Below are positions 1-64,000 of a stretch of DNA of 64,000 bases, piece by piece. Position 1 is the first letter of the stretch. Each line of letters opens with the position of its first letter. This DNA is from Streptomyces cyaneofuscatus (GTDB taxonomy: Bacteria > Actinomycetota > Actinomycetes > Streptomycetales > Streptomycetaceae): assembly GCF_000718135.1 (NCBI RefSeq), contig NZ_JOEM01000007.1:310001-374000 (forward strand), in the 5' to 3' direction. Below the pieces are notes generated by a model that worked only from the letters and a program-made list of their open reading frames with translations, was not told the DNA's origin and made no database searches. Position numbers and translations under genes: made by a program.

Positions 1-1400
1 TGGCCGCGTTCTTCGCGCTGGGCGGGCGGCTGTCCGACATCTACGGGCACCGCCGCGTGATGCTGATCGGCACCCTCGTGTTCGTCATCTCCTCCGCGAT
101 GTGCGGTGCCGTGCCGGCCGGGGACTTCGCGCAGGCCTGGCTGATCGGCTTCCGTGCCGTGCAGGGCATCGGCGCGGCCCTGATGTTCCCGGCCGCGCTG
201 GCCGTGGTCATCGCGGTGTTCCCGGTGGGGCGGCGAGGGCGGGCGCTGGCGCTGTTCTTCGGGCTCTCCGGGGCTCTCACCGCGGTGGGGCCGCTGCTCG
301 GCGGCTGGCTGACCTCGTGGACGTGGCGTGCGATCTTCTGGGTCAACGTCCCCGTCGCCGTCATCGCCATCGTGCTGACGCTGCTGGCACGCATCCCGGA
401 CCGGTCGCGGCGCGAGCCGCTGGATCTGCCCGGCGCCGTGCTGGTCGCGGTCGGGATGGGGCTGGCGGTGCTGGGGCTGCAACAGGCGTCCACCTGGGGC
501 TGGAGCTCCGTCATCACCTGGGCGTGCATCGTGGTCGGGCTGCTGGTCCTGGCGTTCTTCTGCTGGTTCGAACTGCGGGCGCGGTTCCCGCTCATCAAGC
601 TCCAGGTGTTCCGGGACCGGGCGTTCCAGATCGACAACGCGGTGCTGTTCTTCTCGATGATGGCGTTCGTCCCGGTCTTCTTCTTCGCCTCCGTGTACGC
701 GCAGGTCTCGCTGAGCGCCTCGCCGAACCAGGCCGCGCTCTACCTCCTGTACTTCTTCATCGGCTTCGGCATCGCCTCCCAGTGGGGCGGTCGCATCCTG
801 GACAAGCGCGGCGCCCGTCCGGCGCTGAAGCTGGGCACCGCGCTCGGTGCGGTCGGATTCTTCCTGTGGGCCCAGAAGTTGACCACGCTCTCCATGCACG
901 ACCAGTGGCTGTACGCGGCCATGGCCGGCGCCGGGATCGGGCTGCTGCTGGCGCCGGCCTCGACCGACGCCGTGAATCGGGCGATCGGCGCTTCGTACGG
1001 GGAGGTCACCGGGATCACCCAGACCGTGCGGAACTTCGCGGCCAGCATCGGACTCGCCGTGTTCGGCACGGTGTTGACGCACCGTACGGTCACCAACGTG
1101 GAGGGCACGCTGGTCGGCAAGGGTGTGCCGGAGGGTGCGGCGGGCGATGCCGCGGAGTCGGTCGCGCAGGCGGTGACCGGTCAGGCCGATACCCGCGGTC
1201 CCTCTGGGAGCGGCCCCGTGGCCGATGCGGTGAAGGACTCGATGCAGGCGATCCGGATGGACTTCGCCCAGGCCAACCAGTGGGTGTTCTACGGGATGGC
1301 GATCGTCCTGGCCATCGCGTTCCTGTTCGCGCTGCGTCACCCGGGGACCCGGGTGACGCAGGATTCCCCCAAGGATGCCGAACCGGCTCAGAACGAGTAG
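1..1400 (+). CDS. MFS drug exporter (DHA2/EmrB-QacA type), 5' end outside window
   Basis: The reading frame is already open at base 3 and shows the MFS loop 2-3 signature (GGRLSDIYGHRRVM), so only the first one or two helices are missing. The rest alternates strongly hydrophobic helices, with the central long loop and overall length expected of 14-TM proton-driven multidrug exporters. The C-terminus is polar and ends in a TAG stop. It converges on the SSI gene with a 13-nt overlap of the two coding ends. Substrate cannot be told from sequence. It lies 5.5 kb from the NRPS genes with an iron operon in between, so a role in exporting their product is not supported. Confidence 0.85.
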   Translation, partial: AAFFALGGRLSDIYGHRRVMLIGTLVFVISSAMCGAVPAGDFAQAWLIGFRAVQGIGAALMFPAALAVVIAVFPVGRRGRALALFFGLSGALTAVGPLLGGWLTSWTWRAIFWVNVPVAVIAIVLTLLARIPDRSRREPLDLPGAVLVAVGMGLAVLGLQQASTWGWSSVITWACIVVGLLVLAFFCWFELRARFPLIKLQVFRDRAFQIDNAVLFFSMMAFVPVFFFASVYAQVSLSASPNQAALYLLYFFIGFGIASQWGGRILDKRGARPALKLGTALGAVGFFLWAQKLTTLSMHDQWLYAAMAGAGIGLLLAPASTDAVNRAIGASYGEVTGITQTVRNFAASIGLAVFGTVLTHRTVTNVEGTLVGKGVPEGAAGDAAESVAQAVTGQADTRGPSGSGPVADAVKDSMQAIRMDFAQANQWVFYGMAIVLAIAFLFALRHPGTRVTQDSPKDAEPAQNE

Positions 1401-1831
1401 ACGGCGCTGTCGTTCATGCTGCCGGCCAGCTCGCAGGCGTTGCCGTACGTGGTCGAGAACGTGACGCGCTTGCCGTGCCAGACGCCGTGGGCGGTGATCA
1501 CGACCGGGTCGTACTGCCGGGTACACATGCGGTCGGGCGAGGTCCGGGCCAGCGCGGTGAACTGGCCGCCGACCGAATCGAGTTCGGCGCAGGCTGCCTC
1601 CGGGGCCGGGTGGGTGCCCCCGGCGTTCGGGGCGCAGGTGAGCGTGACCGCCCGCTTGACCGTCGCGGTGAGCGGGTCCTCGCCCTGGGCCACGGTGAGG
1701 ACGAGGGCGGAGGGCGCGTAGAGGCTCTGCCCCTTCGCCGGCGCCGCGTGGGCGGAGGTGGCGGCGAGGCCGCCGAGGACCAGGGCGCTCGCGGCGATGG
1801 TCGCGAAGATTGCGTGACGGTTGTGTCGCAT
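1388..1831 (-). CDS. Subtilisin inhibitor-like protein (SSI family), secreted
   Basis: Predicted secreted protease inhibitor of 147 aa. A basic N-terminus and hydrophobic core end in an AxA cleavage site near residue 29 (TSAHA). The mature part opens with the SSI-type stretch SLYAPSALVLTV. Four cysteines (66, 81, 103, 133) match the two disulfides of the family. The reactive loop reads MCTRQYDPV, which places Arg105 at P1 and predicts inhibition of trypsin-like as well as subtilisin-like proteases. The chosen ATG at 1831 has a GAGGAG ribosome site about 8 nt upstream; longer in-frame extensions lack signal-peptide logic. SSI proteins usually control secreted proteases in Streptomyces. Confidence in the family is high. 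Confidence 0.93.
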   Translation of the reverse strand: MRHNRHAIFATIAASALVLGGLAATSAHAAPAKGQSLYAPSALVLTVAQGEDPLTATVKRAVTLTCAPNAGGTHPAPEAACAELDSVGGQFTALARTSPDRMCTRQYDPVVITAHGVWHGKRVTFSTTYGNACELAGSMNDSAVYSF

Positions 1832-2198
1832 GAGTGAAAACTCCTCGGTCGGGTGCTGATTGCGGTCAGGAGTCTTACGCATGCGGACAGTAGGCGCACA
1901 TCGACAGCCCGCTTCCAGCCGCAGACGTTCGTTCGAACCGACCGGATGGTCGTTCGGGCAGCTCACACGGGTCGCGGAGGTCGTCCAGCATATGGACAGC
2001 CGTCGACGGTTCAACGGAAAACGACCGTCTGAACTGCAGTGATTCCGGAGCGGCCGGAAACCTTCAGAAGCCGCTTCGACTGGAAAGCGCTGCGATTCGG
2101 GCCCATCCGTACCCTCGCGGTCACGCCGGGAGGTGACCGCCGGAGCCGCCCGCGACCCTTGGAACTGAACGTTCCGCATACCGGGTGCAGCGCAGAAT
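1832..2198. other. Divergent intergenic region
   Basis: This stretch of about 370 bases separates the SSI gene from the iron-uptake operon. It must hold the SSI promoter. I see no coding frame with convincing codon usage and no recognisable RNA or repeat; the only clear motif is the iron box at its right edge. Confidence 0.5.
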
Positions 2199-2217
2199 TA
2201 AGGTTAGGCTACCCTCA
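2199..2217 (+). promoter_or_regulatory. Iron box (DmdR1/IdeR-type operator)
   Basis: The sequence TAAGGTTAGGCTACCCTCA is close to the actinobacterial iron-box consensus TTAGGTTAGGCTAACCTAA bound by the Fe(II) repressors DmdR1/IdeR/DtxR. It sits directly in front of the ABC ATPase, whose GTG starts 5 nt downstream, and its TAGGCT may double as the -10 element. It predicts repression of the operon when iron is plentiful. Confidence 0.8.
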
Positions 2218-2222
2218 CCGTC

Positions 2223-3161
2223 GTGATCGCTCCTGCCCACGACCGTGAAGACAGCCCGCCGCTCCGGACCACCACGTCCGGCCTCGCCGCGAGCCCTGAC
2301 AGCCCCGTAGGCCCCACCGGCCACGCCGGTCCCTCCGGCCACGTCGGCCTCGACGCCCGTGACGTGACCGTCGCGTACGACCGGGCCGACGTCGTCCACG
2401 GGGCCGACCTTCGGCTGCCTCGCGGTCGGGTCACCGCCCTGATCGGGCCGAACGGCAGCGGGAAGTCCACCCTGCTGCGCGCCGTCGCCCGGCTCCACAA
2501 GGCCCGCACCGGCACGGTGACGGTGTCCGCCCCCGGCGACGACGAGCCGGTCGACGCCCTCGCCCTGTCCCGTAACGACTTCGCCCGCCGCATCACCCTG
2601 CTCGCCCAGAGCCGCAACGCCCCGGCGGGGCTGAGCGTGCGGGACGTGGTGGGATTCGGCCGCCACCCCTACCGGGGGCGTCTGCGCGGGAGCGACCCCG
2701 ACGGCGCCCGGAGGATCGACCACGCGCTCGCCGTCACCAACCTCACCGACTTCGCCGATCGCGGCGTCGAGAGCCTCTCCGGCGGTCAGCTGCAACGCGT
2801 CTGGTTCGCCTGCTGCCTGGCGCAGGACACCGACGTGCTGCTGCTCGACGAACCGACGACCTATCTCGACCTGCGCTACCAGGTGGAGATCCTCGATCTC
2901 GTACGCGATCTCGCCGACACCCACGGCGTGACCGTCGGCGTCGTCCTGCACGACCTGGACCAGGCAGCCGCCGTGGCCGACCAGGTCGTCCTGCTCTCGT
3001 CGGGGCGGATCGCCGCCTCCGGCACCCCCGCGGAGGTCTACGACTCCGAGCGGCTGACCCAGACCTACGGCATCCGGATCGACGTCGAACCGGACCCCTC
3101 CACCGGCATCCCGCGCACCCGCGCGGTGGGCCGCCACCACCTCCGTACCGAAAGGCCCTGA
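2223..3161 (+). CDS. Ferric-siderophore ABC transporter, ATP-binding protein (FhuC/FepC type)
   Basis: Cytoplasmic ATPase of 312 aa that would power iron-siderophore import. It shows Walker A GPNGSGKST (about residues 75-83), the signature LSGGQLQRVW near 185 and Walker B LLLDEPTTYLD followed by the H-loop (VLHDLDQA). The first 45 residues, rich in Pro, Gly and Ser, precede the conserved domain. The GTG at 2223 is only a few bases after the iron box, so a leaderless transcript is possible; a later start near residue 40 cannot be excluded. It is followed after 8 nt by the binding-protein gene and then the permease, forming an uptake operon. Confidence 0.92.
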   Translation: MIAPAHDREDSPPLRTTTSGLAASPDSPVGPTGHAGPSGHVGLDARDVTVAYDRADVVHGADLRLPRGRVTALIGPNGSGKSTLLRAVARLHKARTGTVTVSAPGDDEPVDALALSRNDFARRITLLAQSRNAPAGLSVRDVVGFGRHPYRGRLRGSDPDGARRIDHALAVTNLTDFADRGVESLSGGQLQRVWFACCLAQDTDVLLLDEPTTYLDLRYQVEILDLVRDLADTHGVTVGVVLHDLDQAAAVADQVVLLSSGRIAASGTPAEVYDSERLTQTYGIRIDVEPDPSTGIPRTRAVGRHHLRTERP

Positions 3162-3169
3162 ACCCCCTC

Positions 3170-4144
3170 ATGAAGAACCAGTACCTGGCCTGGCCCGCAC
3201 TCGCCGCCACGGCCGCCCTCGCCCTCTCCGGCTGCGGCACCACCGAAGCGCCGAAGAAGGAGTCCGCCAAGGAGACCTCGGTGACGGTCACCGACTCCCG
3301 CGGCAAGAAGGTCACGCTCGACGGTCCGGCCAAGCGCGTCGTCGGCACCGAGTGGAACGTCGTCGAGACGCTCGTGACGCTCGGCGTGCAGCCGGTCGGC
3401 GTCGCCGACGTCAAGGGCTACACGGCGTACGACAAGTCCGCGCCGCTCACCAAGGGCGTCAAGGACATAGGCACCCGGGGTGAGCCCAGCGTCGCCACCG
3501 TGGCCGGCCTGAAGCCCGACCTCATCGTCGCCACCACCGACCTCTCCGACTCGGCCATCGCGCAGCTGTCCAAGGCCGCGCCGGTCGTCGTGGTGCGCTC
3601 GGCCGACGCGAGCCGGCAGATCGACCAGATGGTCGACAACGTCAACCTCATCGCGGAGGCCACCGGCACCGAGGAGAAGGCGAAGAGCGAGATCGCCTCC
3701 TTCCGCACGGCGATCGAGGACGGGAAGAAGAAGCTTGCGGCGGCCGGTCTCGACGGCAAGGAGGTCGCCTTCGCCGACGGCTGGCAGGAGGGCAACCAGG
3801 TCTCCGTGCGCCCGTACGTCAAGGGCTCGCTGCTCGCCGACGTCAACACCGAACTCGGCCTGGTCAGCCCGTGGAAGCTGGAGGGCGACAAGGCCTACGG
3901 TCTCGCGGCCACCGATGTCGAGGGGCTGACGAAGATCGGCGACGCGCGGTTCGCGTACATCGCCAACGACTCCGACGGCGGTGACCCGTTCGCCGACGGG
4001 CTCAAGGACAACGCGGTGTGGAAGTCGCTGCCGTTCGTGAAGAAGGACCAGGTCCACCGGCTGCCCGACGGCATCTGGATGTTCGGCGGGACCGCGGCCA
4101 TGCGCGAGTACATCGACGCGCTCGTCGGCGCGCTGACCGCCTGA
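3170..4144 (+). CDS. Iron-siderophore substrate-binding lipoprotein
   Basis: A 324-aa extracellular binding protein anchored by a lipid. The signal peptide ends in the lipobox LALSGC, giving Cys22 as the lipidated residue. The mature protein has the two-lobe layout of the FepB/FhuD/BtuF class (periplasmic-binding, TroA-like), with the VTVTDSRGKKVTLDGPAKRV opening typical of ferric-siderophore binders and a long helical linker in the middle. It lies between the ATPase (8 nt) and the permease (2 nt), so the three are co-transcribed under the iron box. The siderophore is unknown; no siderophore biosynthesis genes are in the window. Confidence 0.93.
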   Translation: MKNQYLAWPALAATAALALSGCGTTEAPKKESAKETSVTVTDSRGKKVTLDGPAKRVVGTEWNVVETLVTLGVQPVGVADVKGYTAYDKSAPLTKGVKDIGTRGEPSVATVAGLKPDLIVATTDLSDSAIAQLSKAAPVVVVRSADASRQIDQMVDNVNLIAEATGTEEKAKSEIASFRTAIEDGKKKLAAAGLDGKEVAFADGWQEGNQVSVRPYVKGSLLADVNTELGLVSPWKLEGDKAYGLAATDVEGLTKIGDARFAYIANDSDGGDPFADGLKDNAVWKSLPFVKKDQVHRLPDGIWMFGGTAAMREYIDALVGALTA

Positions 4145-4146
4145 CG

Positions 4147-6294
4147 ATGAGCACCCGCACCACTCCCGCCCCGCCCGCCCCCGTGAAGACGGCGGCGGGC
4201 GCGGCCGGTCCGGCCGGGGCACCGTCCCCGGCCGCGCCCGGCCGCCCGGCCCGCCGCGGCCGCATGCTCCTCCTCGCGCTCGCCGCGCTGCTGGCCCTCG
4301 GCGCCCTCGCAGTCGTCCACCTGAGCCAGGGCACGGCCGCCGTCGACCTGCACACGCTCTGGCAGTTGGTCACCGGTCCGGCCTCCGACCGGACCGCCGA
4401 CGAGCAGAGCGCCGCCGTCGTCCTGGACTCCCGGCTGCCCAGGCTCGCGGCGGGGCTCCTCGTCGGCTGCGCGCTCGGCGCGGCGGGCGCGGCCCTCCAG
4501 TCGGTGTCGCGCAACATGCTGGCCTCGCCCGACACCCTCGCCGTCAACGCGGGGGCGTACCTCGCGGTCGTCGCCGTCGCCGCGTTCGGCATCACGCTGC
4601 CCGCGCTCCCGGCGGGCGGTACGGCGTTCCTCGGCGGGCTCCTCGCGGCGGGCGTCGTCCTCGGTCTGTCACGGGCGGGGGCCGGTCCGATCCGGCTGGT
4701 GCTCGCGGGCTCCGCGCTCACCCTCGCGCTGTCCGGGCTGAGCGGGATGCTCCTGCTCCTGCGCTCCCAGCAGACGACCGGTCTCTTCGCCTGGGGCAAC
4801 GGCTCGCTCGCCCAGATCGGCATGCAGTCCATCGACCGGCTCGCCCCCGTCGCCCTCGTGGCGTTCGCCGGGCTGATGCTGATGGGCCGGCGGCTGGACA
4901 TCCTCGCCCTCGGGGACGACGGCGCCGCGGTCGTGGGCGTCAGTCCGCGGCTGACCCGCTCCGTCGTCGTGGTCCTCGCCGTGCTGCTTGCGGCGGTCGC
5001 CGTGACGGTGGCGGGGCCGATCGGCTTCGTCGGGCTGTGCGCTCCGGCCGTGGTCCGCCTGCTCGGTACGTGGGTGCCGGTCCTGGTCCGGCACCACGCG
5101 TTCATCCCGGCGTCGGCGCTCGCGGGCGTGCTCGTGGTGCTCGGCGCGGATGTGCTGCTGCGTGCGGTGTTCGGCGCGCAGGCGGGGGCCGAGGTGCCCA
5201 CCGGGATCGTCACGACCTGCTTCGGCGCGCTCGTCCTGGTCTTCCTGGCCTACCGGTCGCGCGACCTGGGCACGGACGGCGGCTCGACGGCGTTCGCCCG
5301 CATGCGCAGCCGCCGCGCCTTCGTCGTCACTCTGGCGGTGACGGCCGTGGGGCTGCTCGGTGCGGTGGTGGCGGCGACGCTCCTCGGCGATGCCACGCTG
5401 CTCCTGGGCGATGTGGTCAACTGGCTCGCGGGCCGGTCCGGGCAGTTCACGACGTACGTTCTCGACACCCGCGTCCCCCGGGTCGCCGCCGCCCTGCTGG
5501 CCGGTGCGGCGCTGGCCGTGGCGGGCGCCGTCGTCCAGGCGGTGTCGCGCAACCCGCTCGCGGAGCCGGGTGTCCTCGGCGTCGTCAGCGGGGCGGGGGT
5601 CGGGGCGGTCGCCGTCCTCACCGTCGTACCGCTGGCGAGTTTCTGGCTGATCGGCGGCTCCGCGCTGGCCGGTGCGGCGGCCGCCGCCGCGCTGGTCTTC
5701 GGTCTGGCCGCACGGCGTGGGCTGGAGCAGAACCGCCTGGTGCTGATCGGTATCGGGGTCCAGGCGGGCGGCGGTGCGTTCGTCAGCCTGCTGATCGTGC
5801 TCACGGACCCGTACAACGCGACCAAGGCGCTGGCGTGGCTGGGCGGGTCGACGTACGGGCGTACGTTCCCGGAGCTGATCCCGGTGCTGGTGGCGCTGGC
5901 CGCAGCCCTTCCGGTGCTGGCGGTGATGCGCCGGGACCTCGATCTCATCGGGCTGGACGGCGATACACCCCGGCTGCTCGGGGTCCGCCTGGGCACCACC
6001 CGGCTGGGGCTGCTGTCCATCGCTGTCGTCCTGACCGCCGGGGCGGTGGCGGCGGTCGGCGTGATCGGCTTCGTCGGGCTCGTCGCACCGCACGCGGCCC
6101 GGGCTCTGGTGGGACGGCGGCATGTGCGGGTCGTCCCGGTGAGCGCGCTGCTCGGGGCGCTGCTGGTGGTGGTCTCCGACACGGTGGGCCGCACGGTGAT
6201 CGCCCCGGCCCAGATCCCGGTGGGCCTGCTGACCGCGGTGATCGGGGCGCCGTACTTCATCTGGCTGCTCTGGCGGTCCCGCAGCGAGGGATGA
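4147..6294 (+). CDS. Fused FecCD-family iron-siderophore permease (FhuB type)
   Basis: This 715-aa membrane protein contains two complete FecCD permease units in tandem, roughly residues 35-350 and 385-715. Each has the typical start RLPR/RVPR, a hydrophobic multi-helix body and the coupling-loop motif (GPIGFVGLCAP and GVIGFVGLVAP). The fusion, as in E. coli FhuB, replaces the separate heterodimer permeases of most Streptomyces siderophore systems. The ATG at 4147 follows the preceding stop by 2 nt, indicating translational coupling. The N-terminal 35 residues are an Ala/Pro-rich cytoplasmic tail. It completes the iron-regulated uptake operon. Confidence 0.93.
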   Translation: MSTRTTPAPPAPVKTAAGAAGPAGAPSPAAPGRPARRGRMLLLALAALLALGALAVVHLSQGTAAVDLHTLWQLVTGPASDRTADEQSAAVVLDSRLPRLAAGLLVGCALGAAGAALQSVSRNMLASPDTLAVNAGAYLAVVAVAAFGITLPALPAGGTAFLGGLLAAGVVLGLSRAGAGPIRLVLAGSALTLALSGLSGMLLLLRSQQTTGLFAWGNGSLAQIGMQSIDRLAPVALVAFAGLMLMGRRLDILALGDDGAAVVGVSPRLTRSVVVVLAVLLAAVAVTVAGPIGFVGLCAPAVVRLLGTWVPVLVRHHAFIPASALAGVLVVLGADVLLRAVFGAQAGAEVPTGIVTTCFGALVLVFLAYRSRDLGTDGGSTAFARMRSRRAFVVTLAVTAVGLLGAVVAATLLGDATLLLGDVVNWLAGRSGQFTTYVLDTRVPRVAAALLAGAALAVAGAVVQAVSRNPLAEPGVLGVVSGAGVGAVAVLTVVPLASFWLIGGSALAGAAAAAALVFGLAARRGLEQNRLVLIGIGVQAGGGAFVSLLIVLTDPYNATKALAWLGGSTYGRTFPELIPVLVALAAALPVLAVMRRDLDLIGLDGDTPRLLGVRLGTTRLGLLSIAVVLTAGAVAAVGVIGFVGLVAPHAARALVGRRHVRVVPVSALLGALLVVVSDTVGRTVIAPAQIPVGLLTAVIGAPYFIWLLWRSRSEG

Positions 6295-6895
6295 GGGCGA
6301 CCGGCGACCGGCCGGCGGAGGCGGCCGGAAGATCACCGCGCGCCGACTACTGCCCGTAGTCGACCGGTCGCGCGCGCCGGAAGTTCCGGGGGGCGTCCGT
6401 GCCCGGTCGGCGAGCGGGTGCGGCGGGGCGGCCCGACCGGCCGGACCGCCGCGCCCGGGGGCCTTTCGCCCCGGTGCGCCCCGACCGGCCTGCGGGCAAT
6501 TCCGCCCCGCAGGCCGACGAGCCATCGGCATAGCCGGTGACTCCCCGTCAGCCCCATATCAACCGGGCAGAAACTAACCGGCAGAACTTCCGGCGCGGCG
6601 TACCGCCCGGTAACTCAATTCCGGTTACATCTGTATGAGCACCCGCCTGCCGGGAGAAAGCCCCAAAGACCCCACGCGCTCCCTGCGGACCTGGCGATTC
6701 CTCTCCGGGCTCTGCTAGCGTGCCGCTCAAGCCGTTGCAGGGGGATGCTGGTGGCAGGGGGGCCTCCATGCGAGTTATGAATAACTTCGCAGACCGTTCA
6801 CATTTCAACTGGTCCGCCGTGGGAGTGTTGCGCACGGAACGTCCGTGTCCCTTTCGTGAGCGAGAGCGTGACACCCAGAAAGTCCGGCCGTACCG
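6295..6895. other. 600-bp region upstream of the NRPS operon
   Basis: It holds the hairpin described separately, a GC-rich stretch, then a clearly less GC-rich segment from about 6530 to 6900. That segment must contain the promoter of the thioesterase/NRPS operon. An interrupted palindrome GTTAT-GA-ATAAC lies at 6774-6785, extending imperfectly to GCGA(A)GTTAT/ATAACTTCGC. A small open frame of 43 codons (6768-6899) has an AGGGGG ribosome-binding-like stretch in front. I cannot assign a specific promoter with confidence. Confidence 0.5.
6338..6376 (+). terminator. Hairpin downstream of the iron-uptake operon
   Basis: A perfect CGACTAC-TGCCC-GTAGTCG hairpin (6344-6362) is flanked by GCGCGC on both sides, about 45 nt after the permease stop. 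A Rho-independent-like terminator without a U-tract is the likely role, as is common in Streptomyces. Confidence 0.5.
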
Positions 6896-7630
6896 GTGAA
6901 ACTTCTCTGCCTGCCCCATGCCGGGGGTACCGCGAGTCGATACCACCGGTGGACCTCCCTGGTCCCGCCGCACATCGACATTGTCCCGCTGGAGCTCGAC
7001 GGACGTGGCGACCGAATGTCCCACGGGTTTTACGCGTCTTTCGCCGAAGCCCTCGACGACCTCACCCGCCGAGCCGTCTCGGTACTGGAACCAGGAGATT
7101 CTTTTGCGATCTTCGGCCACAGCATGGGCGCCTACATCGCGCTGGAGCTCGAAAGGCGTCTGGAGTCCCTGGGGGTCCGGGCCGATCGGTTGTTCCTCTC
7201 GGGACGGGGCACGCCGGCCTACCACAACGTCCTGAGCAGGCCCGCCCGCGAGCTGAGCGATCAGGAGCTCATCGCCGGGCTCGACGCGTACGGCGGCCTC
7301 CCGCAGGCCGTCGCCGGTCATGAGCTCATGCGCACGCTGTTCCTGCCGATCATCCGGGCGGATTTCCATCTGCTGGAGGACGGTGCGAGGTCGATCGACG
7401 AGCGCGTTCCCGTCCGGAGTCCCCTGGTGATTCTCAACGGCAAGGACGACGCCGCCGCGCAACAGGATCCACCCGGCGTCTGGGAGGCGCTCACCGTGTC
7501 CGGCGTGGAATTCCATTCCTACGCCGGGGGCCATTTCTTTGTCGACGAGAACCTGCAGAGCATCATTCAATTGATCGTGGAAAAGTCGAAGAGGGGGCTG
7601 GAGAAAGATGGTGTCTCCTTCCAGGGATGA
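6896..7630 (+). CDS. Type II thioesterase of the NRPS operon
   Basis: A 244-aa alpha/beta hydrolase that would clear misprimed or stalled acyl groups from the carrier domains of the adjoining synthetases. It begins with the family signature LLCLPHAGG, carries the nucleophile motif GHSMG with Ser76 and ends with the catalytic His213 in GGHFF; an Asp in the ILNGKDD segment is the likely third member of the triad. The GTG start overlaps the stop of a possible 43-codon upstream frame (GTGA). Its own 3' end overlaps the NRPS start by 23 nt, so translation is coupled. A type II thioesterase next to the synthetase genes is a known component of valinomycin clusters. Confidence 0.93.
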   Translation: MKLLCLPHAGGTASRYHRWTSLVPPHIDIVPLELDGRGDRMSHGFYASFAEALDDLTRRAVSVLEPGDSFAIFGHSMGAYIALELERRLESLGVRADRLFLSGRGTPAYHNVLSRPARELSDQELIAGLDAYGGLPQAVAGHELMRTLFLPIIRADFHLLEDGARSIDERVPVRSPLVILNGKDDAAAQQDPPGVWEALTVSGVEFHSYAGGHFFVDENLQSIIQLIVEKSKRGLEKDGVSFQG

Positions 7631-10600
7631 CGCTGGAGTGACTTCGTACGTCTCGGGCGGTGAGGTGGTTTCCCCACCCCGCTGGAAGACCGTCTTCGGA
7701 GCATTGGAAGAAGCCGCCGCACAAGCGCCCGGCACGAAAATTCACCTGTACGACGCCGACGGTTCGTACGATGTCACCACCTACGGCGCCCTGTACGAGG
7801 ACGCATTACGGCTCTCCTGGTGGCTGACGGAAGAGACCGGCCTGCGCGCAGGCGAGAACCTGATTCTCCAGCTGAACAACGCGCATGAATATCTGCGGGT
7901 TTTCTGGGCGGCCGTCCATGCCGGAGTCGTCGTCGTTCCGCTGAGTGTTCCGAATATCGTCGACCGGGACAATCTGGAGAGCGTCTCCCGGGTTCTCGCC
8001 ACGCTGGGGTCCGGCCGGGTGATCGTCGGCCCGGGACTGGCCGAGGCCTATCTTCCGGTCATCTCCGATGCCGGTGTCGAGCGCGACGCGGTCATCGTCC
8101 TTCCCCGGGACACGGAGCTGCCGAGCGCGGGCGGCACGTCCGGTGTGCAGGCCGCGGAGCCCGATGGGGCGGCGGTCATCTTCTTCACCTCCGGGAGCAC
8201 CGGAGCACCCAAGGGTGCCGTGCAGACGCACGGGGCGATCCTGGCCCGGGAAGCCGGCGTCATGCAGAGCGACGGCGGCGGCAGGGACGTCCAGCTCAAT
8301 TGGATGCCGCTGGAACATGCGGCGGGCATTCTCATGTCGCATCTGCGGGGCGTCTGCCGGCTCAGCGAACAGGTCCAGGTCGCGCCCGGACACATTCTGG
8401 CCGATCCGCTGGTGTGGCTCGATCTCATCGACAAGTACCGGGTCAATTACACGTGGGCACCGCAGTTCGCCTACTCCCTGCTCGGCAATCTCGTGCCGGG
8501 ACGGGAACACGCGTCGTGGGATCTGTCCTGCCTTCGCGAGTCCATCAATGCCGGCGAGATGCTCAACGCCCGCGCCATCGCACAACTCACCACCCAGCTG
8601 GCCGAGTTCGGGCTGCGTCCGGATGTCTTCGTGCCGGTGTGGGGCATGGCCGAGACCTGCTCCGGGGTCTTCTACAACCGGGAGTTCGTCCCGGTGACCG
8701 AGGGGCCGGCCACCCCGGGGGACGCGGAAGACGCCGGGCGCGTACCGAAATTCGTCCCGCTGGGCCGTCCGATCCCGGGCCTGGAGGTGCTCGTCGCCGA
8801 CGATGACGGCGCGGCGGTGCCCCAGGGGCAGGTCGGGCATCTCCTGGTCCGCGGGGAGTGTGTGACGCGGGGGTACCTCCACCACCCCACCGCCAACGAG
8901 GAGAGCTTCACTCCCGACGGGTGGTTCAGGACCGGCGACCTCGCCCATGTCCGCGACGGTGTGGTCACCATGACCGGGCGGGCCAAGCAGATCCTGATCG
9001 TGAACGGTCTCAACTTCGACCTCTCCGAGGTCGAGGCGGCGATCGAGGAACTCCCGGCCGTGGAGACGAGTTTCACGGCCGCCTGGGCCCACACCGACCC
9101 CGCGACGGGTGAGGAGCAGGCCGTCGTCTTCTTCGTGCCCCGCGCCGGGCGGACGGCCGAGCCGGTGACGGACGAGCCGGTGACGGACGCCATCCGCGCC
9201 CATGTGCTGCGCAGGATCGGGATCAGGCTGCACGCGGTCATCCCCGTGCGCCGGGAGGACATCCCCAAGACGAACCTGGGCAAGATCCAACGGGCCAAGC
9301 TCGGTGCGGCCTACCGGGACGGCCTGTTCGCCGACCGTACGGCCGGGCAGGACGGCGACGAGCGGCGCCGGGCGCTCCTCGCGGACGCGCTGCGGCCGCT
9401 GATCGGTCCCGGCCGCTACCTCACGGCCTCCGCGAAGGAGCTCGGTTGCACCCGGACCGCTCCGGGTGCCGGGACGACCGGCCGGATCGCCCTGGGTGGC
9501 CTCGGATCGGGATGGGTCCGCAGCACCGAGCTGGAAACGGCGGTGAACGCGCTGCCGGGCGTGGTGGGTTCGCGGGTGTGGACGGGCGATGTGCTGCTGC
9601 CCGGCATGCCGGGCGCGGTCGTCGCGATCGAGCCGCGCTCCGGGCACGCCGACTACCGGGCGGCCGTCCACGAGCGTGCGGTCCGCGCCGTGAAGGCGAA
9701 CGGCATCGTCCACCACGAGGTCGCCTTCGTCGACGGGATCGCCGCACGCCCCGACGCGGAACTGCTCGAAGCTCTGCTCGGCGGCGTCACGGCCGATGGG
9801 GTCGACCTCGCCCCGCCGCGCCCCATAGGCGTCTACGCCGACACGCTCGTCCGGGCCGACGCGGAGGGGCTCCCCGCCCGGCAGCGGCCCGCCCCGGCTC
9901 TCGCGGTCTTCGCGGACGACGAGGACGCCCTGACGGGGTTCCTCGGCTCCGAGGGCCGGCGGGTCGTGTGGGTACGCCCGGCGGACGCGGCTGGCGAGGT
10001 GCGGCTGGAGAGCGGCGGCCTCCCCGGCGTCCTGACCGCCGAGGTCGATCCCGGCTCCTCGGAGGCGTACGCACAGCTCGGCGCGGCCCTGCGGGGTGCG
10101 GGCATCGAGTCCCTGGAGATCGCGCATCTGTGGGCGCTGAGCCCGCTGACGCAGGCCACGGGGTCCGGGGGCATCCTCGGCGCACAGGCCCGTGGGGTGT
10201 TCAGTGTGCAGAACCTGCTGCGTGAGCTCCCGGCGGCCGGTGTCGCCATCTCGTACGGGGCCGTCTTCACCCGTGACGCGCTCGGCGTCCTCCCGGCCAA
10301 CCCGGGCTACGGCTCCGCGCCGATCGCCGGGTTCGTCCGGAGCGCGGTGGCCGAGGGGCACGCACTGACGCACATCGATCTCTCCGGCGCGAACGACAGG
10401 CTCGCCGCACTCTTCGAGCGCGAGGCCTCCCAGCCGCACGACGGCCTCTCCGTGGCCTACGTCGACGGCCTGCGCCAGAAGCAGGCGGTCGAACCGCTGA
10501 CGCTCCCGGCGACCGGCACCTCGCTGGACGGGCAGGACGGCTTCCTCGTCGTCACCGGCGGGCTCGGCGGGATCGGGAAGATCCTCGTCGCCCTGCTCCT

Positions 10601-13600
10601 CCGCCGCTTCCGGCGGAACGTGCTCGTACTCGGCCGGCGCGACGAGGCCGCGGTCCAGGACCAGGTCAGCGCGTTCGAGGCGATCGCGGGCGAGCACGGC
10701 GGGACGTTCACGTACGCGCGCTCCGATCTCCAGGACCCTGTCCAGCTGCGGGAGACACTCCGGCACCACGCCGCCTCGTCCGGTCTCGCGCTCCACGGCG
10801 TCTTCCACCTGGCCGGCATGGTCCACGAGGCGCTGGTGGGCGATCAGTCGACCGAGGAGCTCACGGAGGTCTTCAGGCCGAAGGTGGCCGGTCTCCACCA
10901 TCTGGGCGGTCTGCTCGCCCAGGAGCACCGGGACGCCTTCCTCGTCACCTTCGCCAGTGCGCGGAGCCTCGCACCGGGGGCGACCGTCTCCGCGTACGTC
11001 GCCGCGTCGGACTTCGCCGGGCACTACTCGGCCCACCTCCGCTCCCAGGGTGTGCGCGCCACCTCCGTGGCGTGGGGCGTCTGGGACGAGACGGGCATGA
11101 GCCGCGATCTGAAGGTGAACCGGTCCCTGCACCGGCGTGGCATCGAGACCATCGAGCCGCTCCAGGGGCTCGGCGCCCTCCTCGACGCGCTCCGCACCGA
11201 CCGCCCGGCCGTCTACATCGGTGTGGACGGCTCGCGTCTCCCCCACGGCCTGACGGCCGGGAGCGACGGCACGCCGCCCGAACCCGCTTGTGTCGTCACC
11301 GACTTCGGTGACTTCGAGCGGCTCTTCGCACCACGGGCCGACGCCGTCGAGGACACCGTCCGCGACCACCTCGGCGGTGCGCGGCTCCGGTACGAGATCC
11401 TCGACGAGCTCCCCGTGGACCGCAACGGCCTCGTGGACCGGGACATGGTGCTGGACCGGCTCGACGTGCTGCGCGGCGCGGTGACGGTCGAGCCGCCCCG
11501 CAATGCCACCGAGGAGCGCATACGCGACATCTGCCGGGCGGTGTTCCGGGTCGGGACCATCGGGGTCACGGAGAACCTGTTCGACCTGGGTGCCGACTCG
11601 ATCGCCACCATCCAGCTCCTCGCGAAGCTCCGGGACGACGGGGTGGCCGTGGTCTCGCACGAGGAGTTCTACAAGGAACCGACGATCCGCCACCTCGCCG
11701 GGCAGGCGGCCGGGAGCACCACCCCTCAGGCCCCGGCCCGGCCCTCGCCGAAGGTCGACGCGACGGCCGAGGTCCCCCTCACCCCGCAGCAGCGCCGGCT
11801 CTGGTTCCTGTTCCAGGCCGACCCGGCGAGCCCCTACTACAACAACACCGTCTCCATCGAGGTGTCGGGCGGGGTGGTCCGCCCCCTGCTCAAGACGGCG
11901 CTCATGACGCTCGTCGACCGGCACGAGGCCTTGCGCGTCCGGTTCCGCGAGGACGCGTCCGGCTCCTTCTGGCAGCGCCCCGTCCCGATCGAGGAGGTGG
12001 ACCTGGCCTTCGACGAGCACGATCTGCGTGACCTCCCCGAGAGCGACCGGGCCCGCCGGCTGGACGGGATCATCGCGGCCTCGGCCGCCACCCCGTTCGA
12101 CCTTCTGAGCCAACTTCCGCTGCGTGCCGCCATCGTCACGAGCGCGGACGACCGGGTCACCCTCGTGCTGACCATCCATCACATCGTCTCGGACGGCTGG
12201 TCGATGGGGGTGATCCTCTCCGACCTCGCCGCGATCCACGACGACCTCCTGGAACACGGCGCGCCAAAGCTGGCGCCGGTCAGGGGGCTCTACGGACGGT
12301 ACGTCGCCGACGTCACCGCGTACGAGAACTCCGCGGGCCACCAGGAGCAGTTGGCGTACTGGACGGACGAGCTGGGGCAGGTCACCGTTCCCGCCGAGCT
12401 GCCGGCCCGCGCGAATGCGACGGAGGCGCCGACCTCCGACGGCGAACACCATGAGTCCACCGTGGGCCCCGAGGTGCTGCGTGGTCTGCGCAAGCTCGCG
12501 CGCGACCATGACGTCTCCCTGTACGTCCTGCTGCTCGCGGCCTACGCGGTGCTCCACCAGCGCCTGACGCTCAGTCACCATGTGCGGCTGGGAACGCTGA
12601 TCGCCAACCGCGGCCGGGGGAACACCTCCGACATGGTCGGGTTCCTGGCCAACACCCTGCCGCTCGACATCCGGATCGACGACGCCGAGCCCTTCTCCGC
12701 CCTGGTCCAGCAGGTCAAGCGGAAGGTGATCGGCCTCCACGACCACCAGGACGTGCAGTTCGACTCGTTGGTGCAGGCGTTGCAGCCCGAGCGGGCGCAC
12801 AACAAGAACCCGTTGTTCCAGGTGCTGTTCGTGCTGCAGAACGCCCAGATCGAGCGGCTCAGCACGCCGCGGGCCGACTGGCGGCTGAAGATCTGGGAGA
12901 GCGACACCGCGAAGTTCGACCTGTCCATCCAGGCGTTCGAACGGGACGGGGATCTCGACCTCGTCTTCGAGTACCGTCGCGACCTCTTCCCCCGGCAGGA
13001 CGTCGCGCGCTGGGTGGAGGCGTACCACACGGTTCTCCGCGATCTCCCCGGACTGCTGGACCCGGAGGTCGGGCACATCGACATCGTGCCCGAGGCCGAG
13101 CGGGAGCGCATCCTCTCGGTCAACGGACCTCTCGACGCACCCCTGCCGTCGTCGATCCCGGCGGTGCTGTCCGCCGTGGCGCGGGAGCGGGCCGACCGTC
13201 CGGCGCTGGTCATGGGGGCGGAGTCGTACACCTTCGCCGAGCTCTGGGACCGGTCCGCCGCCTACGCCGCGTATCTGCGGGCCGAGGGTGTCGTCCCCGG
13301 CAGCCGGGTCGGGATCACGGCCCGCCGCTCCCCGCATGTGGTGATCGCCATGATCGCGGTCGCCCGGCTCGGCGCGGCCTATGTGCCCGTACGGCCCTCC
13401 GACCCGGAGGAGCGCCGAAAGCTGGTGCTCTCCGACTCCGAGGCCCTGGTCCTGCTCGACGACGCCGCGGCCGAACCTCTCGGTGACGTACTCCAGTTGC
13501 CTCTCGCGGTCTACGACGCCGCGGCGCCCGACTCCGGGCCCGCGTGGCACGAGACGGACGCCGCGTCGACCCCGGCGTACATCATGTACACCTCGGGCAG

Positions 13601-16600
13601 CACTGGCCGGCCCAAGGGGGTGGCCGTCTCCGTGGAGAACGTCCTCCGGCTGGCGCACCAACCGGACTTCGTCGAACTCGGCCCAGGGGACGTGGTGTTG
13701 CAGACGGGGTCGCTGACCTTCGACGCGTCCACGCTGGAGGTCTGGGGCGCACTGCTGAACGGGGTGGCGCTCCACCTGGTCGACGAGCACGTGCTGCTGG
13801 ACATCACCGCGCTGCGCGAGGCGATCGACGCTTCGGGGGCGACGGTCATGTGGATGAGCGCCCCGCTGTTCAGCCAGATCGTGGACTCCGACCCCGGTGT
13901 CTTCGGGACGCTGCGGCAGCTCCTCGTGGGCGGTGACGTGCTGCCGCCCCGGCAGATCAGGGCGGTCGTCGAGGCGTGCCCCGGCATCCGGATCATCAAC
14001 GGGTACGGGCCGACCGAGAACACCACCTTCTCCACGACGTACCGCATCCCCGACGACGTTCCGGCCGACCGGGCGATCCCCATCGGCCGACCCATCGGCC
14101 ACTCCTCCGCGTACGTCCTGAGCGGCACCGGCCGGCTCCAGCCCATCGGGGTCCCCGGCGAACTCCATGTCGGCGGGCGGGGCGTGGCGCTCGGCTATGT
14201 GAACCGGGACGACCTGACGGCGGCCGCCTTCCTCGACGACCCGTTCGCCGAGGGCGGCCGGATGTACCGGACCGGTGACCTGGTCCGGCTCAACGACGAG
14301 CTGGACCTCGAGTTCATCGGGCGCGTGGACCACCAGGTGAAGGTCCGCGGCTACCGGGTGGAGCTGTCGGAGATCGAGCTCGCCGTCCGTTCGCTGGAGT
14401 ACGTACGGGACGTGGTGATCGAGGCGCGTACGCCGGAGGGCGGCACCCTGCGGCTCGTCGCGTTCTACACGGCCGACGGCGACGCGGACATCCGGGCCGA
14501 TCTGGAGCGGCTGCTCCCCGACTACATGGTCCCCGCCGTCTTCGTCCGGCTCGACCGGCTCCCGCTCGACCGGAACGGCAAGGTCGACCGGCGCCGGCTC
14601 TCCGGCATCGAGATCGCCGCCGGCGGGACGGGCGGCGGCGCGGGCGGGGACGGACCGGCGGACGAGGGTCTGAGTCCCCAGGCGAACGAGCTGCGGCGCA
14701 TCTGGGCCGATCTCCTCGGCTTCGACACGTTCGGGGCGGACGACAACTTCTTCAGCCTTGGCGGGGACTCCATCCAGGTCATCCAGATGACCAACCGGCT
14801 CCGCGGCTCCGGGTACCAGGTCTCCGCGAAGGAGGTCTTCGAGAACCAGTCGATCCGCCGCCTGGCGGCGCTGATGGTGCCGAGTGCGCCGCACGCGCCG
14901 ACGGACCCGTCGGTGAACACCGTCGAGCGAGCGGGGACGGCCGAACTCGCCCCCGTACACGCGTGGTTCTTCGAGACGCTCGGCAACGACGACTGGCTCG
15001 ACCACTGGAATCTGCCGCTCGTCCTGGATCTGGACGAGGACTACCCGCTGCCCCGCATCGCGCAGGCCCTCCGGGCGGTCCAGGAACAGCACCCGGCGCT
15101 GCGGGCGCGGTTCTGGCGGGAGGGGGTCACCTGGCACTACCAGGAGGGGCTGCCCGCCCATGACATCCCGGTCCGCGAGTGGACCACCGAGCAGGTCGCG
15201 GACATCCAGCCGCAGTTGACGGCGATGCAGCGGGCACTCAGCGTCGGCGAGGGCCGGATGCTGCTGGCGGGGAAGGTGAACGCCGGGGCGGAGGTGAAGC
15301 TCGTCCTCGCCCTGCACCACCTCGTCAGCGACGGCGTCTCCCTGCGCATCCTGGCCCGCGACATCCGCACGGCCCTGCGCGAAGCCCCGGCGGAGCTGCG
15401 GCTGCCTCCCGTCGCGGCCACCTTCTCGTCCTGGATCGCGGCCACGCACCAGCGGGTCGCCTCACCCGAGGTCCAGGGGCAGATCCCCTACTGGACCGAG
15501 GTCGCCTCGAAGATCCGGAGCCCCTTCGCGCCGACCGCGCTCACGGAGTCCGGCACGGTGGACCGGGAGTTCGGTGTGAGCGCCGAGGTCACGGGCCGCC
15601 TCGCCCGGATCGGGGCGTCCGTCGCGGGCGCCGAGCTGCAGCACGCCCTGCTCGCCACGCTCACCCGGGCGTACCGCGAGGCGTTCGCCGAGCCGGAGTT
15701 CCCCGTCCTGCTGGAGGGCCACGGACGGTCGGACTCCCCCGGCTCGCCGGACATCTCCGGGACGGTGGGCTGGTTCACCAGCATGTACCCGGCCGTCCTG
15801 CGCGGTGCGGGCGACGGCGCCACCCCGGTCGCCGATGTCCAGGCCGTACGGGAGGAGTTGAGGGCGATACCCGGCGGCGGGGACGACTACGGCGTCCTCG
15901 CCTACCTGGACCACTCCGTGCCGCCCCTGGTCTCCGCCGTGCCGGTCGCCTTCAACTACCTCGGGGCCATGCCCAGCGGGATGGAGCTGGCGAGTTCGGC
16001 GTACGGGGACTTCCGCTCGGGGGCCTCACGGCGTGAGTGCGCCATCGAGTTCAACCTCTTCAAGTACGGCGACGACCTCAAGGTCTCGATGCGGGTGGAC
16101 CGCGCCTTTGCGGACTCTCCCGAGGTAGTGAGGCTGCTGGAGGCGTACGAGCGGAATCTGCTGGCGCTCGCGGAGGGGCTCGACGGCGCCCCCGCTCCCG
16201 CTCCCGCGGCGAAGGAGTCGGCCGCGCTGCCGGCCGCCGACCGGGAGGCCGTCCTCACGGCGTACGGGGACGACGACGTCCAGCACATCCTGTCACTGAC
16301 GCCTACTCAGGAGGGTTTGCTTTACCACGAGTTGATGCACCCAGGCGGCAGTGACTACTTCGGCCAGGTCGTCACCACCCTCCACGGCTCCCTCGACCTC
16401 CCGGCGTTCGAGGCGGCCTGGAACATCGTCATCGCCGAGAACGAGATGCTGCGGACCGTCTACGGCTGGGAGAACCTCTCCCGGCCCGTGCAGATCGTCC
16501 TGGGCTCGGCCGGCTTCCGGATCGACCACCGGGATCTGACCGACCGGGCCGACGAGGCCGAGCGCCGGCGTGCGGTGGACGACCTCCTCGCCGCCGACAT

Positions 16601-17927
16601 CGCGACCGGGTTCGACCTGACCGCCGGCCCGCTGCTCCGGGTCACCGTCGTCCGTACCGCCGACGACGAGCACGTCTTCGCCTTCAGCTTCCCGCACATC
16701 TCGCTGGACGGCTGGAGCGTCTTCCGGATCCTCGCGAGGACCCTGGAGCTGTACGACGCGGGCGTGCCGGAGCCCGGCGCGATCGAGCCCGCGCCGAGCT
16801 TCCGGAGCTACGCGGAGTGGCTGGGGAACCTCGATCTCACCGAGGCCCGCGCCTACTGGTCGCGGTACCTCACCGACTCCACTCCGTGGGTCCTGCCCCC
16901 GGAGGCGCGGTCGACGGCCGACGAGGACCGGTTCTCGCAGCTGGACCTCGTGCTCGACGAGGAAGAGACCACGCTCGTCCGGGAGTTCGCCGCCCGCGCC
17001 CACTGCACCTTGAGCACCGTGCTCCAGACCGCGCTCGCCCTGACCCTCCGCATCGTGTCGGGCGCGGACGATGTGATCTTCGGCGTGACGGTGTCCGGGC
17101 GCTCCCCCGACGTACCGGATGTGGAGCGGGTGGTGGGGCTGCTCATCAACACGCTGCCCATGCGCGTCCGGATGGCCGGTGACGAACCGGTCGACTCCCT
17201 CATGGGGCGCATCCAGACCGATGGGTTCGGTGCCATCGAACACAGCGGCCTGGCGACCACCCACATTCTGGAGAGCGCGGGTTCTGAAAGGGGCGCGGGC
17301 TCGGGTTCGGGGAAGAGCCGTGCCCAATTCGATGTGCTGTTCATCCTGGAGAACTATCCGCTGGGCCCGGAGTTCCTCAGGTCGAAGAATCTGGGCATCG
17401 GCTCGTTCGCGAGCCATGAGCGGACGAATTACCCGCTCACCGTCGTCGCCATTCCCGGCGAGCGGCTCACGGTCCGGTTCTCGTCGATGACCGGTGTCGT
17501 CGAGCCGGCCTGGGTCTCCGCGTTCATGGGGCTGTTCCGCACCGCGCTCCACCAGGTCTCCTCGGGCCACCGCCTGGTGGCCGATGTGGACGGCGTGGAC
17601 GCGGCGGTCCTGGCCGACCTGCTGCGGAGCTCGCAGAACGCGCCCACCGTCGAGGCCGAGCACGAGGACCAGCAGAGGTTCTTCGCGGACTTCCGCGGCC
17701 CGGTCTTCGTCCTGGACGAGCAGGCCCGCCCCTGCCCGGTCGGTGTTCCGGGTCATATCCATGTGGCGGCCGATTCCGTCTCCGATCTTCCCGTCGACGG
17801 CGAGTGGGGGCAGTGGATGGCGGAGGGCGAGACCGAACCCGGATTCCCCTCGCCCCACCGGTACCTCTATCCCACGGGCGATGTCGGTATGTGGACGAGC
17901 CGCGACTCCATCAAGCTTCTTGACTGA
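7608..17927 (+). CDS. vlm1: Valinomycin-type NRPS 1: A(keto acid)-KR-T-C-A-T-E-C
   Basis: A 3439-aa depsipeptide synthetase. Approximate order: an acyl-adenylating A domain (25-570; A3 FTSGSTGAPKG near 193, A10 Lys in NLGKIQR near 558) whose A4 region (LNWMPLEH) lacks the Asp that binds an amino group; an A-subdomain-like segment from about 620; a ketoreductase (VVTGGLGGIGK near 981, Tyr near 1130); a second A10-like stretch (LPVDRNGLVDR, 1267); T (Ser1331); C (HHIVSDG, 1524); A (1850-2330); T (Ser2388); epimerase (HHLVSDG 2570, EGHGR, VGWFTSMYP); C (PHISLDG, 3028); and an A-like tail of 75 aa. The second A domain reads DALWLGGTF(K), a valine-type code. Known family: Vlm1 loads 2-ketoisovalerate, reduces it to D-hydroxyisovalerate, then adds D-Val. 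The length and domain order match Vlm1. Confidence 0.93.
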   Translation: MVSPSRDDAGVTSYVSGGEVVSPPRWKTVFGALEEAAAQAPGTKIHLYDADGSYDVTTYGALYEDALRLSWWLTEETGLRAGENLILQLNNAHEYLRVFWAAVHAGVVVVPLSVPNIVDRDNLESVSRVLATLGSGRVIVGPGLAEAYLPVISDAGVERDAVIVLPRDTELPSAGGTSGVQAAEPDGAAVIFFTSGSTGAPKGAVQTHGAILAREAGVMQSDGGGRDVQLNWMPLEHAAGILMSHLRGVCRLSEQVQVAPGHILADPLVWLDLIDKYRVNYTWAPQFAYSLLGNLVPGREHASWDLSCLRESINAGEMLNARAIAQLTTQLAEFGLRPDVFVPVWGMAETCSGVFYNREFVPVTEGPATPGDAEDAGRVPKFVPLGRPIPGLEVLVADDDGAAVPQGQVGHLLVRGECVTRGYLHHPTANEESFTPDGWFRTGDLAHVRDGVVTMTGRAKQILIVNGLNFDLSEVEAAIEELPAVETSFTAAWAHTDPATGEEQAVVFFVPRAGRTAEPVTDEPVTDAIRAHVLRRIGIRLHAVIPVRREDIPKTNLGKIQRAKLGAAYRDGLFADRTAGQDGDERRRALLADALRPLIGPGRYLTASAKELGCTRTAPGAGTTGRIALGGLGSGWVRSTELETAVNALPGVVGSRVWTGDVLLPGMPGAVVAIEPRSGHADYRAAVHERAVRAVKANGIVHHEVAFVDGIAARPDAELLEALLGGVTADGVDLAPPRPIGVYADTLVRADAEGLPARQRPAPALAVFADDEDALTGFLGSEGRRVVWVRPADAAGEVRLESGGLPGVLTAEVDPGSSEAYAQLGAALRGAGIESLEIAHLWALSPLTQATGSGGILGAQARGVFSVQNLLRELPAAGVAISYGAVFTRDALGVLPANPGYGSAPIAGFVRSAVAEGHALTHIDLSGANDRLAALFEREASQPHDGLSVAYVDGLRQKQAVEPLTLPATGTSLDGQDGFLVVTGGLGGIGKILVALLLRRFRRNVLVLGRRDEAAVQDQVSAFEAIAGEHGGTFTYARSDLQDPVQLRETLRHHAASSGLALHGVFHLAGMVHEALVGDQSTEELTEVFRPKVAGLHHLGGLLAQEHRDAFLVTFASARSLAPGATVSAYVAASDFAGHYSAHLRSQGVRATSVAWGVWDETGMSRDLKVNRSLHRRGIETIEPLQGLGALLDALRTDRPAVYIGVDGSRLPHGLTAGSDGTPPEPACVVTDFGDFERLFAPRADAVEDTVRDHLGGARLRYEILDELPVDRNGLVDRDMVLDRLDVLRGAVTVEPPRNATEERIRDICRAVFRVGTIGVTENLFDLGADSIATIQLLAKLRDDGVAVVSHEEFYKEPTIRHLAGQAAGSTTPQAPARPSPKVDATAEVPLTPQQRRLWFLFQADPASPYYNNTVSIEVSGGVVRPLLKTALMTLVDRHEALRVRFREDASGSFWQRPVPIEEVDLAFDEHDLRDLPESDRARRLDGIIAASAATPFDLLSQLPLRAAIVTSADDRVTLVLTIHHIVSDGWSMGVILSDLAAIHDDLLEHGAPKLAPVRGLYGRYVADVTAYENSAGHQEQLAYWTDELGQVTVPAELPARANATEAPTSDGEHHESTVGPEVLRGLRKLARDHDVSLYVLLLAAYAVLHQRLTLSHHVRLGTLIANRGRGNTSDMVGFLANTLPLDIRIDDAEPFSALVQQVKRKVIGLHDHQDVQFDSLVQALQPERAHNKNPLFQVLFVLQNAQIERLSTPRADWRLKIWESDTAKFDLSIQAFERDGDLDLVFEYRRDLFPRQDVARWVEAYHTVLRDLPGLLDPEVGHIDIVPEAERERILSVNGPLDAPLPSSIPAVLSAVARERADRPALVMGAESYTFAELWDRSAAYAAYLRAEGVVPGSRVGITARRSPHVVIAMIAVARLGAAYVPVRPSDPEERRKLVLSDSEALVLLDDAAAEPLGDVLQLPLAVYDAAAPDSGPAWHETDAASTPAYIMYTSGSTGRPKGVAVSVENVLRLAHQPDFVELGPGDVVLQTGSLTFDASTLEVWGALLNGVALHLVDEHVLLDITALREAIDASGATVMWMSAPLFSQIVDSDPGVFGTLRQLLVGGDVLPPRQIRAVVEACPGIRIINGYGPTENTTFSTTYRIPDDVPADRAIPIGRPIGHSSAYVLSGTGRLQPIGVPGELHVGGRGVALGYVNRDDLTAAAFLDDPFAEGGRMYRTGDLVRLNDELDLEFIGRVDHQVKVRGYRVELSEIELAVRSLEYVRDVVIEARTPEGGTLRLVAFYTADGDADIRADLERLLPDYMVPAVFVRLDRLPLDRNGKVDRRRLSGIEIAAGGTGGGAGGDGPADEGLSPQANELRRIWADLLGFDTFGADDNFFSLGGDSIQVIQMTNRLRGSGYQVSAKEVFENQSIRRLAALMVPSAPHAPTDPSVNTVERAGTAELAPVHAWFFETLGNDDWLDHWNLPLVLDLDEDYPLPRIAQALRAVQEQHPALRARFWREGVTWHYQEGLPAHDIPVREWTTEQVADIQPQLTAMQRALSVGEGRMLLAGKVNAGAEVKLVLALHHLVSDGVSLRILARDIRTALREAPAELRLPPVAATFSSWIAATHQRVASPEVQGQIPYWTEVASKIRSPFAPTALTESGTVDREFGVSAEVTGRLARIGASVAGAELQHALLATLTRAYREAFAEPEFPVLLEGHGRSDSPGSPDISGTVGWFTSMYPAVLRGAGDGATPVADVQAVREELRAIPGGGDDYGVLAYLDHSVPPLVSAVPVAFNYLGAMPSGMELASSAYGDFRSGASRRECAIEFNLFKYGDDLKVSMRVDRAFADSPEVVRLLEAYERNLLALAEGLDGAPAPAPAAKESAALPAADREAVLTAYGDDDVQHILSLTPTQEGLLYHELMHPGGSDYFGQVVTTLHGSLDLPAFEAAWNIVIAENEMLRTVYGWENLSRPVQIVLGSAGFRIDHRDLTDRADEAERRRAVDDLLAADIATGFDLTAGPLLRVTVVRTADDEHVFAFSFPHISLDGWSVFRILARTLELYDAGVPEPGAIEPAPSFRSYAEWLGNLDLTEARAYWSRYLTDSTPWVLPPEARSTADEDRFSQLDLVLDEEETTLVREFAARAHCTLSTVLQTALALTLRIVSGADDVIFGVTVSGRSPDVPDVERVVGLLINTLPMRVRMAGDEPVDSLMGRIQTDGFGAIEHSGLATTHILESAGSERGAGSGSGKSRAQFDVLFILENYPLGPEFLRSKNLGIGSFASHERTNYPLTVVAIPGERLTVRFSSMTGVVEPAWVSAFMGLFRTALHQVSSGHRLVADVDGVDAAVLADLLRSSQNAPTVEAEHEDQQRFFADFRGPVFVLDEQARPCPVGVPGHIHVAADSVSDLPVDGEWGQWMAEGETEPGFPSPHRYLYPTGDVGMWTSRDSIKLLD

Positions 17928-17949
17928 TCCAAGGAAAACAGGGTTTCTC

Positions 17950-20900
17950 ATGCCGATTCGCACCACCCATCGCGTATCCGAGCTGATTCGCCACCAGGGG
18001 CGCCGTTATCCGGTCGCCGTGGTGGAAGCACGTGTCCGGGAGGTCGCCGACGTGGCGGAGTGCGCGGCGGTCCAGCTGCGCACCCCGGGCGGCTCGACGC
18101 GTTCCGTGGCCTTCGTCCGGACGGTGTCCGGCCGCGCCCTCACCGTCGAGAGCCTGGCGGGGCTCCCGGTGGACGACGTGGTCACCGTGTCCTGCCTGCC
18201 GCTCGACGACCGGGGCGGCGTGGACTACGCGACGCTGCGGCAGGCGGCGCTCGTGGACGCACCGCGGCTGGCGGAGCTGGAGGCCGGATGGCGGGAGAGC
18301 CATGGCCTCGGCGAGAGCGTCGTGCTGTACGGGGAGTCGTACGACTTCGGCGCCCCTCTGGCACGCCCGGCGTACACCGCCTCCTCCGCCGCGCCTGAGC
18401 GGGAGGGCGACGGGCGGATACCCGGTGCGGCTCCCGCCGTTCCCGCGTACATCCAGGGGCCGCCGCTGTTACCCGTACCGGGTGACGCGCGGACGCTGAC
18501 CGACACCCTGCGCCGGGCCGCCGGCAGTGGCGCCGGGCGGGGCTGCCACTTCGTCGACTCCGCCGGTACGGAGAGGTTCCTGCCGTACGCCGAGCTGCTG
18601 GAGCGGTCCGAGCGGGTGGCGGCCTTCCTCCGGGGCGACGGGGTCGTTGCCGGTGACCGGGTCCTCATCCTGGCCGCCGGGCAGGAGGAGTTCGTCGTCG
18701 CGCTGTGGGGTGCGCTGCTGGCCGGGGCGGTGGCCGTGCCGGTGACGGCCTCGGCGGACTACCAGGAGCGTAAGGCAGAGGCGGAGAGCCTCCGGCGGAT
18801 CTGGACCACGGCACGCGAGCCGCGCGTCCTGGCATCCCCCGCCCTGGTGGAGGCGGTCCGGCCCCTGCTGGAGGGCGCGTCGCTGCTGTCGCTGGCCGAG
18901 GCGGAGGAGTGCTCCGCCGCGCCCGTCGCGGTGGACGTCGACCCGGACTCGCCCGCGCTGATCCTCTTCACCTCGGGGAGCACCGGCACCCCGAAGGGGG
19001 TGGTGCAGTCCCACGCGAACATCGTGCACAAACAGCAGGCGGCGGTTCAGCACAGCGCCTACGCGGCCGACGACGTCTTCCTCAACTGGCTGGCCATCGA
19101 GCACGTGGTCGGGCTCATCCACTCCCATCTCCTCCCCCTGTACCTGGACGCCTCCCAGGTCCACGCGGCCACCGACCACGTCCTCGCCCGGCCCACCCGC
19201 TGGCTGGACCTGGCGACCCGGCACCGGGCGACGATCACCTGGGGCCCGAATTCCATGCTGGCCCTGCTCGCCGACACCGTCGCGGGCGGTGAGGCAGCCG
19301 ACTGGGAGCTCTCGGCCGTACGCCGCTGGATCAACGCGGGCGAGCAGGTCCACTTCGCCACCTGCCAGCGGCTTCTGGGCCTGCTCGAGCGGTACGGGCT
19401 GCCCCGGCAGGCGATCAAGCCGGAGTGGGGCATGTCCGAGACGTGCAACATGGTCGTGGTCTCGGACGCGCTGGAGTACGGGAAGTCCACCGGCGTGCAG
19501 TACGTCGACCGGATCCGCCCGGACGGCGGGATCGAGTTCGCTCCGTCCGAGTCCACCGCGCTGAGCCGGTTCGTCGAGTGCGGCCGGGTCTACCCGGGGG
19601 TGGACGTACGGGTCGTCGACGACGCGGGCGAGCTGGTCGACGAGGGGCACGTGGGCCACTTCCAGGTCCGCGGGCTGACCCGGCTCGTCGAATATTTCAA
19701 CAACCCGGAAGCGAACGCCAAGTTCTTCCGCGACGACGCCTGGTTCGACACCGGGGACCTGGCCTTCATCCGGGACCGCAAGGTCACCTTCACCGGCCGC
19801 GGCGCCGACCTGATCATCGTGAACGGCGTCAACATCCAGAACGTCGACCTGGAGGCCGTGGTGGAGACGGTGGACGGCGTCCTGCCGTCCTTCGCCGCCG
19901 CGTGCTCGGTCCGTGACGAGGACGACGTCACGGATCACCTCGCGATCTTCTACACCTCCGAACTGACCTCGCCGGACGCGCTGTTGCGGCAGATCAAGGA
20001 CATCCAGGCCACCCTGCGCCGGGAGTTCAGCCTCTCCGCCCGCCATGTGATCCCCCTGCCGGCCGAGGAGATCCCCAAGACGAGCATCGGGAAGATCCAG
20101 CGGAGCAAGCTCGTCGCCCGCCTCCAGGACGGCACGCTGGACGAGCGGCTCCACGCGGTCGCGCAGTCGCGCGGCTCGGGCGCGGCGTTCATCCCGCCGT
20201 GGTTCTTCCTCGAGACCGAGCAGCCGCGCATTCTTCCGGCGGTGGACGGGCAGCCGGTGACGCTCGATCTGGTGGGCGGTGAGCCGGCGGACCGGGCCGA
20301 GGTCACCCGCGTACTGTCGGAGGGGCTCTCCGTCCAGGCGGGCGAGGGGGCCGAGCGCCCGGACGGCACGCTCGACGCCGTGGTCGACCTGCGGCTGACC
20401 CGGGCCGGGTGGGACAGCCAGGCGGTGTACGAGCTGATCGGCGCCACCACCAAGCTGATCGGGGACCGCGCCGCCGCCGGACGCCTGGAGGGGCTGCGGA
20501 TCGCCCTGATCACCGTCGGCGGACGCGCGCACGACGACAGCGCCCGGGCCCACCTCGGCGCGCTCCAGGGCTATGTGCAGAGCGTCAACGCCGAGGCCGG
20601 TGCACCGGTGCTCGTCTGGTGCGACCTCGATGTGGTAGACGAGACCAACGTGGCTTTGCTGGCAGCCGAGTTGGTGGCGTACGCCCCTGCTCCGGCGGTG
20701 GCCTACCGCGCGGGGACCCGTACGGAACGGGCACTCTCGCCCGCTCCGCGCGACCCCGCCGGGGTGGCGGCCGAGATCAAGGAGGGCGGCCGGTACATCG
20801 TCACCGGCGGCCTCGGCGGTGTGGGGCGGGAGCTGTCCCGGTTCCTCGCCGAGAAGTACGGCGCCCGGCTCGTCCTGATCGGCTCCACGCCGGCCGGGCA

Positions 20901-23900
20901 GCTCGACGAGAGCCGCAGCCACGCCCTGCGCACCCTGGAGGCCCGCACCGAGGTCGACTACGTCTCGGTGGACCTCGCGTCCGACGACGCGCCGGAGCGG
21001 CTCCGGACCGCACTGCGGTCCACCGTGGACGGGCGCATCGACGGGGCGTTCCACCTGGCCGGCCTCGGCAACTTCGGCGAGGACGACGCGCTGGAGGGCC
21101 TCGACGGGGCCCCGCGCCTCGACGGGAGCCGGCTGGCGCGGTACACGGCCCTGAAGGTGCGGGGCATGGCGGCGCTGGCCGGGGAGCTGGCCAAGGACGC
21201 GCTGCTCGTCGGCTTCAGCTCGGTCAACGCCTATTTCGGCGGCGCCGGGTACACGGAGTACTCCGCGTCCAACAGCGCGCTCAACGCAGCGGTGCGGGCC
21301 CTGCGGGAGCAGGGGTACCGGCGCGCCATGTCCCTCGGCTGGAGCGCGTGGTCCGGCACCGGCATGTCGGGCGGGGCGGGCGGCGGCCTGCCGTCCGAGC
21401 GGCGCGGCTTCCTCTCGCTCGACGTCGATCTGGCCCTGGAGTCCGTGGACATCGCGGTCCGGCGCAACCAGCCGGTCACGTACATCGGACTGGACGGCGC
21501 GCACCCCGATGTGGCCTCGCACGTCCGCCGGAAGCCCGGCTGGGAGCTGGTGCCCCGCTACTTCTACGTGGCGGAGAGTGAGCTGGAGGCCGGGCAACTC
21601 GCCGACCTGGGACCGGCGTTGCGCAGCTCACGGGTCGACCAAATCCCCCGCAAGGGCGACGGGCACGTCGACACGGTCCGGCTGCTCCAGACGGCGGGCT
21701 CCACGACGACCGCCGCCCCGCCGGAGACTGCGACGGAGCAGCGGCTCGCCGCGCTGTGGGAGGAGATCCTCGGTACGGAGAACCTCGCACGCGACGACGA
21801 CTTCTTCATGCTGGGCGGCCACTCCCTGATGGCAGCCCGGCTGGCCAACGACATCCGGCTCGCGTTCGGTGTGACGGTCGCGCTGCACGAGTTCTTCAAG
21901 AGCTCCCGCCTCTCCGCCGTGGCCTCCCTGATCGACGAGAAGGCGGCGGCGAGTGCCACCGCTGAAGCGGCACCGCAGGCGGCAGGGACGGCACAGGTGG
22001 CGGAGACGGCGGAGACGGCTGAGGACGGCCTGTCCAGCGCCCAGCGCCGGATCTACTTCGCCGAGCGCGTCGAACCCGAACTCGCGCTCTACAACATCGT
22101 GGCGGCCTGGGAGTTGGCGGGCGCGCTGGAGCCCCGGCTGCTGGAGAAGGCGCTGGTCTACGTCACCCGTCGGCACGAGTCGCTGCGTACGGTCTTCGAG
22201 ACGGTCGACGGCACCCCGCGCGGCCGGCTGGTCGAGGCGCCCGCCGTCGCCCTGGACCATGTGGACCTGCGGGACCGGGAGACCGGTGAGGCGGAGGCGG
22301 TGCTGCGGGAGACGCTGGACCGGGAGCTGGCGCACAAGTACGACCTCGAAGCGGCGCCGCTGGCCCGCTACACCCTGGTAAGTCTGCCCTCGCAGAGGGA
22401 TGTTCTGGTCGTCTCGCACCACCACATCACGTCCGACGGCTGGTCGCTGAGCGTCTTCATGCGTGACCTGGTGACCGTCTACAACGCGCTGGTCTCGCAG
22501 GACATCCCGCTGCTCGCCGCTCTGCCGGCGGACATCACGCGGGCCGTGGCGCGGCAGGACGCGGCCGGTGCCGCCTCCGAGAAGGCGGCGGACCACTGGC
22601 GCACAGTGCTGGAGCAGGACGTCGAACCGCTGGAGCTGCCCACGGACTTCAGCCGTCCGCGCCTCCAGTCCTACGCCGGGGACACCCTCTTCCTCGAACT
22701 CGACCGGGACGAGGTGCGCCGGGTGGGCGAGGCCGCCGCCTCGGCCGGGGTGTCGAGCGCGGTCTTCGTGGCCACCGTCTTCGGTGTCTTCCTCTCCCGG
22801 CTGAGCGGGCAGCGGGAGTTCTTCGTCGGCATGCCCGCGATGCGGCGGGACGATCCGGCACTGCTCGACGCGGTGGGCATGCTGGTGAACACGCTCCCCT
22901 GCCGGGTGTCCCTGGTCGGCTCCGCCTCCGTACGCGATCAGTGCGCCGCTGTCCACCGGTCCATGACGGGGCTGCTGGAGCACCAGGACTACCCCTTCGA
23001 CCACATGGTCACCCACTTCTTCGAAGGCCGTGACACCTCGCGCCCGCCCATCGTCCAGACCATGTTCAACTACGTTCCCCGGGAGGACTTCCCGGAGTTC
23101 GCGGGCGCCGCCCGGACACCGCTCGACCTGCGGCACCGCATCGCCCGCTTCGACCTCTCCCTCCACGCGTACGAGCGGGACCACGGGCTGACCCTGGCCT
23201 TCGAGTACGCGACCTCCCTCTTCCGCGAGGAGACCGTCCAGGGCTGGCGCGCCCACTTCCGTACGCTCCTGTTCTCCATGGCCCACGATCCCGGCGCGCG
23301 GGTACGGGAGTTGAGCGTCCTGACGCCTCAGGAGCGGGAGGAGGTGGTGCGGCTCTCCGACCGGACGAGGCGGAGCGCGCCCGCCGGGCCGGTCGCCGCC
23401 GCGTTCGCGGACACGGCCCGCGCCCACGGTGAGCGGACCGCCGTGGTCCACGGGGAGGAAGAGATCACCTACCGGGAGCTGGACGCCCGCAGTTCGTGCC
23501 TCGCGGCCCGTCTCCGGGAGCAGGGGGTCACCGCCGGTGCCCGCGTCGCGATCGACGCCGAGAAGGCCCTCTCCACGATCACCGGGATTCTCGGCATCCT
23601 GAAGCTCGGCGGTGCGTACGTTCCGATCGACCCCGAACTGCCTTCGGGGGTCGCCGCGTCCATCCTCCGTGCGGGCGGCATCCGTTGGCGCCTCTCGGCC
23701 CGGGGGCTGTCCCCGGTCGACGCGTCGGGCGAGCCGGTAGGGGAGCCGATAGCCCTCCCGTCACATGAGCGGGAGCCGGAGGGCCAGGTACCCCCCGTCA
23801 CCGGGGGCGACGAGGCGTACGTCATGTTCACCTCGGGCACGACGGGCCTCCCCAAGGGGGTCTCCATCAGCCAGGCGAGTGTGGTGGGGCTGGTCCGGGA

Positions 23901-25974
23901 GCCGGGGTGGATCACGCTCGACGAGCAGGTGCGGGTGCTGCAGACCGGCGCGCTCTCCTTCGACGCGTCCACCTTCGAGATCTGGGCGGCGCTCCTCAAC
24001 GGCGGCACGCTGATCCTCACCGGGAAGGACACCGTCCTGGACGTCGGTGCGCTCCGGCGGGAGATCGAGGTGCGCCGTCCCACCCTCATGTGGGTGAGCG
24101 CGCCCCTGTTCCACCAGCTGACGGACGCCGACGCGTCCCTCTTCGACGGACTGCGGGAGCTGGTCGTCGGCGGCGACGTCGTCTCACCCGCCCACGTCAA
24201 CCGGGTCCTGGAGCACAGCGCGGACCTCCGTATCACCAACGGCTACGGCCCGACCGAGAACACCACGTTCACCACCACGTTCTCGACGACCCGGCCCGTG
24301 GAGGGTGCCCTCCCGATCGGGCGCCCGTTCCCCGGCCGGATCGCCCTCCCCCTGGACGAGGCGGGCGCGCTCGTCCCGTACGGCGTGCTGGGTGAGCTGT
24401 ACGTCGGCGGCGAGGGGCTCGCCCTGGGGTACGTCGGCAACGAGGAGGAGGCCGCCCGCCGCTTCGTGGAGACCGAAGCGCTGCCGGGTGTGCGGCTCTA
24501 CCGCACCGGTGACTGGGTCACCCTGAGCCGTGACGGCCGACTCCATTACCACGGACGCCGCGACGGCCAGGTGAAGGTCCGGGGCCACCGGGTGGAACTG
24601 AACGCCGTACGGAGCGCGCTCTGCTCGCTGGCCGGGGTGAAGGACGCCTTCGTCGTCGCGCGTCCGGGTGCGGCGGGGGCGCTGACGGCTCATGTCGCCG
24701 CCGAGGGGCTGCGGGTGGCCGAGATCCAGGAGGGGGTACGCCGACTGGTGCCGCCGTACGCGGTGCCCTCGGCCGTCCACGTCTACGACGCGCTGCCGCT
24801 CAGGAGCAGCGGCAAGGTGGATGTCACGCGGCTGCGCACCGGCGGCGGCGAGGAGGCACCGGACACGGCACCTGAGGCCGCTGCCGAACTCTCCCCGCAG
24901 GCACAGACGTTGCTCGACGCCTACCGCTCCGTCCTGGGGCGCGAACGCGTCCACCCCGACGAGTCCTTCTTCGATCTCGGGGGCGATTCGCTGCTGACCA
25001 TCAAGCTGGTCTCGGTGCTCCACGGCGAAGGCGTGCCGGTCGACCCCAAGCAGGTGTTCCTGTACCCGGACGTCCGCAGCCTGGCGCGGGCGCTCGACGA
25101 GCGGACGACGGACGGCACGTCCGCCGGTGACCCGGCGGCGAAGCTCGTACGGCTCAACCCCGGCAGCGGCGACGGGCCGGGCATCGTCTTCGCGCCGCCG
25201 GCCGGCGGGACCGTCCTCGGCTACATCGAACTGGCCCGCCACCTCCGGGGGTTCGGCCAGATCCACGGCGTCGAGGCGCCCGGTCTCGGTGCCGGGGAGT
25301 CCCCGGTCTACCCGTCGTTCGACGAGATGGTGCAGTTCTGCTCCGACTCGGCGGCCGGGGTGGCCGGCGACGGCGTCTACATCGGCGGCCACTCCCTGGG
25401 CGGGCACATCGCCTTCCACCTCGCGGCGAGGCTCCTGGACCGGGGCGTGCGGCCGAAGGGGCTCATCATCCTCGACACCCCGCCGAATCTGGGCGACATC
25501 CCCGTGGCGGACGCGGACCTCACCGAGGAGGAGACGCGGGTCTTCATCCTCGCCATGGGGATCGGCGGCATGCTGGACCAGGACCGGGATCAGCTCAAGG
25601 ACCTCCCCTACGAGGAGGCGAAGAAGGTTCTTCTCGACCGGGCGAAGAACGATCCGCGGGTCTCCGCCTTCCTCAGCGAGGACTATCTGGACCGGTTCCT
25701 GCGCCTCCAGATGCATCAGCTGATGTATTCGCGGGATGTCGTCCTGCCCGAGCGGAAGCTGGACATCCCGGTCCATGTGTTCCGCACCAAGAACCACGCA
25801 CCGGAGGTGGCGAACCTCTTCTCGGCCTGGGAGAACTACGCGGCGGGCGAGGTGACCTTCGTCGACATCCCGGGTGACCACGCGACGATGCTCAGGGCAC
25901 CCCACGTCAGCGAGGTCGCCCACCTGCTGGACCGCTACTGCGGCCTGCCGACCGGAGACGGTCCGCGCCGCTAG
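17950..25974 (+). CDS. vlm2: Valinomycin-type NRPS 2: A(keto acid)-KR-T-C-A-T-TE
   Basis: A 2674-aa synthetase completing the line. Residues 10-110 resemble the C-terminal A subdomain only (ending LPLDDRGGVD). Then come a keto-acid A domain (A3 FTSGSTGTPKG near 340, LNWLAIEH, A10 Lys in SIGKIQR near 717); KR (IVTGGLGGVGRE near 950, Tyr in YTEYSASN near 1105) with an A10-like QIPRKGDGHVD after it; T (LGGHSL, Ser1292); C (HHITSDG near 1492); A (1820-2295) with code DAFWVGGTF(K), valine type; T (LGGDSL, Ser2347); and thioesterase (GHSLGG, Ser2482; GDHAT His near 2643). By analogy with Vlm2 it adds L-lactate from pyruvate and L-Val, and the TE trimerises and cyclises the tetradepsipeptide. ATG 17950 has AAGGAA 13 nt upstream. 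Confidence 0.93.
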   Translation: MPIRTTHRVSELIRHQGRRYPVAVVEARVREVADVAECAAVQLRTPGGSTRSVAFVRTVSGRALTVESLAGLPVDDVVTVSCLPLDDRGGVDYATLRQAALVDAPRLAELEAGWRESHGLGESVVLYGESYDFGAPLARPAYTASSAAPEREGDGRIPGAAPAVPAYIQGPPLLPVPGDARTLTDTLRRAAGSGAGRGCHFVDSAGTERFLPYAELLERSERVAAFLRGDGVVAGDRVLILAAGQEEFVVALWGALLAGAVAVPVTASADYQERKAEAESLRRIWTTAREPRVLASPALVEAVRPLLEGASLLSLAEAEECSAAPVAVDVDPDSPALILFTSGSTGTPKGVVQSHANIVHKQQAAVQHSAYAADDVFLNWLAIEHVVGLIHSHLLPLYLDASQVHAATDHVLARPTRWLDLATRHRATITWGPNSMLALLADTVAGGEAADWELSAVRRWINAGEQVHFATCQRLLGLLERYGLPRQAIKPEWGMSETCNMVVVSDALEYGKSTGVQYVDRIRPDGGIEFAPSESTALSRFVECGRVYPGVDVRVVDDAGELVDEGHVGHFQVRGLTRLVEYFNNPEANAKFFRDDAWFDTGDLAFIRDRKVTFTGRGADLIIVNGVNIQNVDLEAVVETVDGVLPSFAAACSVRDEDDVTDHLAIFYTSELTSPDALLRQIKDIQATLRREFSLSARHVIPLPAEEIPKTSIGKIQRSKLVARLQDGTLDERLHAVAQSRGSGAAFIPPWFFLETEQPRILPAVDGQPVTLDLVGGEPADRAEVTRVLSEGLSVQAGEGAERPDGTLDAVVDLRLTRAGWDSQAVYELIGATTKLIGDRAAAGRLEGLRIALITVGGRAHDDSARAHLGALQGYVQSVNAEAGAPVLVWCDLDVVDETNVALLAAELVAYAPAPAVAYRAGTRTERALSPAPRDPAGVAAEIKEGGRYIVTGGLGGVGRELSRFLAEKYGARLVLIGSTPAGQLDESRSHALRTLEARTEVDYVSVDLASDDAPERLRTALRSTVDGRIDGAFHLAGLGNFGEDDALEGLDGAPRLDGSRLARYTALKVRGMAALAGELAKDALLVGFSSVNAYFGGAGYTEYSASNSALNAAVRALREQGYRRAMSLGWSAWSGTGMSGGAGGGLPSERRGFLSLDVDLALESVDIAVRRNQPVTYIGLDGAHPDVASHVRRKPGWELVPRYFYVAESELEAGQLADLGPALRSSRVDQIPRKGDGHVDTVRLLQTAGSTTTAAPPETATEQRLAALWEEILGTENLARDDDFFMLGGHSLMAARLANDIRLAFGVTVALHEFFKSSRLSAVASLIDEKAAASATAEAAPQAAGTAQVAETAETAEDGLSSAQRRIYFAERVEPELALYNIVAAWELAGALEPRLLEKALVYVTRRHESLRTVFETVDGTPRGRLVEAPAVALDHVDLRDRETGEAEAVLRETLDRELAHKYDLEAAPLARYTLVSLPSQRDVLVVSHHHITSDGWSLSVFMRDLVTVYNALVSQDIPLLAALPADITRAVARQDAAGAASEKAADHWRTVLEQDVEPLELPTDFSRPRLQSYAGDTLFLELDRDEVRRVGEAAASAGVSSAVFVATVFGVFLSRLSGQREFFVGMPAMRRDDPALLDAVGMLVNTLPCRVSLVGSASVRDQCAAVHRSMTGLLEHQDYPFDHMVTHFFEGRDTSRPPIVQTMFNYVPREDFPEFAGAARTPLDLRHRIARFDLSLHAYERDHGLTLAFEYATSLFREETVQGWRAHFRTLLFSMAHDPGARVRELSVLTPQEREEVVRLSDRTRRSAPAGPVAAAFADTARAHGERTAVVHGEEEITYRELDARSSCLAARLREQGVTAGARVAIDAEKALSTITGILGILKLGGAYVPIDPELPSGVAASILRAGGIRWRLSARGLSPVDASGEPVGEPIALPSHEREPEGQVPPVTGGDEAYVMFTSGTTGLPKGVSISQASVVGLVREPGWITLDEQVRVLQTGALSFDASTFEIWAALLNGGTLILTGKDTVLDVGALRREIEVRRPTLMWVSAPLFHQLTDADASLFDGLRELVVGGDVVSPAHVNRVLEHSADLRITNGYGPTENTTFTTTFSTTRPVEGALPIGRPFPGRIALPLDEAGALVPYGVLGELYVGGEGLALGYVGNEEEAARRFVETEALPGVRLYRTGDWVTLSRDGRLHYHGRRDGQVKVRGHRVELNAVRSALCSLAGVKDAFVVARPGAAGALTAHVAAEGLRVAEIQEGVRRLVPPYAVPSAVHVYDALPLRSSGKVDVTRLRTGGGEEAPDTAPEAAAELSPQAQTLLDAYRSVLGRERVHPDESFFDLGGDSLLTIKLVSVLHGEGVPVDPKQVFLYPDVRSLARALDERTTDGTSAGDPAAKLVRLNPGSGDGPGIVFAPPAGGTVLGYIELARHLRGFGQIHGVEAPGLGAGESPVYPSFDEMVQFCSDSAAGVAGDGVYIGGHSLGGHIAFHLAARLLDRGVRPKGLIILDTPPNLGDIPVADADLTEEETRVFILAMGIGGMLDQDRDQLKDLPYEEAKKVLLDRAKNDPRVSAFLSEDYLDRFLRLQMHQLMYSRDVVLPERKLDIPVHVFRTKNHAPEVANLFSAWENYAAGEVTFVDIPGDHATMLRAPHVSEVAHLLDRYCGLPTGDGPRR

Positions 25975-25992
25975 CCGGCCTCCTCCCCGCCG

Positions 25993-26039
25993 CCCCCCTG
26001 GCCGGTGCCGTCCCGCCGACGACGGCACCGGCCGGGGGC
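25993..26039 (+). terminator. Strong terminator of the NRPS operon
   Basis: A 13-bp perfect inverted repeat GGCCGGTGCCGTC/GACGGCACCGGCC with an 8-nt loop, extended by five C-G pairs across one unpaired T, lies 18 nt after the NRPS 2 stop. It marks the end of the three-gene operon. Confidence 0.75.
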
Positions 26040-26094
26040 GCCAACGACGTACGTATTCGGCCAGTCTCCGACTCAGGGATGCACAGAAATTCCC

Positions 26095-26883
26095 ATGCCT
26101 CATCATCACTCCCGTGACCTCCCCTGCCCGGGCCCTTCCGCTGTGGCGATCGTCCTGTCCGAGGACGAGCGGACGGCACTGGCGGCCCGGGCCCAGTGGC
26201 CGGACCGACGGCGGGCCGAACGGGCCCGGATCGTCCTGGCGTGCGCCGACGGCATGTCGAACATGGGCGCCGCCCGGTCTCTCGGGGTCGCGGTCAAGAC
26301 CGTCGCCAAATGGCGCCGCCGCTTCGCCGCCGAGGGGATGGCGGGGCTCGACGACGCCTGCCGTATGGGCCGGCCCAAGGCGGACCTGGTCCTGGACGAC
26401 GCCGAGCGGGCCCAGTTGACCCGCTGGGCCAGGCGGGCGAAGACCGCCCAGTTCCTGGCGCTGCGCTCGAAGATCGTGCTGCGCTGCGCGGAGGGCGGGA
26501 CGAACCGGCAGGCGGCGGCCGATCTCGGTATCGACGAATCGACCGTGGAGCGGTGGCGGGCCCGGTTCATCGCCCACCGCCTCGACGGCCTGCGGGACGA
26601 GCCCCGGCCGGGGCGGCCGCCGTCTATCCAGCCCGATCAGATCGAGGAGGTCGTCGTGACGACCCTGCAGACCAGTCCGGGCCTGGACAGCCACTGGACC
26701 CGCGCCGCGATGGCCCGGCGCACCGGGCTGTCGGAGTCGACGATCGGCCGGATCTGGAAGAGGTTCGATCTCAAGCCGCACCTGCGGAACGAGTTGCGCG
26801 ACGCACTCGCCGGGCCCGGTGACGCACGGAGCGCACCGGACCCGGCGGCGGACAGACCCCCGGTGGACGGGGTCAGACCGTGA
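26095..26883 (+). CDS. IS630-transposase-derived double helix-turn-helix protein, no DDE domain
   Basis: A 262-aa predicted DNA-binding protein. It contains two tandem copies of the IS630-type N-terminal helix-turn-helix (ARIVLACADG..TVAKWRRRF and SKIVLRCAEG..TVERWRARF), each followed by GLDD/GLRDE..GRP. A winged-helix segment follows (HWTRAAMARRTGLSESTIGR..FDLKPH) of the kind that precedes the catalytic core in these transposases. The protein then stops: the DDE nuclease, starting where other family members read about the cognate catalytic Asp, is absent. ATG 26095 starts just upstream of the conserved part. I see no flanking inverted repeats. It could be a domesticated regulator or a transposase remnant. 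Its stop overlaps the end of the convergent rhamnosidase fragment. Confidence 0.75.
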   Translation: MPHHHSRDLPCPGPSAVAIVLSEDERTALAARAQWPDRRRAERARIVLACADGMSNMGAARSLGVAVKTVAKWRRRFAAEGMAGLDDACRMGRPKADLVLDDAERAQLTRWARRAKTAQFLALRSKIVLRCAEGGTNRQAAADLGIDESTVERWRARFIAHRLDGLRDEPRPGRPPSIQPDQIEEVVVTTLQTSPGLDSHWTRAAMARRTGLSESTIGRIWKRFDLKPHLRNELRDALAGPGDARSAPDPAADRPPVDGVRP

Positions 26884-28115
26884 AGTGGTGGTCCCCGGAG
26901 CCGACGGCGAAGACGGCGCAGCCGTCCTCCATCCGCAGGTGCCGGGCCCCGCTGTGGGTGACGGCCCCGGCCGTCCCCGCCGGGACCCACACCTCCGCGG
27001 TGGTGTTCACGGGCAGGCTCACTGCCAGCCGGAAGCGGCCGCGCTCCACCGTCCACCGAGTGGCGACGGTGCCGTACCGGGTCTGGAAGGCACCTCGCGC
27101 CCGGGTGACGCCCCCGCCCGGCCGGGGCCGTACGGTCACCTTCCGGAAGCCGGGCTCGGCGGGGGCGATCCCGGTGATGTGGGCGTACATCCACTCCCCC
27201 ACGGAGCCGTACGCGTAGTGGTTGAAGGAGTTCATCCCGGCGTCCTGGAAGCTGCCGTCGGGCCGGATGGAGTCCCAGCGCTCCCACATCGTCGTGGCGC
27301 CCCGGTCGATCTGGTAGCCCCAGCTGGGGAAGGTCCGCTGGAGCAGCAGCCGGTACGCCACATCGGTGTGCCCGGTCTCCGTGAGTACGGGGAGCAGGCG
27401 GGGCGTGCCGAGGAAGCCCGTGGACAGGTGCCAGTCCTTCGCCTCGATGAGCGCGACCAGCCGGTCGGCTGCGGTGGTCCGTTCCTGTTCGCTCAGCAGG
27501 TCCATGGAAAGGGCCAGGACGTACGCGGTCTGGGTGTCGCCCTTCACCCGGCCGCCGCCGGTGACGTAGGCGGTGCGGAAGGCGTCGCGGATCTCGCCGA
27601 ACAGGGCGGTGTACGGGGCGGGGTCCTTGCCGAGCAAGTCGGCGGTGCGGGCGACGAGGTCGGCGCTGTGGGCGTAGTAGGCGGTGGCGATGACGTCCTT
27701 GGGGGTGTCGTCCTGGATGTTGAGCCAGTCGCCGTAGCCGGTGGCGGGCCGCAACCGCCCGGTGCTGTGGGCGTCCAGGTAGTCCAGCCACGTGAGCATC
27801 GAGGGCCAGGACCGCTCCAGTACGCGGGTGTCCCCGTACGCCTGGTACAGCGCCCAGGGGACGGTGACTCCGGCGTCGCCCCAGCCTGCGGAGCCCGCGC
27901 CGAGGCCGCCGACCTGCGGGGCGACATCGGTGAAGGCTCCGTCGGCGGTCTGGTCGTCCTGGAGGTCCCAGAGCCACTTGGAGAGGAAGCGCGCGGACTC
28001 CATCACATAGGCGGCGGTGGGTGCGAAGACGTTGATGTCGCCGGTCCAGCCGAGGCGTTCGTCGCGGGCGGGGGTGTCGGTGGGGACGGAGAGGAAGTTG
28101 CCGCGCTGGCCCCAG
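26873..28115 (-). pseudogene. Alpha-L-rhamnosidase (GH78) fragment, 5' end deleted
   Basis: The frame encodes the (alpha/alpha)6 catalytic barrel and C-terminal beta domain of a GH78 alpha-L-rhamnosidase. It has GNFLSVPTDTPARDERLGW with the putative acid Glu, GYGDWLNI, and GATTMWERWDS with a second conserved Glu. The homology begins abruptly at about base 28115 (ITWGQRG). The N-terminal several hundred residues of sandwich domains and the start region are missing, and the frame beyond is antisense to a LacI-family gene and no longer looks like a rhamnosidase. It is therefore a 3' fragment of roughly 410 codons without promoter or start, and part of a deletion scar with the neighbouring LacI remnant. 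Confidence 0.85.
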
Positions 28116-28856
28116 GTGATGTGCAACAGCGCGCAGAGCCCCGGCGAGGAGGCCGAGTACCTGTCGCTCTTCGCCGAGCAGCGGGTGCGCGGGGTGCTGC
28201 TCACCCCCGCCGACGCGACCGGGCGCAACATCGAGGCCTTCCGGCGCCACGGCATCCCGTTCGTCCTCGTCGACCGGGTCGCCGAGGGGACGACGGAGTG
28301 CTCGGTGTCGGTGGACGACGTGGCGGGCGGCGCACTCGCCGTACGGCACCTCGTCGAGGCCGGGCACCGCTCCATCGCGTACGTCAGCGGGCCGCCCGGT
28401 TTCAACCAGGTCCGGGACCGCCGTACGGGGGCGCTCGCCGCGCTCGCCGAGGCGGGTCTCGGCCCGGAGGCCCTGCGGGAGCTGCCGACGGAGCGCCTCG
28501 ACGTCGCGGCGGGGCGGGACGCGGGGGCGCGGCTGCTGGGGCTCGCCGACCGGCCCACCGCCGTCTTCTGCGCCAATGACCTGCTCGCGCTGGGCGTGCT
28601 CCAGTCGCTGTTCGCGGCCGGGGTGTCCGTCCCCGGCGATCTGGCCCTGGTGGGGTACGACGACATCGAGTTCGCGGCGGCCGCCGCCGTACCGCTCACG
28701 TCCGTACGGCAGCCCGCGGCGGCGATGGGGGCGCTGGCGGCGGGGCTGCTGCTGGAGGAGACCGGTGCCGGAGGGGACCCGGCGGCGCACGAGCACCGGC
28801 GGGTGGTGCTCCAGCCGGAGCTGGTGGTGCGGCGCTCCAGCCTCTCCGCGCGGTAG
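28116..28856 (+). pseudogene. LacI-family regulator fragment, DNA-binding N-terminus deleted
   Basis: The frame holds the ligand-binding half of a LacI/GalR repressor. It picks up at VMCNSAQSPGEEAEYL, continues through RVRGVLLTPAD, VDDVAGGALAVRHL, AVFCANDLLALGVLQ and VGYDDIEFA, and ends with the usual LQPELVVRRS tail. The helix-turn-helix and the first strand of the sensor domain, about 75 residues, are absent. The sequence immediately left of 28116 belongs to the opposite-strand rhamnosidase, so both genes lost their 5' ends and shared promoter. It probably once controlled the rhamnosidase. Confidence 0.85.
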
Positions 28857-28894
28857 GAGGGGCCGCGCGCGTACGGCGTCGGCTTCCGCGCCCG

Positions 28895-30067
28895 TCAGGT
28901 GCGGGCGGGAGGTCTCCGGGCCAGGTGCAGGCCGACGCCCAGGGCCAGGGCCAGCACACACCCGGCGAAGGTCAGCCCGGCGTTCCTGAGCCCGAGCCAG
29001 AGGGTCAGCGCGCCCACGCCCACCACCGGCAGCGAGATGCCCAGGTAGGCGACGACGAAGAACGCGGACACCGTCGCGGCCCGGTGCTCGGCCGGTGCCG
29101 CTCCGCTGATCGCCGTCACCGCGCCCCGGAACGCGAGCCCCTGCCCCAGGCCGCCGCAGAGCGCCCCCGCGACGAGCAGCGGCAGCGAGGCGAGCAGCAA
29201 CGAGGCCGCCACCAGCACCAGTCCCACGACCAGGACGAAGCACCCGCCCGGCAGGGCCCGCCGCTCCCCCACGCGTCCCATCAGCGCCTGCCCGGCCGTC
29301 GAGGCGAGGAAGACGGAGAAGACGACGAGTCCGGCGAGGGCGAGGTTGTGCACGTCGAGCGTCTCGGCCACGAACGCCGGGGCGACCGCCGTGAAGAGGC
29401 CGAGCAGGGAGAACCCGGCGAAGGCGGCCAGCGCCGAGGGGGCGAAAACGCCGCGCACCTGGGGCGGGACGGCGAGCCCTTGCGGGTGCAGCCGGAAGCG
29501 TCGTACGGGGGAGGTGACCGTCTCGGGCAGCAGCCAGGTCAGCACGGCGGCCACGGCGATCAGCGCCAGGTGGGCGACGAAGGGGAGCGTCAAGGGCCGG
29601 GGGGCGTACTCGGCGAGGAGCCCCGCCAGGAGTGGGCCGCAGCCGAGGCCGCCCATGTTCGCGGCTGTCGCGGCGAGGCCCGCTCTGGCCTCACGCCCCG
29701 GTGGTGCCAGCTCCATCACCGTGACGGTCGCGGCGCCGCTCAGCAGCCCGGCGGCGAACCCCGACAGCAGGCGGCCGGCGAAGAGGGCGGGGAGCCCGCC
29801 CTCGAAGAGGAAGCAGAGGGCGCTGGCCGCCGAGAATCCGAGGGCGGCCAGGAGGACGGGCCGCCGCCCCGTCTCGTCGGAGACATTTCCGGCGAGGAGC
29901 AGGGTGGCGATGACGCCGATGGCGTAGACGGCGAAGACGACCGTCACCATCAGCTCGGAGAAGCCGAGCTCCTCCCGGTAGAGCCCGTAGAGCGGTGTGG
30001 GCAGGGTGGTGCCCGCCATACCGATGGCGAAGACGGCGGCGGCCGCCGGATAGCCCAGGCGGCTCAT
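28895..30067 (-). CDS. MFS transporter
   Basis: A 390-aa, 12-helix major facilitator protein. The loop 2-3 motif (GNVSDETGRRPVLL) and the paired six-helix halves are clear. It resembles sugar/drug-efflux type MFS proteins; the substrate is not evident. The ATG at 30067 overlaps the stop of the upstream NTF2-like gene by four bases (ATGA), so the two are translationally coupled. An upstream extension of the frame has no hydrophobic start and was not used. It converges on the LacI fragment with a 38-nt gap. Confidence 0.88.
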   Translation of the reverse strand: MSRLGYPAAAAVFAIGMAGTTLPTPLYGLYREELGFSELMVTVVFAVYAIGVIATLLLAGNVSDETGRRPVLLAALGFSAASALCFLFEGGLPALFAGRLLSGFAAGLLSGAATVTVMELAPPGREARAGLAATAANMGGLGCGPLLAGLLAEYAPRPLTLPFVAHLALIAVAAVLTWLLPETVTSPVRRFRLHPQGLAVPPQVRGVFAPSALAAFAGFSLLGLFTAVAPAFVAETLDVHNLALAGLVVFSVFLASTAGQALMGRVGERRALPGGCFVLVVGLVLVAASLLLASLPLLVAGALCGGLGQGLAFRGAVTAISGAAPAEHRAATVSAFFVVAYLGISLPVVGVGALTLWLGLRNAGLTFAGCVLALALGVGLHLARRPPART

Positions 30068-30507
30068 GAACCCTCGGGAGACGCGGCGGGGGTGATGTGG
30101 CTGAGCACGCACCGCCAGTCGCCGTGCCGGCGTACGAAGACGTCCGTGGTCCATTCGTCGGCGTCGAAGCGGTCGCCGCCGTAGTGGGCGGTGTTCGTGA
30201 TCCGCGCGGTGACGACGGCGGTGTCCCCGTGGACGCGGATCCTCGGCGGGGTGATCGCCTGCATCGCCGAGTGGGTCAGGTCACCGGAGGTGACGAAGGC
30301 CAGGAAGGTGTCGCGGTCGGTGATACCGGACTCGGAGACGATGACCCATTCGTCCGCCGTGAACGCGGCGATCCGCCCGGCGTCGTTCGCGACGATCGCG
30401 GCGGCCCAGTCGTCCACGAGTGAGGCGAGCAGCGCGTGGGCCGCCGGGTCCGCCGCGCCTTCGGGGCTGTCCGGGGGCGGCCCGGGCCGGTCTCCGCTGT
30501 CTCGCAT
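30064..30507 (-). CDS. NTF2-like (SnoaL/DUF4440) small protein
   Basis: A 147-aa cytoplasmic protein with the alpha+beta cone of the NTF2-like superfamily. The pattern is ALLASLVDDWAAAIVANDAGRIAAF, WVIVSESGITDRDTFLAFV, then alternating strands ending RRHGDWRCVLSHIT. These proteins act as small-molecule isomerases, cyclases or detoxifying partners; the exact role cannot be read here. It is coupled by ATGA overlap to the MFS gene downstream, suggesting a resistance or modification pair. The N-terminal 20 residues are Pro/Gly-rich. Confidence 0.8.
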   Translation of the reverse strand: MRDSGDRPGPPPDSPEGAADPAAHALLASLVDDWAAAIVANDAGRIAAFTADEWVIVSESGITDRDTFLAFVTSGDLTHSAMQAITPPRIRVHGDTAVVTARITNTAHYGGDRFDADEWTTDVFVRRHGDWRCVLSHITPAASPEGS

Positions 30508-30586
30508 TTTTCGAGCGTAGCCGTGGGGGGCGCGAGCCGCAGTTCAAGACCCGCGCCCCATGGCCTGCCTCAGCGGCGGTATGGCG

Positions 30587-32206
30587 TCAGCGCCATCCGC
30601 CGTACCGGCGTTCGAATCCGGCGAACGCCGCTTCCTGGCGCCACTGGGTCGCGGCCTTCGGGTTGCCCTCCAGGTGGCGGACGCAGTCCGGGGCGGGCGG
30701 GACGATGCCCGGCCGGGCTCCGGCACAGGCACGGACCGGGCGGTAGCCGGCCCGGGCCGATCCGGTGGCCCACAGGCCGTCGCCTTCGAGGAAGGCGTAC
30801 TCCAGCGAGGCGCGGGCCAGGTCCTTCAGCTCGGGGTAGCTCAGGCCGTAGGTCTCCCGGGCGTACCGGTACTCGTGGCTGATGTCGATGCGCGAGACGC
30901 CGGGGTCGTCGGTGGCCAGCACCACGGGGACGCCGTGGTGGCGGTAGGCGTTGAAGGGGTGGTCGTCGCCCGCCACGCCGAGGATCTGCTTGTTGCTGCT
31001 GAACGGCACCTCGACGGCGACATCGCGCCGGGCCATCGTCCGGGCGAGGCCGCGCCAGTCGTCCTCGTGGACCAGGTCGACGCCGTGGCCGATGCGTTCG
31101 GCGCCGGCGACGAGCACGGCCTCGCGGATGTGGAAGGTGAGGTCCTCGGGCTTGACCAGGCCGGGGGTCAGCTCGCCGGCGTGCAGGGTGATGCGGACGT
31201 CCGGGTACTGGGTGCGCAGGTATTGGAGCATCCGCATCTGGAGGCTGTAGTTGCGCAGCGCGCTCTCGCCGTCCTCCGGCTGGACGAGGTTGACCGCGAC
31301 GAACCGCGGGTCGCGTGCGGCGAGCCGCAGGCCGACGGCCATCTGGGTGAACACGCGCTCGTTCGAACTGCCCCGGGAGACCTGGGAGATCCACCGTACG
31401 GGGAGCCGGCAGCCCGGGTCGGGGCGGCGGGTGTCGCAGTGCGCGGCCTCCCGGAACTGGGCGTCGGCGGCGTCGGCCTCGCGGACGGCCTCGGTGACGA
31501 CCTTGTCGAGCTTCCCGCCCGCGACCAGCTTGCGGTGGAAGGCGGCGAGGTCGGCGTCGTAGCCGACGGACTCGGCGAGCTTCCGCGCGCTGTCGGAGGC
31601 GGGGGTGACCAGGGTTTCCAGATAGAACTGGTTCTGCTCCACGACGGTGTTGGCGACATTGGCGAGCAGCTTCCCGCGATCGCGCGTCGCCTCGCCGAAC
31701 TTGCCGAACGTGTCGAAGAAGTGGTCGTGGCCGGACTGGTCGGCGGGGAAGTCCTGCATCGACCAGGCGCGGACGATGCGCTGCCGGAACTGGCTGTCCG
31801 TACGGGCGTCGGCGGCCGGACGCGTGCCGGGTCCGCAGGGCGGGCGTACGGCGGTGTCCGTGGCGTCGATGCAGAGCCCGTTCTCGCCCGCGAGCTGGAT
31901 CAGGTACTCGGTGGTGACCGCGCCGGACAGGTGGTTGTGGAGGTCGCCGCCCTTGGGCAGTGCGGTGAAGAAGGCCTGCAGCCGTTCCGGGTCGCTCCGC
32001 AGGGCGTCGAGGTGGGCGGCGGTCCGGCGCTCGGCCGGGGTGATGGAGCGGTGCTGGGGCTGCGCGGCCGAAGTGGTGGCCGGGTCCTGCGCGGGTGCGG
32101 CAGCGGCGGCCGGGACGGTGGGGAGGAGAGTGAGGAGAGCGAGGGCGCCGATCCCGGCCGGGACCAGGGACTTGGGACGGAGAGCCGTCCGAATCGAGTT
32201 GATCAC
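30587..32206 (-). CDS. Secreted adenosine deaminase family protein
   Basis: A 539-aa exported metallohydrolase predicted to deaminate extracellular (deoxy)adenosine. The GTG at 32206 starts a signal peptide (basic start, LVPAGIGALALLTLLP, cleavage near AAAAA). The deaminase fold follows: the metal motif GGDLHNHLSG, a long helical insertion with two Cys pairs (including CDTRRPDPGC), TLHAGEL with the catalytic Glu, RIGHGVDL and the late metal motif VLATDDPGVS. The length and the extra N-terminal region resemble the ADGF-like secreted class rather than intracellular Add. It stands alone, downstream of the FMN reductase but 113 nt away. Confidence 0.88.
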   Translation of the reverse strand: MINSIRTALRPKSLVPAGIGALALLTLLPTVPAAAAAPAQDPATTSAAQPQHRSITPAERRTAAHLDALRSDPERLQAFFTALPKGGDLHNHLSGAVTTEYLIQLAGENGLCIDATDTAVRPPCGPGTRPAADARTDSQFRQRIVRAWSMQDFPADQSGHDHFFDTFGKFGEATRDRGKLLANVANTVVEQNQFYLETLVTPASDSARKLAESVGYDADLAAFHRKLVAGGKLDKVVTEAVREADAADAQFREAAHCDTRRPDPGCRLPVRWISQVSRGSSNERVFTQMAVGLRLAARDPRFVAVNLVQPEDGESALRNYSLQMRMLQYLRTQYPDVRITLHAGELTPGLVKPEDLTFHIREAVLVAGAERIGHGVDLVHEDDWRGLARTMARRDVAVEVPFSSNKQILGVAGDDHPFNAYRHHGVPVVLATDDPGVSRIDISHEYRYARETYGLSYPELKDLARASLEYAFLEGDGLWATGSARAGYRPVRACAGARPGIVPPAPDCVRHLEGNPKAATQWRQEAAFAGFERRYGGWR

Positions 32207-32319
32207 CGCCGAATGATCGCGTCGCCGGACCCGCTTCCCCGCCCGAACCGCATGGATCAGGAGCAAGATCCACTCGTTCGAGTGGGGAAGCCGTGGCCAC
32301 CCCTGCGCTACCGGCTCGT

Positions 32320-32919
32320 TCAGGCGCCGGGGGCCAGCACCGCCGTGCCGGGGGCCGGCAGCACCGCCGTACGCTCCTGGAGTGCCGTACGTTCGCGGAG
32401 TACGGCGGAGAACCGGTCCGTGACCTCGCCCAGGGCCGCGGCCGTGGGCGCCGCGAGAGTGACTGTGCCGTCGGCGTCGACGGTGATGTCCTTGTCCAGG
32501 GTGAACCAGCCCGGTACGACGTGGGCGGCTCCCATCGAGGTCAGCACCGGGCGCAACGCGTAGTCGATGGCGAGGACATGGGCGGTGCTGCCGCCCGTGG
32601 CGAGCGGCAGCACGGTCTTGCCGGTCAGCGCGTACTGCGGGAGCAGGTCCAGCAGCGACTTGAGCAGCCCCGAGTAGGCGGCCTTGTAGATCGGGGTGCC
32701 GATCACCACCCCGTCCACCCGGTCGAACAGCGCGGTGGCCTCGACGATGGCCGGGTGGGCGAAGTCGGCGCCGAGCAGGGCGTCGGCGGGCAGGGTGCGC
32801 ACGTCCAGGGAGACCACGTCGTGCCCCTGGTCCCGGAGCCGGTCGTCGAGGTGGAGCAGGAGGCGTGCGGTGCGGGAGGTGGCGGAGGGGCTTCCGGAGA
32901 CGGAGAGGACGGTGGCCAT
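32320..32919 (-). CDS. NAD(P)H-dependent FMN reductase (SsuE/MsuE type)
   Basis: A 199-aa flavodoxin-fold reductase that supplies reduced flavin to flavin monooxygenases. The N-terminus VLSVSGSPSATSRTARLL is the phosphate-binding loop of the SsuE family, and GVVIGTPIYKAAYSGLLKSLL carries the flavin-site motif. It is the last gene of the putative sulfur-scavenging operon, 94 nt after the hydrolase. It is the natural partner of the two-component LLM monooxygenase encoded upstream, which fits organosulfur desulfonation or desulfurisation chemistry. Confidence 0.88.
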   Translation of the reverse strand: MATVLSVSGSPSATSRTARLLLHLDDRLRDQGHDVVSLDVRTLPADALLGADFAHPAIVEATALFDRVDGVVIGTPIYKAAYSGLLKSLLDLLPQYALTGKTVLPLATGGSTAHVLAIDYALRPVLTSMGAAHVVPGWFTLDKDITVDADGTVTLAAPTAAALGEVTDRFSAVLRERTALQERTAVLPAPGTAVLAPGA

Positions 32920-33013
32920 GGGGTGACCTTTCGGGATGCGGTCTTCGCAAACGGCGTGGGTGTTACGGCAGTTCGCTGGGGTATTGCGGCGGTTCAGGTG
33001 CGGGCGCCCGGGC

Positions 33014-33778
33014 TCACCAGGCGGTGGACTCCACCGTGACGAGCGGGACGAGTTCGTTGCGCAGCGCCTCCAGGAACGTGACGATCTCGGCGGCGACCGA
33101 GCGGTGCTGCATGTCGTTGAGGACGTCGTGGTGGGCGTCGCGCACGATCGAAAGGCGGGCCCGGGGATGGGACTTGGCGGTACGGGTGAGGGCGTCGCGG
33201 TCCGCGAGCGGATCGGCGTCACCGGTCAGGATCAGCGCCGGGACCTCCGCCTCGCTCTCGTACGCCGCCGTGAGCAGGGCCTCCGGCACCGCCTCGTCGA
33301 GTGCGCCCCGGCGGAATCCGGAGTCGCCGGTGAGCGTGGAGCGGTGGGCGGGACAGAACGTACGGACGTCGAGCTCGTCGTCCCAGGCGGCGGAGGCGGC
33401 GGTACGCGCCGGGAGCCCGGCGAGGACGACGGCGTCGGCCGCCGCACTCTCCCCGCTCCCCAGGAGTGCCGCCACCGCCACCGCCCCGGTGTCGGCGCCC
33501 ACCAGCACGACCGGGCGGGCGACGCCGTCCGGGCCCGCCGTGCCCGCGACGGCCTCGGCGACCTGGGCGCCGAACCGGGTGAGGGAGCCGGCCGGGTCGT
33601 CGGCGTCGAGGTGGACGGCGTCCACGACCCGGACCCGGTAGGCGTCGGCGGCGAGTCGTCGGCCCAGCCGGGTGTAGGTCTCCCGGGTCTCACCCCGGCC
33701 GGGCACCACGACGACCGTGCCGCGGATGGCGGGCCCCTCGGGGCCGTGGTGGTCGGTGTAGTCGGCGTGCTCGGTCAT
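33014..33778 (-). CDS. Alpha/beta hydrolase
   Basis: A 254-aa cytoplasmic alpha/beta hydrolase. Visible are the first strand and oxyanion region TVVVVPGRGETRETYTRLG, the nucleophile-elbow position VVLVGADTGAV (an Asp rather than Ser in GxDxG), the ILTGDADPL acid loop and the terminal His in DAHHDVLND. The Asp at the elbow would be unusual for an esterase and is seen in dehalogenase-type hydrolases, so substrate is uncertain. It lies between the FAD monooxygenase (43 nt) and the FMN reductase, in the same direction, and is likely co-transcribed with them. Confidence 0.82.
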   Translation of the reverse strand: MTEHADYTDHHGPEGPAIRGTVVVVPGRGETRETYTRLGRRLAADAYRVRVVDAVHLDADDPAGSLTRFGAQVAEAVAGTAGPDGVARPVVLVGADTGAVAVAALLGSGESAAADAVVLAGLPARTAASAAWDDELDVRTFCPAHRSTLTGDSGFRRGALDEAVPEALLTAAYESEAEVPALILTGDADPLADRDALTRTAKSHPRARLSIVRDAHHDVLNDMQHRSVAAEIVTFLEALRNELVPLVTVESTAW

Positions 33779-33821
33779 CTGGGGCTCCTGGCTCGGTGGG
33801 CTCGGTGGGCTCGGCGGGGGA

Positions 33822-35564
33822 TCAAAGGACACGTGGGGCGGGGACGGAACCGAGGGCCTCCGCCGCGGCGCCGGGCCGGGCCCGGCCCAGCACCCGGTCG
33901 AGGACCGCGCGGGCGCCGCCGTCGGGCAGCACGGCTCCGCGCCAGGCGACGTGCTGGTCGGGGCGGACGAGGACGTACTCGGTGCCGTAGACCGCGCGGG
34001 CGTCCGGATCGGTCAGGTGGATCACCGTCAGCGGCAGCGACCGGGCGGCCGCCTCCTCGGTGAAGGCGTCCTCGACCGCCCGGTCCTCGCTGAGGACCAG
34101 CAGGGCGAAGGAGGTGCCGACGCGGTCGTGGAGGGTGGAGCCGTGCGGGTCGATCCGGCCGTCGGGCGCGCGGTGGCCCGGCCGGGGGTCGTCCTCGTAC
34201 ACGTCGGGCCGCCAGGCCGGTTCGGAGGCGAGCTGCCCCTCCTCGTACCAGATCACGTCCGACGCGTCGTACCGCTCGTCGAAGGTGACGCCCGCTCCCC
34301 CGGCATGGTCCCGGCGCAGCCGCTCGCCGATCTCGGCCCGCCGTCGTACGGCCTCGTCGCCGAGGTCGGCGTCGTCCGGGATGCCGCCGGCGCGGATCTC
34401 GGCGAGCGTGGCCTGCGAGCGGCGTGACCGCTCCAACGAGTGGTCGGCCACGCGCCAGTTGTGCGGCCGGCGCTCCTGGTCGTAGGAGTCGAGGAGCGTG
34501 TCGGGGGCGTGGCCGGCGAGCACGGCGGCCAGTTTCCAGCCGACGTTGGCGACGTCCCCGATGCCTTCGCCGAGGTTGCCGCCGGGGGTCCGGACGTGGG
34601 CGGCGTCCCCGGCGAGCAGGACCCGGCCCTTGCGGAACGTCGTGGCGATCCGGGTGGCGTGGTAGAAGGTCGTCGCCGAGACCAGTTCGAGGTCGAGGTC
34701 GAAGCCGAACGCGGCCCGCCCGATCTCCAGCAGCTCGTCCTCGGTGGGCTCGTAGCCGAGCGGGTACGGTCCCGCGTACACCCGCCACTCCCGGGTGCTG
34801 ACCGCGGCGAGGAAGCCGGACGCCCGGTGGTTGAAGACGATGTTGGTGGCGCTCGGGGCCGCGCCGACCCGGTCGGAGATGTCGCCGGTGCGGACGATCA
34901 GGCGCAGCCGCTTCTCGGTCGCGTGGTCGCCCTCCCGGTCGATCCCGGCCAGTCGACGCGTGGTGCTGGAGCCGCCGTCGGTGCCGAGGACGTACGCCGC
35001 GCGGACCGTGCGCCGCTCCCCCGAGTCGACGTCCACCACCCCGCCGCGGACCCCCTCGGTGTCCTCGGCCAGCTCCCGGAGCTCCCATCCTCCGGCGACG
35101 CTCACGCCGTGTTCGGCGAGGTGGTCGAGGAAGACCTGCTGGAGCACGGTCTGGGGGCGGCGCAGCGCCTCGTCCGCCGCGTGGTCGGGGGTGCCGGCAC
35201 CACGGAACGACGGTCGGGGCACGGGGACGAGTTCATGGCCGGTGAGCGAGGTGACCAACCGGGTGCCCCGGTTCCACTCCGGGGGGTACGTCCAGGCCTC
35301 GCGGATGCGCTGGAGCAGGCCCCAGCGGCGGAAGTGTTCGACCACGCGCGGGGTGTGGCCCATCGCGCCGGCCCGCACCAGGGTCGCGGTGCGGGCGCGG
35401 TCGACGACGGCGACCCGGATGCCCCGGGCGGTCAGTTCGGTCGCGGCGGCGAGGCCGACCGGGCCCGCGCCGACGATGAGGACGTCGACGGTGGCCGGGG
35501 GTCTGCCGACGGGGAAGCGGACGGTGTGGACGTCACGGCCGCCCGTAGCGGGGAGTTGGGGCAT
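33822..35564 (-). CDS. FAD-dependent monooxygenase (PheA/TfdB-like)
   Basis: A 580-aa flavoprotein hydroxylase. It has the dinucleotide fold VLIVGAGPVGLAAATELTARG at about residue 28, a DG motif (LGTDGGSSTTRRLAG) near 195 and the FAD ribityl motif GRVLLAGDAAHVRTPGGNLG near 310. A C-terminal thioredoxin-like domain is typical of phenol/resorcinol hydroxylases. It would insert oxygen into an aromatic or related substrate using NAD(P)H. The start follows the LLM gene stop by 9 nt. Its presence beside a second, FMN-type monooxygenase suggests a multi-step oxidative pathway for an imported compound. Confidence 0.88.
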   Translation of the reverse strand: MPQLPATGGRDVHTVRFPVGRPPATVDVLIVGAGPVGLAAATELTARGIRVAVVDRARTATLVRAGAMGHTPRVVEHFRRWGLLQRIREAWTYPPEWNRGTRLVTSLTGHELVPVPRPSFRGAGTPDHAADEALRRPQTVLQQVFLDHLAEHGVSVAGGWELRELAEDTEGVRGGVVDVDSGERRTVRAAYVLGTDGGSSTTRRLAGIDREGDHATEKRLRLIVRTGDISDRVGAAPSATNIVFNHRASGFLAAVSTREWRVYAGPYPLGYEPTEDELLEIGRAAFGFDLDLELVSATTFYHATRIATTFRKGRVLLAGDAAHVRTPGGNLGEGIGDVANVGWKLAAVLAGHAPDTLLDSYDQERRPHNWRVADHSLERSRRSQATLAEIRAGGIPDDADLGDEAVRRRAEIGERLRRDHAGGAGVTFDERYDASDVIWYEEGQLASEPAWRPDVYEDDPRPGHRAPDGRIDPHGSTLHDRVGTSFALLVLSEDRAVEDAFTEEAAARSLPLTVIHLTDPDARAVYGTEYVLVRPDQHVAWRGAVLPDGGARAVLDRVLGRARPGAAAEALGSVPAPRVL

Positions 35565-35573
35565 GGCGGGGCC

Positions 35574-36914
35574 TCAGCCGCCCGCGAGTTCGCGCTCGCG
35601 GGTGTGGCGGTTTGCGGGGATGGGCAGGCCGAGGTTGCCGCGCAGGGTGTCGGCCTCGTACGCGGTGCGGAACAGTCCGCGCTTCTGAAGCAGCGGCACG
35701 ACGCCGTCGACGAAGAGGTTGAGGTCGTCGTTGTTCCGGAAGGCGAGGTTGATGCCGTCGAGGGTGCCCGCGTCGTACCACTTCTCGATGGTGTCGGCGA
35801 CGGTGTCCGGGGCACCGACGAACGGCGACTGCCGGAACGCGTTGGCCTCCTGCGCGACTTGACGCAGAGTCAGCTTCTCTTCCCAGGCCCGCTCGATGAT
35901 CCTCGCCGCTCCCGTCCGGCCGCCCTTCTCGGCGAGGTGGGCGACGTCCGGGAAGGGGGCGTCCAGGTCGTGGACGCTGAAGTCGTACGCGCCGAAGGAG
36001 CGGCCGAGCAGCGCGAGATTGCGCTCGAAGTCGTTGTCCTCCTCGAAGATCTCCCGCTCGCGGCGCCTGGCCTCCTCGTCGGTGGAGGCGACGATGGGGC
36101 CGCCGTGGATGAAGACCTTGATGTGGTCGGGGTCGCGGCCGTGGGCGGCGGTGCGCTTCTTGATGTCCGCGTAATACTCCTGCGCCTGCTCCAGCGTGCC
36201 GCCGGGTGCGTAGATACCCTCGGCGACCCGGGCGGCGAGGTCGCGGCCCTCGGCGGAGACCCCGGCCTGGAAGATGACGGGCTGGCCCTGCGGGGAGCGG
36301 GAGATGTTGAGCGGTCCGGCGACCTTGAAGTGCTCCCCCACGTGGTCCAGGGCGTGCAGCCGTTCCGGGTCGAGGAAGAGGTTGCTGTCCACGTCGGCGG
36401 GGAAGGCGTCGTCCTCGTAGGAGTCCCACAGGCCCCGGGCGACCTGGACGAACTCCAGGGCGCGGCCGTAGCGGGTGGCGTAGTCGAGGTGTTCGTCGAG
36501 GCCGAAGTTCTTCGAGGTGCCGGTGTCGAAGCTGGTCACCACGTTCCAGCCGGCGCGGCCGCCGCTGATGAGGTCGAGGGAGGCGAAGCGGCGGGCGAGG
36601 TTGAACGGCGAGTTGTACGTCGAACTGGCGGTGGCGACCAGGCCGATGTGGCGGGTGTGGGTGGCGACCGCCGACAACAGGGTCAGCGGCTCCAGGCGGT
36701 TGAGGTAGTGGGCCGGGTAGGTGGAGTTGATGAACTGGCTGTCGACGATGAACAGGGCGTCGAAGAGGGCGTGTTCGGCCGCCTGCGCCTGCTGGATGTA
36801 GTAGTTGATGTCGATGCTGGCGTCCTTGGCGACGCGCGGGTCCTTCCAGAGACCGTGCTGGCCGGGGCCGCCGACACCGTAGGGGTGCAGGGCGAGATGG
36901 ATTCTGCGGGACAT
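35574..36914 (-). CDS. LLM-class FMN-dependent monooxygenase (NtaA/SnaA/DszA family)
   Basis: A 446-aa two-component flavin monooxygenase of the luciferase-like superfamily. Family landmarks are the N-terminal LALHPYGVGGPGQHGLWKDP, FIVDSQ, RHIGLVATASSTYNSPFNLAR, the SGGRAGWNVVTS segment and VIFQAGVSAEGRDLAAR. The NtaA/SnaA/DszA group acts on chelators, sulfones, sulfonates and similar compounds with FMNH2 delivered by a separate reductase, which the operon encodes at its end. It follows the ABC importer genes by 37 nt. The actual substrate is unknown. Confidence 0.9.
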   Translation of the reverse strand: MSRRIHLALHPYGVGGPGQHGLWKDPRVAKDASIDINYYIQQAQAAEHALFDALFIVDSQFINSTYPAHYLNRLEPLTLLSAVATHTRHIGLVATASSTYNSPFNLARRFASLDLISGGRAGWNVVTSFDTGTSKNFGLDEHLDYATRYGRALEFVQVARGLWDSYEDDAFPADVDSNLFLDPERLHALDHVGEHFKVAGPLNISRSPQGQPVIFQAGVSAEGRDLAARVAEGIYAPGGTLEQAQEYYADIKKRTAAHGRDPDHIKVFIHGGPIVASTDEEARRREREIFEEDNDFERNLALLGRSFGAYDFSVHDLDAPFPDVAHLAEKGGRTGAARIIERAWEEKLTLRQVAQEANAFRQSPFVGAPDTVADTIEKWYDAGTLDGINLAFRNNDDLNLFVDGVVPLLQKRGLFRTAYEADTLRGNLGLPIPANRHTRERELAGG

Positions 36915-36951
36915 GGCTGGTCCTTCCGTGGGGCTGGTTACGGGGGTGTGC

Positions 36952-37821
36952 TCAGGCGCTCAACAGGGCCCGCAGCGCCTCGCGTTCGGCGCGGTCGGCG
37001 GGCTTTCCCCGCAGGGTGGGGGCGGAGCCGAGGAGCAGGCGGGTGTAGGGGTGCTGCGGCTGGTTGACGACCGCGCGGGCGGTGCCGGTCTCGACCAGTT
37101 CGCCCTGGTAGAGGACGGTGATGCGGTCGGCGGTCCCGGCGACGGAGCCGAGGTCGTGGGAGATGAAGACGAGGGCGACCCCGGAGGTACGGAGTTCCTT
37201 GAGGATCTCCAGGACCTGGACGCGGTTGGCGGAGTCGAGGGCGCTGACCGGTTCGTCGAGGATGACGAGCCGGGGCTCGGTGACCAGGGCCCGGGCGACG
37301 GAGACCCGTTGGCGCTGGCCGCCGGAGAGTTCGCCGGGCAGCCGGTCCAGCAGGTCGGTGGTGAGGTGGACCCGGTCGAGGAAGGAACGGGCCCGCAGCG
37401 CCGCTTCCTGGCGCCGGACGCCCTGGATGAGGAGGGGTTCGGTCAGGGACTCCTCGATGGTGAGGTCCGGGTCGAGACTGCGCAGCGGGTCCTGGAAGAC
37501 GTACTGGATCACGCCGCGCCGCCGCAGGTCGCGCCACTGGCGGGGCCCGTAACCGCTCACGTCCTCCCCGGCGATGCGGATGGATCCGGCCGACGCGGGG
37601 ACGAGGCCGAGGACCGTGCGGGCCAGGGTGGACTTGCCGGAGCCCGTCTCGCCGATGACGCCGACGGCCTCGCCGGGCGCGATGTCCAGGGTGACGCCGT
37701 GCAGGGCCCGTCGGCGCTTGCGCCCCCGGCCGTAGTGCACATCGAGGCCGGCCACCTCCAGGACCGAGCCCGTCGCGTCCTCACGTACGGCGTCCTTCGC
37801 CTCCGGTGCCGTGGTGGTCAT
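36952..37821 (-). CDS. Peptide-type ABC transporter ATP-binding protein (DppF-like)
   Basis: A 289-aa ATPase of the oligopeptide/nickel importer class. Walker A GETGSGKST, Q-loop YVFQDPLRSLDP, signature LSGGQRQRV and Walker B LVILDEPVSALD are intact, followed by the H-loop FISHDL. The C-terminal tail PQHPYTRLLLGS is the hallmark of Dpp/Opp ATPases. The ATG at 37821 overlaps the stop of the DppD-like gene by four bases. It forms a heterodimeric motor with that protein. Confidence 0.93.
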   Translation of the reverse strand: MTTTAPEAKDAVREDATGSVLEVAGLDVHYGRGRKRRRALHGVTLDIAPGEAVGVIGETGSGKSTLARTVLGLVPASAGSIRIAGEDVSGYGPRQWRDLRRRGVIQYVFQDPLRSLDPDLTIEESLTEPLLIQGVRRQEAALRARSFLDRVHLTTDLLDRLPGELSGGQRQRVSVARALVTEPRLVILDEPVSALDSANRVQVLEILKELRTSGVALVFISHDLGSVAGTADRITVLYQGELVETGTARAVVNQPQHPYTRLLLGSAPTLRGKPADRAEREALRALLSA

Positions 37822-38735
37822 GACGCCTCCTTCGGCGCGAGGAACGTGTCCAGGCCGTAGCTGTCGTGTTCGGCGATGAGCAGGCGGGTGTAGTCGTGCC
37901 GCGGGTCGTGGAGCACCGCGCGGGTCTCGCCCTGTTCCACCACCTCGCCCTGCCGCATCACCAGGACCTCGTCGCAGAGGTGGGCGACGACGGCGAGGTC
38001 GTGGGAGACGACGACGAGGGCGAGGCCGGTACGCTCGCGCAGCTCGGCGAGGAGGTCGAGGATCTCGGCCTGGACGGTGACGTCGAGGGCGGTGGTGGCC
38101 TCGTCGGCGATGAGGGCCCGGGGTTCGACGGCGATCGCGGCGGCGATCAGGACGCGTTGGAGCATGCCGCCGGAGAGCTCGTAGGGGTACTGCCCGTAGA
38201 CGAGTTCCGGGTCGCGCAGCCGTACGGCTCCGAGCAGTTCGACGGCCCGGCGGCGGGCGGCCCGCCGCTTGAGGCCCTGCTTGACCCGGATGACCTCGGC
38301 GATCTGGGCGCCGACCTTGATCGCCGGGTTGAGGTAGGAGGCGGGGTCCTGGAAGACGGCGCTGATGGTGGCGCCGCGCAGGTCCGTCCACTGCCGGGGC
38401 GTCAGCGTCGCTATGTCGGTGCCCGCGAGGTCGATGCGGCCGGCCGTGATCTCGAAGTGCGGGGGCAGGATGCCGAGCGCGGCCCGGCAGGTGAGGGTCT
38501 TGCCGCTGCCGGACTCCCCGACGATCCCGACCGCCTTGCCGGGGGTCAGCTCGAAGGTGACGCCGTGGACGATCTCCCGTTCGGTGACCCGGTCGGTGAT
38601 GCGTACGTCGTGGAGGGCGAGGACGGGTCCGGCCGCCGAGGCGTCCGGGGCGTCGGCCGTCCCCGGTGCGTCGAAGGTCGTCTCGGCGGTGCCGGCCGGG
38701 CGGGAGGTGAGGGTGTCGTGGGTCAGCGGGCTCAT
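37818..38735 (-). CDS. Peptide-type ABC transporter ATP-binding protein (DppD-like)
   Basis: A 305-aa ATPase with Walker A GESGSGKTL, Q-loop AVFQDPASYLNP, signature LSGGMLQRVLIA, Walker B ALIADEATTALDV and H-loop VVSHDL. The ending DPRHDYTRLLIAEH is the shortened DppD/OppD tail. Coupled on both sides by ATGA overlaps to the DppC-like permease and the DppF-like ATPase. It energises uptake of the unknown operon substrate. Confidence 0.93.
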   Translation of the reverse strand: MSPLTHDTLTSRPAGTAETTFDAPGTADAPDASAAGPVLALHDVRITDRVTEREIVHGVTFELTPGKAVGIVGESGSGKTLTCRAALGILPPHFEITAGRIDLAGTDIATLTPRQWTDLRGATISAVFQDPASYLNPAIKVGAQIAEVIRVKQGLKRRAARRRAVELLGAVRLRDPELVYGQYPYELSGGMLQRVLIAAAIAVEPRALIADEATTALDVTVQAEILDLLAELRERTGLALVVVSHDLAVVAHLCDEVLVMRQGEVVEQGETRAVLHDPRHDYTRLLIAEHDSYGLDTFLAPKEAS

Positions 38736-39631
38736 CGGGAACCTCCGGCGGGGTGGGGTCCGGCCGCCGCCTCGCGGCGGTTGGCGCGGGCCTTGTGGTC
38801 GTTGGCCAGCGCCCGGCCCGCCTCACCGGAGACGTCGCGGATCGCGTCGGCGAGGAGGTTGCAGGCCCAGACGGTGACCATGATCAGCAGTGCGGGTGCC
38901 ACGGGGGCCCAGGGGCGGTGGCTGAGGTAGCCCAGGTCGGAGGCGAGCAGCCCGCCCCAAGTGGGCTCGGGCGGCTGGACGCCGATGCCGAGGAAGGTGA
39001 GGCTGGAGACGATCACGAAGCCTACGCCGATGGTCTGGGCGAGCGCGACGGCGATCGGCGGGAGCACCTTGGTCCACACATGGCGGCGGACGATCCAGCC
39101 GATGGAGGCGCCGGAGACGATCGCTGCCTCCACGTACGGGGATCGGGCGACGGCCAGGGTGGCGGCGCGGGAGACCCGGTAGAAGAGCGGGGAGACCAGG
39201 ACGCCGGTGACGAGCATGGCCTGGGTGATGCCGTTGCCGAGCAGGGCGATCACCGCGATGGCGAAGAGCAGGAACGGCAGGGCGACCAGCGTGTCCGCGA
39301 TGCGGAGCGTGAACCACTCGAAGGCGCGGCCGAGGTAGACCGACAGGATGCCGGGGATCGCGCCGACGACGAGGGCCACCAGGGCGACCTCCAGCGAGCC
39401 GAGCACGCTGATGCGGGAGCCGTCCAGCAGGCGGCTGAGTACGTCGCGGCCGAGGTAGTCCGTGCCCAGCCAGTGGGCACCGGAGGTGGCCGCGAGCGCG
39501 TTGTCGCTGGTGGCCAGGGGGTTCTGCGGGGCGAGCCAGGGGCCGAGGAGCGCGAGGAGCGCGATCAGGGCGAGGATGGTGACGGCGATCCGTCCGGACG
39601 TGAGTGCGAGAACGCGGCGCACCATGGTCAC
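38732..39631 (-). CDS. Peptide-type ABC transporter permease (DppC-like)
   Basis: A 299-aa inner-membrane permease with about six helices. It has the DppC N-terminal helix, the HWLGTDYLGRDVLSRLLDGSR motif and the ABC-coupling loop (SPYVEAAIVSGASIGWIVRRHV). The last 30 residues form a charged cytoplasmic tail rich in Ala and Arg. Overlaps by four bases with both neighbouring genes show tight translational coupling within the importer. Confidence 0.93.
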   Translation of the reverse strand: MTMVRRVLALTSGRIAVTILALIALLALLGPWLAPQNPLATSDNALAATSGAHWLGTDYLGRDVLSRLLDGSRISVLGSLEVALVALVVGAIPGILSVYLGRAFEWFTLRIADTLVALPFLLFAIAVIALLGNGITQAMLVTGVLVSPLFYRVSRAATLAVARSPYVEAAIVSGASIGWIVRRHVWTKVLPPIAVALAQTIGVGFVIVSSLTFLGIGVQPPEPTWGGLLASDLGYLSHRPWAPVAPALLIMVTVWACNLLADAIRDVSGEAGRALANDHKARANRREAAAGPHPAGGSR

Positions 39632-40656
39632 ACCCCCCGCTGGGAGGCCGGCATCACGCGGGCCAGCACCAGGTTGATGATGAGGTTGAAGGAGACGACC
39701 AGGGCGATCGAGACCACCAGGACGCCCTGTACGGCGGGTACGTCACCGGCCTGCGCGGAGTCGTTGGCGAACCGGCCGAACCCCTGGAGGCCGAAGATCC
39801 ACTCGGTGACGACGGAGGCGCCGACGAGGGCGGGGAACTTCTGTCCGAGCGTGGCGAGCGTCGGGCCGAGGCCGTTGCGCAGGACGTGCCCGAAGAAGAT
39901 CCGGCGCGGGCTCAGTCCCCGTACCATCGCGCCCGTCACGTAGTTCTCCTGGTAGGCGCCGATGAGGCTGGAGCGCAGCTGGCGTGCCACATCGGCGATG
40001 ACGTCGAAGCTGAGCGCCAGGGCGGGCAGGGTGATGTGGGCGAGCCAGGGGCCGACGCCCTGCTCCGCCGGGATGTACCCGGCGGAGGGGAAGAGTCCGA
40101 ACCCGACGGCGAGGACCGCGACCAGCACGATGCCGACGACGAAGGCGGGCATCACCGAGATCACGGTGACGAACCCGGTGATCGCCCGGTCGATCGCGGT
40201 GGTCCGCCGGAGCGCCGCGACCGTACCGAGGACGAATCCGACGACCACCCCGATCACCAGGGCGAACGTGGCGACCGAGAGGCTCACCCCCAGGCCGAGG
40301 CCGATGAGGGTGGAGATGTCGGCGCCGTTGACCCAGCTGCTGCCGAGCTCACCGTGCAGAACACCGCTGAACCAGTCCCAGTACTGGGTCAGGAAGGGCT
40401 TGTCCAGCCCCCACTGGGCCTCGATGCGGGCGATCGCCTCCGGGGTGGCGTCCTCCCCCAACTGGATGCGGGCCGGGCTGAGTCCGCTGAGTGAGCGGAG
40501 TGCGAAGGTGACGAAGGTCGCGACCAGGAAGACCGGTACGAAGATGGCGACCGACCGGGCGAGGACGGCCAGGACACGGGCGCTGGCGTGCCGTGTCCTG
40601 GCCACGGCGACCCCGCGACGGCGGGCAGAGGTGACCTGTGGCTCGGTCGTCGTCAT
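39628..40656 (-). CDS. Peptide-type ABC transporter permease (DppB-like)
   Basis: A 342-aa permease; the N-terminal helix after a basic tail and the following extracytoplasmic segment (IEAQWGLDKPFLTQYWDW) are characteristic of DppB/OppB. The coupling loop reads LRSSLIGAYQENYVTGAMVRGL. It partners with the DppC-like permease, overlapping its start by four bases. The gene starts 93 nt after the binding-protein stop; this spacer contains an octamer repeat. Confidence 0.93.
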   Translation of the reverse strand: MTTTEPQVTSARRRGVAVARTRHASARVLAVLARSVAIFVPVFLVATFVTFALRSLSGLSPARIQLGEDATPEAIARIEAQWGLDKPFLTQYWDWFSGVLHGELGSSWVNGADISTLIGLGLGVSLSVATFALVIGVVVGFVLGTVAALRRTTAIDRAITGFVTVISVMPAFVVGIVLVAVLAVGFGLFPSAGYIPAEQGVGPWLAHITLPALALSFDVIADVARQLRSSLIGAYQENYVTGAMVRGLSPRRIFFGHVLRNGLGPTLATLGQKFPALVGASVVTEWIFGLQGFGRFANDSAQAGDVPAVQGVLVVSIALVVSFNLIINLVLARVMPASQRGV

Positions 40657-40680
40657 GGGGCTGCCCCCTCTCTGTGCGAT

Positions 40681-40714
40681 GGGCGGATGGGCGGATGGGC
40701 GGATGGGCGGATGG
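40681..40714. repeat. Tandem octamer repeat (GGGCGGAT)4
   Basis: Four perfect copies of GGGCGGAT plus two further bases lie in the gap between the binding protein and the DppB-like permease. Such a short perfect repeat can vary by slippage; it might alter spacing between the two cistrons. No function is known. Confidence 0.85.
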
Positions 40715-40749
40715 CGGTGCTGGAAGGAGTGATCGGTGCTGCGGGAGGG

Positions 40750-42324
40750 TCAGTTGGCGCCGGAGAGCTTCACGCCGGTCCAGTCGATGTGCCCGGGGTT
40801 CTTCGGGAGAGCGGAGAGCGCCTTCGTCTTGGCGAAGAGGTTCGGTGAGGCGTACGTGAACACCAGCGCCTTGCTCTGAAGCCCGGCCCGGGTCGCGGCC
40901 TGGAGGGTGGCGGCGTAGTCGGGCGAGTCCAGCGGGGTCTGGCGGACCTTGGCCACGGCCTCCTCGAAGCCGGCCGGCTCGTACGGGGTGGAGAGGTTGA
41001 GCGGGCCGTTGGGGCCGAAGTGCGCGGTGAGGGTCTGGGCGGCGGAGTCGCGGCCGGTGGTCCCGTACAGCGAGAACGTCAGGTCCTTGGCGAAGAAGGG
41101 GGTGGACCAGTTCTTGTCGATCTTGATGGTGACCTTGATGCCGACGGCGGCCAGCTGCGACTGGACGATCTCGGCCTGCGGGTCCTCGGACGGGATGACC
41201 AGGCCGAGCTTGAGGTCACCGGGCTTGTGGCCCGCCTCGGCCAGGAGCTTCTTCGCCTTCGCGGGGTCGTAGGGGTAGGCGTTCTCGGACTTCGGGTCGT
41301 AGGCCACGTACCCCTTCGGGAACGGCTGGTCGGTCGCCTCGCCGTAGCCGAAGGTCAGCTTCCGCACGAACTCCTCGCGGTTGACCGCGTGCCGGACCGC
41401 GTCGACCACCTTGTCGTTGTCGAAGGGCGCCTTGTTGATGTTGAGGCTCAGGTTGGCGGCGTTGAAGCCGGGCTGGACGAAGACGTCGAGTCCGGCCTTC
41501 TTCGCCGCGTCCGCCTGACTGGGGTCGATGTCGGCGAAGTTGTAGACGCCGGTGCGCAGTCCGGAGACGACCGTCGAGGTGTCGGGGGCGGAGACCAGCT
41601 CGACGTTGTCGATGTGGATGTTCTCCGCGTCCCAGTAGTCCGAGTTCTTCTTCAGGACGGCCTTGGTGCCGGGGATCAGCTGCTGGACCACGAAGGGCCC
41701 GGCCCCGACCGGGTTCTGGTCCAGCTTCTCGGGGTTCTTCGCCGCCTTGGGGCTGGCGATCTGGAGGACGCGCTGGCCGAGCAACTGCGGTATCTGGTAG
41801 TCGACCTGAGTGAGGTTCAGGGTTGCTTCGAGCCCGTCGGCCTCGACCTTTCCGATCGAGGTCAGGTCGCCGAAGAGCGCGGAGTTCTTCTGCTTCTGGG
41901 CGCGTTCGATGGCGGCCTTTACCGCGGTGGCGTCGATCGGTTCGCCGTCGCTGAACTTCTGGCCGGGGCGCAGCTTGAAGGTGATGCGGTCGCCCCTGTC
42001 GTTGTACTCCCAGCTCTCGGCGAGGTCCGGGACGGCCTTGCCTTGCTCATCGGTGCGGGTCAAGGAGGCGTAGACGAGGGCGAGTTGGCGGAACTGGGCG
42101 CCACTGCCCGACACGACCGGGTCCCAGTGGGCCGGGAAGTAGGAGGAGGCCCACTTCAGCGTGGAGTTGCCGGTCGCGGACGAGGCGTCCGAGCCGCAGG
42201 CGCCCAGGGACGGGACGAGCAGGGCGGCGAGGGCGGTCCCGAGGGCGGTGGCCCGCAGGCGTCCGGCCCGTCGGGCGGGCCGGACGCGGAGTCCCGGGCG
42301 GAGGTTCGTCGGTCGTGCGGGCAT
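40750..42324 (-). CDS. Peptide-type ABC transporter substrate-binding lipoprotein (SBP_bac_5)
   Basis: A 524-aa extracellular binding protein. A long basic N-region is followed by the hydrophobic stretch ALGTALAALLVPSLGAC, whose lipobox Cys is the lipid anchor. The mature domain has the family-5 pattern: LRPGQKFSDGEPIDATAVKAA, NPVGAGPFVV, and a late region with DNDKVVDAVRHAVNREEFV. Family 5 proteins bind peptides, nickel chelates, glutathione and opine- or sulfur-type compounds. It is the first structural gene of the operon, about 330 nt after a leader peptide ending in Cys, which suggests a sulfur-containing ligand. Confidence 0.93.
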   Translation of the reverse strand: MPARPTNLRPGLRVRPARRAGRLRATALGTALAALLVPSLGACGSDASSATGNSTLKWASSYFPAHWDPVVSGSGAQFRQLALVYASLTRTDEQGKAVPDLAESWEYNDRGDRITFKLRPGQKFSDGEPIDATAVKAAIERAQKQKNSALFGDLTSIGKVEADGLEATLNLTQVDYQIPQLLGQRVLQIASPKAAKNPEKLDQNPVGAGPFVVQQLIPGTKAVLKKNSDYWDAENIHIDNVELVSAPDTSTVVSGLRTGVYNFADIDPSQADAAKKAGLDVFVQPGFNAANLSLNINKAPFDNDKVVDAVRHAVNREEFVRKLTFGYGEATDQPFPKGYVAYDPKSENAYPYDPAKAKKLLAEAGHKPGDLKLGLVIPSEDPQAEIVQSQLAAVGIKVTIKIDKNWSTPFFAKDLTFSLYGTTGRDSAAQTLTAHFGPNGPLNLSTPYEPAGFEEAVAKVRQTPLDSPDYAATLQAATRAGLQSKALVFTYASPNLFAKTKALSALPKNPGHIDWTGVKLSGAN

Positions 42325-42657
42325 CTCGGTGTTCTCTCTGTGAGGGGCTCCGGCCGCGGTACGGGGCGGGCGGAGCGGGGCCGGGGGCGGCCGGCACCCG
42401 CGCCGGAACCGGATGCGGGGCGTCCGGGCAGGGCGGCGGGAGCGTCGGCACGCCTCGGTGCGTGCGAGCGCGGTCCGGGACGGTCGACGGCAGCGGCGAC
42501 GGGGTCACGGACGGGGCGCACGGCGAGGGCCGTCGAAGGTGCGCGGGAAAGCGCGGGGAGGGACGCGGAGGAGACAGGGGCCGACCGGGGTGACGACGGT
42601 CAGCGGGGCTGCCGTCGGCGGTCGGGGAACGCCTGTGGGCCGAAGTGGCGGGGTCGG
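42325..42657 (-). promoter_or_regulatory. Long untranslated leader between leader peptide and binding-protein gene
   Basis: About 330 bases without a convincing gene lie between the leader peptide stop and the binding-protein ATG. This is where an attenuator or anti-terminator would have to act. Several short GC-rich inverted repeats exist (for example CCGGC-N6-GCCGG near 42391-42406), but by eye I cannot name a definite terminator hairpin. A ribosome site AGAGAGAA precedes the binding-protein gene. Confidence 0.5.
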
Positions 42658-42732
42658 TCAGCGACAGAGAGCGCTGGAGGTGCGCCGCAGGTCCACGTAG
42701 CGGCACATCACGCCGGGGTGCGTCGTGAGCAT
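42658..42732 (-). CDS. Leader peptide of 24 aa, cysteine-type attenuator
   Basis: A 24-codon frame starting ATG at 42732. The peptide contains Met-Cys-Arg at positions 9-11, then YVDLRR and the ending SSALCR followed by TGA. Short leader peptides with a (H/Y)VDL-R core and a terminal Leu-Cys(-Arg) are found in front of actinobacterial sulfur-uptake and cysteine genes. It has no ribosome site because the predicted transcript begins at or next to the ATG (the -10 element ends 7 nt upstream). I infer that ribosome stalling at the terminal Cys codon when cysteine is scarce controls the downstream importer/monooxygenase operon. Confidence 0.75.
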   Translation of the reverse strand: MLTTHPGVMCRYVDLRRTSSALCR

Positions 42733-42739
42733 GCGGCAC

Positions 42740-42787
42740 ATCCTGGTGCCGCACGGCACCGGATGTCAATGGACACCTTTTGGTGTC
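42740..42787 (-). promoter_or_regulatory. Sulfur-operon promoter with GACACC-N4-GGTGTC operator
   Basis: On the minus strand a TTGACA (42769-42764), an 18-nt spacer and CAGGAT (42745-42740) precede the leader-peptide ATG by 7 nt, giving a leaderless transcript. Immediately upstream of the -35 box is the perfect palindrome GACACC-TTTT-GGTGTC (42772-42787). The nearby Rrf2-family gene is the obvious candidate for the protein that binds it. Confidence 0.65.
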
Positions 42788-42835
42788 TCATTCGGTGGAA
42801 CGGCACTCGTCCGCAGCTCAGGGCGTTGCGGCGGT

Positions 42836-43783
42836 CTACTGCCGGGCGGCGGGGTGGTGTTGGGCGTCGTCGGGGTGCAGCCACACGGCCCCTTGGGCGG
42901 TGTCCACCCGCACCGCGTGCGGCGGCGGCCAGACCCCCTCCGACAGCACCAGCCGCTCCGGCTCGGTGAGGCTCCGGTAGCGCTCCAGCGCCCGGTCCTG
43001 AGCGAGCGGCGCGGCCTCCTGGCGCAGCCCCGGGCTCAGCGCGTCGACGGCGGCCGCGTACGCCTCGTACGGCCGCCAGCCGGGCACCACACGACAGGCG
43101 CCCGGGGTCCGGAACAGCAGCGTCGGCAGCGCGTACCGGACTTCGCCGCCGGGGGTCTCCTTCGCCGCCCCGGGGTGCGGCGACCGCTCCCGTACGGAGA
43201 ACACCTCGGGGACCGGACGGCGCGCCTCGGCCCGGTCGGCGCGCACACTCTCCCGTACGTCGGCGGAGGCGGCGTCCCGCGCCAGCCGGCCGGGATCCAG
43301 GCCCGGCACCCCGCGTACGGACCGGAGTGCGAGGGCCTCGGTGTCCGCGGGTTCGCCGAGGACGAAGACGCTCTCGCGCAGCCGTCGCAGCACCCGCTCG
43401 GCGATCTCGGCCCCTTGGGCCTCGGCGGCCCTGGCGACGAGCGAGGAGGGCCAGGAGCTGGCCGCGACCCGGCTCAGCCGGTGCGCGCGGGGAGCCTGCG
43501 TGTGGGCGCCGATGTCTGCCAAGTGGCCCGCATACCAAGCGGTTTCGGCGGCGGGGTCGGGGGGCGGATCGTCCTCGTCGTCGTCGAAGAGGATGGCGTA
43601 CGCGCGCCGCCAGTGGACCCGGCCGGCCAGTGCCGCCCGGAGCCGGCGGAAGGCGGGCTCGGAGCCCCAGGCCCAGGGGCAGAGCGGATCGGTGTACTCC
43701 ACCACCTCCAGCGGGGGCGGGCCGTCCGGGGCGGGAGTGACCTCCGGCGGAGGCGGGCCGTCCGGGTCCGGCGTGCCGGTCAT
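42836..43783 (-). CDS. DsbA/FrnE-like thioredoxin-fold protein
   Basis: A 315-aa cytoplasmic protein. After a Pro-rich N-terminal 25 residues it shows the DsbA-family strand and active-site region VVEYTDPLCPWAWGSEPAF; the motif has a single Cys (CPWA) rather than CxxC, as in several FrnE/DsbA-like and 2-hydroxychromene-isomerase-related proteins. A helical insertion and a late cis-Pro region (ALPTLLF) fit the fold. It is coupled by an ATGA overlap to the Rrf2 regulator upstream. A role in thiol or sulfur metabolism is plausible from context only. Confidence 0.8.
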   Translation of the reverse strand: MTGTPDPDGPPPPEVTPAPDGPPPLEVVEYTDPLCPWAWGSEPAFRRLRAALAGRVHWRRAYAILFDDDEDDPPPDPAAETAWYAGHLADIGAHTQAPRAHRLSRVAASSWPSSLVARAAEAQGAEIAERVLRRLRESVFVLGEPADTEALALRSVRGVPGLDPGRLARDAASADVRESVRADRAEARRPVPEVFSVRERSPHPGAAKETPGGEVRYALPTLLFRTPGACRVVPGWRPYEAYAAAVDALSPGLRQEAAPLAQDRALERYRSLTEPERLVLSEGVWPPPHAVRVDTAQGAVWLHPDDAQHHPAARQ

Positions 43784-44226
43784 GCGGCGCCGACCTCGGA
43801 GTGGTGTTCCCGGGCGCCGGCGGAGAGCCCGGCGGGCAGCAGCGCGGCCAGGGTCAGCCCGCCGAGGACGGCGGCCGCTCCCGCCTCGATCTGCCGCCAC
43901 ACACCGGGCAGCGGCGCGGCGGGGCCGGGATAGCCGAGTCCCTCGAGCGGTTCGCCGCGCAGGGTGAGGACGTCGCCGTCGATGGCGCGCACCACGTCGA
44001 GGAGGGTGACCTCGTCGGCGGGTCTGCCGAGCCAGTAGCCGCCCTCGCAGCCGCGCTGGCTGCGGACGAGCCCGGCGCGGCGCAACTCGCCCACGACGGA
44101 CTTCAGGAAACGGAAGGGAATCTCCTGCGAGGAGGCGATGGCTTCGCAGGTGAGCGGACGGCCAGGTTCACGGGCGAGCTCCAGGAGGGCCCGCGTGGCG
44201 TAGTCCGCTTTCGCGGAGATATGCAT
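43780..44226 (-). CDS. Rrf2-family transcriptional regulator
   Basis: A 148-aa winged-helix regulator beginning MHISAKADYATRALLELA, the exact N-terminal pattern of Rrf2 proteins (a second ATG pair 9-12 nt upstream, at 44235/44238, is also possible). The wing reads RSQRGCEGGYWLGRPADEVTL. The Fe-S cysteine triad of IscR/NsrR is missing, so it is more like CymR-type sulfur regulators, whose signal comes through a partner or metabolite. It sits between the sulfur operon and the divergent cupin gene; both of their promoters carry TTGACATCC with related upstream motifs, which makes it the likely local regulator. Confidence 0.87.
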   Translation of the reverse strand: MHISAKADYATRALLELAREPGRPLTCEAIASSQEIPFRFLKSVVGELRRAGLVRSQRGCEGGYWLGRPADEVTLLDVVRAIDGDVLTLRGEPLEGLGYPGPAAPLPGVWRQIEAGAAAVLGGLTLAALLPAGLSAGAREHHSEVGAA

Positions 44227-44320
44227 GGCGCTCATCATGCCCGAAAGGCCGTGCGGAGGCCCTGCCTCCGCAGGATCGATCTGCTACATGACAGCAGTGT
44301 TGCCGCAGATGAACCACAAA

Positions 44321-44366
44321 GGACACCTCTTGACATCCTTTTCCGCGCCGCCTTAGCGTCCCCGCC
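44321..44366 (+). promoter_or_regulatory. Leaderless promoter of the cupin gene
   Basis: TTGACA (44330-44335), a 17-nt spacer and TTAGCG (44353-44358) lie 8 nt before the cupin ATG. The -35 box is embedded in AAGGACACCTCTTGACATCCTT, which shares TTGACATCC and a GGACACC half-site with the sulfur-operon promoter at 42.7 kb. Joint control by the Rrf2 protein is inferred. Confidence 0.6.
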
Positions 44367-44879
44367 ATGAGCGAGCCCCTGACCACCGCAGGCGAAGGTT
44401 TCCACCCGCACCTCCACGAGACCCCCGGGGACCGCCCCACCACTCCGCTGCACACCCGCCTGCACCACATCCGCGCGGACGCGCTGGACGGCGACACCGC
44501 CCAGACGGGCGGGATGCGCCGGTTCGCGGCCATCAGCGGGAAGACGACCGGCTCCGAGAAGCTGTGGATGGGCCAGACCCATGTGGCGCCCGCCACCTCC
44601 TCCTCCGACCACCACCACGGCGCCTCGGAGACGGCCATCCATGTGGTCAGCGGGCACCCGGAGTTCGTGTTCCTCGACGACTCGGGCGAGGAGCCGCAGG
44701 AGGTACGGCTGCGCACGTCACCGGGCGACTACATCTTCGTCCCGCCGTTCGTGCCGCACCGGGAGGAGAACCCCGACCCCTCCGAGGAGGCCGTGGTCGT
44801 CATCGCCCGCTCCACGCAGGAGGCGATCGTGGTCAACCTGCCGCGCCTGTACGCCCTTCCGGCGGATCAGGGCCTCTAG
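44367..44879 (+). CDS. Cupin-domain protein
   Basis: A 170-aa single-domain cupin. The metal-binding motif 1 is SSSDHHHGASETAIHVVSGHPEFVF, and motif 2 is SPGDYIFVPPFVPHREEN; the intermotif distance and overall length fit small dioxygenase-like or sensor cupins. The N-terminal 50 residues contain extra His residues. Cupins of this type often accompany sulfur or cysteine metabolism (cysteine dioxygenase is a cupin), but this protein lacks the full cysteine-dioxygenase signature, so the reaction is unassigned. It is transcribed divergently from the Rrf2 gene from its own leaderless promoter. Confidence 0.83.
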   Translation: MSEPLTTAGEGFHPHLHETPGDRPTTPLHTRLHHIRADALDGDTAQTGGMRRFAAISGKTTGSEKLWMGQTHVAPATSSSDHHHGASETAIHVVSGHPEFVFLDDSGEEPQEVRLRTSPGDYIFVPPFVPHREENPDPSEEAVVVIARSTQEAIVVNLPRLYALPADQGL

Positions 44880-45748
44880 TCACGAGCGCTGGTCGGCGAG
44901 CCAGCGGGAGCCGTCGCCCTCCGCATCGTCGTGGTCGGTGGAGACGCTGACGTACCGCCACTTCTCGTCCTCCTCCAGCCGCCCGGCCCACGCTCCACGC
45001 CCGTACGTGTAGGAGTCCGAGCCCAGCAGGCGCAGCGGGGGCTCGTCGAGAGCGGAGACGGTGAGGACGGCCTGCGCGACCTTGGCCGGATCGCCGTTGG
45101 CCTCGGCGGCGAAGTTCCTCATCGACTCGGCCGCGGCACCGACGGTGGCCCGGTACGGCTCGCTGACGGGCGGGGTGCCCATGGACGACCCGGCCCATTC
45201 CGTCCGCATGCCACCCGCTCCAGGACCGTGACCTTGATGCCCAGCGGGGCGACCTCGGCGGCCGGGGACTCGGAGAAGCCGCCGACGGCCCACTTGGCGG
45301 CGTGGTAGGCGCTCATGCCGGGGCTGCCGATACGGCCGCCGAGGGACGAGATCTGGATGATGCGGCCCCCGCCCTGGCGGCGCAGTACGGGGACGGCGGC
45401 CCGGCTGACGTACACGGTGCCGTAGAAGTTGGTGTCGACCTGCCGGCGGAACACCTCCAAAGTCGTGTCCTCCAGGGCGGCGCGATCACCCTGGCCCGCG
45501 TTGTTGACGACGACGTCCAGCCGCCCGAAGGCCTCGACGGCCTCGCGGACGACGCGCTCGGCGGCGTCGGCGTCGGTAACGTCGAGCCGGGCGGCGCGCA
45601 CCCGGTGGCCGTGGGCGGCGACCAGGCCGTCCAGGGTGCGCGGATCGCGGGCGGTGGCCAGCACCCGGTGGCCGGCGGCGAGTGCGGCGGTGACGATCTC
45701 GCGGCCAAGGCCCCGGGAGGAGCCGGTGACCAGGCATACCTTCGACAT
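44880..45748 (-). pseudogene. Short-chain dehydrogenase/reductase with a -1 frameshift
   Basis: From ATG 45748 the frame encodes a classical SDR: VCLVTGSSRGLGREIV, NNAG, the catalytic ISSLGGRIGSPGMSAYHAAKWAV (Ser, Tyr, Lys) and the motif EVAPLGIKVTVLE. Near 45218 the frame breaks: the expected Glu-Pro-Gly-Gly continues one frame over as GGMRTEWAGSSMGTPP and runs to the stop at 44880 with normal SDR C-terminal sequence. Restoring one G/C around 45216-45219 gives an intact protein of about 289 aa. Either a real inactivating deletion or a sequencing error. It is divergent from the TetR gene, which probably represses it. Confidence 0.83.
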
Positions 45749-45853
45749 GGATGAACTCCGTCCGTACGGGATGAGCACGATGAGCACAGGAATAGAGACG
45801 TACGGGGGCGCGGCACGGACCGTGCCGGACAGACCCCCGGGAAGCGATGCGCA

Positions 45854-45882
45854 GAGATAACGCAATGCGATTGCGCTATCTC
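45854..45882. promoter_or_regulatory. TetR operator candidate 1
   Basis: A 29-bp interrupted palindrome, GAGATAACGCAA-TGCGA-TTGCGCTATCTC with one mismatch pair, lies between the divergent SDR and TetR genes. It shares the TAACGCA half-site with the second palindrome 18 bp away. Confidence 0.65.
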
Positions 45883-45900
45883 CACGCCAACACGCCGCCG

Positions 45901-45928
45901 CCGTTAACGCAGTGCCCGTGCGTTACGG
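45901..45928. promoter_or_regulatory. TetR operator candidate 2
   Basis: CCGTTAACGCA-GTGCCCG-TGCGTTACGG forms a second imperfect palindrome ending 7 bp before the TetR ATG. The repeated TAACGCA half-sites suggest two operators for autoregulation and control of the SDR. Confidence 0.65.
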
Positions 45929-45935
45929 CGGGGCC

Positions 45936-46583
45936 ATGCAACGCCGCGCCCGTTCGCCCGAGGCCAAGCTCCGCCGGACCGAGGACCTGCTCGACGCCGC
46001 CCGGGCGCTCGCCGCCGCCCGGGGCGGGGTCCGGCACCTCACGCTGGCGGCCGTCACCGAGGCCGCCGGCCTGCACCCCTCGGCCGTGCGCCGCTACTTC
46101 GACAGCAAGGAGGAGCTCCTGCTCGAACTGGCCGAACGCGGCTGGCACGAGTGGAGCCTCCTTCTCACCGCCCGCCTGGCGGACGCCCGCGACCTCACCC
46201 CGGCGCAGACCGCGGACGCCGTGGCGGGCACCCTCGCCGCGCGACCGCTCTTCTGCGACCTGCTCACCCATGTCCCGCTCAGCCTGGAGGGCGATGTCGA
46301 CATCGAGCGAGCCCGCCGCTTCAAGACCAGCTCGTTCACGTCGTACGACGCCATCGTCGGCACCCTCACCGGCGCGGGCACCATGACCGGCGCTCAGGTC
46401 CAGGACCTCATCACGGTGGCCCTGGGGCTGACGGCCAACCTGTGGCAGATCTCCCACCCCACGCCCACGCTCGCCGCCCTCTACGCCCAGAACCCCCGCT
46501 GGGAGCACATCGCCCTGGACTTCGAGCCCCGGCTGACCCGGCTGCTCCGGGCGACGGCCACGGGGCTCACCGCCGGCAGCTAG
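45936..46583 (+). CDS. TetR-family transcriptional regulator
   Basis: A 215-aa repressor. The N-terminal helix-turn-helix reads TEDLLDAARALAAARG, then LTLAAVTEAAGLHPSAVRRYFDSKEELLLEL, the standard TetR recognition unit. The C-terminal ligand domain is helical and includes a TetR_C-like SFTSYDAIVGTL segment. ATG 45936 was chosen over an in-frame GTG at 45912 because it starts right before the conserved helix and because the earlier GTG lies inside an operator palindrome. It is divergent from the SDR gene and ends overlapping the convergent MFS gene by 17 nt. Confidence 0.9.
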   Translation: MQRRARSPEAKLRRTEDLLDAARALAAARGGVRHLTLAAVTEAAGLHPSAVRRYFDSKEELLLELAERGWHEWSLLLTARLADARDLTPAQTADAVAGTLAARPLFCDLLTHVPLSLEGDVDIERARRFKTSSFTSYDAIVGTLTGAGTMTGAQVQDLITVALGLTANLWQISHPTPTLAALYAQNPRWEHIALDFEPRLTRLLRATATGLTAGS

Positions 46584-47781
46584 AGCCTCTCGTTCCGATC
46601 ATGCCGCGCCCGCCTCCGGACGTCCGGCGCGGCGCGTCCGGCCGGGCCGGTTCCGTGAGGGTGAGGAAGAGCAGCCAGCTCAGGGCGGGCATCGCGATCA
46701 GCGGCAGCAGGGCGGTCTGCAGGGACGTGGCATCGGCCAGCCGGCCGATCAGCGGGCTGAACAGGCCGCCGACACTCACCGTCAGCCCCAGGGTGATGCC
46801 ACTGGCCGTGCCGACCCGGCTGGGCAGATAGTCCTGAGCCAGGGTCACCTGGAGCGAGAACGGGACGTAGAGGCCCGCCGAGGTCAGGGCGATACACACG
46901 TAGAGAGCCGACGACCCCGGCAGGAGGACGAGCCCCGCGACCGCCCCCACCGTGAGGAGGTAGGACCGGCGCACCACCGTCACGCGGTCCCAGCGCTCGG
47001 CGAGAGCGCCGCCCAGGACGGTGCCGACCGCGCCGCCGAGGTAGAGCACGACCAGGGCCGCGGTCCCTGCCGCCGCCCCGCCGCCGGTGCGTTGGCGCAC
47101 GTAGAACGCGATGAACGTACTCAGGCCGATGAAGACGACGGACCGGCAGACCACGGCCAGGGCGAGCCTCACGAACGAGGCCACATCGTCGGGAACCGCG
47201 GGTGCCGTGCCCGCTTCCGGGGCTGCTGACGTCAGGCGTTCCAGGCCGCGCAGTACGGGCAGTGTCAGCAGGCTCCCGACGAGGGCGGGGACGACGAGCA
47301 GCGGGGTGAGCCGCAGTCCCCCGGCGCCGACGACCACGGCCACCAGGACGGGCGCGAGGGCGAAGCCGAGGTTGCCGCCCAGGGAGAACCAGCCCATCGC
47401 CGTATGGCTGCCCCCACTGGCGACGCGCGCCACCCGGGCGGACTCCGGGTGGTACGCGGCCACACCGACCCCGCCGATGCCCACGAACAGCAGGGTCAGC
47501 GCGTAGGAGTCGCCCAGCCCGCTCAGGGCGATCCCGAGACCTCCGACGAGCGTGCTCACGGGCAGCAGCCAGGGCATCGCCCGGCGGTCGGTCGCCAGAC
47601 CGAACAGGGGTTGCGCGACGGAGGAGAGCAGCGACGCGGCGAGCACGATGCCGGAGACCGCGGCGTAGGTGTAGGCGCGTTCGGCGACGAAGTACGGGAC
47701 GAGCGCGGCCACGGCGCCCTGGTAGACGTCGACGCACGCGTGCCCGATGGACAGCAGGGTGATTGCCTTGTTTCTCGCCAC
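46567..47781 (-). CDS. MFS transporter, fosmidomycin-resistance (FsmR)-like
   Basis: A 404-aa 12-TM transporter. The N-terminus NKAITLLSIGHACVDVYQGAVAALVPYFV is the FsmR-type opening with the conserved HxxxD in helix 1, and the loop 2-3 motif is reduced to LFGLATDRR. The GTG at 47781 follows a purine-rich GGCGGA; a longer frame upstream would run through the AraC promoter. It is divergent from the AraC-family gene with a 53-nt gap, a usual arrangement for an exporter and its activator. The substrate is not predictable. Confidence 0.88.
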   Translation of the reverse strand: MARNKAITLLSIGHACVDVYQGAVAALVPYFVAERAYTYAAVSGIVLAASLLSSVAQPLFGLATDRRAMPWLLPVSTLVGGLGIALSGLGDSYALTLLFVGIGGVGVAAYHPESARVARVASGGSHTAMGWFSLGGNLGFALAPVLVAVVVGAGGLRLTPLLVVPALVGSLLTLPVLRGLERLTSAAPEAGTAPAVPDDVASFVRLALAVVCRSVVFIGLSTFIAFYVRQRTGGGAAAGTAALVVLYLGGAVGTVLGGALAERWDRVTVVRRSYLLTVGAVAGLVLLPGSSALYVCIALTSAGLYVPFSLQVTLAQDYLPSRVGTASGITLGLTVSVGGLFSPLIGRLADATSLQTALLPLIAMPALSWLLFLTLTEPARPDAPRRTSGGGRGMIGTRGSSCRR

Positions 47782-47834
47782 TCCGCCATCGTCGCCAGGC
47801 ACCGGCTGTCGGACTTCCGATATAAAGACAACCC

Positions 47835-48596
47835 ATGACGGAGATCCGCCATGAGCCGGTCGCCCCGACCCGCACACAATGGCTGGCGCCCGGTTCGGAC
47901 ATCGACGCCCACCGCCACGACGACCACCAGATCGTCTACGCGGCACGCGGCGTCCTGGCCGTCACCACCGATGCCGGTACGTGGATCGCGCCGGCGAACC
48001 GGGCCATCTGGGTGCCGGCAGGCACCGTGCACGCCCACCGTGCCCATGGGGCACTCCAGTTGCACCTGGTCGGGCTGGACGCGACGGAGAACCCCCTCGG
48101 GCTGGACGCCCCGGCCGTACTGACCGTGGAGCCGCTGCTGCGGGAGCTGATCCTCGCCCACACCGGCACCCCCGGCGACGACGTCGGCCCCGAGCGCCGC
48201 CGGCTGCGGGCCGTGCTGCTGGACCGGCTGGCGGCCTCGCCGCAGCAGCCGGTCCAGCTTCCCTCCCCCTCCGACCCGCGCCTGAGGCACATCTGCGACA
48301 CCCTGCGCGCCGACCCCGCGGACCGGCGCACGCTGGCCGCCCTGAGCAGGGAGTCCGGCGCGAGCGCGCGCACACTGTCCCGGCTCTTCACCGCCGAGCT
48401 GGGCATGACGTTCCCTCAGTGGCGCACCCAGCTCCGCCTCTACCACGCCCTGGTCCTGCTGGCCGAGGACACTCCGGTGACCACCGTGGCCCACCGGTGC
48501 GGCTGGGCGTCCGCCAGCGCGTTCATCGACGTCTTCCGCCGGGCCTACGGCCACACCCCGGGCCGGCATCTGCCGCGAGGACGCTCACCCCGGTGA
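47835..48596 (+). CDS. AraC-family regulator with cupin sensor domain
   Basis: A 253-aa activator. The N-terminal cupin (IDAHRHDDHQIVYAARGVL, then WVPAGTVHAHRAHG) probably senses a small ligand. The C-terminal half holds the two AraC helix-turn-helix units: RTLAALSRESGASARTLSRLF and VTTVAHRCGWASASAFIDVFRRAYGHTP. Its divergent neighbour, the FsmR-like exporter, is the likely target; the 53-bp intergenic region contains CGGACTTCCG. Confidence 0.9.
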   Translation: MTEIRHEPVAPTRTQWLAPGSDIDAHRHDDHQIVYAARGVLAVTTDAGTWIAPANRAIWVPAGTVHAHRAHGALQLHLVGLDATENPLGLDAPAVLTVEPLLRELILAHTGTPGDDVGPERRRLRAVLLDRLAASPQQPVQLPSPSDPRLRHICDTLRADPADRRTLAALSRESGASARTLSRLFTAELGMTFPQWRTQLRLYHALVLLAEDTPVTTVAHRCGWASASAFIDVFRRAYGHTPGRHLPRGRSPR

Positions 48597-48609
48597 GCCC
48601 GCCCGGCGG

Positions 48610-48637
48610 GGCGGGACCCCCGCTCGGAGGTCCCGCC
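48610..48637. terminator. Bidirectional terminator
   Basis: GGCGGGACC-N10-GGTCCCGCC, a perfect 9-bp stem, lies between the convergent AraC and aminopeptidase genes and can serve both. Confidence 0.7.
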
Positions 48638-48681
48638 CAACCTTTGAACGCGTCATACGGCTCGGGGCCGTACGACCGGAC

Positions 48682-50349
48682 TCAGAAGCGGTCCGCGGCG
48701 CGCTCCGGGAGCGGCGACCCGGGGAGCTCGTCCCCCTTCCGGTTCTGCCGCGCGTCCGCGTTCGATGCGGCGGTCGCCCGGCAGGTCACGTCCTTCGCCG
48801 GAAGCTTTCCGGAGAGCAGGTAGCCCGTGACCGTACCGTCCGTGCACGCGTTGCCGCTCGGGTAGACACCGTGGCCCTCGCCGCCCAGGACGGTGACCAT
48901 CCTGGAGCGCTTCAGGTCCTTGTGGAGGGCCTGGGCGCTGGGCAGCGGGGTCTGCGAGTCCCACTCGTTCTGGACGATCAGGGAGCCGGCCCTGTTGTTC
49001 ACCACGGTCGCCCGTTCCACCGACGGGTTCCAGAACGCACAGGGCTTGATGCTGGACGCGAAGTCGCCGAAGAGCGGGTAGCGGCCCTTGTCCGCGATGG
49101 CGTCCTGCCGGTAGCGCTCGGGGTTTCGCGGCCAGGCGGCCGAGTTGTCGCCGCACACCACGGCCCAGAAGCTCGCCGTCATGTTGTCCGCCGGCACGCC
49201 GGCGGCTGTGCGCGCCGCCCCGGTGGTCCCGGTGAACGCCGTGAGCTTCCGCGCGGCAGCTGGCTGACCGTCCGCGGCCTTCTTCAGCTCCACGAACGCC
49301 TCGGTGGCGGTCTGCGGGCTGAAGACCGCCGCCCGCATGCCGATGCGGATGTCATCGCCGGTCAGCAGGAGCCCGTCCAGCTCGATGGGCTTCCTGTCGG
49401 CCCGCGCGACCAGCTCCCAGAAGGTCCGGTCGACCTTCTTCGGCGTGTCACCGAGGCCGTACGTCTCCGAACGCGCGGCGGCCCACCCGGTCCACCGGTC
49501 GAACGCGGGCTCGGCGCCCCACGCCCACCACTGGACCATGCCCCGCCAGGCGAGCGCCGGATCGACCGCGCTGTCCAGCACGAACCGGTCGGCGCGGCCG
49601 GGGAAGAGCTGGGTGTAGACGGCGCCCAGATAGGTGCCGTACGAGTATCCGAGGTAGGAGATCTTCCGCTCGCCGAGGACCGCCCGGAGCAGGTCCAGGT
49701 CGCGGGCGGTGTTGCGGGTGGTGATGTGCGGGAGGGTGGCGCCCGCCTTCGCCCGGCACTTGTCCGCGACCTTGCGCGCCCAGGCGACGTCCTTGGCGAA
49801 CGTCTCCTTCTTGTACGGCCGCAGCCATTCCTCCTCGTCCGGTGTCAGGCCGCAGGTGACCGGGCTGCTCTCCCCCACCCCGCGCGGGTCGAAGCCGATG
49901 AGGTCGTACTTCCGCAGGACGGACTTCGGCAGCTCCTCCCGCAGCGCCAGCGGCATATAGGTGCCCGAGCCCCCGGGGCCACCGGGGTTGGAGAGCAGCA
50001 CACCGTGGCGTTTGCCGGGCTCGGCGGTCCTGATCCGGGATATCGCCAGGTCGATCCGCTTCCCGCCGGGTGCCCGGTAGTCCAGCGGGACCTTGATCGT
50101 GGCGCACTGGAACTCCGCCGGAGCAGTGGATGCGCACCGCTTCCATCGCGGCTTCTGCTTCGTGTACCGGTCCAGCGCGGCGCCCTGGGCGGCCGACGGA
50201 AGGGCGGCGGAGGGAGGGGCTGCGTACGAGGAGGCGACCGATGGGGCGGCGGCGGCCGGGGCGGCGCTGGCGGTGGAGGTGGCGAGCGCGGGAGCCAGCG
50301 TTGCCATGAGACTCACGGCCAACAGCGGCACAAGACGTCGTCTGCGCAC
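48682..50349 (-). CDS. Secreted tripeptidyl aminopeptidase-type alpha/beta hydrolase
   Basis: A 555-aa exported serine peptidase of the S33 (Tap/SlpD/SlpE) group that trims N-terminal tripeptides. A basic N-terminus and hydrophobic core lead to an Ala-rich cleavage site about residue 30, followed by a Pro/Ser/Ala pro-segment. The fold shows VLLSNPGGPGGSGTYM, YDLIGFDPRGVGESSPVTC, the nucleophile motif LGYSYGTYLG, the acid region VQNEWDSQTPL and the His in GGEGHGVYPSG; the terminal TAP domain carries the usual Cys residues. GTG 50349 is the first start before the signal peptide. The protein acts extracellularly together with secreted proteases such as the subtilisin at 53.5-56.8 kb. Confidence 0.92.
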   Translation of the reverse strand: MRRRRLVPLLAVSLMATLAPALATSTASAAPAAAAPSVASSYAAPPSAALPSAAQGAALDRYTKQKPRWKRCASTAPAEFQCATIKVPLDYRAPGGKRIDLAISRIRTAEPGKRHGVLLSNPGGPGGSGTYMPLALREELPKSVLRKYDLIGFDPRGVGESSPVTCGLTPDEEEWLRPYKKETFAKDVAWARKVADKCRAKAGATLPHITTRNTARDLDLLRAVLGERKISYLGYSYGTYLGAVYTQLFPGRADRFVLDSAVDPALAWRGMVQWWAWGAEPAFDRWTGWAAARSETYGLGDTPKKVDRTFWELVARADRKPIELDGLLLTGDDIRIGMRAAVFSPQTATEAFVELKKAADGQPAAARKLTAFTGTTGAARTAAGVPADNMTASFWAVVCGDNSAAWPRNPERYRQDAIADKGRYPLFGDFASSIKPCAFWNPSVERATVVNNRAGSLIVQNEWDSQTPLPSAQALHKDLKRSRMVTVLGGEGHGVYPSGNACTDGTVTGYLLSGKLPAKDVTCRATAASNADARQNRKGDELPGSPLPERAADRF

Positions 50350-50647
50350 GATATCGATCCTTCCGGTCGCGTATATCGGTCGGGAAAGACCCTTCCGGAA
50401 CCGGCCGCGCCGGCGGATCCCTCCGCGGGGCGCACTTGTATCCAGCCTGGGAATGACGCAACAGGCTTGTGTGATACCGGAGTTGTAGGCGGTGATCTGG
50501 CATCCGGCCGCCGCCGCATATCATCCCGGTGGGGGCCGTCACGGAAATCCGCAGGTGGAGAGCCGTCCCCTGGCGCGTTTCCGCGGCGGAGGGCCGGCCG
50601 TGCACGCGTTCTTGACTCCCCGTCCCCCAGGTCTCTGGAGCCACCCC

Positions 50648-51331
50648 ATGCCACGCGTCCTCCTCGTCGAAGACGACCGCTCCGTGCGCGAGGGCATCGA
50701 GCTCGGGCTGCGGCGGCTCGGGCACGAGGTGCTCGCCACCGCGACCGGTGAGGCCGGCCTGGAGGCGCTGGGGGCCTTCCGCCCCGATCTCCTGCTGCTC
50801 GACCTGATGCTGCCCGCCATGAACGGCGTGCAGGTGTGTCACCGCATACGCGAGGCCGGGCAGTTGCCGATCATCATGCTGACCGCGCGCGGCGACGACG
50901 GCGACATCGTCCTCGGCCTGGACGCGGGCGCGGACGACTACATCGTCAAGCCCGCCCGTGCCGAGATCGTCGAGGCCCGCATCCGTGCCGTGCTGCGCCG
51001 CGCCGAGGACCCGGCCGGTGCGCGGCCCCCGGTCGAGCACCACGGTGAACTCACCGTCGACCGCGCCGCTCACACCGTCCTCAGGTCCGGCGCCCCGCTC
51101 CCCCTCGCACCGTCCGAACTCAAGCTGCTGCTGCACCTGTCCGCGGTGCCGGAGCAGGTCTTCAGCCGGCAGCGGCTCCTGAAGGAGGTCTGGGAGCTCA
51201 GCTACCACAGCGACGTCCGCCTGGTGGACGCCTGTGTGCGCCGGCTGCGCATCAAGATCGGCGAGCCGCCCGGCGCCCCCCGGTACATCCAGACCTTGCG
51301 CGGCCTCGGCTACCGCTTCGGCCCGCTGTGA
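50648..51331 (+). CDS. OmpR-type response regulator (AfsQ1/CseB-like)
   Basis: A 227-aa response regulator. The receiver domain has the acidic pair Glu8-Asp9-Asp10, the phosphoacceptor Asp52 in LLLLDLMLP, Thr in IIMLTARG and Lys in YIVKPA. The C-terminal winged helix ends with the recognition segment VRLVDACVRRLRIKIGE and the typical GLGYRFGPL. The ATG at 50648 begins exactly at the receiver strand. Its stop overlaps the kinase GTG by four bases. The gene order regulator-kinase-lipoprotein resembles the AfsQ and Cse envelope-stress systems of Streptomyces, but orthology cannot be settled by reading. Confidence 0.9.
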   Translation: MPRVLLVEDDRSVREGIELGLRRLGHEVLATATGEAGLEALGAFRPDLLLLDLMLPAMNGVQVCHRIREAGQLPIIMLTARGDDGDIVLGLDAGADDYIVKPARAEIVEARIRAVLRRAEDPAGARPPVEHHGELTVDRAAHTVLRSGAPLPLAPSELKLLLHLSAVPEQVFSRQRLLKEVWELSYHSDVRLVDACVRRLRIKIGEPPGAPRYIQTLRGLGYRFGPL

Positions 51332-52851
51332 GACCGCCCGCGGCGACCGTCGCGTTCGGGCTGCGCACCCGGCTGGTGCTCGCGTTCCTGCTGGTGGCGG
51401 CGGTCAGCGCCGTCACGACCGCCGCGCTGACCTACCGTGAGGCGCGCAACGCGGTCCTCACCCGCGCGCAGGACACGGCCGTCGTCTCCTTCCGCGAGGA
51501 GGCCGAGCGGTTCGTCCCGGGCCTGCCGCTGGACCCGGACGGGCTGCGGTGGCACCTGTACGACATCGCGGCGCGCGCCAAGCCCCACCCGTGGATCGTC
51601 TTCGCCGAGTACGGCTCCGTGCGCGCCTCCTCGGGTGACCGGCCCGTCTCCGGTGTGCTCACCGAGGAGCTGCGCCGCGCCGCGCGCACCTCGCCGAACG
51701 GCAGCTTCGAGCGGGTCGTCAAGGACGGCAAGGCGTATCTGACGATCGGGATGCCGGTGCTGACCCGGGTCGTCGCCGGTGGCCGCGCGGTGCCGAGCGG
51801 CCTCGTTCTGTACGCCGTGATGCCCATGACGAACGAGGAGGTGGACATCGACGCGCTGGTGACCGCCGCCCGCGACGGTGCGCTGCCGGGGCTGGCCGTG
51901 GCCCTGGTGCCCGCGCTCCTGGCTGCGCGCAGTGTGCTGCGCCCCGTCCGTGCACTGCGGCGTGCCGCACACTCCATGGGCGGCGGCCGGCTCGACACCC
52001 GCATCCCGGTGCGGGGCCGGGACGAAATGGCCGACCTGGCAAGGACGTTCAACGAGTCGGCGGCCCGACTGGAGCACTCCGTACAGGAGTTGCGGGACGC
52101 CGGCGGGCGGGCCCGGCGGTTCGCCTCGGACGTCTCGCACGAGTTGCGCACCCCGCTCGCCGGGATGCTCGCCGTCGCGGACGTGCTGGACGAGGATGCC
52201 GGGGAGCTCGGCCCGGACACCGCGCGGGCGGTGCGTCTGATCAGCGCCGAGACGACCAAACTGGCCGTGCTGGTGGAGGATCTGATGGAGATCTCCCGCT
52301 TCGACGCCCGCGCCGCGGAACTCACCACGGACGAGGTGGATGCGGCGGAGTCCGTACGGAACACGCTGTCCGACCGGCAGTGGCTCGGCCGGGTCCGCAC
52401 CGAGCTGCCCGACGGGTTCCGTATCCGCCTCGACCCGCGCCGCTTCGACGTGGTCGTGGCCAACCTCGTCGGCAACGCCCTGCGCCACGGCGCCGAACCG
52501 GTCACCGTACGGCTCTCCAAGCGCGGGGATGCGCTGGTCACGGAGGTGCGCGACTGCGGCCCCGGGATCGCCCCGGAGGCGCTGCCGCACATCTTCGACC
52601 GCTTCTACAAGGCGGACGACGCCCGTTCCCGCTCGACGGGCAGCGGCCTCGGGCTGGCGATCGCCGAGGAGAACGTGACGCTGCACGGCGGCACCCTCCG
52701 CGCGGAGAACGTGCCCGGGGGCGGTGCGTTGTTCACCGTGGAACTGCCCTTCGAGGGGCCCACGTCCGGGAGCGGCGGGCCGGACGGTCCGGCGGCCGGT
52801 GAGGGCTCGGAAGCTGCGGACAGCCGGGGCGTGAAGAGGTCGGGTAGGTGA
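51328..52851 (+). CDS. Sensor histidine kinase
   Basis: A 507-aa membrane kinase. Two transmembrane segments (about residues 12-35 and 183-200) enclose an extracytoplasmic sensor of about 150 aa. Then HAMP (RPVRALRRAAHSMGGGRLD), the dimerisation H-box FASDVSHELRTPLAGM with His271, the N-box LVGNALRHGAE, DCGPGIA and GSGLGLAIAEENVTLHGG. The last 30 residues are a Gly/Ser/Pro tail. Starts (GTGA) and ends (GTGA) overlap both neighbours, so the three genes are produced together. Confidence 0.92.
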   Translation: MRPPAATVAFGLRTRLVLAFLLVAAVSAVTTAALTYREARNAVLTRAQDTAVVSFREEAERFVPGLPLDPDGLRWHLYDIAARAKPHPWIVFAEYGSVRASSGDRPVSGVLTEELRRAARTSPNGSFERVVKDGKAYLTIGMPVLTRVVAGGRAVPSGLVLYAVMPMTNEEVDIDALVTAARDGALPGLAVALVPALLAARSVLRPVRALRRAAHSMGGGRLDTRIPVRGRDEMADLARTFNESAARLEHSVQELRDAGGRARRFASDVSHELRTPLAGMLAVADVLDEDAGELGPDTARAVRLISAETTKLAVLVEDLMEISRFDARAAELTTDEVDAAESVRNTLSDRQWLGRVRTELPDGFRIRLDPRRFDVVVANLVGNALRHGAEPVTVRLSKRGDALVTEVRDCGPGIAPEALPHIFDRFYKADDARSRSTGSGLGLAIAEENVTLHGGTLRAENVPGGGALFTVELPFEGPTSGSGGPDGPAAGEGSEAADSRGVKRSGR

Positions 52852-53423
52852 GGCGGCCGGTGTTCCGTACGCGTCGGGCGGGTCTGCTCGCCGCGCTGCT
52901 GGCGGTGGTGGCCTGGGGCCCGCTCGTGGGTTGCGGTGTCCAGGAGACGGCCGTGATCGATGCGGGCCGCCCGGCCGTCGCCGATCTGCTTCCCCCGCGC
53001 GAGGGGCGCATGCTGTTGTTCTTCTACTCCCCCTCCGGCGAGCTGCTGCCCGTGCCCCGGATCGTCGAAGCGCCCTGGCCGGTTCCGGCCGAGGGCGCGG
53101 ACGGGCCGGACGCACGCGCCGCCGTCACCGCTCTGCTCGCCGGGCCGGACACGGCGGAGCGGCGGGCCGGGCTGCGCAGTGCTCCCTCGCTGCCCCGTTC
53201 GGCGTCCGCCGCCGACCGGGTCGTGACGGACGGCCCCACCGTCGAGGTCAGGCTGCGTCTGCGGGTGGCGCGGCTGCCGGCCCCCGCCCGCGACCAGCTC
53301 GTCTGCACGGCGGCGTTCGCGGCGCATGCGCAGGGGGCCGTGTCCGTGAGCCTGGTGGGGCAGGACGAGCGCCTCGCCCCGGCGGACTGCCCCCTGCGCC
53401 CGGTCCCGGCGCCGGTGCGCTGA
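52848..53423 (+). CDS. GerMN-domain lipoprotein of the two-component operon
   Basis: A 191-aa envelope protein with a lipobox LVGC ending the signal peptide near residue 26. The mature part resembles a single GerMN domain: the pattern ARAAVTALLAGPDTAERRAGLRS, then alternating strands and DQLVCTAAF. Lipoproteins encoded with their kinase often tune signal detection at the membrane, as CseA does in the sigma-E system; I infer this role. The GTG start overlaps the kinase stop by four bases, and a powerful terminator follows. Confidence 0.78.
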   Translation: MRRPVFRTRRAGLLAALLAVVAWGPLVGCGVQETAVIDAGRPAVADLLPPREGRMLLFFYSPSGELLPVPRIVEAPWPVPAEGADGPDARAAVTALLAGPDTAERRAGLRSAPSLPRSASAADRVVTDGPTVEVRLRLRVARLPAPARDQLVCTAAFAAHAQGAVSVSLVGQDERLAPADCPLRPVPAPVR

Positions 53424-53443
53424 ACCGCGGCCGTGTGCGGGAA

Positions 53444-53487
53444 GGGGGGCGGCCCGCCGGAACGAAGGTTCCGGCGGGCCGCCCCCC
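53444..53487. terminator. Perfect 20-bp-stem bidirectional terminator
   Basis: GGGGGGCGGCCCGCCGGAAC and its exact complement flank a GAAG tetraloop. It lies between the lipoprotein stop and the convergent subtilisin stop, ending transcription from both sides. Confidence 0.9.
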
Positions 53488-53506
53488 TCCACTCAACGGC
53501 GGTCTC

Positions 53507-56500
53507 TCACCTGCCGAAGAAGGCGTCGTGGATCGTGACCGCCGACCGGTTGCCGTCCTTGTCGGTGACGACGGCCTTCAGCGAGACCGCCTTGCCCTTC
53601 TCCGGGGCCCGTACCGTGACCTTGCCCGAACCGGCCGGGGCGGAGAGCCATGTGGTGCCGTCGTACGACACCTGGACCTGAAGGGTCTTGAGGTTTGCAC
53701 CGGCCGCCGCGCCCTGCACCTGGACGGGGACGGTCACCTTGGAGCCCGCCGGAACCGTGGAGTCCAGGGCGAGTTCCGGCCGGAAGCGGACCGTGGAGAC
53801 CGGAAGCAACGTCGCTTCCGTGGTGCGGGCCGAGGTGAAGGACCACGAGGCGTCGATCCGGGTGGCGGCGCGGTTGATCGCCGGGTTGCGGCGGACCGTG
53901 GTCGCCACCGTGTACGCGGCGGACTCCGCCGGGAGCGTGAAGGTCTGCCGGTCGATGGCGGCGTCCTCCCGCGTGAGCAGTCGGCCGTCGCGGTGGACGG
54001 TGGTGCTCGCCTCCGTGTACTCGGCGAAGCCGGAGTGGCCCGCCCCGTCACTGACCAGCGGCAACGAGCCGTGGAGGTCGTCGCCGTCGCGGACGAGCCC
54101 CTCGTCCGCGTTCATCCGCGGCCCCATCACGCCGACGTTGAAGGTCTCGGTGTACGTCGCCCCCGCCGTGAACTTCCGGTCGCCGAGCTCGTACACCGAG
54201 TCGAAGCCCCGGTATCCCGTCGGGTCGGCCTCGCCCAGGAGACCCGCGACGATGTTCCAGGCGGCCCCGTCCCCCGTGGACAGATAGACGTTCCGCGTCT
54301 CCGGTGCGGGCCGCACCGTGTAGAGGGCCTGGACGCCGCCGCCGTTGTCCATCAGGCCGTGCGCCGCGAGGGCACCGTCGGCACCGGGGACGGACGATCC
54401 GATCCGCGCCTTCACCAGGGCCATGTCCTGGGTCGTGTAGGTCTTGGTGAAGCCGGTGGCCAGCTTGCGCACCGGGCCGCCGGTCAGGACGTTGTATTCG
54501 GTGCCGTTCCGCTCCCAGTGGGCGGACCACTGCTGGGTGAGGGAGCCGTCGGCCATCGCGCGGCCCTGGTAGGCGGTACGGAGGTTGGTGAAGCTGCCGT
54601 ACTCGGCCCCCTCCATGATGAACGTCTCGGGTGTGCTCAGGGTGTACATCATTCCGGCGCGGGTGGGGCGTGCGGCGGGGTCCGGCACCGTGACCTTCAC
54701 GGGCCGGGTGGTCCGGGCGTCGAGGGTGACCGTCGTGGGACCGGTCACCGACAGCTCCGGATTGCTGATCAGATCGGCACCCTTGCCGGGGGCCGCAGGG
54801 TCGGCCAGCAGGTCGGCGGCGAGGCTGTAGGTGCCGCGCGGCAGCCGGACCGTGGTGGTGGTGGAGCCCGACGACAGGTCCGGGAAGAATCGCAGGCCCG
54901 CCGCGGATTCGCGGTAGCCCTTCAGGTCGGCGTGCCAGGCGGTGCTGGGTGCTCCGTCCCGTCCGAGGGTTTTGAAGGTGACGTCGTACGACTCGCTCTC
55001 CCGGTCCACCGCCGCCGGGGTGCGCACGGTCCGGCCGCCTCCGGTCGCGACGACCGTGGCCGAGTACGAGCCGTCGACCGTGCCGCCGATCCGGGTGTCG
55101 GCCGTCAGCTCCACGGCGGCCGTGGAGCCCGCCGGGACCGTGAGCCGCTGCGCGCCGAGGGTGAAGAACCCGGCCGGTGCGGGCTGTCCGTCGCCGCCGG
55201 TGGGTGCCTCCAGCGCCAGGTCCACCGTCACGTCGGCGGTGCCGTTGTTCCGGTACGTCACCTGCTTGGTGACGGGTGTGTCGTCGGTGTGGGGCCACGG
55301 CTGGGTGCCCAGGGTGACCGAGACCGGTTCGGCGACGAGCGTCTGGTCGATCGCCTTGCCGACCGCGAGCCGGCCCGCACCCTGCTGGAAGACCGTGTGG
55401 GGGCCGCCCTCGGCCGATCCCGTGAGGGCGGCCTTGATCTGTGCGCCCGTCCAGGCGGGGTTCTTCTGCTTGAGGATGGCCGCGGCTCCCGCGACGTGCG
55501 GGGTCGCCATCGATGTGCCGTCCAGGGTGGCGTATCCGGGTGGGTTCTGGCTTCCGGTGCCGGTGGCCGCGGCGGCGGTGATGCCCACGCCCGGCGCGGT
55601 GAGGTCGGGCTTGACGGCGCCGTCCCCGGTGCGGGGCCCGACGCCGGAGAAGTCGGCGATCGCATCGTCGTCGTCGACCGCGCCGACCGTCAGGGCCGCG
55701 TCGGCGCTGCCCGGCGACGCGATCGTGCCGAGCCCCGGCCCGTTGTTGCCCGCGGCTATCGCGAAGAGGACGCCCTTCTCCGCGGAGACCTTGTTCACCT
55801 GCGCCTCCAGCGGGTCGATCCCCGGGGTGTCGGGGCCGCCCAGGCTCATGTTGATGACATCGGCGCCCTGGGCGACGGCCCAGTCGACGCCGGCGATGAC
55901 ACCGGAGTCGTCACCGGCTCCCCGGTCGTCCAGCACCTTGGCGTTGATCAGCTGCGCCCCGGGGGCGACGCCCTTGAACCGGGCGTCCTTCGCCCCCGTA
56001 CCGGCGGCGGTGGAGGCGACGTGCGTGCCGTGCCCGACCCGGTCCTTGGCGTCCGGGGAGCCGCTGAAGTTCCGCTCCGCCACCACCCGGCCGGCCAGAT
56101 CCGGGTGGGTGGCGTCGATGCCGGTGTCCACGACGGCGATCTTCGTACCGGTCCCGTCGTACGAGCGGGCCCAGGCCGCCGGGGCGCCGACCTGGCCGGT
56201 GCTGCGGTCGAGCGAGGCCTTGCGCACCCCGTCGAGCCAGATGCGCGCGATGCCCGAGGTCGTGGCCGCCGAGCCGTCGCTCCGCTCACGCGTCAGGGCG
56301 TCCCACAGAGCACCGGTGCTGTCGGTGGTGGCGGCGCTGGTGACGGCATCGGCGCCGAGGGCGGACAGGGTGCGGCGGAGGGTGGTGCCGTCGGACGAAC
56401 GCACCTCGCTGCGGGCGGCCTTGGCCGCAGCGCCCCGGTAGCCGACGATCACCTTGAGCCCGGCCCGGTGGGCCTTGCGGCTCTCCGGCCCCGCGAGTTC

Positions 56501-56845
56501 ACCGATGTCGAACAGCCGCTGGTCCAGCGTGCCGTCGGCGATCAGCCGCCGTGCGTCGCGCGGCACGACGTAGGTACGGCCGTTGTGGGTCTGCGTGAAG
56601 AAGGGGATGCCCTCCCGGCCCTTGGCCCGCTCGATACCGCCGGCCCGGCCGCGCGAGTCGACGAGGACCCGGTCGCCGGTGATGAGGGTGACGGTGGTGC
56701 CCGACACCCCCAAGTCCTCTGCGATGGCGCGGGGTTGGGGTCCGGCTTCGGTGGCCTGCGCCGATACCGGGCCGGTCGTGCCCGCCGTCAGCACGACGGC
56801 GGCCGCGGCCGCGACGGCGTACGCCTTCTTTGATCGTTTACGCAA
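53507..56845 (-). CDS. Large secreted S8 subtilisin-like serine protease
   Basis: A 1112-aa exported protease. The signal peptide (KRSKKAYAVAAAAAVVLTAG, cleavage near residue 30) precedes a pro-domain of about 180 aa. The catalytic domain shows Asp240 (AVVDTGID), His272 (VGHGTHVAST), oxyanion Asn367 (AIAAGNNGP) and Ser445 (DGTSMATPHV). About 600 residues of beta-rich C-terminal domains follow, as in the large Streptomyces subtilases whose pro-protein begins with a VTLITGDRV segment. TTG at 56845 is the start: it directly precedes the basic signal residues and has AGGGG 6 nt upstream. The SSI-type inhibitor at 1.4 kb could in principle restrain such enzymes, although its P1 Arg favours trypsin-like ones. 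Confidence 0.93.
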   Translation of the reverse strand: MRKRSKKAYAVAAAAAVVLTAGTTGPVSAQATEAGPQPRAIAEDLGVSGTTVTLITGDRVLVDSRGRAGGIERAKGREGIPFFTQTHNGRTYVVPRDARRLIADGTLDQRLFDIGELAGPESRKAHRAGLKVIVGYRGAAAKAARSEVRSSDGTTLRRTLSALGADAVTSAATTDSTGALWDALTRERSDGSAATTSGIARIWLDGVRKASLDRSTGQVGAPAAWARSYDGTGTKIAVVDTGIDATHPDLAGRVVAERNFSGSPDAKDRVGHGTHVASTAAGTGAKDARFKGVAPGAQLINAKVLDDRGAGDDSGVIAGVDWAVAQGADVINMSLGGPDTPGIDPLEAQVNKVSAEKGVLFAIAAGNNGPGLGTIASPGSADAALTVGAVDDDDAIADFSGVGPRTGDGAVKPDLTAPGVGITAAAATGTGSQNPPGYATLDGTSMATPHVAGAAAILKQKNPAWTGAQIKAALTGSAEGGPHTVFQQGAGRLAVGKAIDQTLVAEPVSVTLGTQPWPHTDDTPVTKQVTYRNNGTADVTVDLALEAPTGGDGQPAPAGFFTLGAQRLTVPAGSTAAVELTADTRIGGTVDGSYSATVVATGGGRTVRTPAAVDRESESYDVTFKTLGRDGAPSTAWHADLKGYRESAAGLRFFPDLSSGSTTTTVRLPRGTYSLAADLLADPAAPGKGADLISNPELSVTGPTTVTLDARTTRPVKVTVPDPAARPTRAGMMYTLSTPETFIMEGAEYGSFTNLRTAYQGRAMADGSLTQQWSAHWERNGTEYNVLTGGPVRKLATGFTKTYTTQDMALVKARIGSSVPGADGALAAHGLMDNGGGVQALYTVRPAPETRNVYLSTGDGAAWNIVAGLLGEADPTGYRGFDSVYELGDRKFTAGATYTETFNVGVMGPRMNADEGLVRDGDDLHGSLPLVSDGAGHSGFAEYTEASTTVHRDGRLLTREDAAIDRQTFTLPAESAAYTVATTVRRNPAINRAATRIDASWSFTSARTTEATLLPVSTVRFRPELALDSTVPAGSKVTVPVQVQGAAAGANLKTLQVQVSYDGTTWLSAPAGSGKVTVRAPEKGKAVSLKAVVTDKDGNRSAVTIHDAFFGR

Positions 56846-57205
56846 GATGGCCCCTGCTCAGGAGTGGATCGGGCGGGCGAAGGCCCAGCCCGCGCAGGGC
56901 CGTTCGGATACGTGTACGGCCCTGGGTTCCGAAGTATGCCGAGGCCCCTGAAAGGCACTCAATGATCGTTGTGTAACAGCGGTCAGGGCGGATCCCGTGG
57001 GCCGGGAAGGACCGCCTCCGTGCACACGAGCAGCGGATCACCAGCCCGAAGGCCGACCGCAACCGCACCCTAGCTTGGTCTAGACCAAGAGGGGTACGCT
57101 CCCCCTAGCCGTCCATGACCGCTCGGACGTCATGCGCGGCACCGCTTGTCATGTCCATGTATGCCCATTCCTTGGGCATGCACCAACCCCTGCAGAGGAG
57201 TTGTC
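56846..57205. other. Divergent intergenic region with DasR operator
   Basis: This 360-bp region separates the subtilisin gene from the chitin-active oxidase gene. It holds a 16-bp perfect palindrome (57074-57089, described separately) and an AGAGGAG ribosome site before 57206. No gene is seen in it. Confidence 0.6.
57074..57089. promoter_or_regulatory. dre-type operator for DasR
   Basis: The perfect palindrome CTTGGTCTAGACCAAG contains the TGGTCTAGACCA core of the dre element recognised by the N-acetylglucosamine-responsive repressor DasR in Streptomyces. It lies 117 bp upstream of the LPMO start. It ties this gene to the chitin/GlcNAc regulon. Confidence 0.85.
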
Positions 57206-57721
57206 ATGAAGAGCAAGAAGCTGCTGGCCGTCGCTCTCGGCGCGGGCATCGCCCCGCTCCTGGCCGTCACCCTGCCTGCCGGCAGCGCTAGCGCGCACGG
57301 CTACATATCCTCGCCCCCCAGCCGGCAGGCCCAGTGCGCCGCCGGCACGGTCTCCTGCGGCGCCATCAAGTACGAGCCGCAGAGTGTCGAGGGCCCCAAG
57401 GGCTTAACGAGCTGCAGCGGAGGGAACGCCGCCTTCGCCGAGCTCAACAACGACAACAAAGGCTGGAGGGTCACCCCGGTCAGCCGGACGACCAGCTTCA
57501 ACTGGCGGCTGACGGCACGGCACGCCACCAGCACCTGGCAGTACTACGCGGGTGGCCGGAAGATCGCGGAGTTCAACGACGGTGGCGCCCGGCCGGGAGA
57601 GACCGTCACCCACCAGGTGAACTTCGGCACCCTGACCGGCAAGCAGAAGGTGCTGGCCGTGTGGAACATCGCCGACACCGCCAACGCCTTCTACGCGTGC
57701 GTGGACGTGAACGTGAGCTGA
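57206..57721 (+). CDS. AA10 lytic polysaccharide monooxygenase (chitin-binding protein)
   Basis: A 171-aa secreted copper enzyme predicted to cleave chitin oxidatively. The signal peptide ends SASA and leaves His31 as the mature N-terminus (HGYISSPPSRQAQC), the first ligand of the copper histidine brace; the second is the His in LTARHATSTW. Cys pairs and the ending YACVDVNVS fit single-domain Streptomyces AA10/CHB proteins. ATG 57206 has AGAGGAG 5 nt upstream. A DasR operator in the promoter supports control by GlcNAc, as for chitinases. Confidence 0.95.
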   Translation: MKSKKLLAVALGAGIAPLLAVTLPAGSASAHGYISSPPSRQAQCAAGTVSCGAIKYEPQSVEGPKGLTSCSGGNAAFAELNNDNKGWRVTPVSRTTSFNWRLTARHATSTWQYYAGGRKIAEFNDGGARPGETVTHQVNFGTLTGKQKVLAVWNIADTANAFYACVDVNVS

Positions 57722-57973
57722 CCCGCGACCGCACCACCGTACCGCCGCACCTCGGCGCCACCCGGCTCGGCCGGCAGGCACCGGAACCTGAACGAACCAG
57801 TCCGGCCGACGCCCGGCCGGTGCCCGGAGCGGGCGGTGCACCGTCCGCTCCGGGCACCGGGCGGCACCTCGCTCGTGCGCAGCCGCCCACGCCGGGCCCG
57901 TACGCGTACGCAGGCGAGGATGCCGCCGGACCGCCGGGCGGGCCCGACGACCATCCCATCGAGATGAGGTCCC
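57722..57973. other. Intergenic region between LPMO and Ca-binding repeat genes
   Basis: This 252-bp region holds the 44-bp palindrome listed next and the promoter of the following gene, with a GAGATGAGG ribosome site. No gene is seen. Confidence 0.5.
57817..57860 (+). terminator. 44-bp near-perfect palindrome, terminator of the LPMO gene
   Basis: CCGGTGCCCGGAGCGG at 57817-57832 is exactly complementary to 57845-57860. The centre CGGTGCACCG is itself palindromic, so nearly the whole 44 bases pair. Confidence 0.75.
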
Positions 57974-58747
57974 ATGAACCGCCACCGAGTCACCGCCCGC
58001 GCAGCCGCCGTGGCCCTGCTCGCCACCGGCCTCGCCGCGTCCCCGGCCGTCGCGGCTCCCGCCGCCACCGCTGCCAAGGCCCGCGTCGGCGCCGACTGGG
58101 CGAAGCAGTCGATCACCTTCACCGCTGCCCCGGGGCAGGTCAACGACCTCCACGTGGTCCCGATGGACCAGGGCGACGGGGTCCGGCGCATCGGCTTCCG
58201 CGACATGGTCCCCCTCCAGCCCGGGGACCACTGCACGTACCTGGAACCGGGGGTCGAGACGTACGTCGTCTGCGAACTGCCCACCGGCAGCTCCCGGCCG
58301 GACCGGATCGATGTCTTCCTCGGCGACGGCGACGACGAGATCGCCACCAGCGACCCCGCGGTGGCCACCGTCAGCGGCGGTCCCGGTGACGACACCCTGC
58401 ACGCCCATACCGCACACACGGTGAGGGGCGACTCGGGCGACGACATGGTCATGGGGCGCGTGGTCCTGGACGGCGGCGACGGCATGGACCACCTCATGGG
58501 CGACGACGGCGAGCAGCGGATGTGGGGCGGCCGGGGCGACGACATGATCGAGGGCTACGGCGGCAGGGACCTCGTGTACGCGGGCTCGGGCGACGACCAC
58601 GTCATGGGCGGGGACGGCAAGGACATCCTCCTCGGCGGCCCGGGCGACGACATGCTGCACGGCGAGGCCGGCGACGACGTGATCGTGGGCGGCCCGGGCA
58701 AGGACATGGCCGAAGGCGGTCCCGGCCGAAACCTCGTCCTCCCGTAA
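57974..58747 (+). CDS. Secreted RTX-like calcium-binding repeat protein
   Basis: A 257-aa exported protein. The signal peptide (RVTARAAAVALLATGLAAS, cleavage near AVAAPA) is followed by about 95 residues of unknown fold and then a stretch of Gly/Asp nonapeptide repeats from about residue 115 to the end, such as GGPGDDTLH, GDSGDDMVM, GGRGDDMIE, GSGDDHVMG, GGPGDDMLH and GEAGDDVIV. Such repeats bind calcium and fold into a beta-roll outside the cell. No catalytic domain is visible, so it may be structural or adhesive. The start is ATG at 57974 with a good ribosome site. Confidence 0.88.
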   Translation: MNRHRVTARAAAVALLATGLAASPAVAAPAATAAKARVGADWAKQSITFTAAPGQVNDLHVVPMDQGDGVRRIGFRDMVPLQPGDHCTYLEPGVETYVVCELPTGSSRPDRIDVFLGDGDDEIATSDPAVATVSGGPGDDTLHAHTAHTVRGDSGDDMVMGRVVLDGGDGMDHLMGDDGEQRMWGGRGDDMIEGYGGRDLVYAGSGDDHVMGGDGKDILLGGPGDDMLHGEAGDDVIVGGPGKDMAEGGPGRNLVLP

Positions 58748-58803
58748 GCAGCACCCGTCCCCCGCATGGGCGCGGGATGGCCGGGATTCGGCCGGCCTGC
58801 GCG

Positions 58804-59943
58804 TCAGCTGCCCCGGAGACCGACCGCCAGCGTCAGTTCCAGGACCTTGTCCGGCGACGCGAGATCCGGAAACAGCTCCCGTAGCTGCGACATCCGGTAG
58901 CGGACCGTCTGGGGATGGACGAACAAGGCCGCCGCCGCCTCGTCCCGCCGGCCCTGGTGCAGGAGCCATGCCCGCAACGTCTCCTCCAGCCGCCGCGCGG
59001 TCGCGGCAGGCAAGGTCCGCAGCGGTGCGAGGGCCCGGGCACGCAGGTCCGCGAACGCGTCCACGTCGGCGCTCAGCACCAGCTCGGGCAGGTGATCCTC
59101 GGTATCGCGAATGTCAGGGGAGAGGGAACGCGCCCGTACGGCTCGCGCGTACGAGGCGGACGCACGGGTCCACGGCCGCGCCGGTCCGACCACGGCGGCG
59201 CGGCCGGTCAGCTGCCGCAGGAGATGTGACCGGTCGGCGTCCGGGACGAGCAGCACACCGGTGTCATCCGGCAGATCGTCGAGGACGAGGGTGCTCGGGT
59301 CGAGTGCGCGGTAGGCAGGCCGGGCCTGGGCGGCGGGCAGCAGGACCGCGGTCAGCGTGACCGGAGGCTGCCACCCGGCCCGTCGGCCGGAGGCCAGCAG
59401 CACGTCCGGTCCCGCGCCGGTGAGGAGGTCCCGGGCCAGGTCCTCCAGGAGGCGCTCGTGGGCCCTGCCCCGGGCGGCCAGTTCGTCGGCGTGGCCCGCG
59501 GCGCTCGCGGCGGAGAGCTCGTCGATGTAGGCGAAGGTCAGCTCGGCGAACTTGGCGACGTCGGCGGCAGGCAGACCCGCGGGTACGGCACCTGCCGCCA
59601 GGCATCGCCAGGCCACGCGGGCGCCGACGCGGTAGGCGCTGAGCAGGGCGTCCATCGAACGGCCGTCGCGCACCTCGCCGCGGCCCAGCTCGTAGGCCGC
59701 GTCACCGCCGTCGCCGCCTGTGGCCTTCCCGCTCGCGAGGTCCAGGTAGTGCCCCAGCGCGGTGCGGACCGCCCGGCGGATGGTGCTGCCCATACGGCCC
59801 GCAAGGGCGTTGGCATAGGGAGGCACCTCGTCGATGATCGCCTGGACGACTTCGTCGGCGGTGGTCTTCAGCGCGGCCCGCAGCGCGGTGACCGTCGTTT
59901 CGTCAAGGGTCAGCTCGCTGGCCCTCCGGACTGCATAGCTCAT
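58804..59943 (-). CDS. PucR/CdaR-type transcriptional regulator
   Basis: A 379-aa regulator. The N-terminal half is a helical sensor region of the PucR-like RsbR/GAF-less type (ALKTTADEVVQAIIDEVPPYAN). The C-terminal PucR helix-turn-helix is clear: TARRLEETLRAWLLHQGRRDEAAAALFVHPQTVRYRMSQL, then LFPDLASPDKVLELTLAVGL. The ATG at 59943 has AGGGAA 6 nt upstream and begins the conserved part. It is divergent from the reductase/desaturase pair 86 bp away and likely controls membrane-lipid desaturation. Confidence 0.9.
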   Translation of the reverse strand: MSYAVRRASELTLDETTVTALRAALKTTADEVVQAIIDEVPPYANALAGRMGSTIRRAVRTALGHYLDLASGKATGGDGGDAAYELGRGEVRDGRSMDALLSAYRVGARVAWRCLAAGAVPAGLPAADVAKFAELTFAYIDELSAASAAGHADELAARGRAHERLLEDLARDLLTGAGPDVLLASGRRAGWQPPVTLTAVLLPAAQARPAYRALDPSTLVLDDLPDDTGVLLVPDADRSHLLRQLTGRAAVVGPARPWTRASASYARAVRARSLSPDIRDTEDHLPELVLSADVDAFADLRARALAPLRTLPAATARRLEETLRAWLLHQGRRDEAAAALFVHPQTVRYRMSQLRELFPDLASPDKVLELTLAVGLRGS

Positions 59944-60029
59944 GTTTTGTTCCCTGCGAACAATCCTGCTGATCAGATTCACGCCCTACGGTCAGGACTT
60001 TACGCCTTGGGGCACAGCAAGCTGGGGCC

Positions 60030-61085
60030 ATGACGAGTACAGCCCTCCGCGGCAGGGCGTGGAAACTGCTGGAGATGGTCACGACGCCGCTGCTGCCGTC
60101 GGACTACCTCGACCTGGTCAGCCCGCTCCGTACGGGCGCCGACCTACGGGGACGCATCGAGGCCGTGACCCCCGAGACGAGTGACGCCGCGACGGTCGTG
60201 ATCAGACCGGGACGGGCCTGGCGCGGCCACACAGCCGGTCAGTACGTGCGGATCGGGGTCGACGTCGACGGGGTGCGCCTGTGGCGTGCCTACTCCGTCA
60301 CCTCGCCGACGAACCGCCAGGACGGCCGCATCACGATCACCGTGAAGGCGATCCCGGACGGCAAGGTCAGCAATTACCTGGTCCGCAGGGCGAAACCGGG
60401 CACGCTGATTCAGCTGGACCAGCCGACCGGTGACTTCGTGCTGCCGCGGGCCAGGCCCGCCAAGGTGCTCTATCTGACGGCCGGCAGCGGCATCACGCCT
60501 GTGATGGGCATGCTGCGCGACACCGCGTTCGACGACGTCGTCATGGTCCACTGCGCACCACAGCCGCGCGATGTGATCTTCCGCGACGAACTGCACGGTC
60601 TTGTCGCGGCCGGGCGGCTGCGCCTCACCGAGGTGCACACCGACACGGACGGCCTGCTCGCCATCTCCCGTCTCGGCGAACTCGTGCCCGACTGGGCCGA
60701 GCGCGAGACCTGGGCCTGCGGGCCCGCGGGCCTGCTCGACGCCGCCGAGGAGCACTGGACCGAGCACGGCTCCCGAGAGCGCCTGCACACCGAGCGCTTC
60801 CGCCCCGGCGTCGTCGTCGCCGGCGAGGGCGGCGAGGTCACGTTCAGCACCACCGGCAGGACCGTCGCCGCGGACGGCGCCACGCCGCTGCTGGACATCG
60901 GCGAAGAAGCCGGCGTGCTCATGCCCTCCGGGTGCCGCATGGGCATCTGCTTCGGCTGCGTCACGCCGCTCAAGGCGGGCGCCGTACGCGACCTGCGCAC
61001 CGGCGAGATCACCGAGGCCGAGCCGGGCGTCCTCATCCAGACCTGCGTGTCCGCCGCGGCGGGCCCCTGCGACATCGAACGGTAG
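60030..61085 (+). CDS. Ferredoxin reductase-type electron donor for the desaturase
   Basis: A 351-aa oxidoreductase. The FAD-binding barrel (TAGQYVRIGVDVDGVRLWRAYSVTS) is followed by an NAD(P) domain (VLYLTAGSGITPVMGML, TWACGPAGLLDAAEEHW) and a C-terminal plant-type 2Fe-2S domain with Cys ligands in CRMGICFGC and the later QTC. This layout matches Rv3230c, the NADPH oxidoreductase that feeds mycobacterial stearoyl-CoA desaturase DesA3. The desaturase gene starts 7 nt downstream, supporting the same pairing. Confidence 0.92.
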   Translation: MTSTALRGRAWKLLEMVTTPLLPSDYLDLVSPLRTGADLRGRIEAVTPETSDAATVVIRPGRAWRGHTAGQYVRIGVDVDGVRLWRAYSVTSPTNRQDGRITITVKAIPDGKVSNYLVRRAKPGTLIQLDQPTGDFVLPRARPAKVLYLTAGSGITPVMGMLRDTAFDDVVMVHCAPQPRDVIFRDELHGLVAAGRLRLTEVHTDTDGLLAISRLGELVPDWAERETWACGPAGLLDAAEEHWTEHGSRERLHTERFRPGVVVAGEGGEVTFSTTGRTVAADGATPLLDIGEEAGVLMPSGCRMGICFGCVTPLKAGAVRDLRTGEITEAEPGVLIQTCVSAAAGPCDIER

Positions 61086-61092
61086 GAACACC

Positions 61093-62211
61093 TTGACCGC
61101 TATCGACCCCACCGCCCACCTGACCGCGGAACAGATCGAGCAGCTGGGCCGCGAGCTGGATGCGATCCGCGACGAGGTGATCGCCGACCGCGGTGAGAAG
61201 GACGCCGCCTACATCCGTAAAGTCATCTCGGTGCAGCGCAAGCTCGAACTGGTCAGCAGGGGCGTGCTGCTGTTCTCGATCTTCCCGCCCGCGTGGGTGC
61301 TCGGCACCGCCGGGCTGTCCGTGGCGAAGATCATGGACAACATGGAGATCGGGCACAACGTCCTGCACGGCCAGTGGGACTGGATGCGGGACCCGAAGAT
61401 CCACTCCACCACCTGGGAGTGGGATCACGTCTCGCCGTCCGATCAGTGGAAGCACTCGCACAACGAGCTGCACCACACGTACACCAACGTGATCGGCAAG
61501 GACAACGACCTCGGCTACGGCATCATGCGCGTCGACGAGGACCAGAAGTGGCACCCCTTCCACCTCGGCCAGCCGCTGTGGAACTTCCTCAACGCCTGCT
61601 TCTTCGAGTACGGCATCGCCGCGTACGACCTGGAGCTCGGCAAGAACCTCCACAAGCGCCGCCGCAAGAACCCGGAGTTCCGCGCGCGGGCCAAGGCGGT
61701 GGGCCGCAAGATCCGCAAGCAGGTGCTCAAGGACTACGTGATCCACCCGCTGCTGTCGGGCCCGTCGTTCCTCACCACACTCGCCGCCACGTTCACCGCG
61801 AACCTGGTCCGTAACCTCTGGACCCACTCGGTGATCATGTGCGGGCACTTCCCCGAGGGCGTACAGGTCTTCGAGCGCCGGTCGATCAGGGGCGAGACGC
61901 GCGGCCAGTGGTACCTGCGCCAGATGATGGGCTCGGCGAACATCAGCGGCAGCAAGGCCATGCACTTCATGACCGGCAACCTCTCGCATCAGATCGAGCA
62001 CCACCTCTTCCCGGACCTGCCGAGCAACCGGTACGCCGAAGTCGCGGTGAAGGTGCGCGCGCTGTTCGAGAAGTACGAGCTGGAGTACGTCACCGGCCCG
62101 CTGCCCAAGCAGGTGTTCTCCGCGTGGCACAAGGTCTTCCGGCTCTCGCTGCCGAACCGGAAGCCCAAGGCCGGAACACCTGATCACGAGCGGGAACTGG
62201 TCACCGCCTGA
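61093..62211 (+). CDS. Membrane acyl-CoA/fatty acid desaturase
   Basis: A 372-aa integral di-iron desaturase that introduces a double bond in acyl chains. The three histidine boxes are present: GHNVLHGQW, HSHNELHHTY and NLSHQIEHHLF. Hydrophobic segments at about 55-75 and 215-240 anchor it in the membrane. It starts with TTG at 61093, with TAGGAA 5-10 nt upstream; the next in-frame ATG would remove part of the first membrane segment. The neighbouring reductase supplies electrons. Confidence 0.93.
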   Translation: MTAIDPTAHLTAEQIEQLGRELDAIRDEVIADRGEKDAAYIRKVISVQRKLELVSRGVLLFSIFPPAWVLGTAGLSVAKIMDNMEIGHNVLHGQWDWMRDPKIHSTTWEWDHVSPSDQWKHSHNELHHTYTNVIGKDNDLGYGIMRVDEDQKWHPFHLGQPLWNFLNACFFEYGIAAYDLELGKNLHKRRRKNPEFRARAKAVGRKIRKQVLKDYVIHPLLSGPSFLTTLAATFTANLVRNLWTHSVIMCGHFPEGVQVFERRSIRGETRGQWYLRQMMGSANISGSKAMHFMTGNLSHQIEHHLFPDLPSNRYAEVAVKVRALFEKYELEYVTGPLPKQVFSAWHKVFRLSLPNRKPKAGTPDHERELVTA

Positions 62212-62227
62212 CTCCGGAGACGAAAAC

Positions 62228-62265
62228 TCGCCCGAAGCCGGCCACCCCGAGGCCGGTTCGGGCGA
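62228..62265 (+). terminator. Terminator of the desaturase operon
   Basis: TCGCCCGAAGCCGGCC-N7-GGCCGGTTCGGGCGA forms a 15-16-bp stem with one G-T pair, 16 nt after the desaturase stop. Confidence 0.8.
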
Positions 62266-62298
62266 CAACTCCAGCTCAGCGCACCCTTCCTCGCGCCT

Positions 62299-62460
62299 TC
62301 AGCGGCACCGCAGGCAGCACCGGGCCGGAATCGGAGGGCCGTCGTAGCCCTTCACCTCACCGGACCTGGTCCCGTTCATCCAGTCGTGGCGGACCTGCGC
62401 GATGTCCTCCCGGGACCATCCGGTCCAGTTCCGGAACACAACATCGGTATACCGTTTCAC
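62299..62460 (-). CDS. Small hypothetical protein of 53 aa
   Basis: A GTG-started frame of 53 codons with a plausible soluble composition: a Trp-rich start (FRNWTGWSREDIAQVRHDW) and a Cys-rich end (ARCCLRCR). It starts 6 nt after the stop of the membrane-protein fragment, in the same direction. I recognise no family. The CCLRC ending could be a metal site. Codon third positions are moderately GC-rich. It may be a real small gene or the tail of a decayed one. Confidence 0.4.
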   Translation of the reverse strand: MKRYTDVVFRNWTGWSREDIAQVRHDWMNGTRSGEVKGYDGPPIPARCCLRCR

Positions 62461-62466
62461 CCCAGC

Positions 62467-63105
62467 TCAGGGGCTTGATCGACCATCCGGGGTCAGCAAT
62501 AGGTCAGCAAGACGCCCGGGAGTCGACAACATGGCCACCATCAACCTCGTCCGCGGCATGGCAGCCATCAGACGCTGGGACACCTCGATGTCCGCCCAGC
62601 GGACAGCCACGATGACAGCCCTGATCGCGCAGGCCACCGCTATCGCGCCCAGGCCAACAGCCGCCATCCACAGTCCTGTTGCGTAGGGGCGCCGGGACAT
62701 TCGGGCGTAGGTGCGGGTCCACCTGGCGGCGAGGCCCAGGACGTACGTCAGGTAACACCCGGCTCCGCCGTAGAAGACAGCGATCTGTGGAACCGTCATG
62801 TCCGCGGTGCTGAAACTGCCGGCGAAGACCTCGTGCGGCACCGATACGGCAGCCAGGGTGATGACCACCACGACGGCCACGACGGCGACCGCCTCCTTGT
62901 TCGCCCTGCGACGGCTCGCCTCCTCGTCAGCGGCGGAGTAGAGGTAGAAGCACATCAGGAAGTACATCGCGACGAGCAGCAGCACGTTCTGGACCAACTT
63001 CGCCGCCCCGTGCCCCGCAACCGTGTCAACGCCGGTCGCGCCTCCCGGCATAGCGATGGGATAGGAAAGCGTGACGCAGAGAAGGCAGAGAGTCACCGAT
63101 CGCAA
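62467..63105 (-). pseudogene. Multi-TM membrane protein, N-terminally truncated
   Basis: About 212 codons encode five or six membrane helices (VQNVLLLVAMYFLMCFYLYS, AVVVVITLAAVSVPHEVFAG, IAVFYGGAGCYLTYVLGLAA, LWMAAVGLGAIAVACAIRAV). The pattern resembles the membrane half of the actinobacterial MAB_1171c-like family. The same frame continues upstream of the first possible start (TTG 63105) as GGALAWKLYKLWRTPHDAPL, which looks like the preceding part of the same family. The true start and first helix have therefore been lost at about 63155, where an acetyltransferase fragment takes over. The C-terminus also seems short. Confidence 0.55.
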
Positions 63106-63446
63106 AGGCGCGTCGTGGGGGGTTCGCCACAGCTTGTAGAGCTTCCAGGCAAGGGCCCCACCCCTGCGCGGGCGGCGAGATGGAGCTGCTCCAAGCCCAT
63201 CTCCTTTCGAGCAAGGGTGCGGACCTCGCGCATCAACTGCATGCCGAGTCCGCGGCCGCGTACCGCAGGGCGGGTCTGCACGTGGTGCACGGTCCCCCAG
63301 TGCCGTACGAGTTCGAACGGATCGCGGCGCACGTTCAGCCAGCCCGCCAGCTCCCCCTCGACGTGAACGGCGAGCAGCCGGCTCGTCTCCGGCGCCAGGG
63401 CCGCGATGATCGCCTCGACGGCCGACGCCGTCTGCGCGAGGTCCAC
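63093..63446 (-). pseudogene. GNAT acetyltransferase fragment
   Basis: The frame contains the central GNAT core: LLAVHVEGELAGWLNV, then VHHVQTRPAVRGRGLGMQLM, the acetyl-CoA-binding Q/RxxGxG/A loop, and a following helix ending LEQLHLAARAG. After that the sequence should continue with the C-terminal strands but instead becomes unrelated and stops. The other frame there carries the membrane-protein sequence. No convincing start exists: only a GTG at 63446 without ribosome site, and the frame reads on upstream as FPFPPV before a stop. It is probably a remnant truncated at both ends. Confidence 0.6.
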
Positions 63447-64000
63447 GGGAGGGAACGGAAAACCTGCGGCGCCCCCGGCGTTGGTCGCCTCAACCCGAGA
63501 GATCTTGGCACGCCCGCCGCTTCACACGCCAGGCCCTTGGCCGGGGTCCGGTTCCGTTGTGGTGGGACACGGTGGCCGGACCGGACCGGCCAACGGTCCG
63601 CGTTCACCAGGCTGATGGAAGACGTCACAACAACCCCCACGCCCAGAAGCGTTCGCCGTTCACACTCGAATGAGACGAACCTGCCGGTCACCAGGGTTCA
63701 GCGAGAACGCTCAATCTTCAGTGCGACAGGACGCCAGGTCACGGGGAGGGGGGAAGGGAAAGATGCCACGCAAGCCATTAGGCCGCTTGTTCGATTCTTG
63801 CGACAAGCGTGCCTGCCCGAACACGGCGATTCGATGACTTCGCGTCCTGTGCCATCGGAGATGAGCCCGCGCCAATGCACTCCGAGTGAACGTGCGTCCG
63901 TGTCACCGAAGATTGATTGCGCTGGTCAGATGGCCGGGGGGGGTCGGCCTGTTGTCGAGGATGGACCCGTGCCCGCGCCGGGAAGGCGTGGCGGAGGTTC
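63447..64000. other. Region without recognisable genes
   Basis: Open frames here are short with poor codon bias. Composition is less GC-rich near 63620-63900, and an inverted repeat CGCTTGT-N12-ACAAGCG lies at 63784-63809. A run of ten G occurs near 63930. I see no gene, tRNA or repeat element I can name. Confidence 0.5.

Follow-up and report, generated by a model that had tools for sequence, protein, structure and literature searches.

A well-supported valinomycin synthetase locus in Streptomyces cyaneofuscatus, with sequence resembling a split adenylation domain at the border of its two subunits

Keto-acid modules such as that of StsA reportedly carry a split pseudoAsub that flanks the adenylation (A) and ketoreductase (KR) domains, an arrangement that Alonzo et al. 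are said to have described in 2020. The valinomycin synthetases Vlm1/Vlm2 of Streptomyces tsusimaensis and S. levoris have the same architecture as the two proteins presented here, and a type II thioesterase is likewise present in their cluster. According to the available text of PMC8068249, Vlm1 and Vlm2 were reported to activate L-Val and, selectively, 2-ketoisovalerate (Kiv) and pyruvate, and their genes of 10,287 and 7,968 bp are similar in size to those for the 3439 and 2674 aa proteins found here. In the 64,000-nucleotide stretch of S. cyaneofuscatus DNA that was analysed (the window), we identified a locus of this kind, which is considered, with a probability of roughly 0.93, to be a complete valinomycin synthetase locus. 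As such it is one more well-supported valinomycin locus, ordinary and of low surprise, and the part worth the attention of specialists is the subunit border, where an apparent relic A domain, kept by selection and cut at the hinge, presents a concrete candidate for docking.

The genes for the type II thioesterase (TEII), vlm1 and vlm2 form a tight operon on the + strand (Table 1), with a 23-base overlap of the TEII end over the vlm1 start and a gap of 22 bases between vlm1 and vlm2. The vlm2 frame is open already from 17494 (2826 aa), and its start was placed at 17950 because relatives use the same start, including P0002, which is also 2674 aa long. Rfam at the gathering threshold gave 0 matches in the window.

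Pfam recognized two AMP-binding, one KR, two PP-binding and three Condensation-family stretches (C2, E2 and C3) in Vlm1, and two AMP-binding, one KR, two PP-binding, one Condensation and one Thioesterase domain in Vlm2. The catalytic motifs of C2, E2 and C4 (Table 1), GHSLG of the terminal thioesterase (TE), the carrier serines and the A10 lysines are all present. The C3 motif, PHISLDG, keeps the second His and DG with the first His replaced by Pro, and the same is seen in the five relatives aligned. A preliminary description of this DNA had given the span of the operon (6896-25974), the sizes of the two synthetases (3439 and 2674 aa), a type II thioesterase and two valine-type A domains with an assumed A10 lysine, all of which were borne out, the lysine being present in both domains. 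Its domain order was also upheld by Pfam and motifs, except that the last ~120 residues of Vlm1 and the first ~170 of Vlm2, which it had left without a domain, hold what resembles a split A-domain relic.

Table 1. Coordinates of the features of the vlm locus in the window
Feature	Position	Strand	Support
Type II thioesterase (editing TE), 244 aa	6896..7630	+	Pfam Thioesterase 2.7e-29
vlm1, 3439 aa: A1(keto)-KR1-T1 / C2-A2-T2-E2 / C3 / A-core relic-like tail	7608..17927	+	
vlm2, 2674 aa: A-sub relic-like / A3(keto)-KR3-T3 / C4-A4-T4 / TE	17950..25974	+	
A1, keto-acid adenylation domain (Vlm1 residues 22-579)	7671..9344	+	StsA alignment
KR1 catalytic part (Vlm1 residues 976-1165)	10533..11102	+	Pfam, motifs
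C2 (Vlm1 residues 1388-1836), HHIVSDG	11769..13115	+	Pfam, motif
A2, DALWLGGTFK (Vlm1 about residues 1856-2335)	13173..14612	+	Pfam, pocket code
E2, epimerisation domain (Vlm1 about residues 2446-2880), HHLVSDG	14943..16247	+	Pfam, motif
C3 (Vlm1 about residues 2889-3320), PHISLDG	16272..17567	+	Pfam, motif
Sequence resembling the end of a degenerate A core (A6-A7 region, Vlm1 residues 3366-3436)	17703..17915	+	hhalign, PDB profiles, AF2 model
Sequence resembling an A-sub subdomain, Vlm2 N-terminus (residues 7-103)	17968..18258	+	hhalign, AF2 model
A3, keto-acid adenylation domain (Vlm2 residues 175-735)	18472..20154	+	StsA alignment
KR3 catalytic part (Vlm2 residues 945-1140)	20782..21369	+	Pfam, motifs
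C4 (Vlm2 residues 1361-1798), HHITSDG	22030..23343	+	Pfam, motif
A4, DAFWVGGTFK (Vlm2 about residues 1816-2295)	23395..24834	+	Pfam, pocket code
Terminal TE (Vlm2 residues 2390-2673)	25117..25968	+	259/283 identical to Vlm2 TE, PDB 6ECB
vlm island, ~20.5 kb	6296..26809		stretch absent between flanks in relatives; only G005 gives the exact ends
HTH/DDE_3 transposase, N-terminal half (about aa 5-227 of 447)	26131..26799	+	at island right edge

The C-terminus of Vlm1 (about residues 3366-3436) looks like the last part of an adenylation core and stops at the hinge, matching A4 columns 337-404 (hhalign 96.5%), and Vlm2 residues 7-103 match A4 columns 407-509 (hhalign 98.1%). An A-core end in the Vlm1 tail is supported by PDB profile hits and by an AF2 model with its fold matches, while the A-sub at the Vlm2 N-terminus was modelled by AF2 with a pLDDT of 82.1, also with fold matches. 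Taken together, the end of Vlm1 and the start of Vlm2 resemble one degenerate A domain cut at the hinge between two proteins. Both pieces were detected only by profile-profile and PDB-profile comparison, and Pfam at E up to 10 recognized no A domain in either of them. Most of the PDB hits of the Vlm1 tail at E up to 10 (n=17) were weak and one (properdin) was unrelated, and StsA was absent among the 60 matches listed of the 139 PDB hits for the Vlm2 N-terminal profile.

Compared with S. microflavus, dN/dS was 0.22 for the Vlm1 tail and 0.16 for the Vlm2 N-terminal A-sub, with 0.27 for whole Vlm1, 0.29 for whole Vlm2 and, for other parts, 0.51 and 0.71 (the linkers next to the pieces), 0.19 (C3) and 0.15 (TE); compared with S. 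harbinensis, it was 0.36 and 0.41 for the two pieces and 0.40 and 0.41 for the whole proteins, estimates for such short stretches being noisy. Both pieces are thus under purifying selection, of a strength about average or better. The N-terminal A-sub piece could be aligned in 21 of the 22 proteins retrieved with the TE, all except the 2192-aa record P0007, a count of alignability and not of independent detection, since the marking profile was built from the same 22 sequences.

With chances slightly short of even, the main rival to a docking role holds that the Vlm2 N-terminal A-sub is only one half of an intramolecular split pseudoAsub in module 3 and does not join the subunits. At its end, the segment behind KR3 has an A10-like motif (78.6% vs A4 columns 481-509), as a second half should, and an A-sub match also stands between C and the keto A domain in 7/9 single-chain keto-acid modules, a set retrieved with Vlm1 600-1350 as query and not randomly sampled; two of these matches, in P0068 and P0082, are weak (14 and 21 bits), and P0076 and P0099 gave no A-sub match before the keto A. 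In module 3, as in the split pseudoAsub of StsA, the keto A is preceded by A-sub-like sequence and the KR is followed by an A10-like end. Unlike in StsA, however, sequence like the A-core end is kept here too, on the other protein, and Vlm1 module 1 is without the N-terminal piece, with only about 21 residues before A1. The intramolecular arrangement would leave the constrained and complementary A-core end on Vlm1 unexplained. Among the single-chain proteins, a worn A core persists ahead of the keto A in P0065, as does a partial one in P0049, where no C domain precedes it. Since A-sub matches or worn A cores stand before the keto A in such modules, the data fit a history in which an ordinary C-A-T module received an A-KR cassette and the module's original A domain degenerated afterwards.

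More tentatively, and with the odds leaning against it, the split ghost A domain may hold valinomycin-type synthetases together, as a docking device unlike the known small docking domains and descended from an A domain replaced by the A-KR cassette. The Vlm1 tail and the Vlm2 N-terminus would then come together across the subunit border as the C-terminal half of an A domain, and this half would hold C3 of Vlm1 beside A3-KR3-T3 of Vlm2, like the A domain in an ordinary module. Packed in this way, the relic pieces would be expected to help couple the subunits, to position module 3 and to matter for chain transfer. In the literature surveyed, part of which was available as excerpts, no description of the docking of Vlm1 on Vlm2 was found, nor any of an A-core end in Vlm1 or of a gene border at the hinge, and Alonzo 2020, Alonzo and Schmeing 2020 and Cheng 2006 may cover parts of this.

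It is improbable that the two pieces are functionless leftovers of an A domain that was lost. Neither piece alone could hold an active site, and in other keto-acid modules decay has left relic cores of varying length, but the dN/dS of both pieces against S. microflavus lies below that of the linkers and of the whole proteins, and the N-terminal piece is alignable in all but one of the proteins compared. With regard to the docking device, the border at the old hinge would offer a natural split point for engineering. As a separate observation, the Vlm1 tail (17703-17915) corresponds to the segment of FscH that was crystallised with an MbtH-like protein (PDB 6EBY).

Between A and KR, Vlm1 has ~190 residues more than Vlm2, in a block at about residues 600-825 (window 9405-10082), and this block has the highest dN among the Vlm1 parts measured (0.140 and 0.457). 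A special domain here was considered and rejected, and a likeness by eye to a worn A-sub was not supported by the profile test: the first part of the block had no hhalign match to A1-A4, C2, E2, TE, the KR3 region or the Vlm2 N-terminus, with the sole exception of 26 residues overlapping the A1 cut by construction.

The identity of the synthetase was judged from its relatives. The terminal TE is identical to the crystallised Vlm2 TE at 259 of 283 positions, and in a PDB search with the TE the next match after two Vlm2 sequences scored 54.8 bits vs 596. The protein search with the TE gave 22 proteins at E up to 1e-20, of which six are 78-100% identical (including four from Streptomyces), three 58-63% (including Glutamicibacter and Rothia) and thirteen 40-48% (including Bacillus, Virgibacillus, Mesobacillus and two Paenibacillus). 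Full-length Vlm1 is 98.3, 95.1 (a partial record), 87.5, 84.4, 63.4 and 64.2% identical to P0024-P0029, and full-length Vlm2 97.9, 87.9, 84.5, 66.2 and 65.3% to P0002-P0006, two of P0002-P0004 being from Streptomyces. A mosaic synthetase was ruled out, as no foreign block appeared against any relative in 150-residue steps. Among the loci scanned, that of S. microflavus JCM 4496 (L009) is orthologous, with 87% aa identity, the same flanks and likewise uninterrupted vlm1 and vlm2 frames, and that of S. harbinensis (L010) is orthologous at 63-65% aa with other flanks and neighbours; TEII is 91% and 59% identical to the respective counterparts. The third locus of the same scan, from Rhodococcus, holds a distant NRPS at 29%. 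Among plasmids, Vlm2 had matches in 63 records at E up to 1e-100, none reaching 60% identity.

Both amino-acid A domains have valine-type pocket codes (Table 1). When A1 and A3 were aligned with the keto-acid domain StsA (PDB 6ULW/6ULX), Ile306 of StsA was found to be replaced by Ala in A1 and Val in A3, and the Gly-Met pair of StsA 414-415 is kept in both. According to the available part of PMC11253843, amino-acid A domains have a conserved Pro where keto-acid domains have Gly-Met, and a non-Asp pocket base is the rule for keto acids. By these hallmarks, no Asp at the pocket base and Gly-Met, A1 and A3 are of the keto-acid type. We infer that A1 takes Kiv and A3 takes pyruvate, because the two proteins are orthologous to Vlm1/Vlm2, whose substrates were assayed.

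The preliminary description had read the locus as a valinomycin synthetase and had named greater similarity to a different depsipeptide synthetase as the observation that would speak against this. Vlm2 is 84.5-97.9% identical to P0002-P0004 vs 34.2% to the Bacillus paranthracis homologue P0015, presumably CesB, in a comparison in which the named Vlm protein was the TE alone (PDB), the other domains were compared with stand-ins and the cereulide side was represented by the presumed CesB alone. Together with the domain order, the valine codes, the keto-acid hallmarks and the TE, this argues for the valinomycin reading, as far as sequence can tell. A cereulide-type or other depsipeptide synthetase was rejected on this identity and on gene content. 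Because of the orthology to the studied Vlm1/Vlm2, the product is likely valinomycin or a close relative. It is very improbable that the locus instead makes a related cyclodepsipeptide built from other acids, whether of the cereulide kind or with another keto acid at A1 or A3, for although keto-acid pockets are hard to predict and valinomycin strains make minor analogues (PMC7912928, in its available text), the four stretches of pocket sequence that were compared are near-identical (3/67 differences for A1 vs P0027 and 1/67 for A3 vs P0004), the P0004 TE is itself identical to the PDB Vlm2 TE at 277 of 282 positions, and Vlm2 is far from the B. paranthracis homologue.

By analogy with the studied orthologues, assembly would begin with activation of 2-ketoisovalerate by A1 and its reduction to D-hydroxyisovalerate by KR1, after which C2-A2-T2-E2 would add valine and epimerise it. 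The chain would then cross to Vlm2, where C3 would form the ester with L-lactate derived from pyruvate via A3-KR3, and C4-A4-T4 would add L-valine. The TE would presumably join three tetradepsipeptides and close the ring, and the type II TE may clear misloaded carriers.

The operon lies in an island that contains TEII, vlm1, vlm2 and a transposase remnant. A TE match occurred in 2/392 genomes of the genus sample (the own genome and G344), and in 1/150 relatives and 1/396 phylum-sample genomes (the own genome only in both), these samples overlapping. Window 1-26783 forms a single unbroken alignment with S. microflavus (89% DNA identity), and the flanking genes are the same on either side. The right-flank DNA is matched at least in part in 134/384 genus genomes, own included, and the empty site was surveyed in the eight best other genomes by this match. 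The TE query, which did detect G000 and G344, gave no match in any of these eight. The FecCD gene adjoins the rhamnosidase gene in seven of the eight, giving a site without vlm with 1, 39, 60, 64, 68, 87 and 860 bases between the aligned flank parts (the spacing in G177 being read from two search tables); in the eighth, G224, the two flanks are not together. The island ends follow from G005, where window bases 6295 and 26810 are adjacent; in the other five stretches compared the right-hand alignment begins only at 26869-26873. The transposase-remnant gene spans 26143-26883; full copies elsewhere carry HTH and DDE_3 domains, and in S. microflavus (L009 28514-29782) the match extends over aa 5-431 of 447. 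We take this transposase to be of the IS630 type.

The flank proteins of G005 are about as close to the window as those of S. microflavus, so that either a gain with subsequent loss or an exchange by way of the flanks is possible; the island was probably gained in an ancestor. JCM 4496 and NBRC 13062 are presumably both deposits of the S. microflavus type strain. JCM 4496 carries uninterrupted vlm1/vlm2, whereas NBRC 13062 was reported as vlm-negative by Matter et al. 2009, who argued for vertical descent of vlm (PMC2746310, in its available text). The empty site bears on the question raised in that text of whether relatives without vlm once had the cluster and lost it or have always been without it. 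As well, at the junction 28122/28123 inside the rhamnosidase gene, the two sides match G005 about 12 kb apart, and from this gap and the end of the S. microflavus alignment at the same point the window may have lost about 12 kb.

Elsewhere in the window, 33822-42324 (- strand) encodes an FAD-binding hydroxylase, a luciferase-like monooxygenase and an oligopeptide-type ABC uptake set of two ATPases, two permeases and a binding protein. A response regulator and histidine kinase pair (50648-52851, + strand) is found near a 1066-aa subtilase-family protein (53507-56707, - strand).

Among relatives, the synthetase is closest to P0024/P0002 (98%), and its identity to the Vlm1/Vlm2 stand-ins P0027/P0004 is about 84% overall. 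The ces cluster has a cotranscribed ABC transporter, CesCD, with a reported part in synthesis (PMC7527721, in its available text), whereas the vlm island here is without an ABC gene; an ABC ATPase at 2223-3161 stands outside the island, beside a binding protein and the FecCD gene. In S. harbinensis (L010 28259-30039), an ABC ATPase and a putative ABC2-type membrane gene, the latter just under the Pfam cut-off, lie directly behind vlm2, recalling CesCD. Cereulide CesA/CesB is likewise a two-protein keto-acid depsipeptide synthetase, and the presumed CesB also begins with an A-sub piece.
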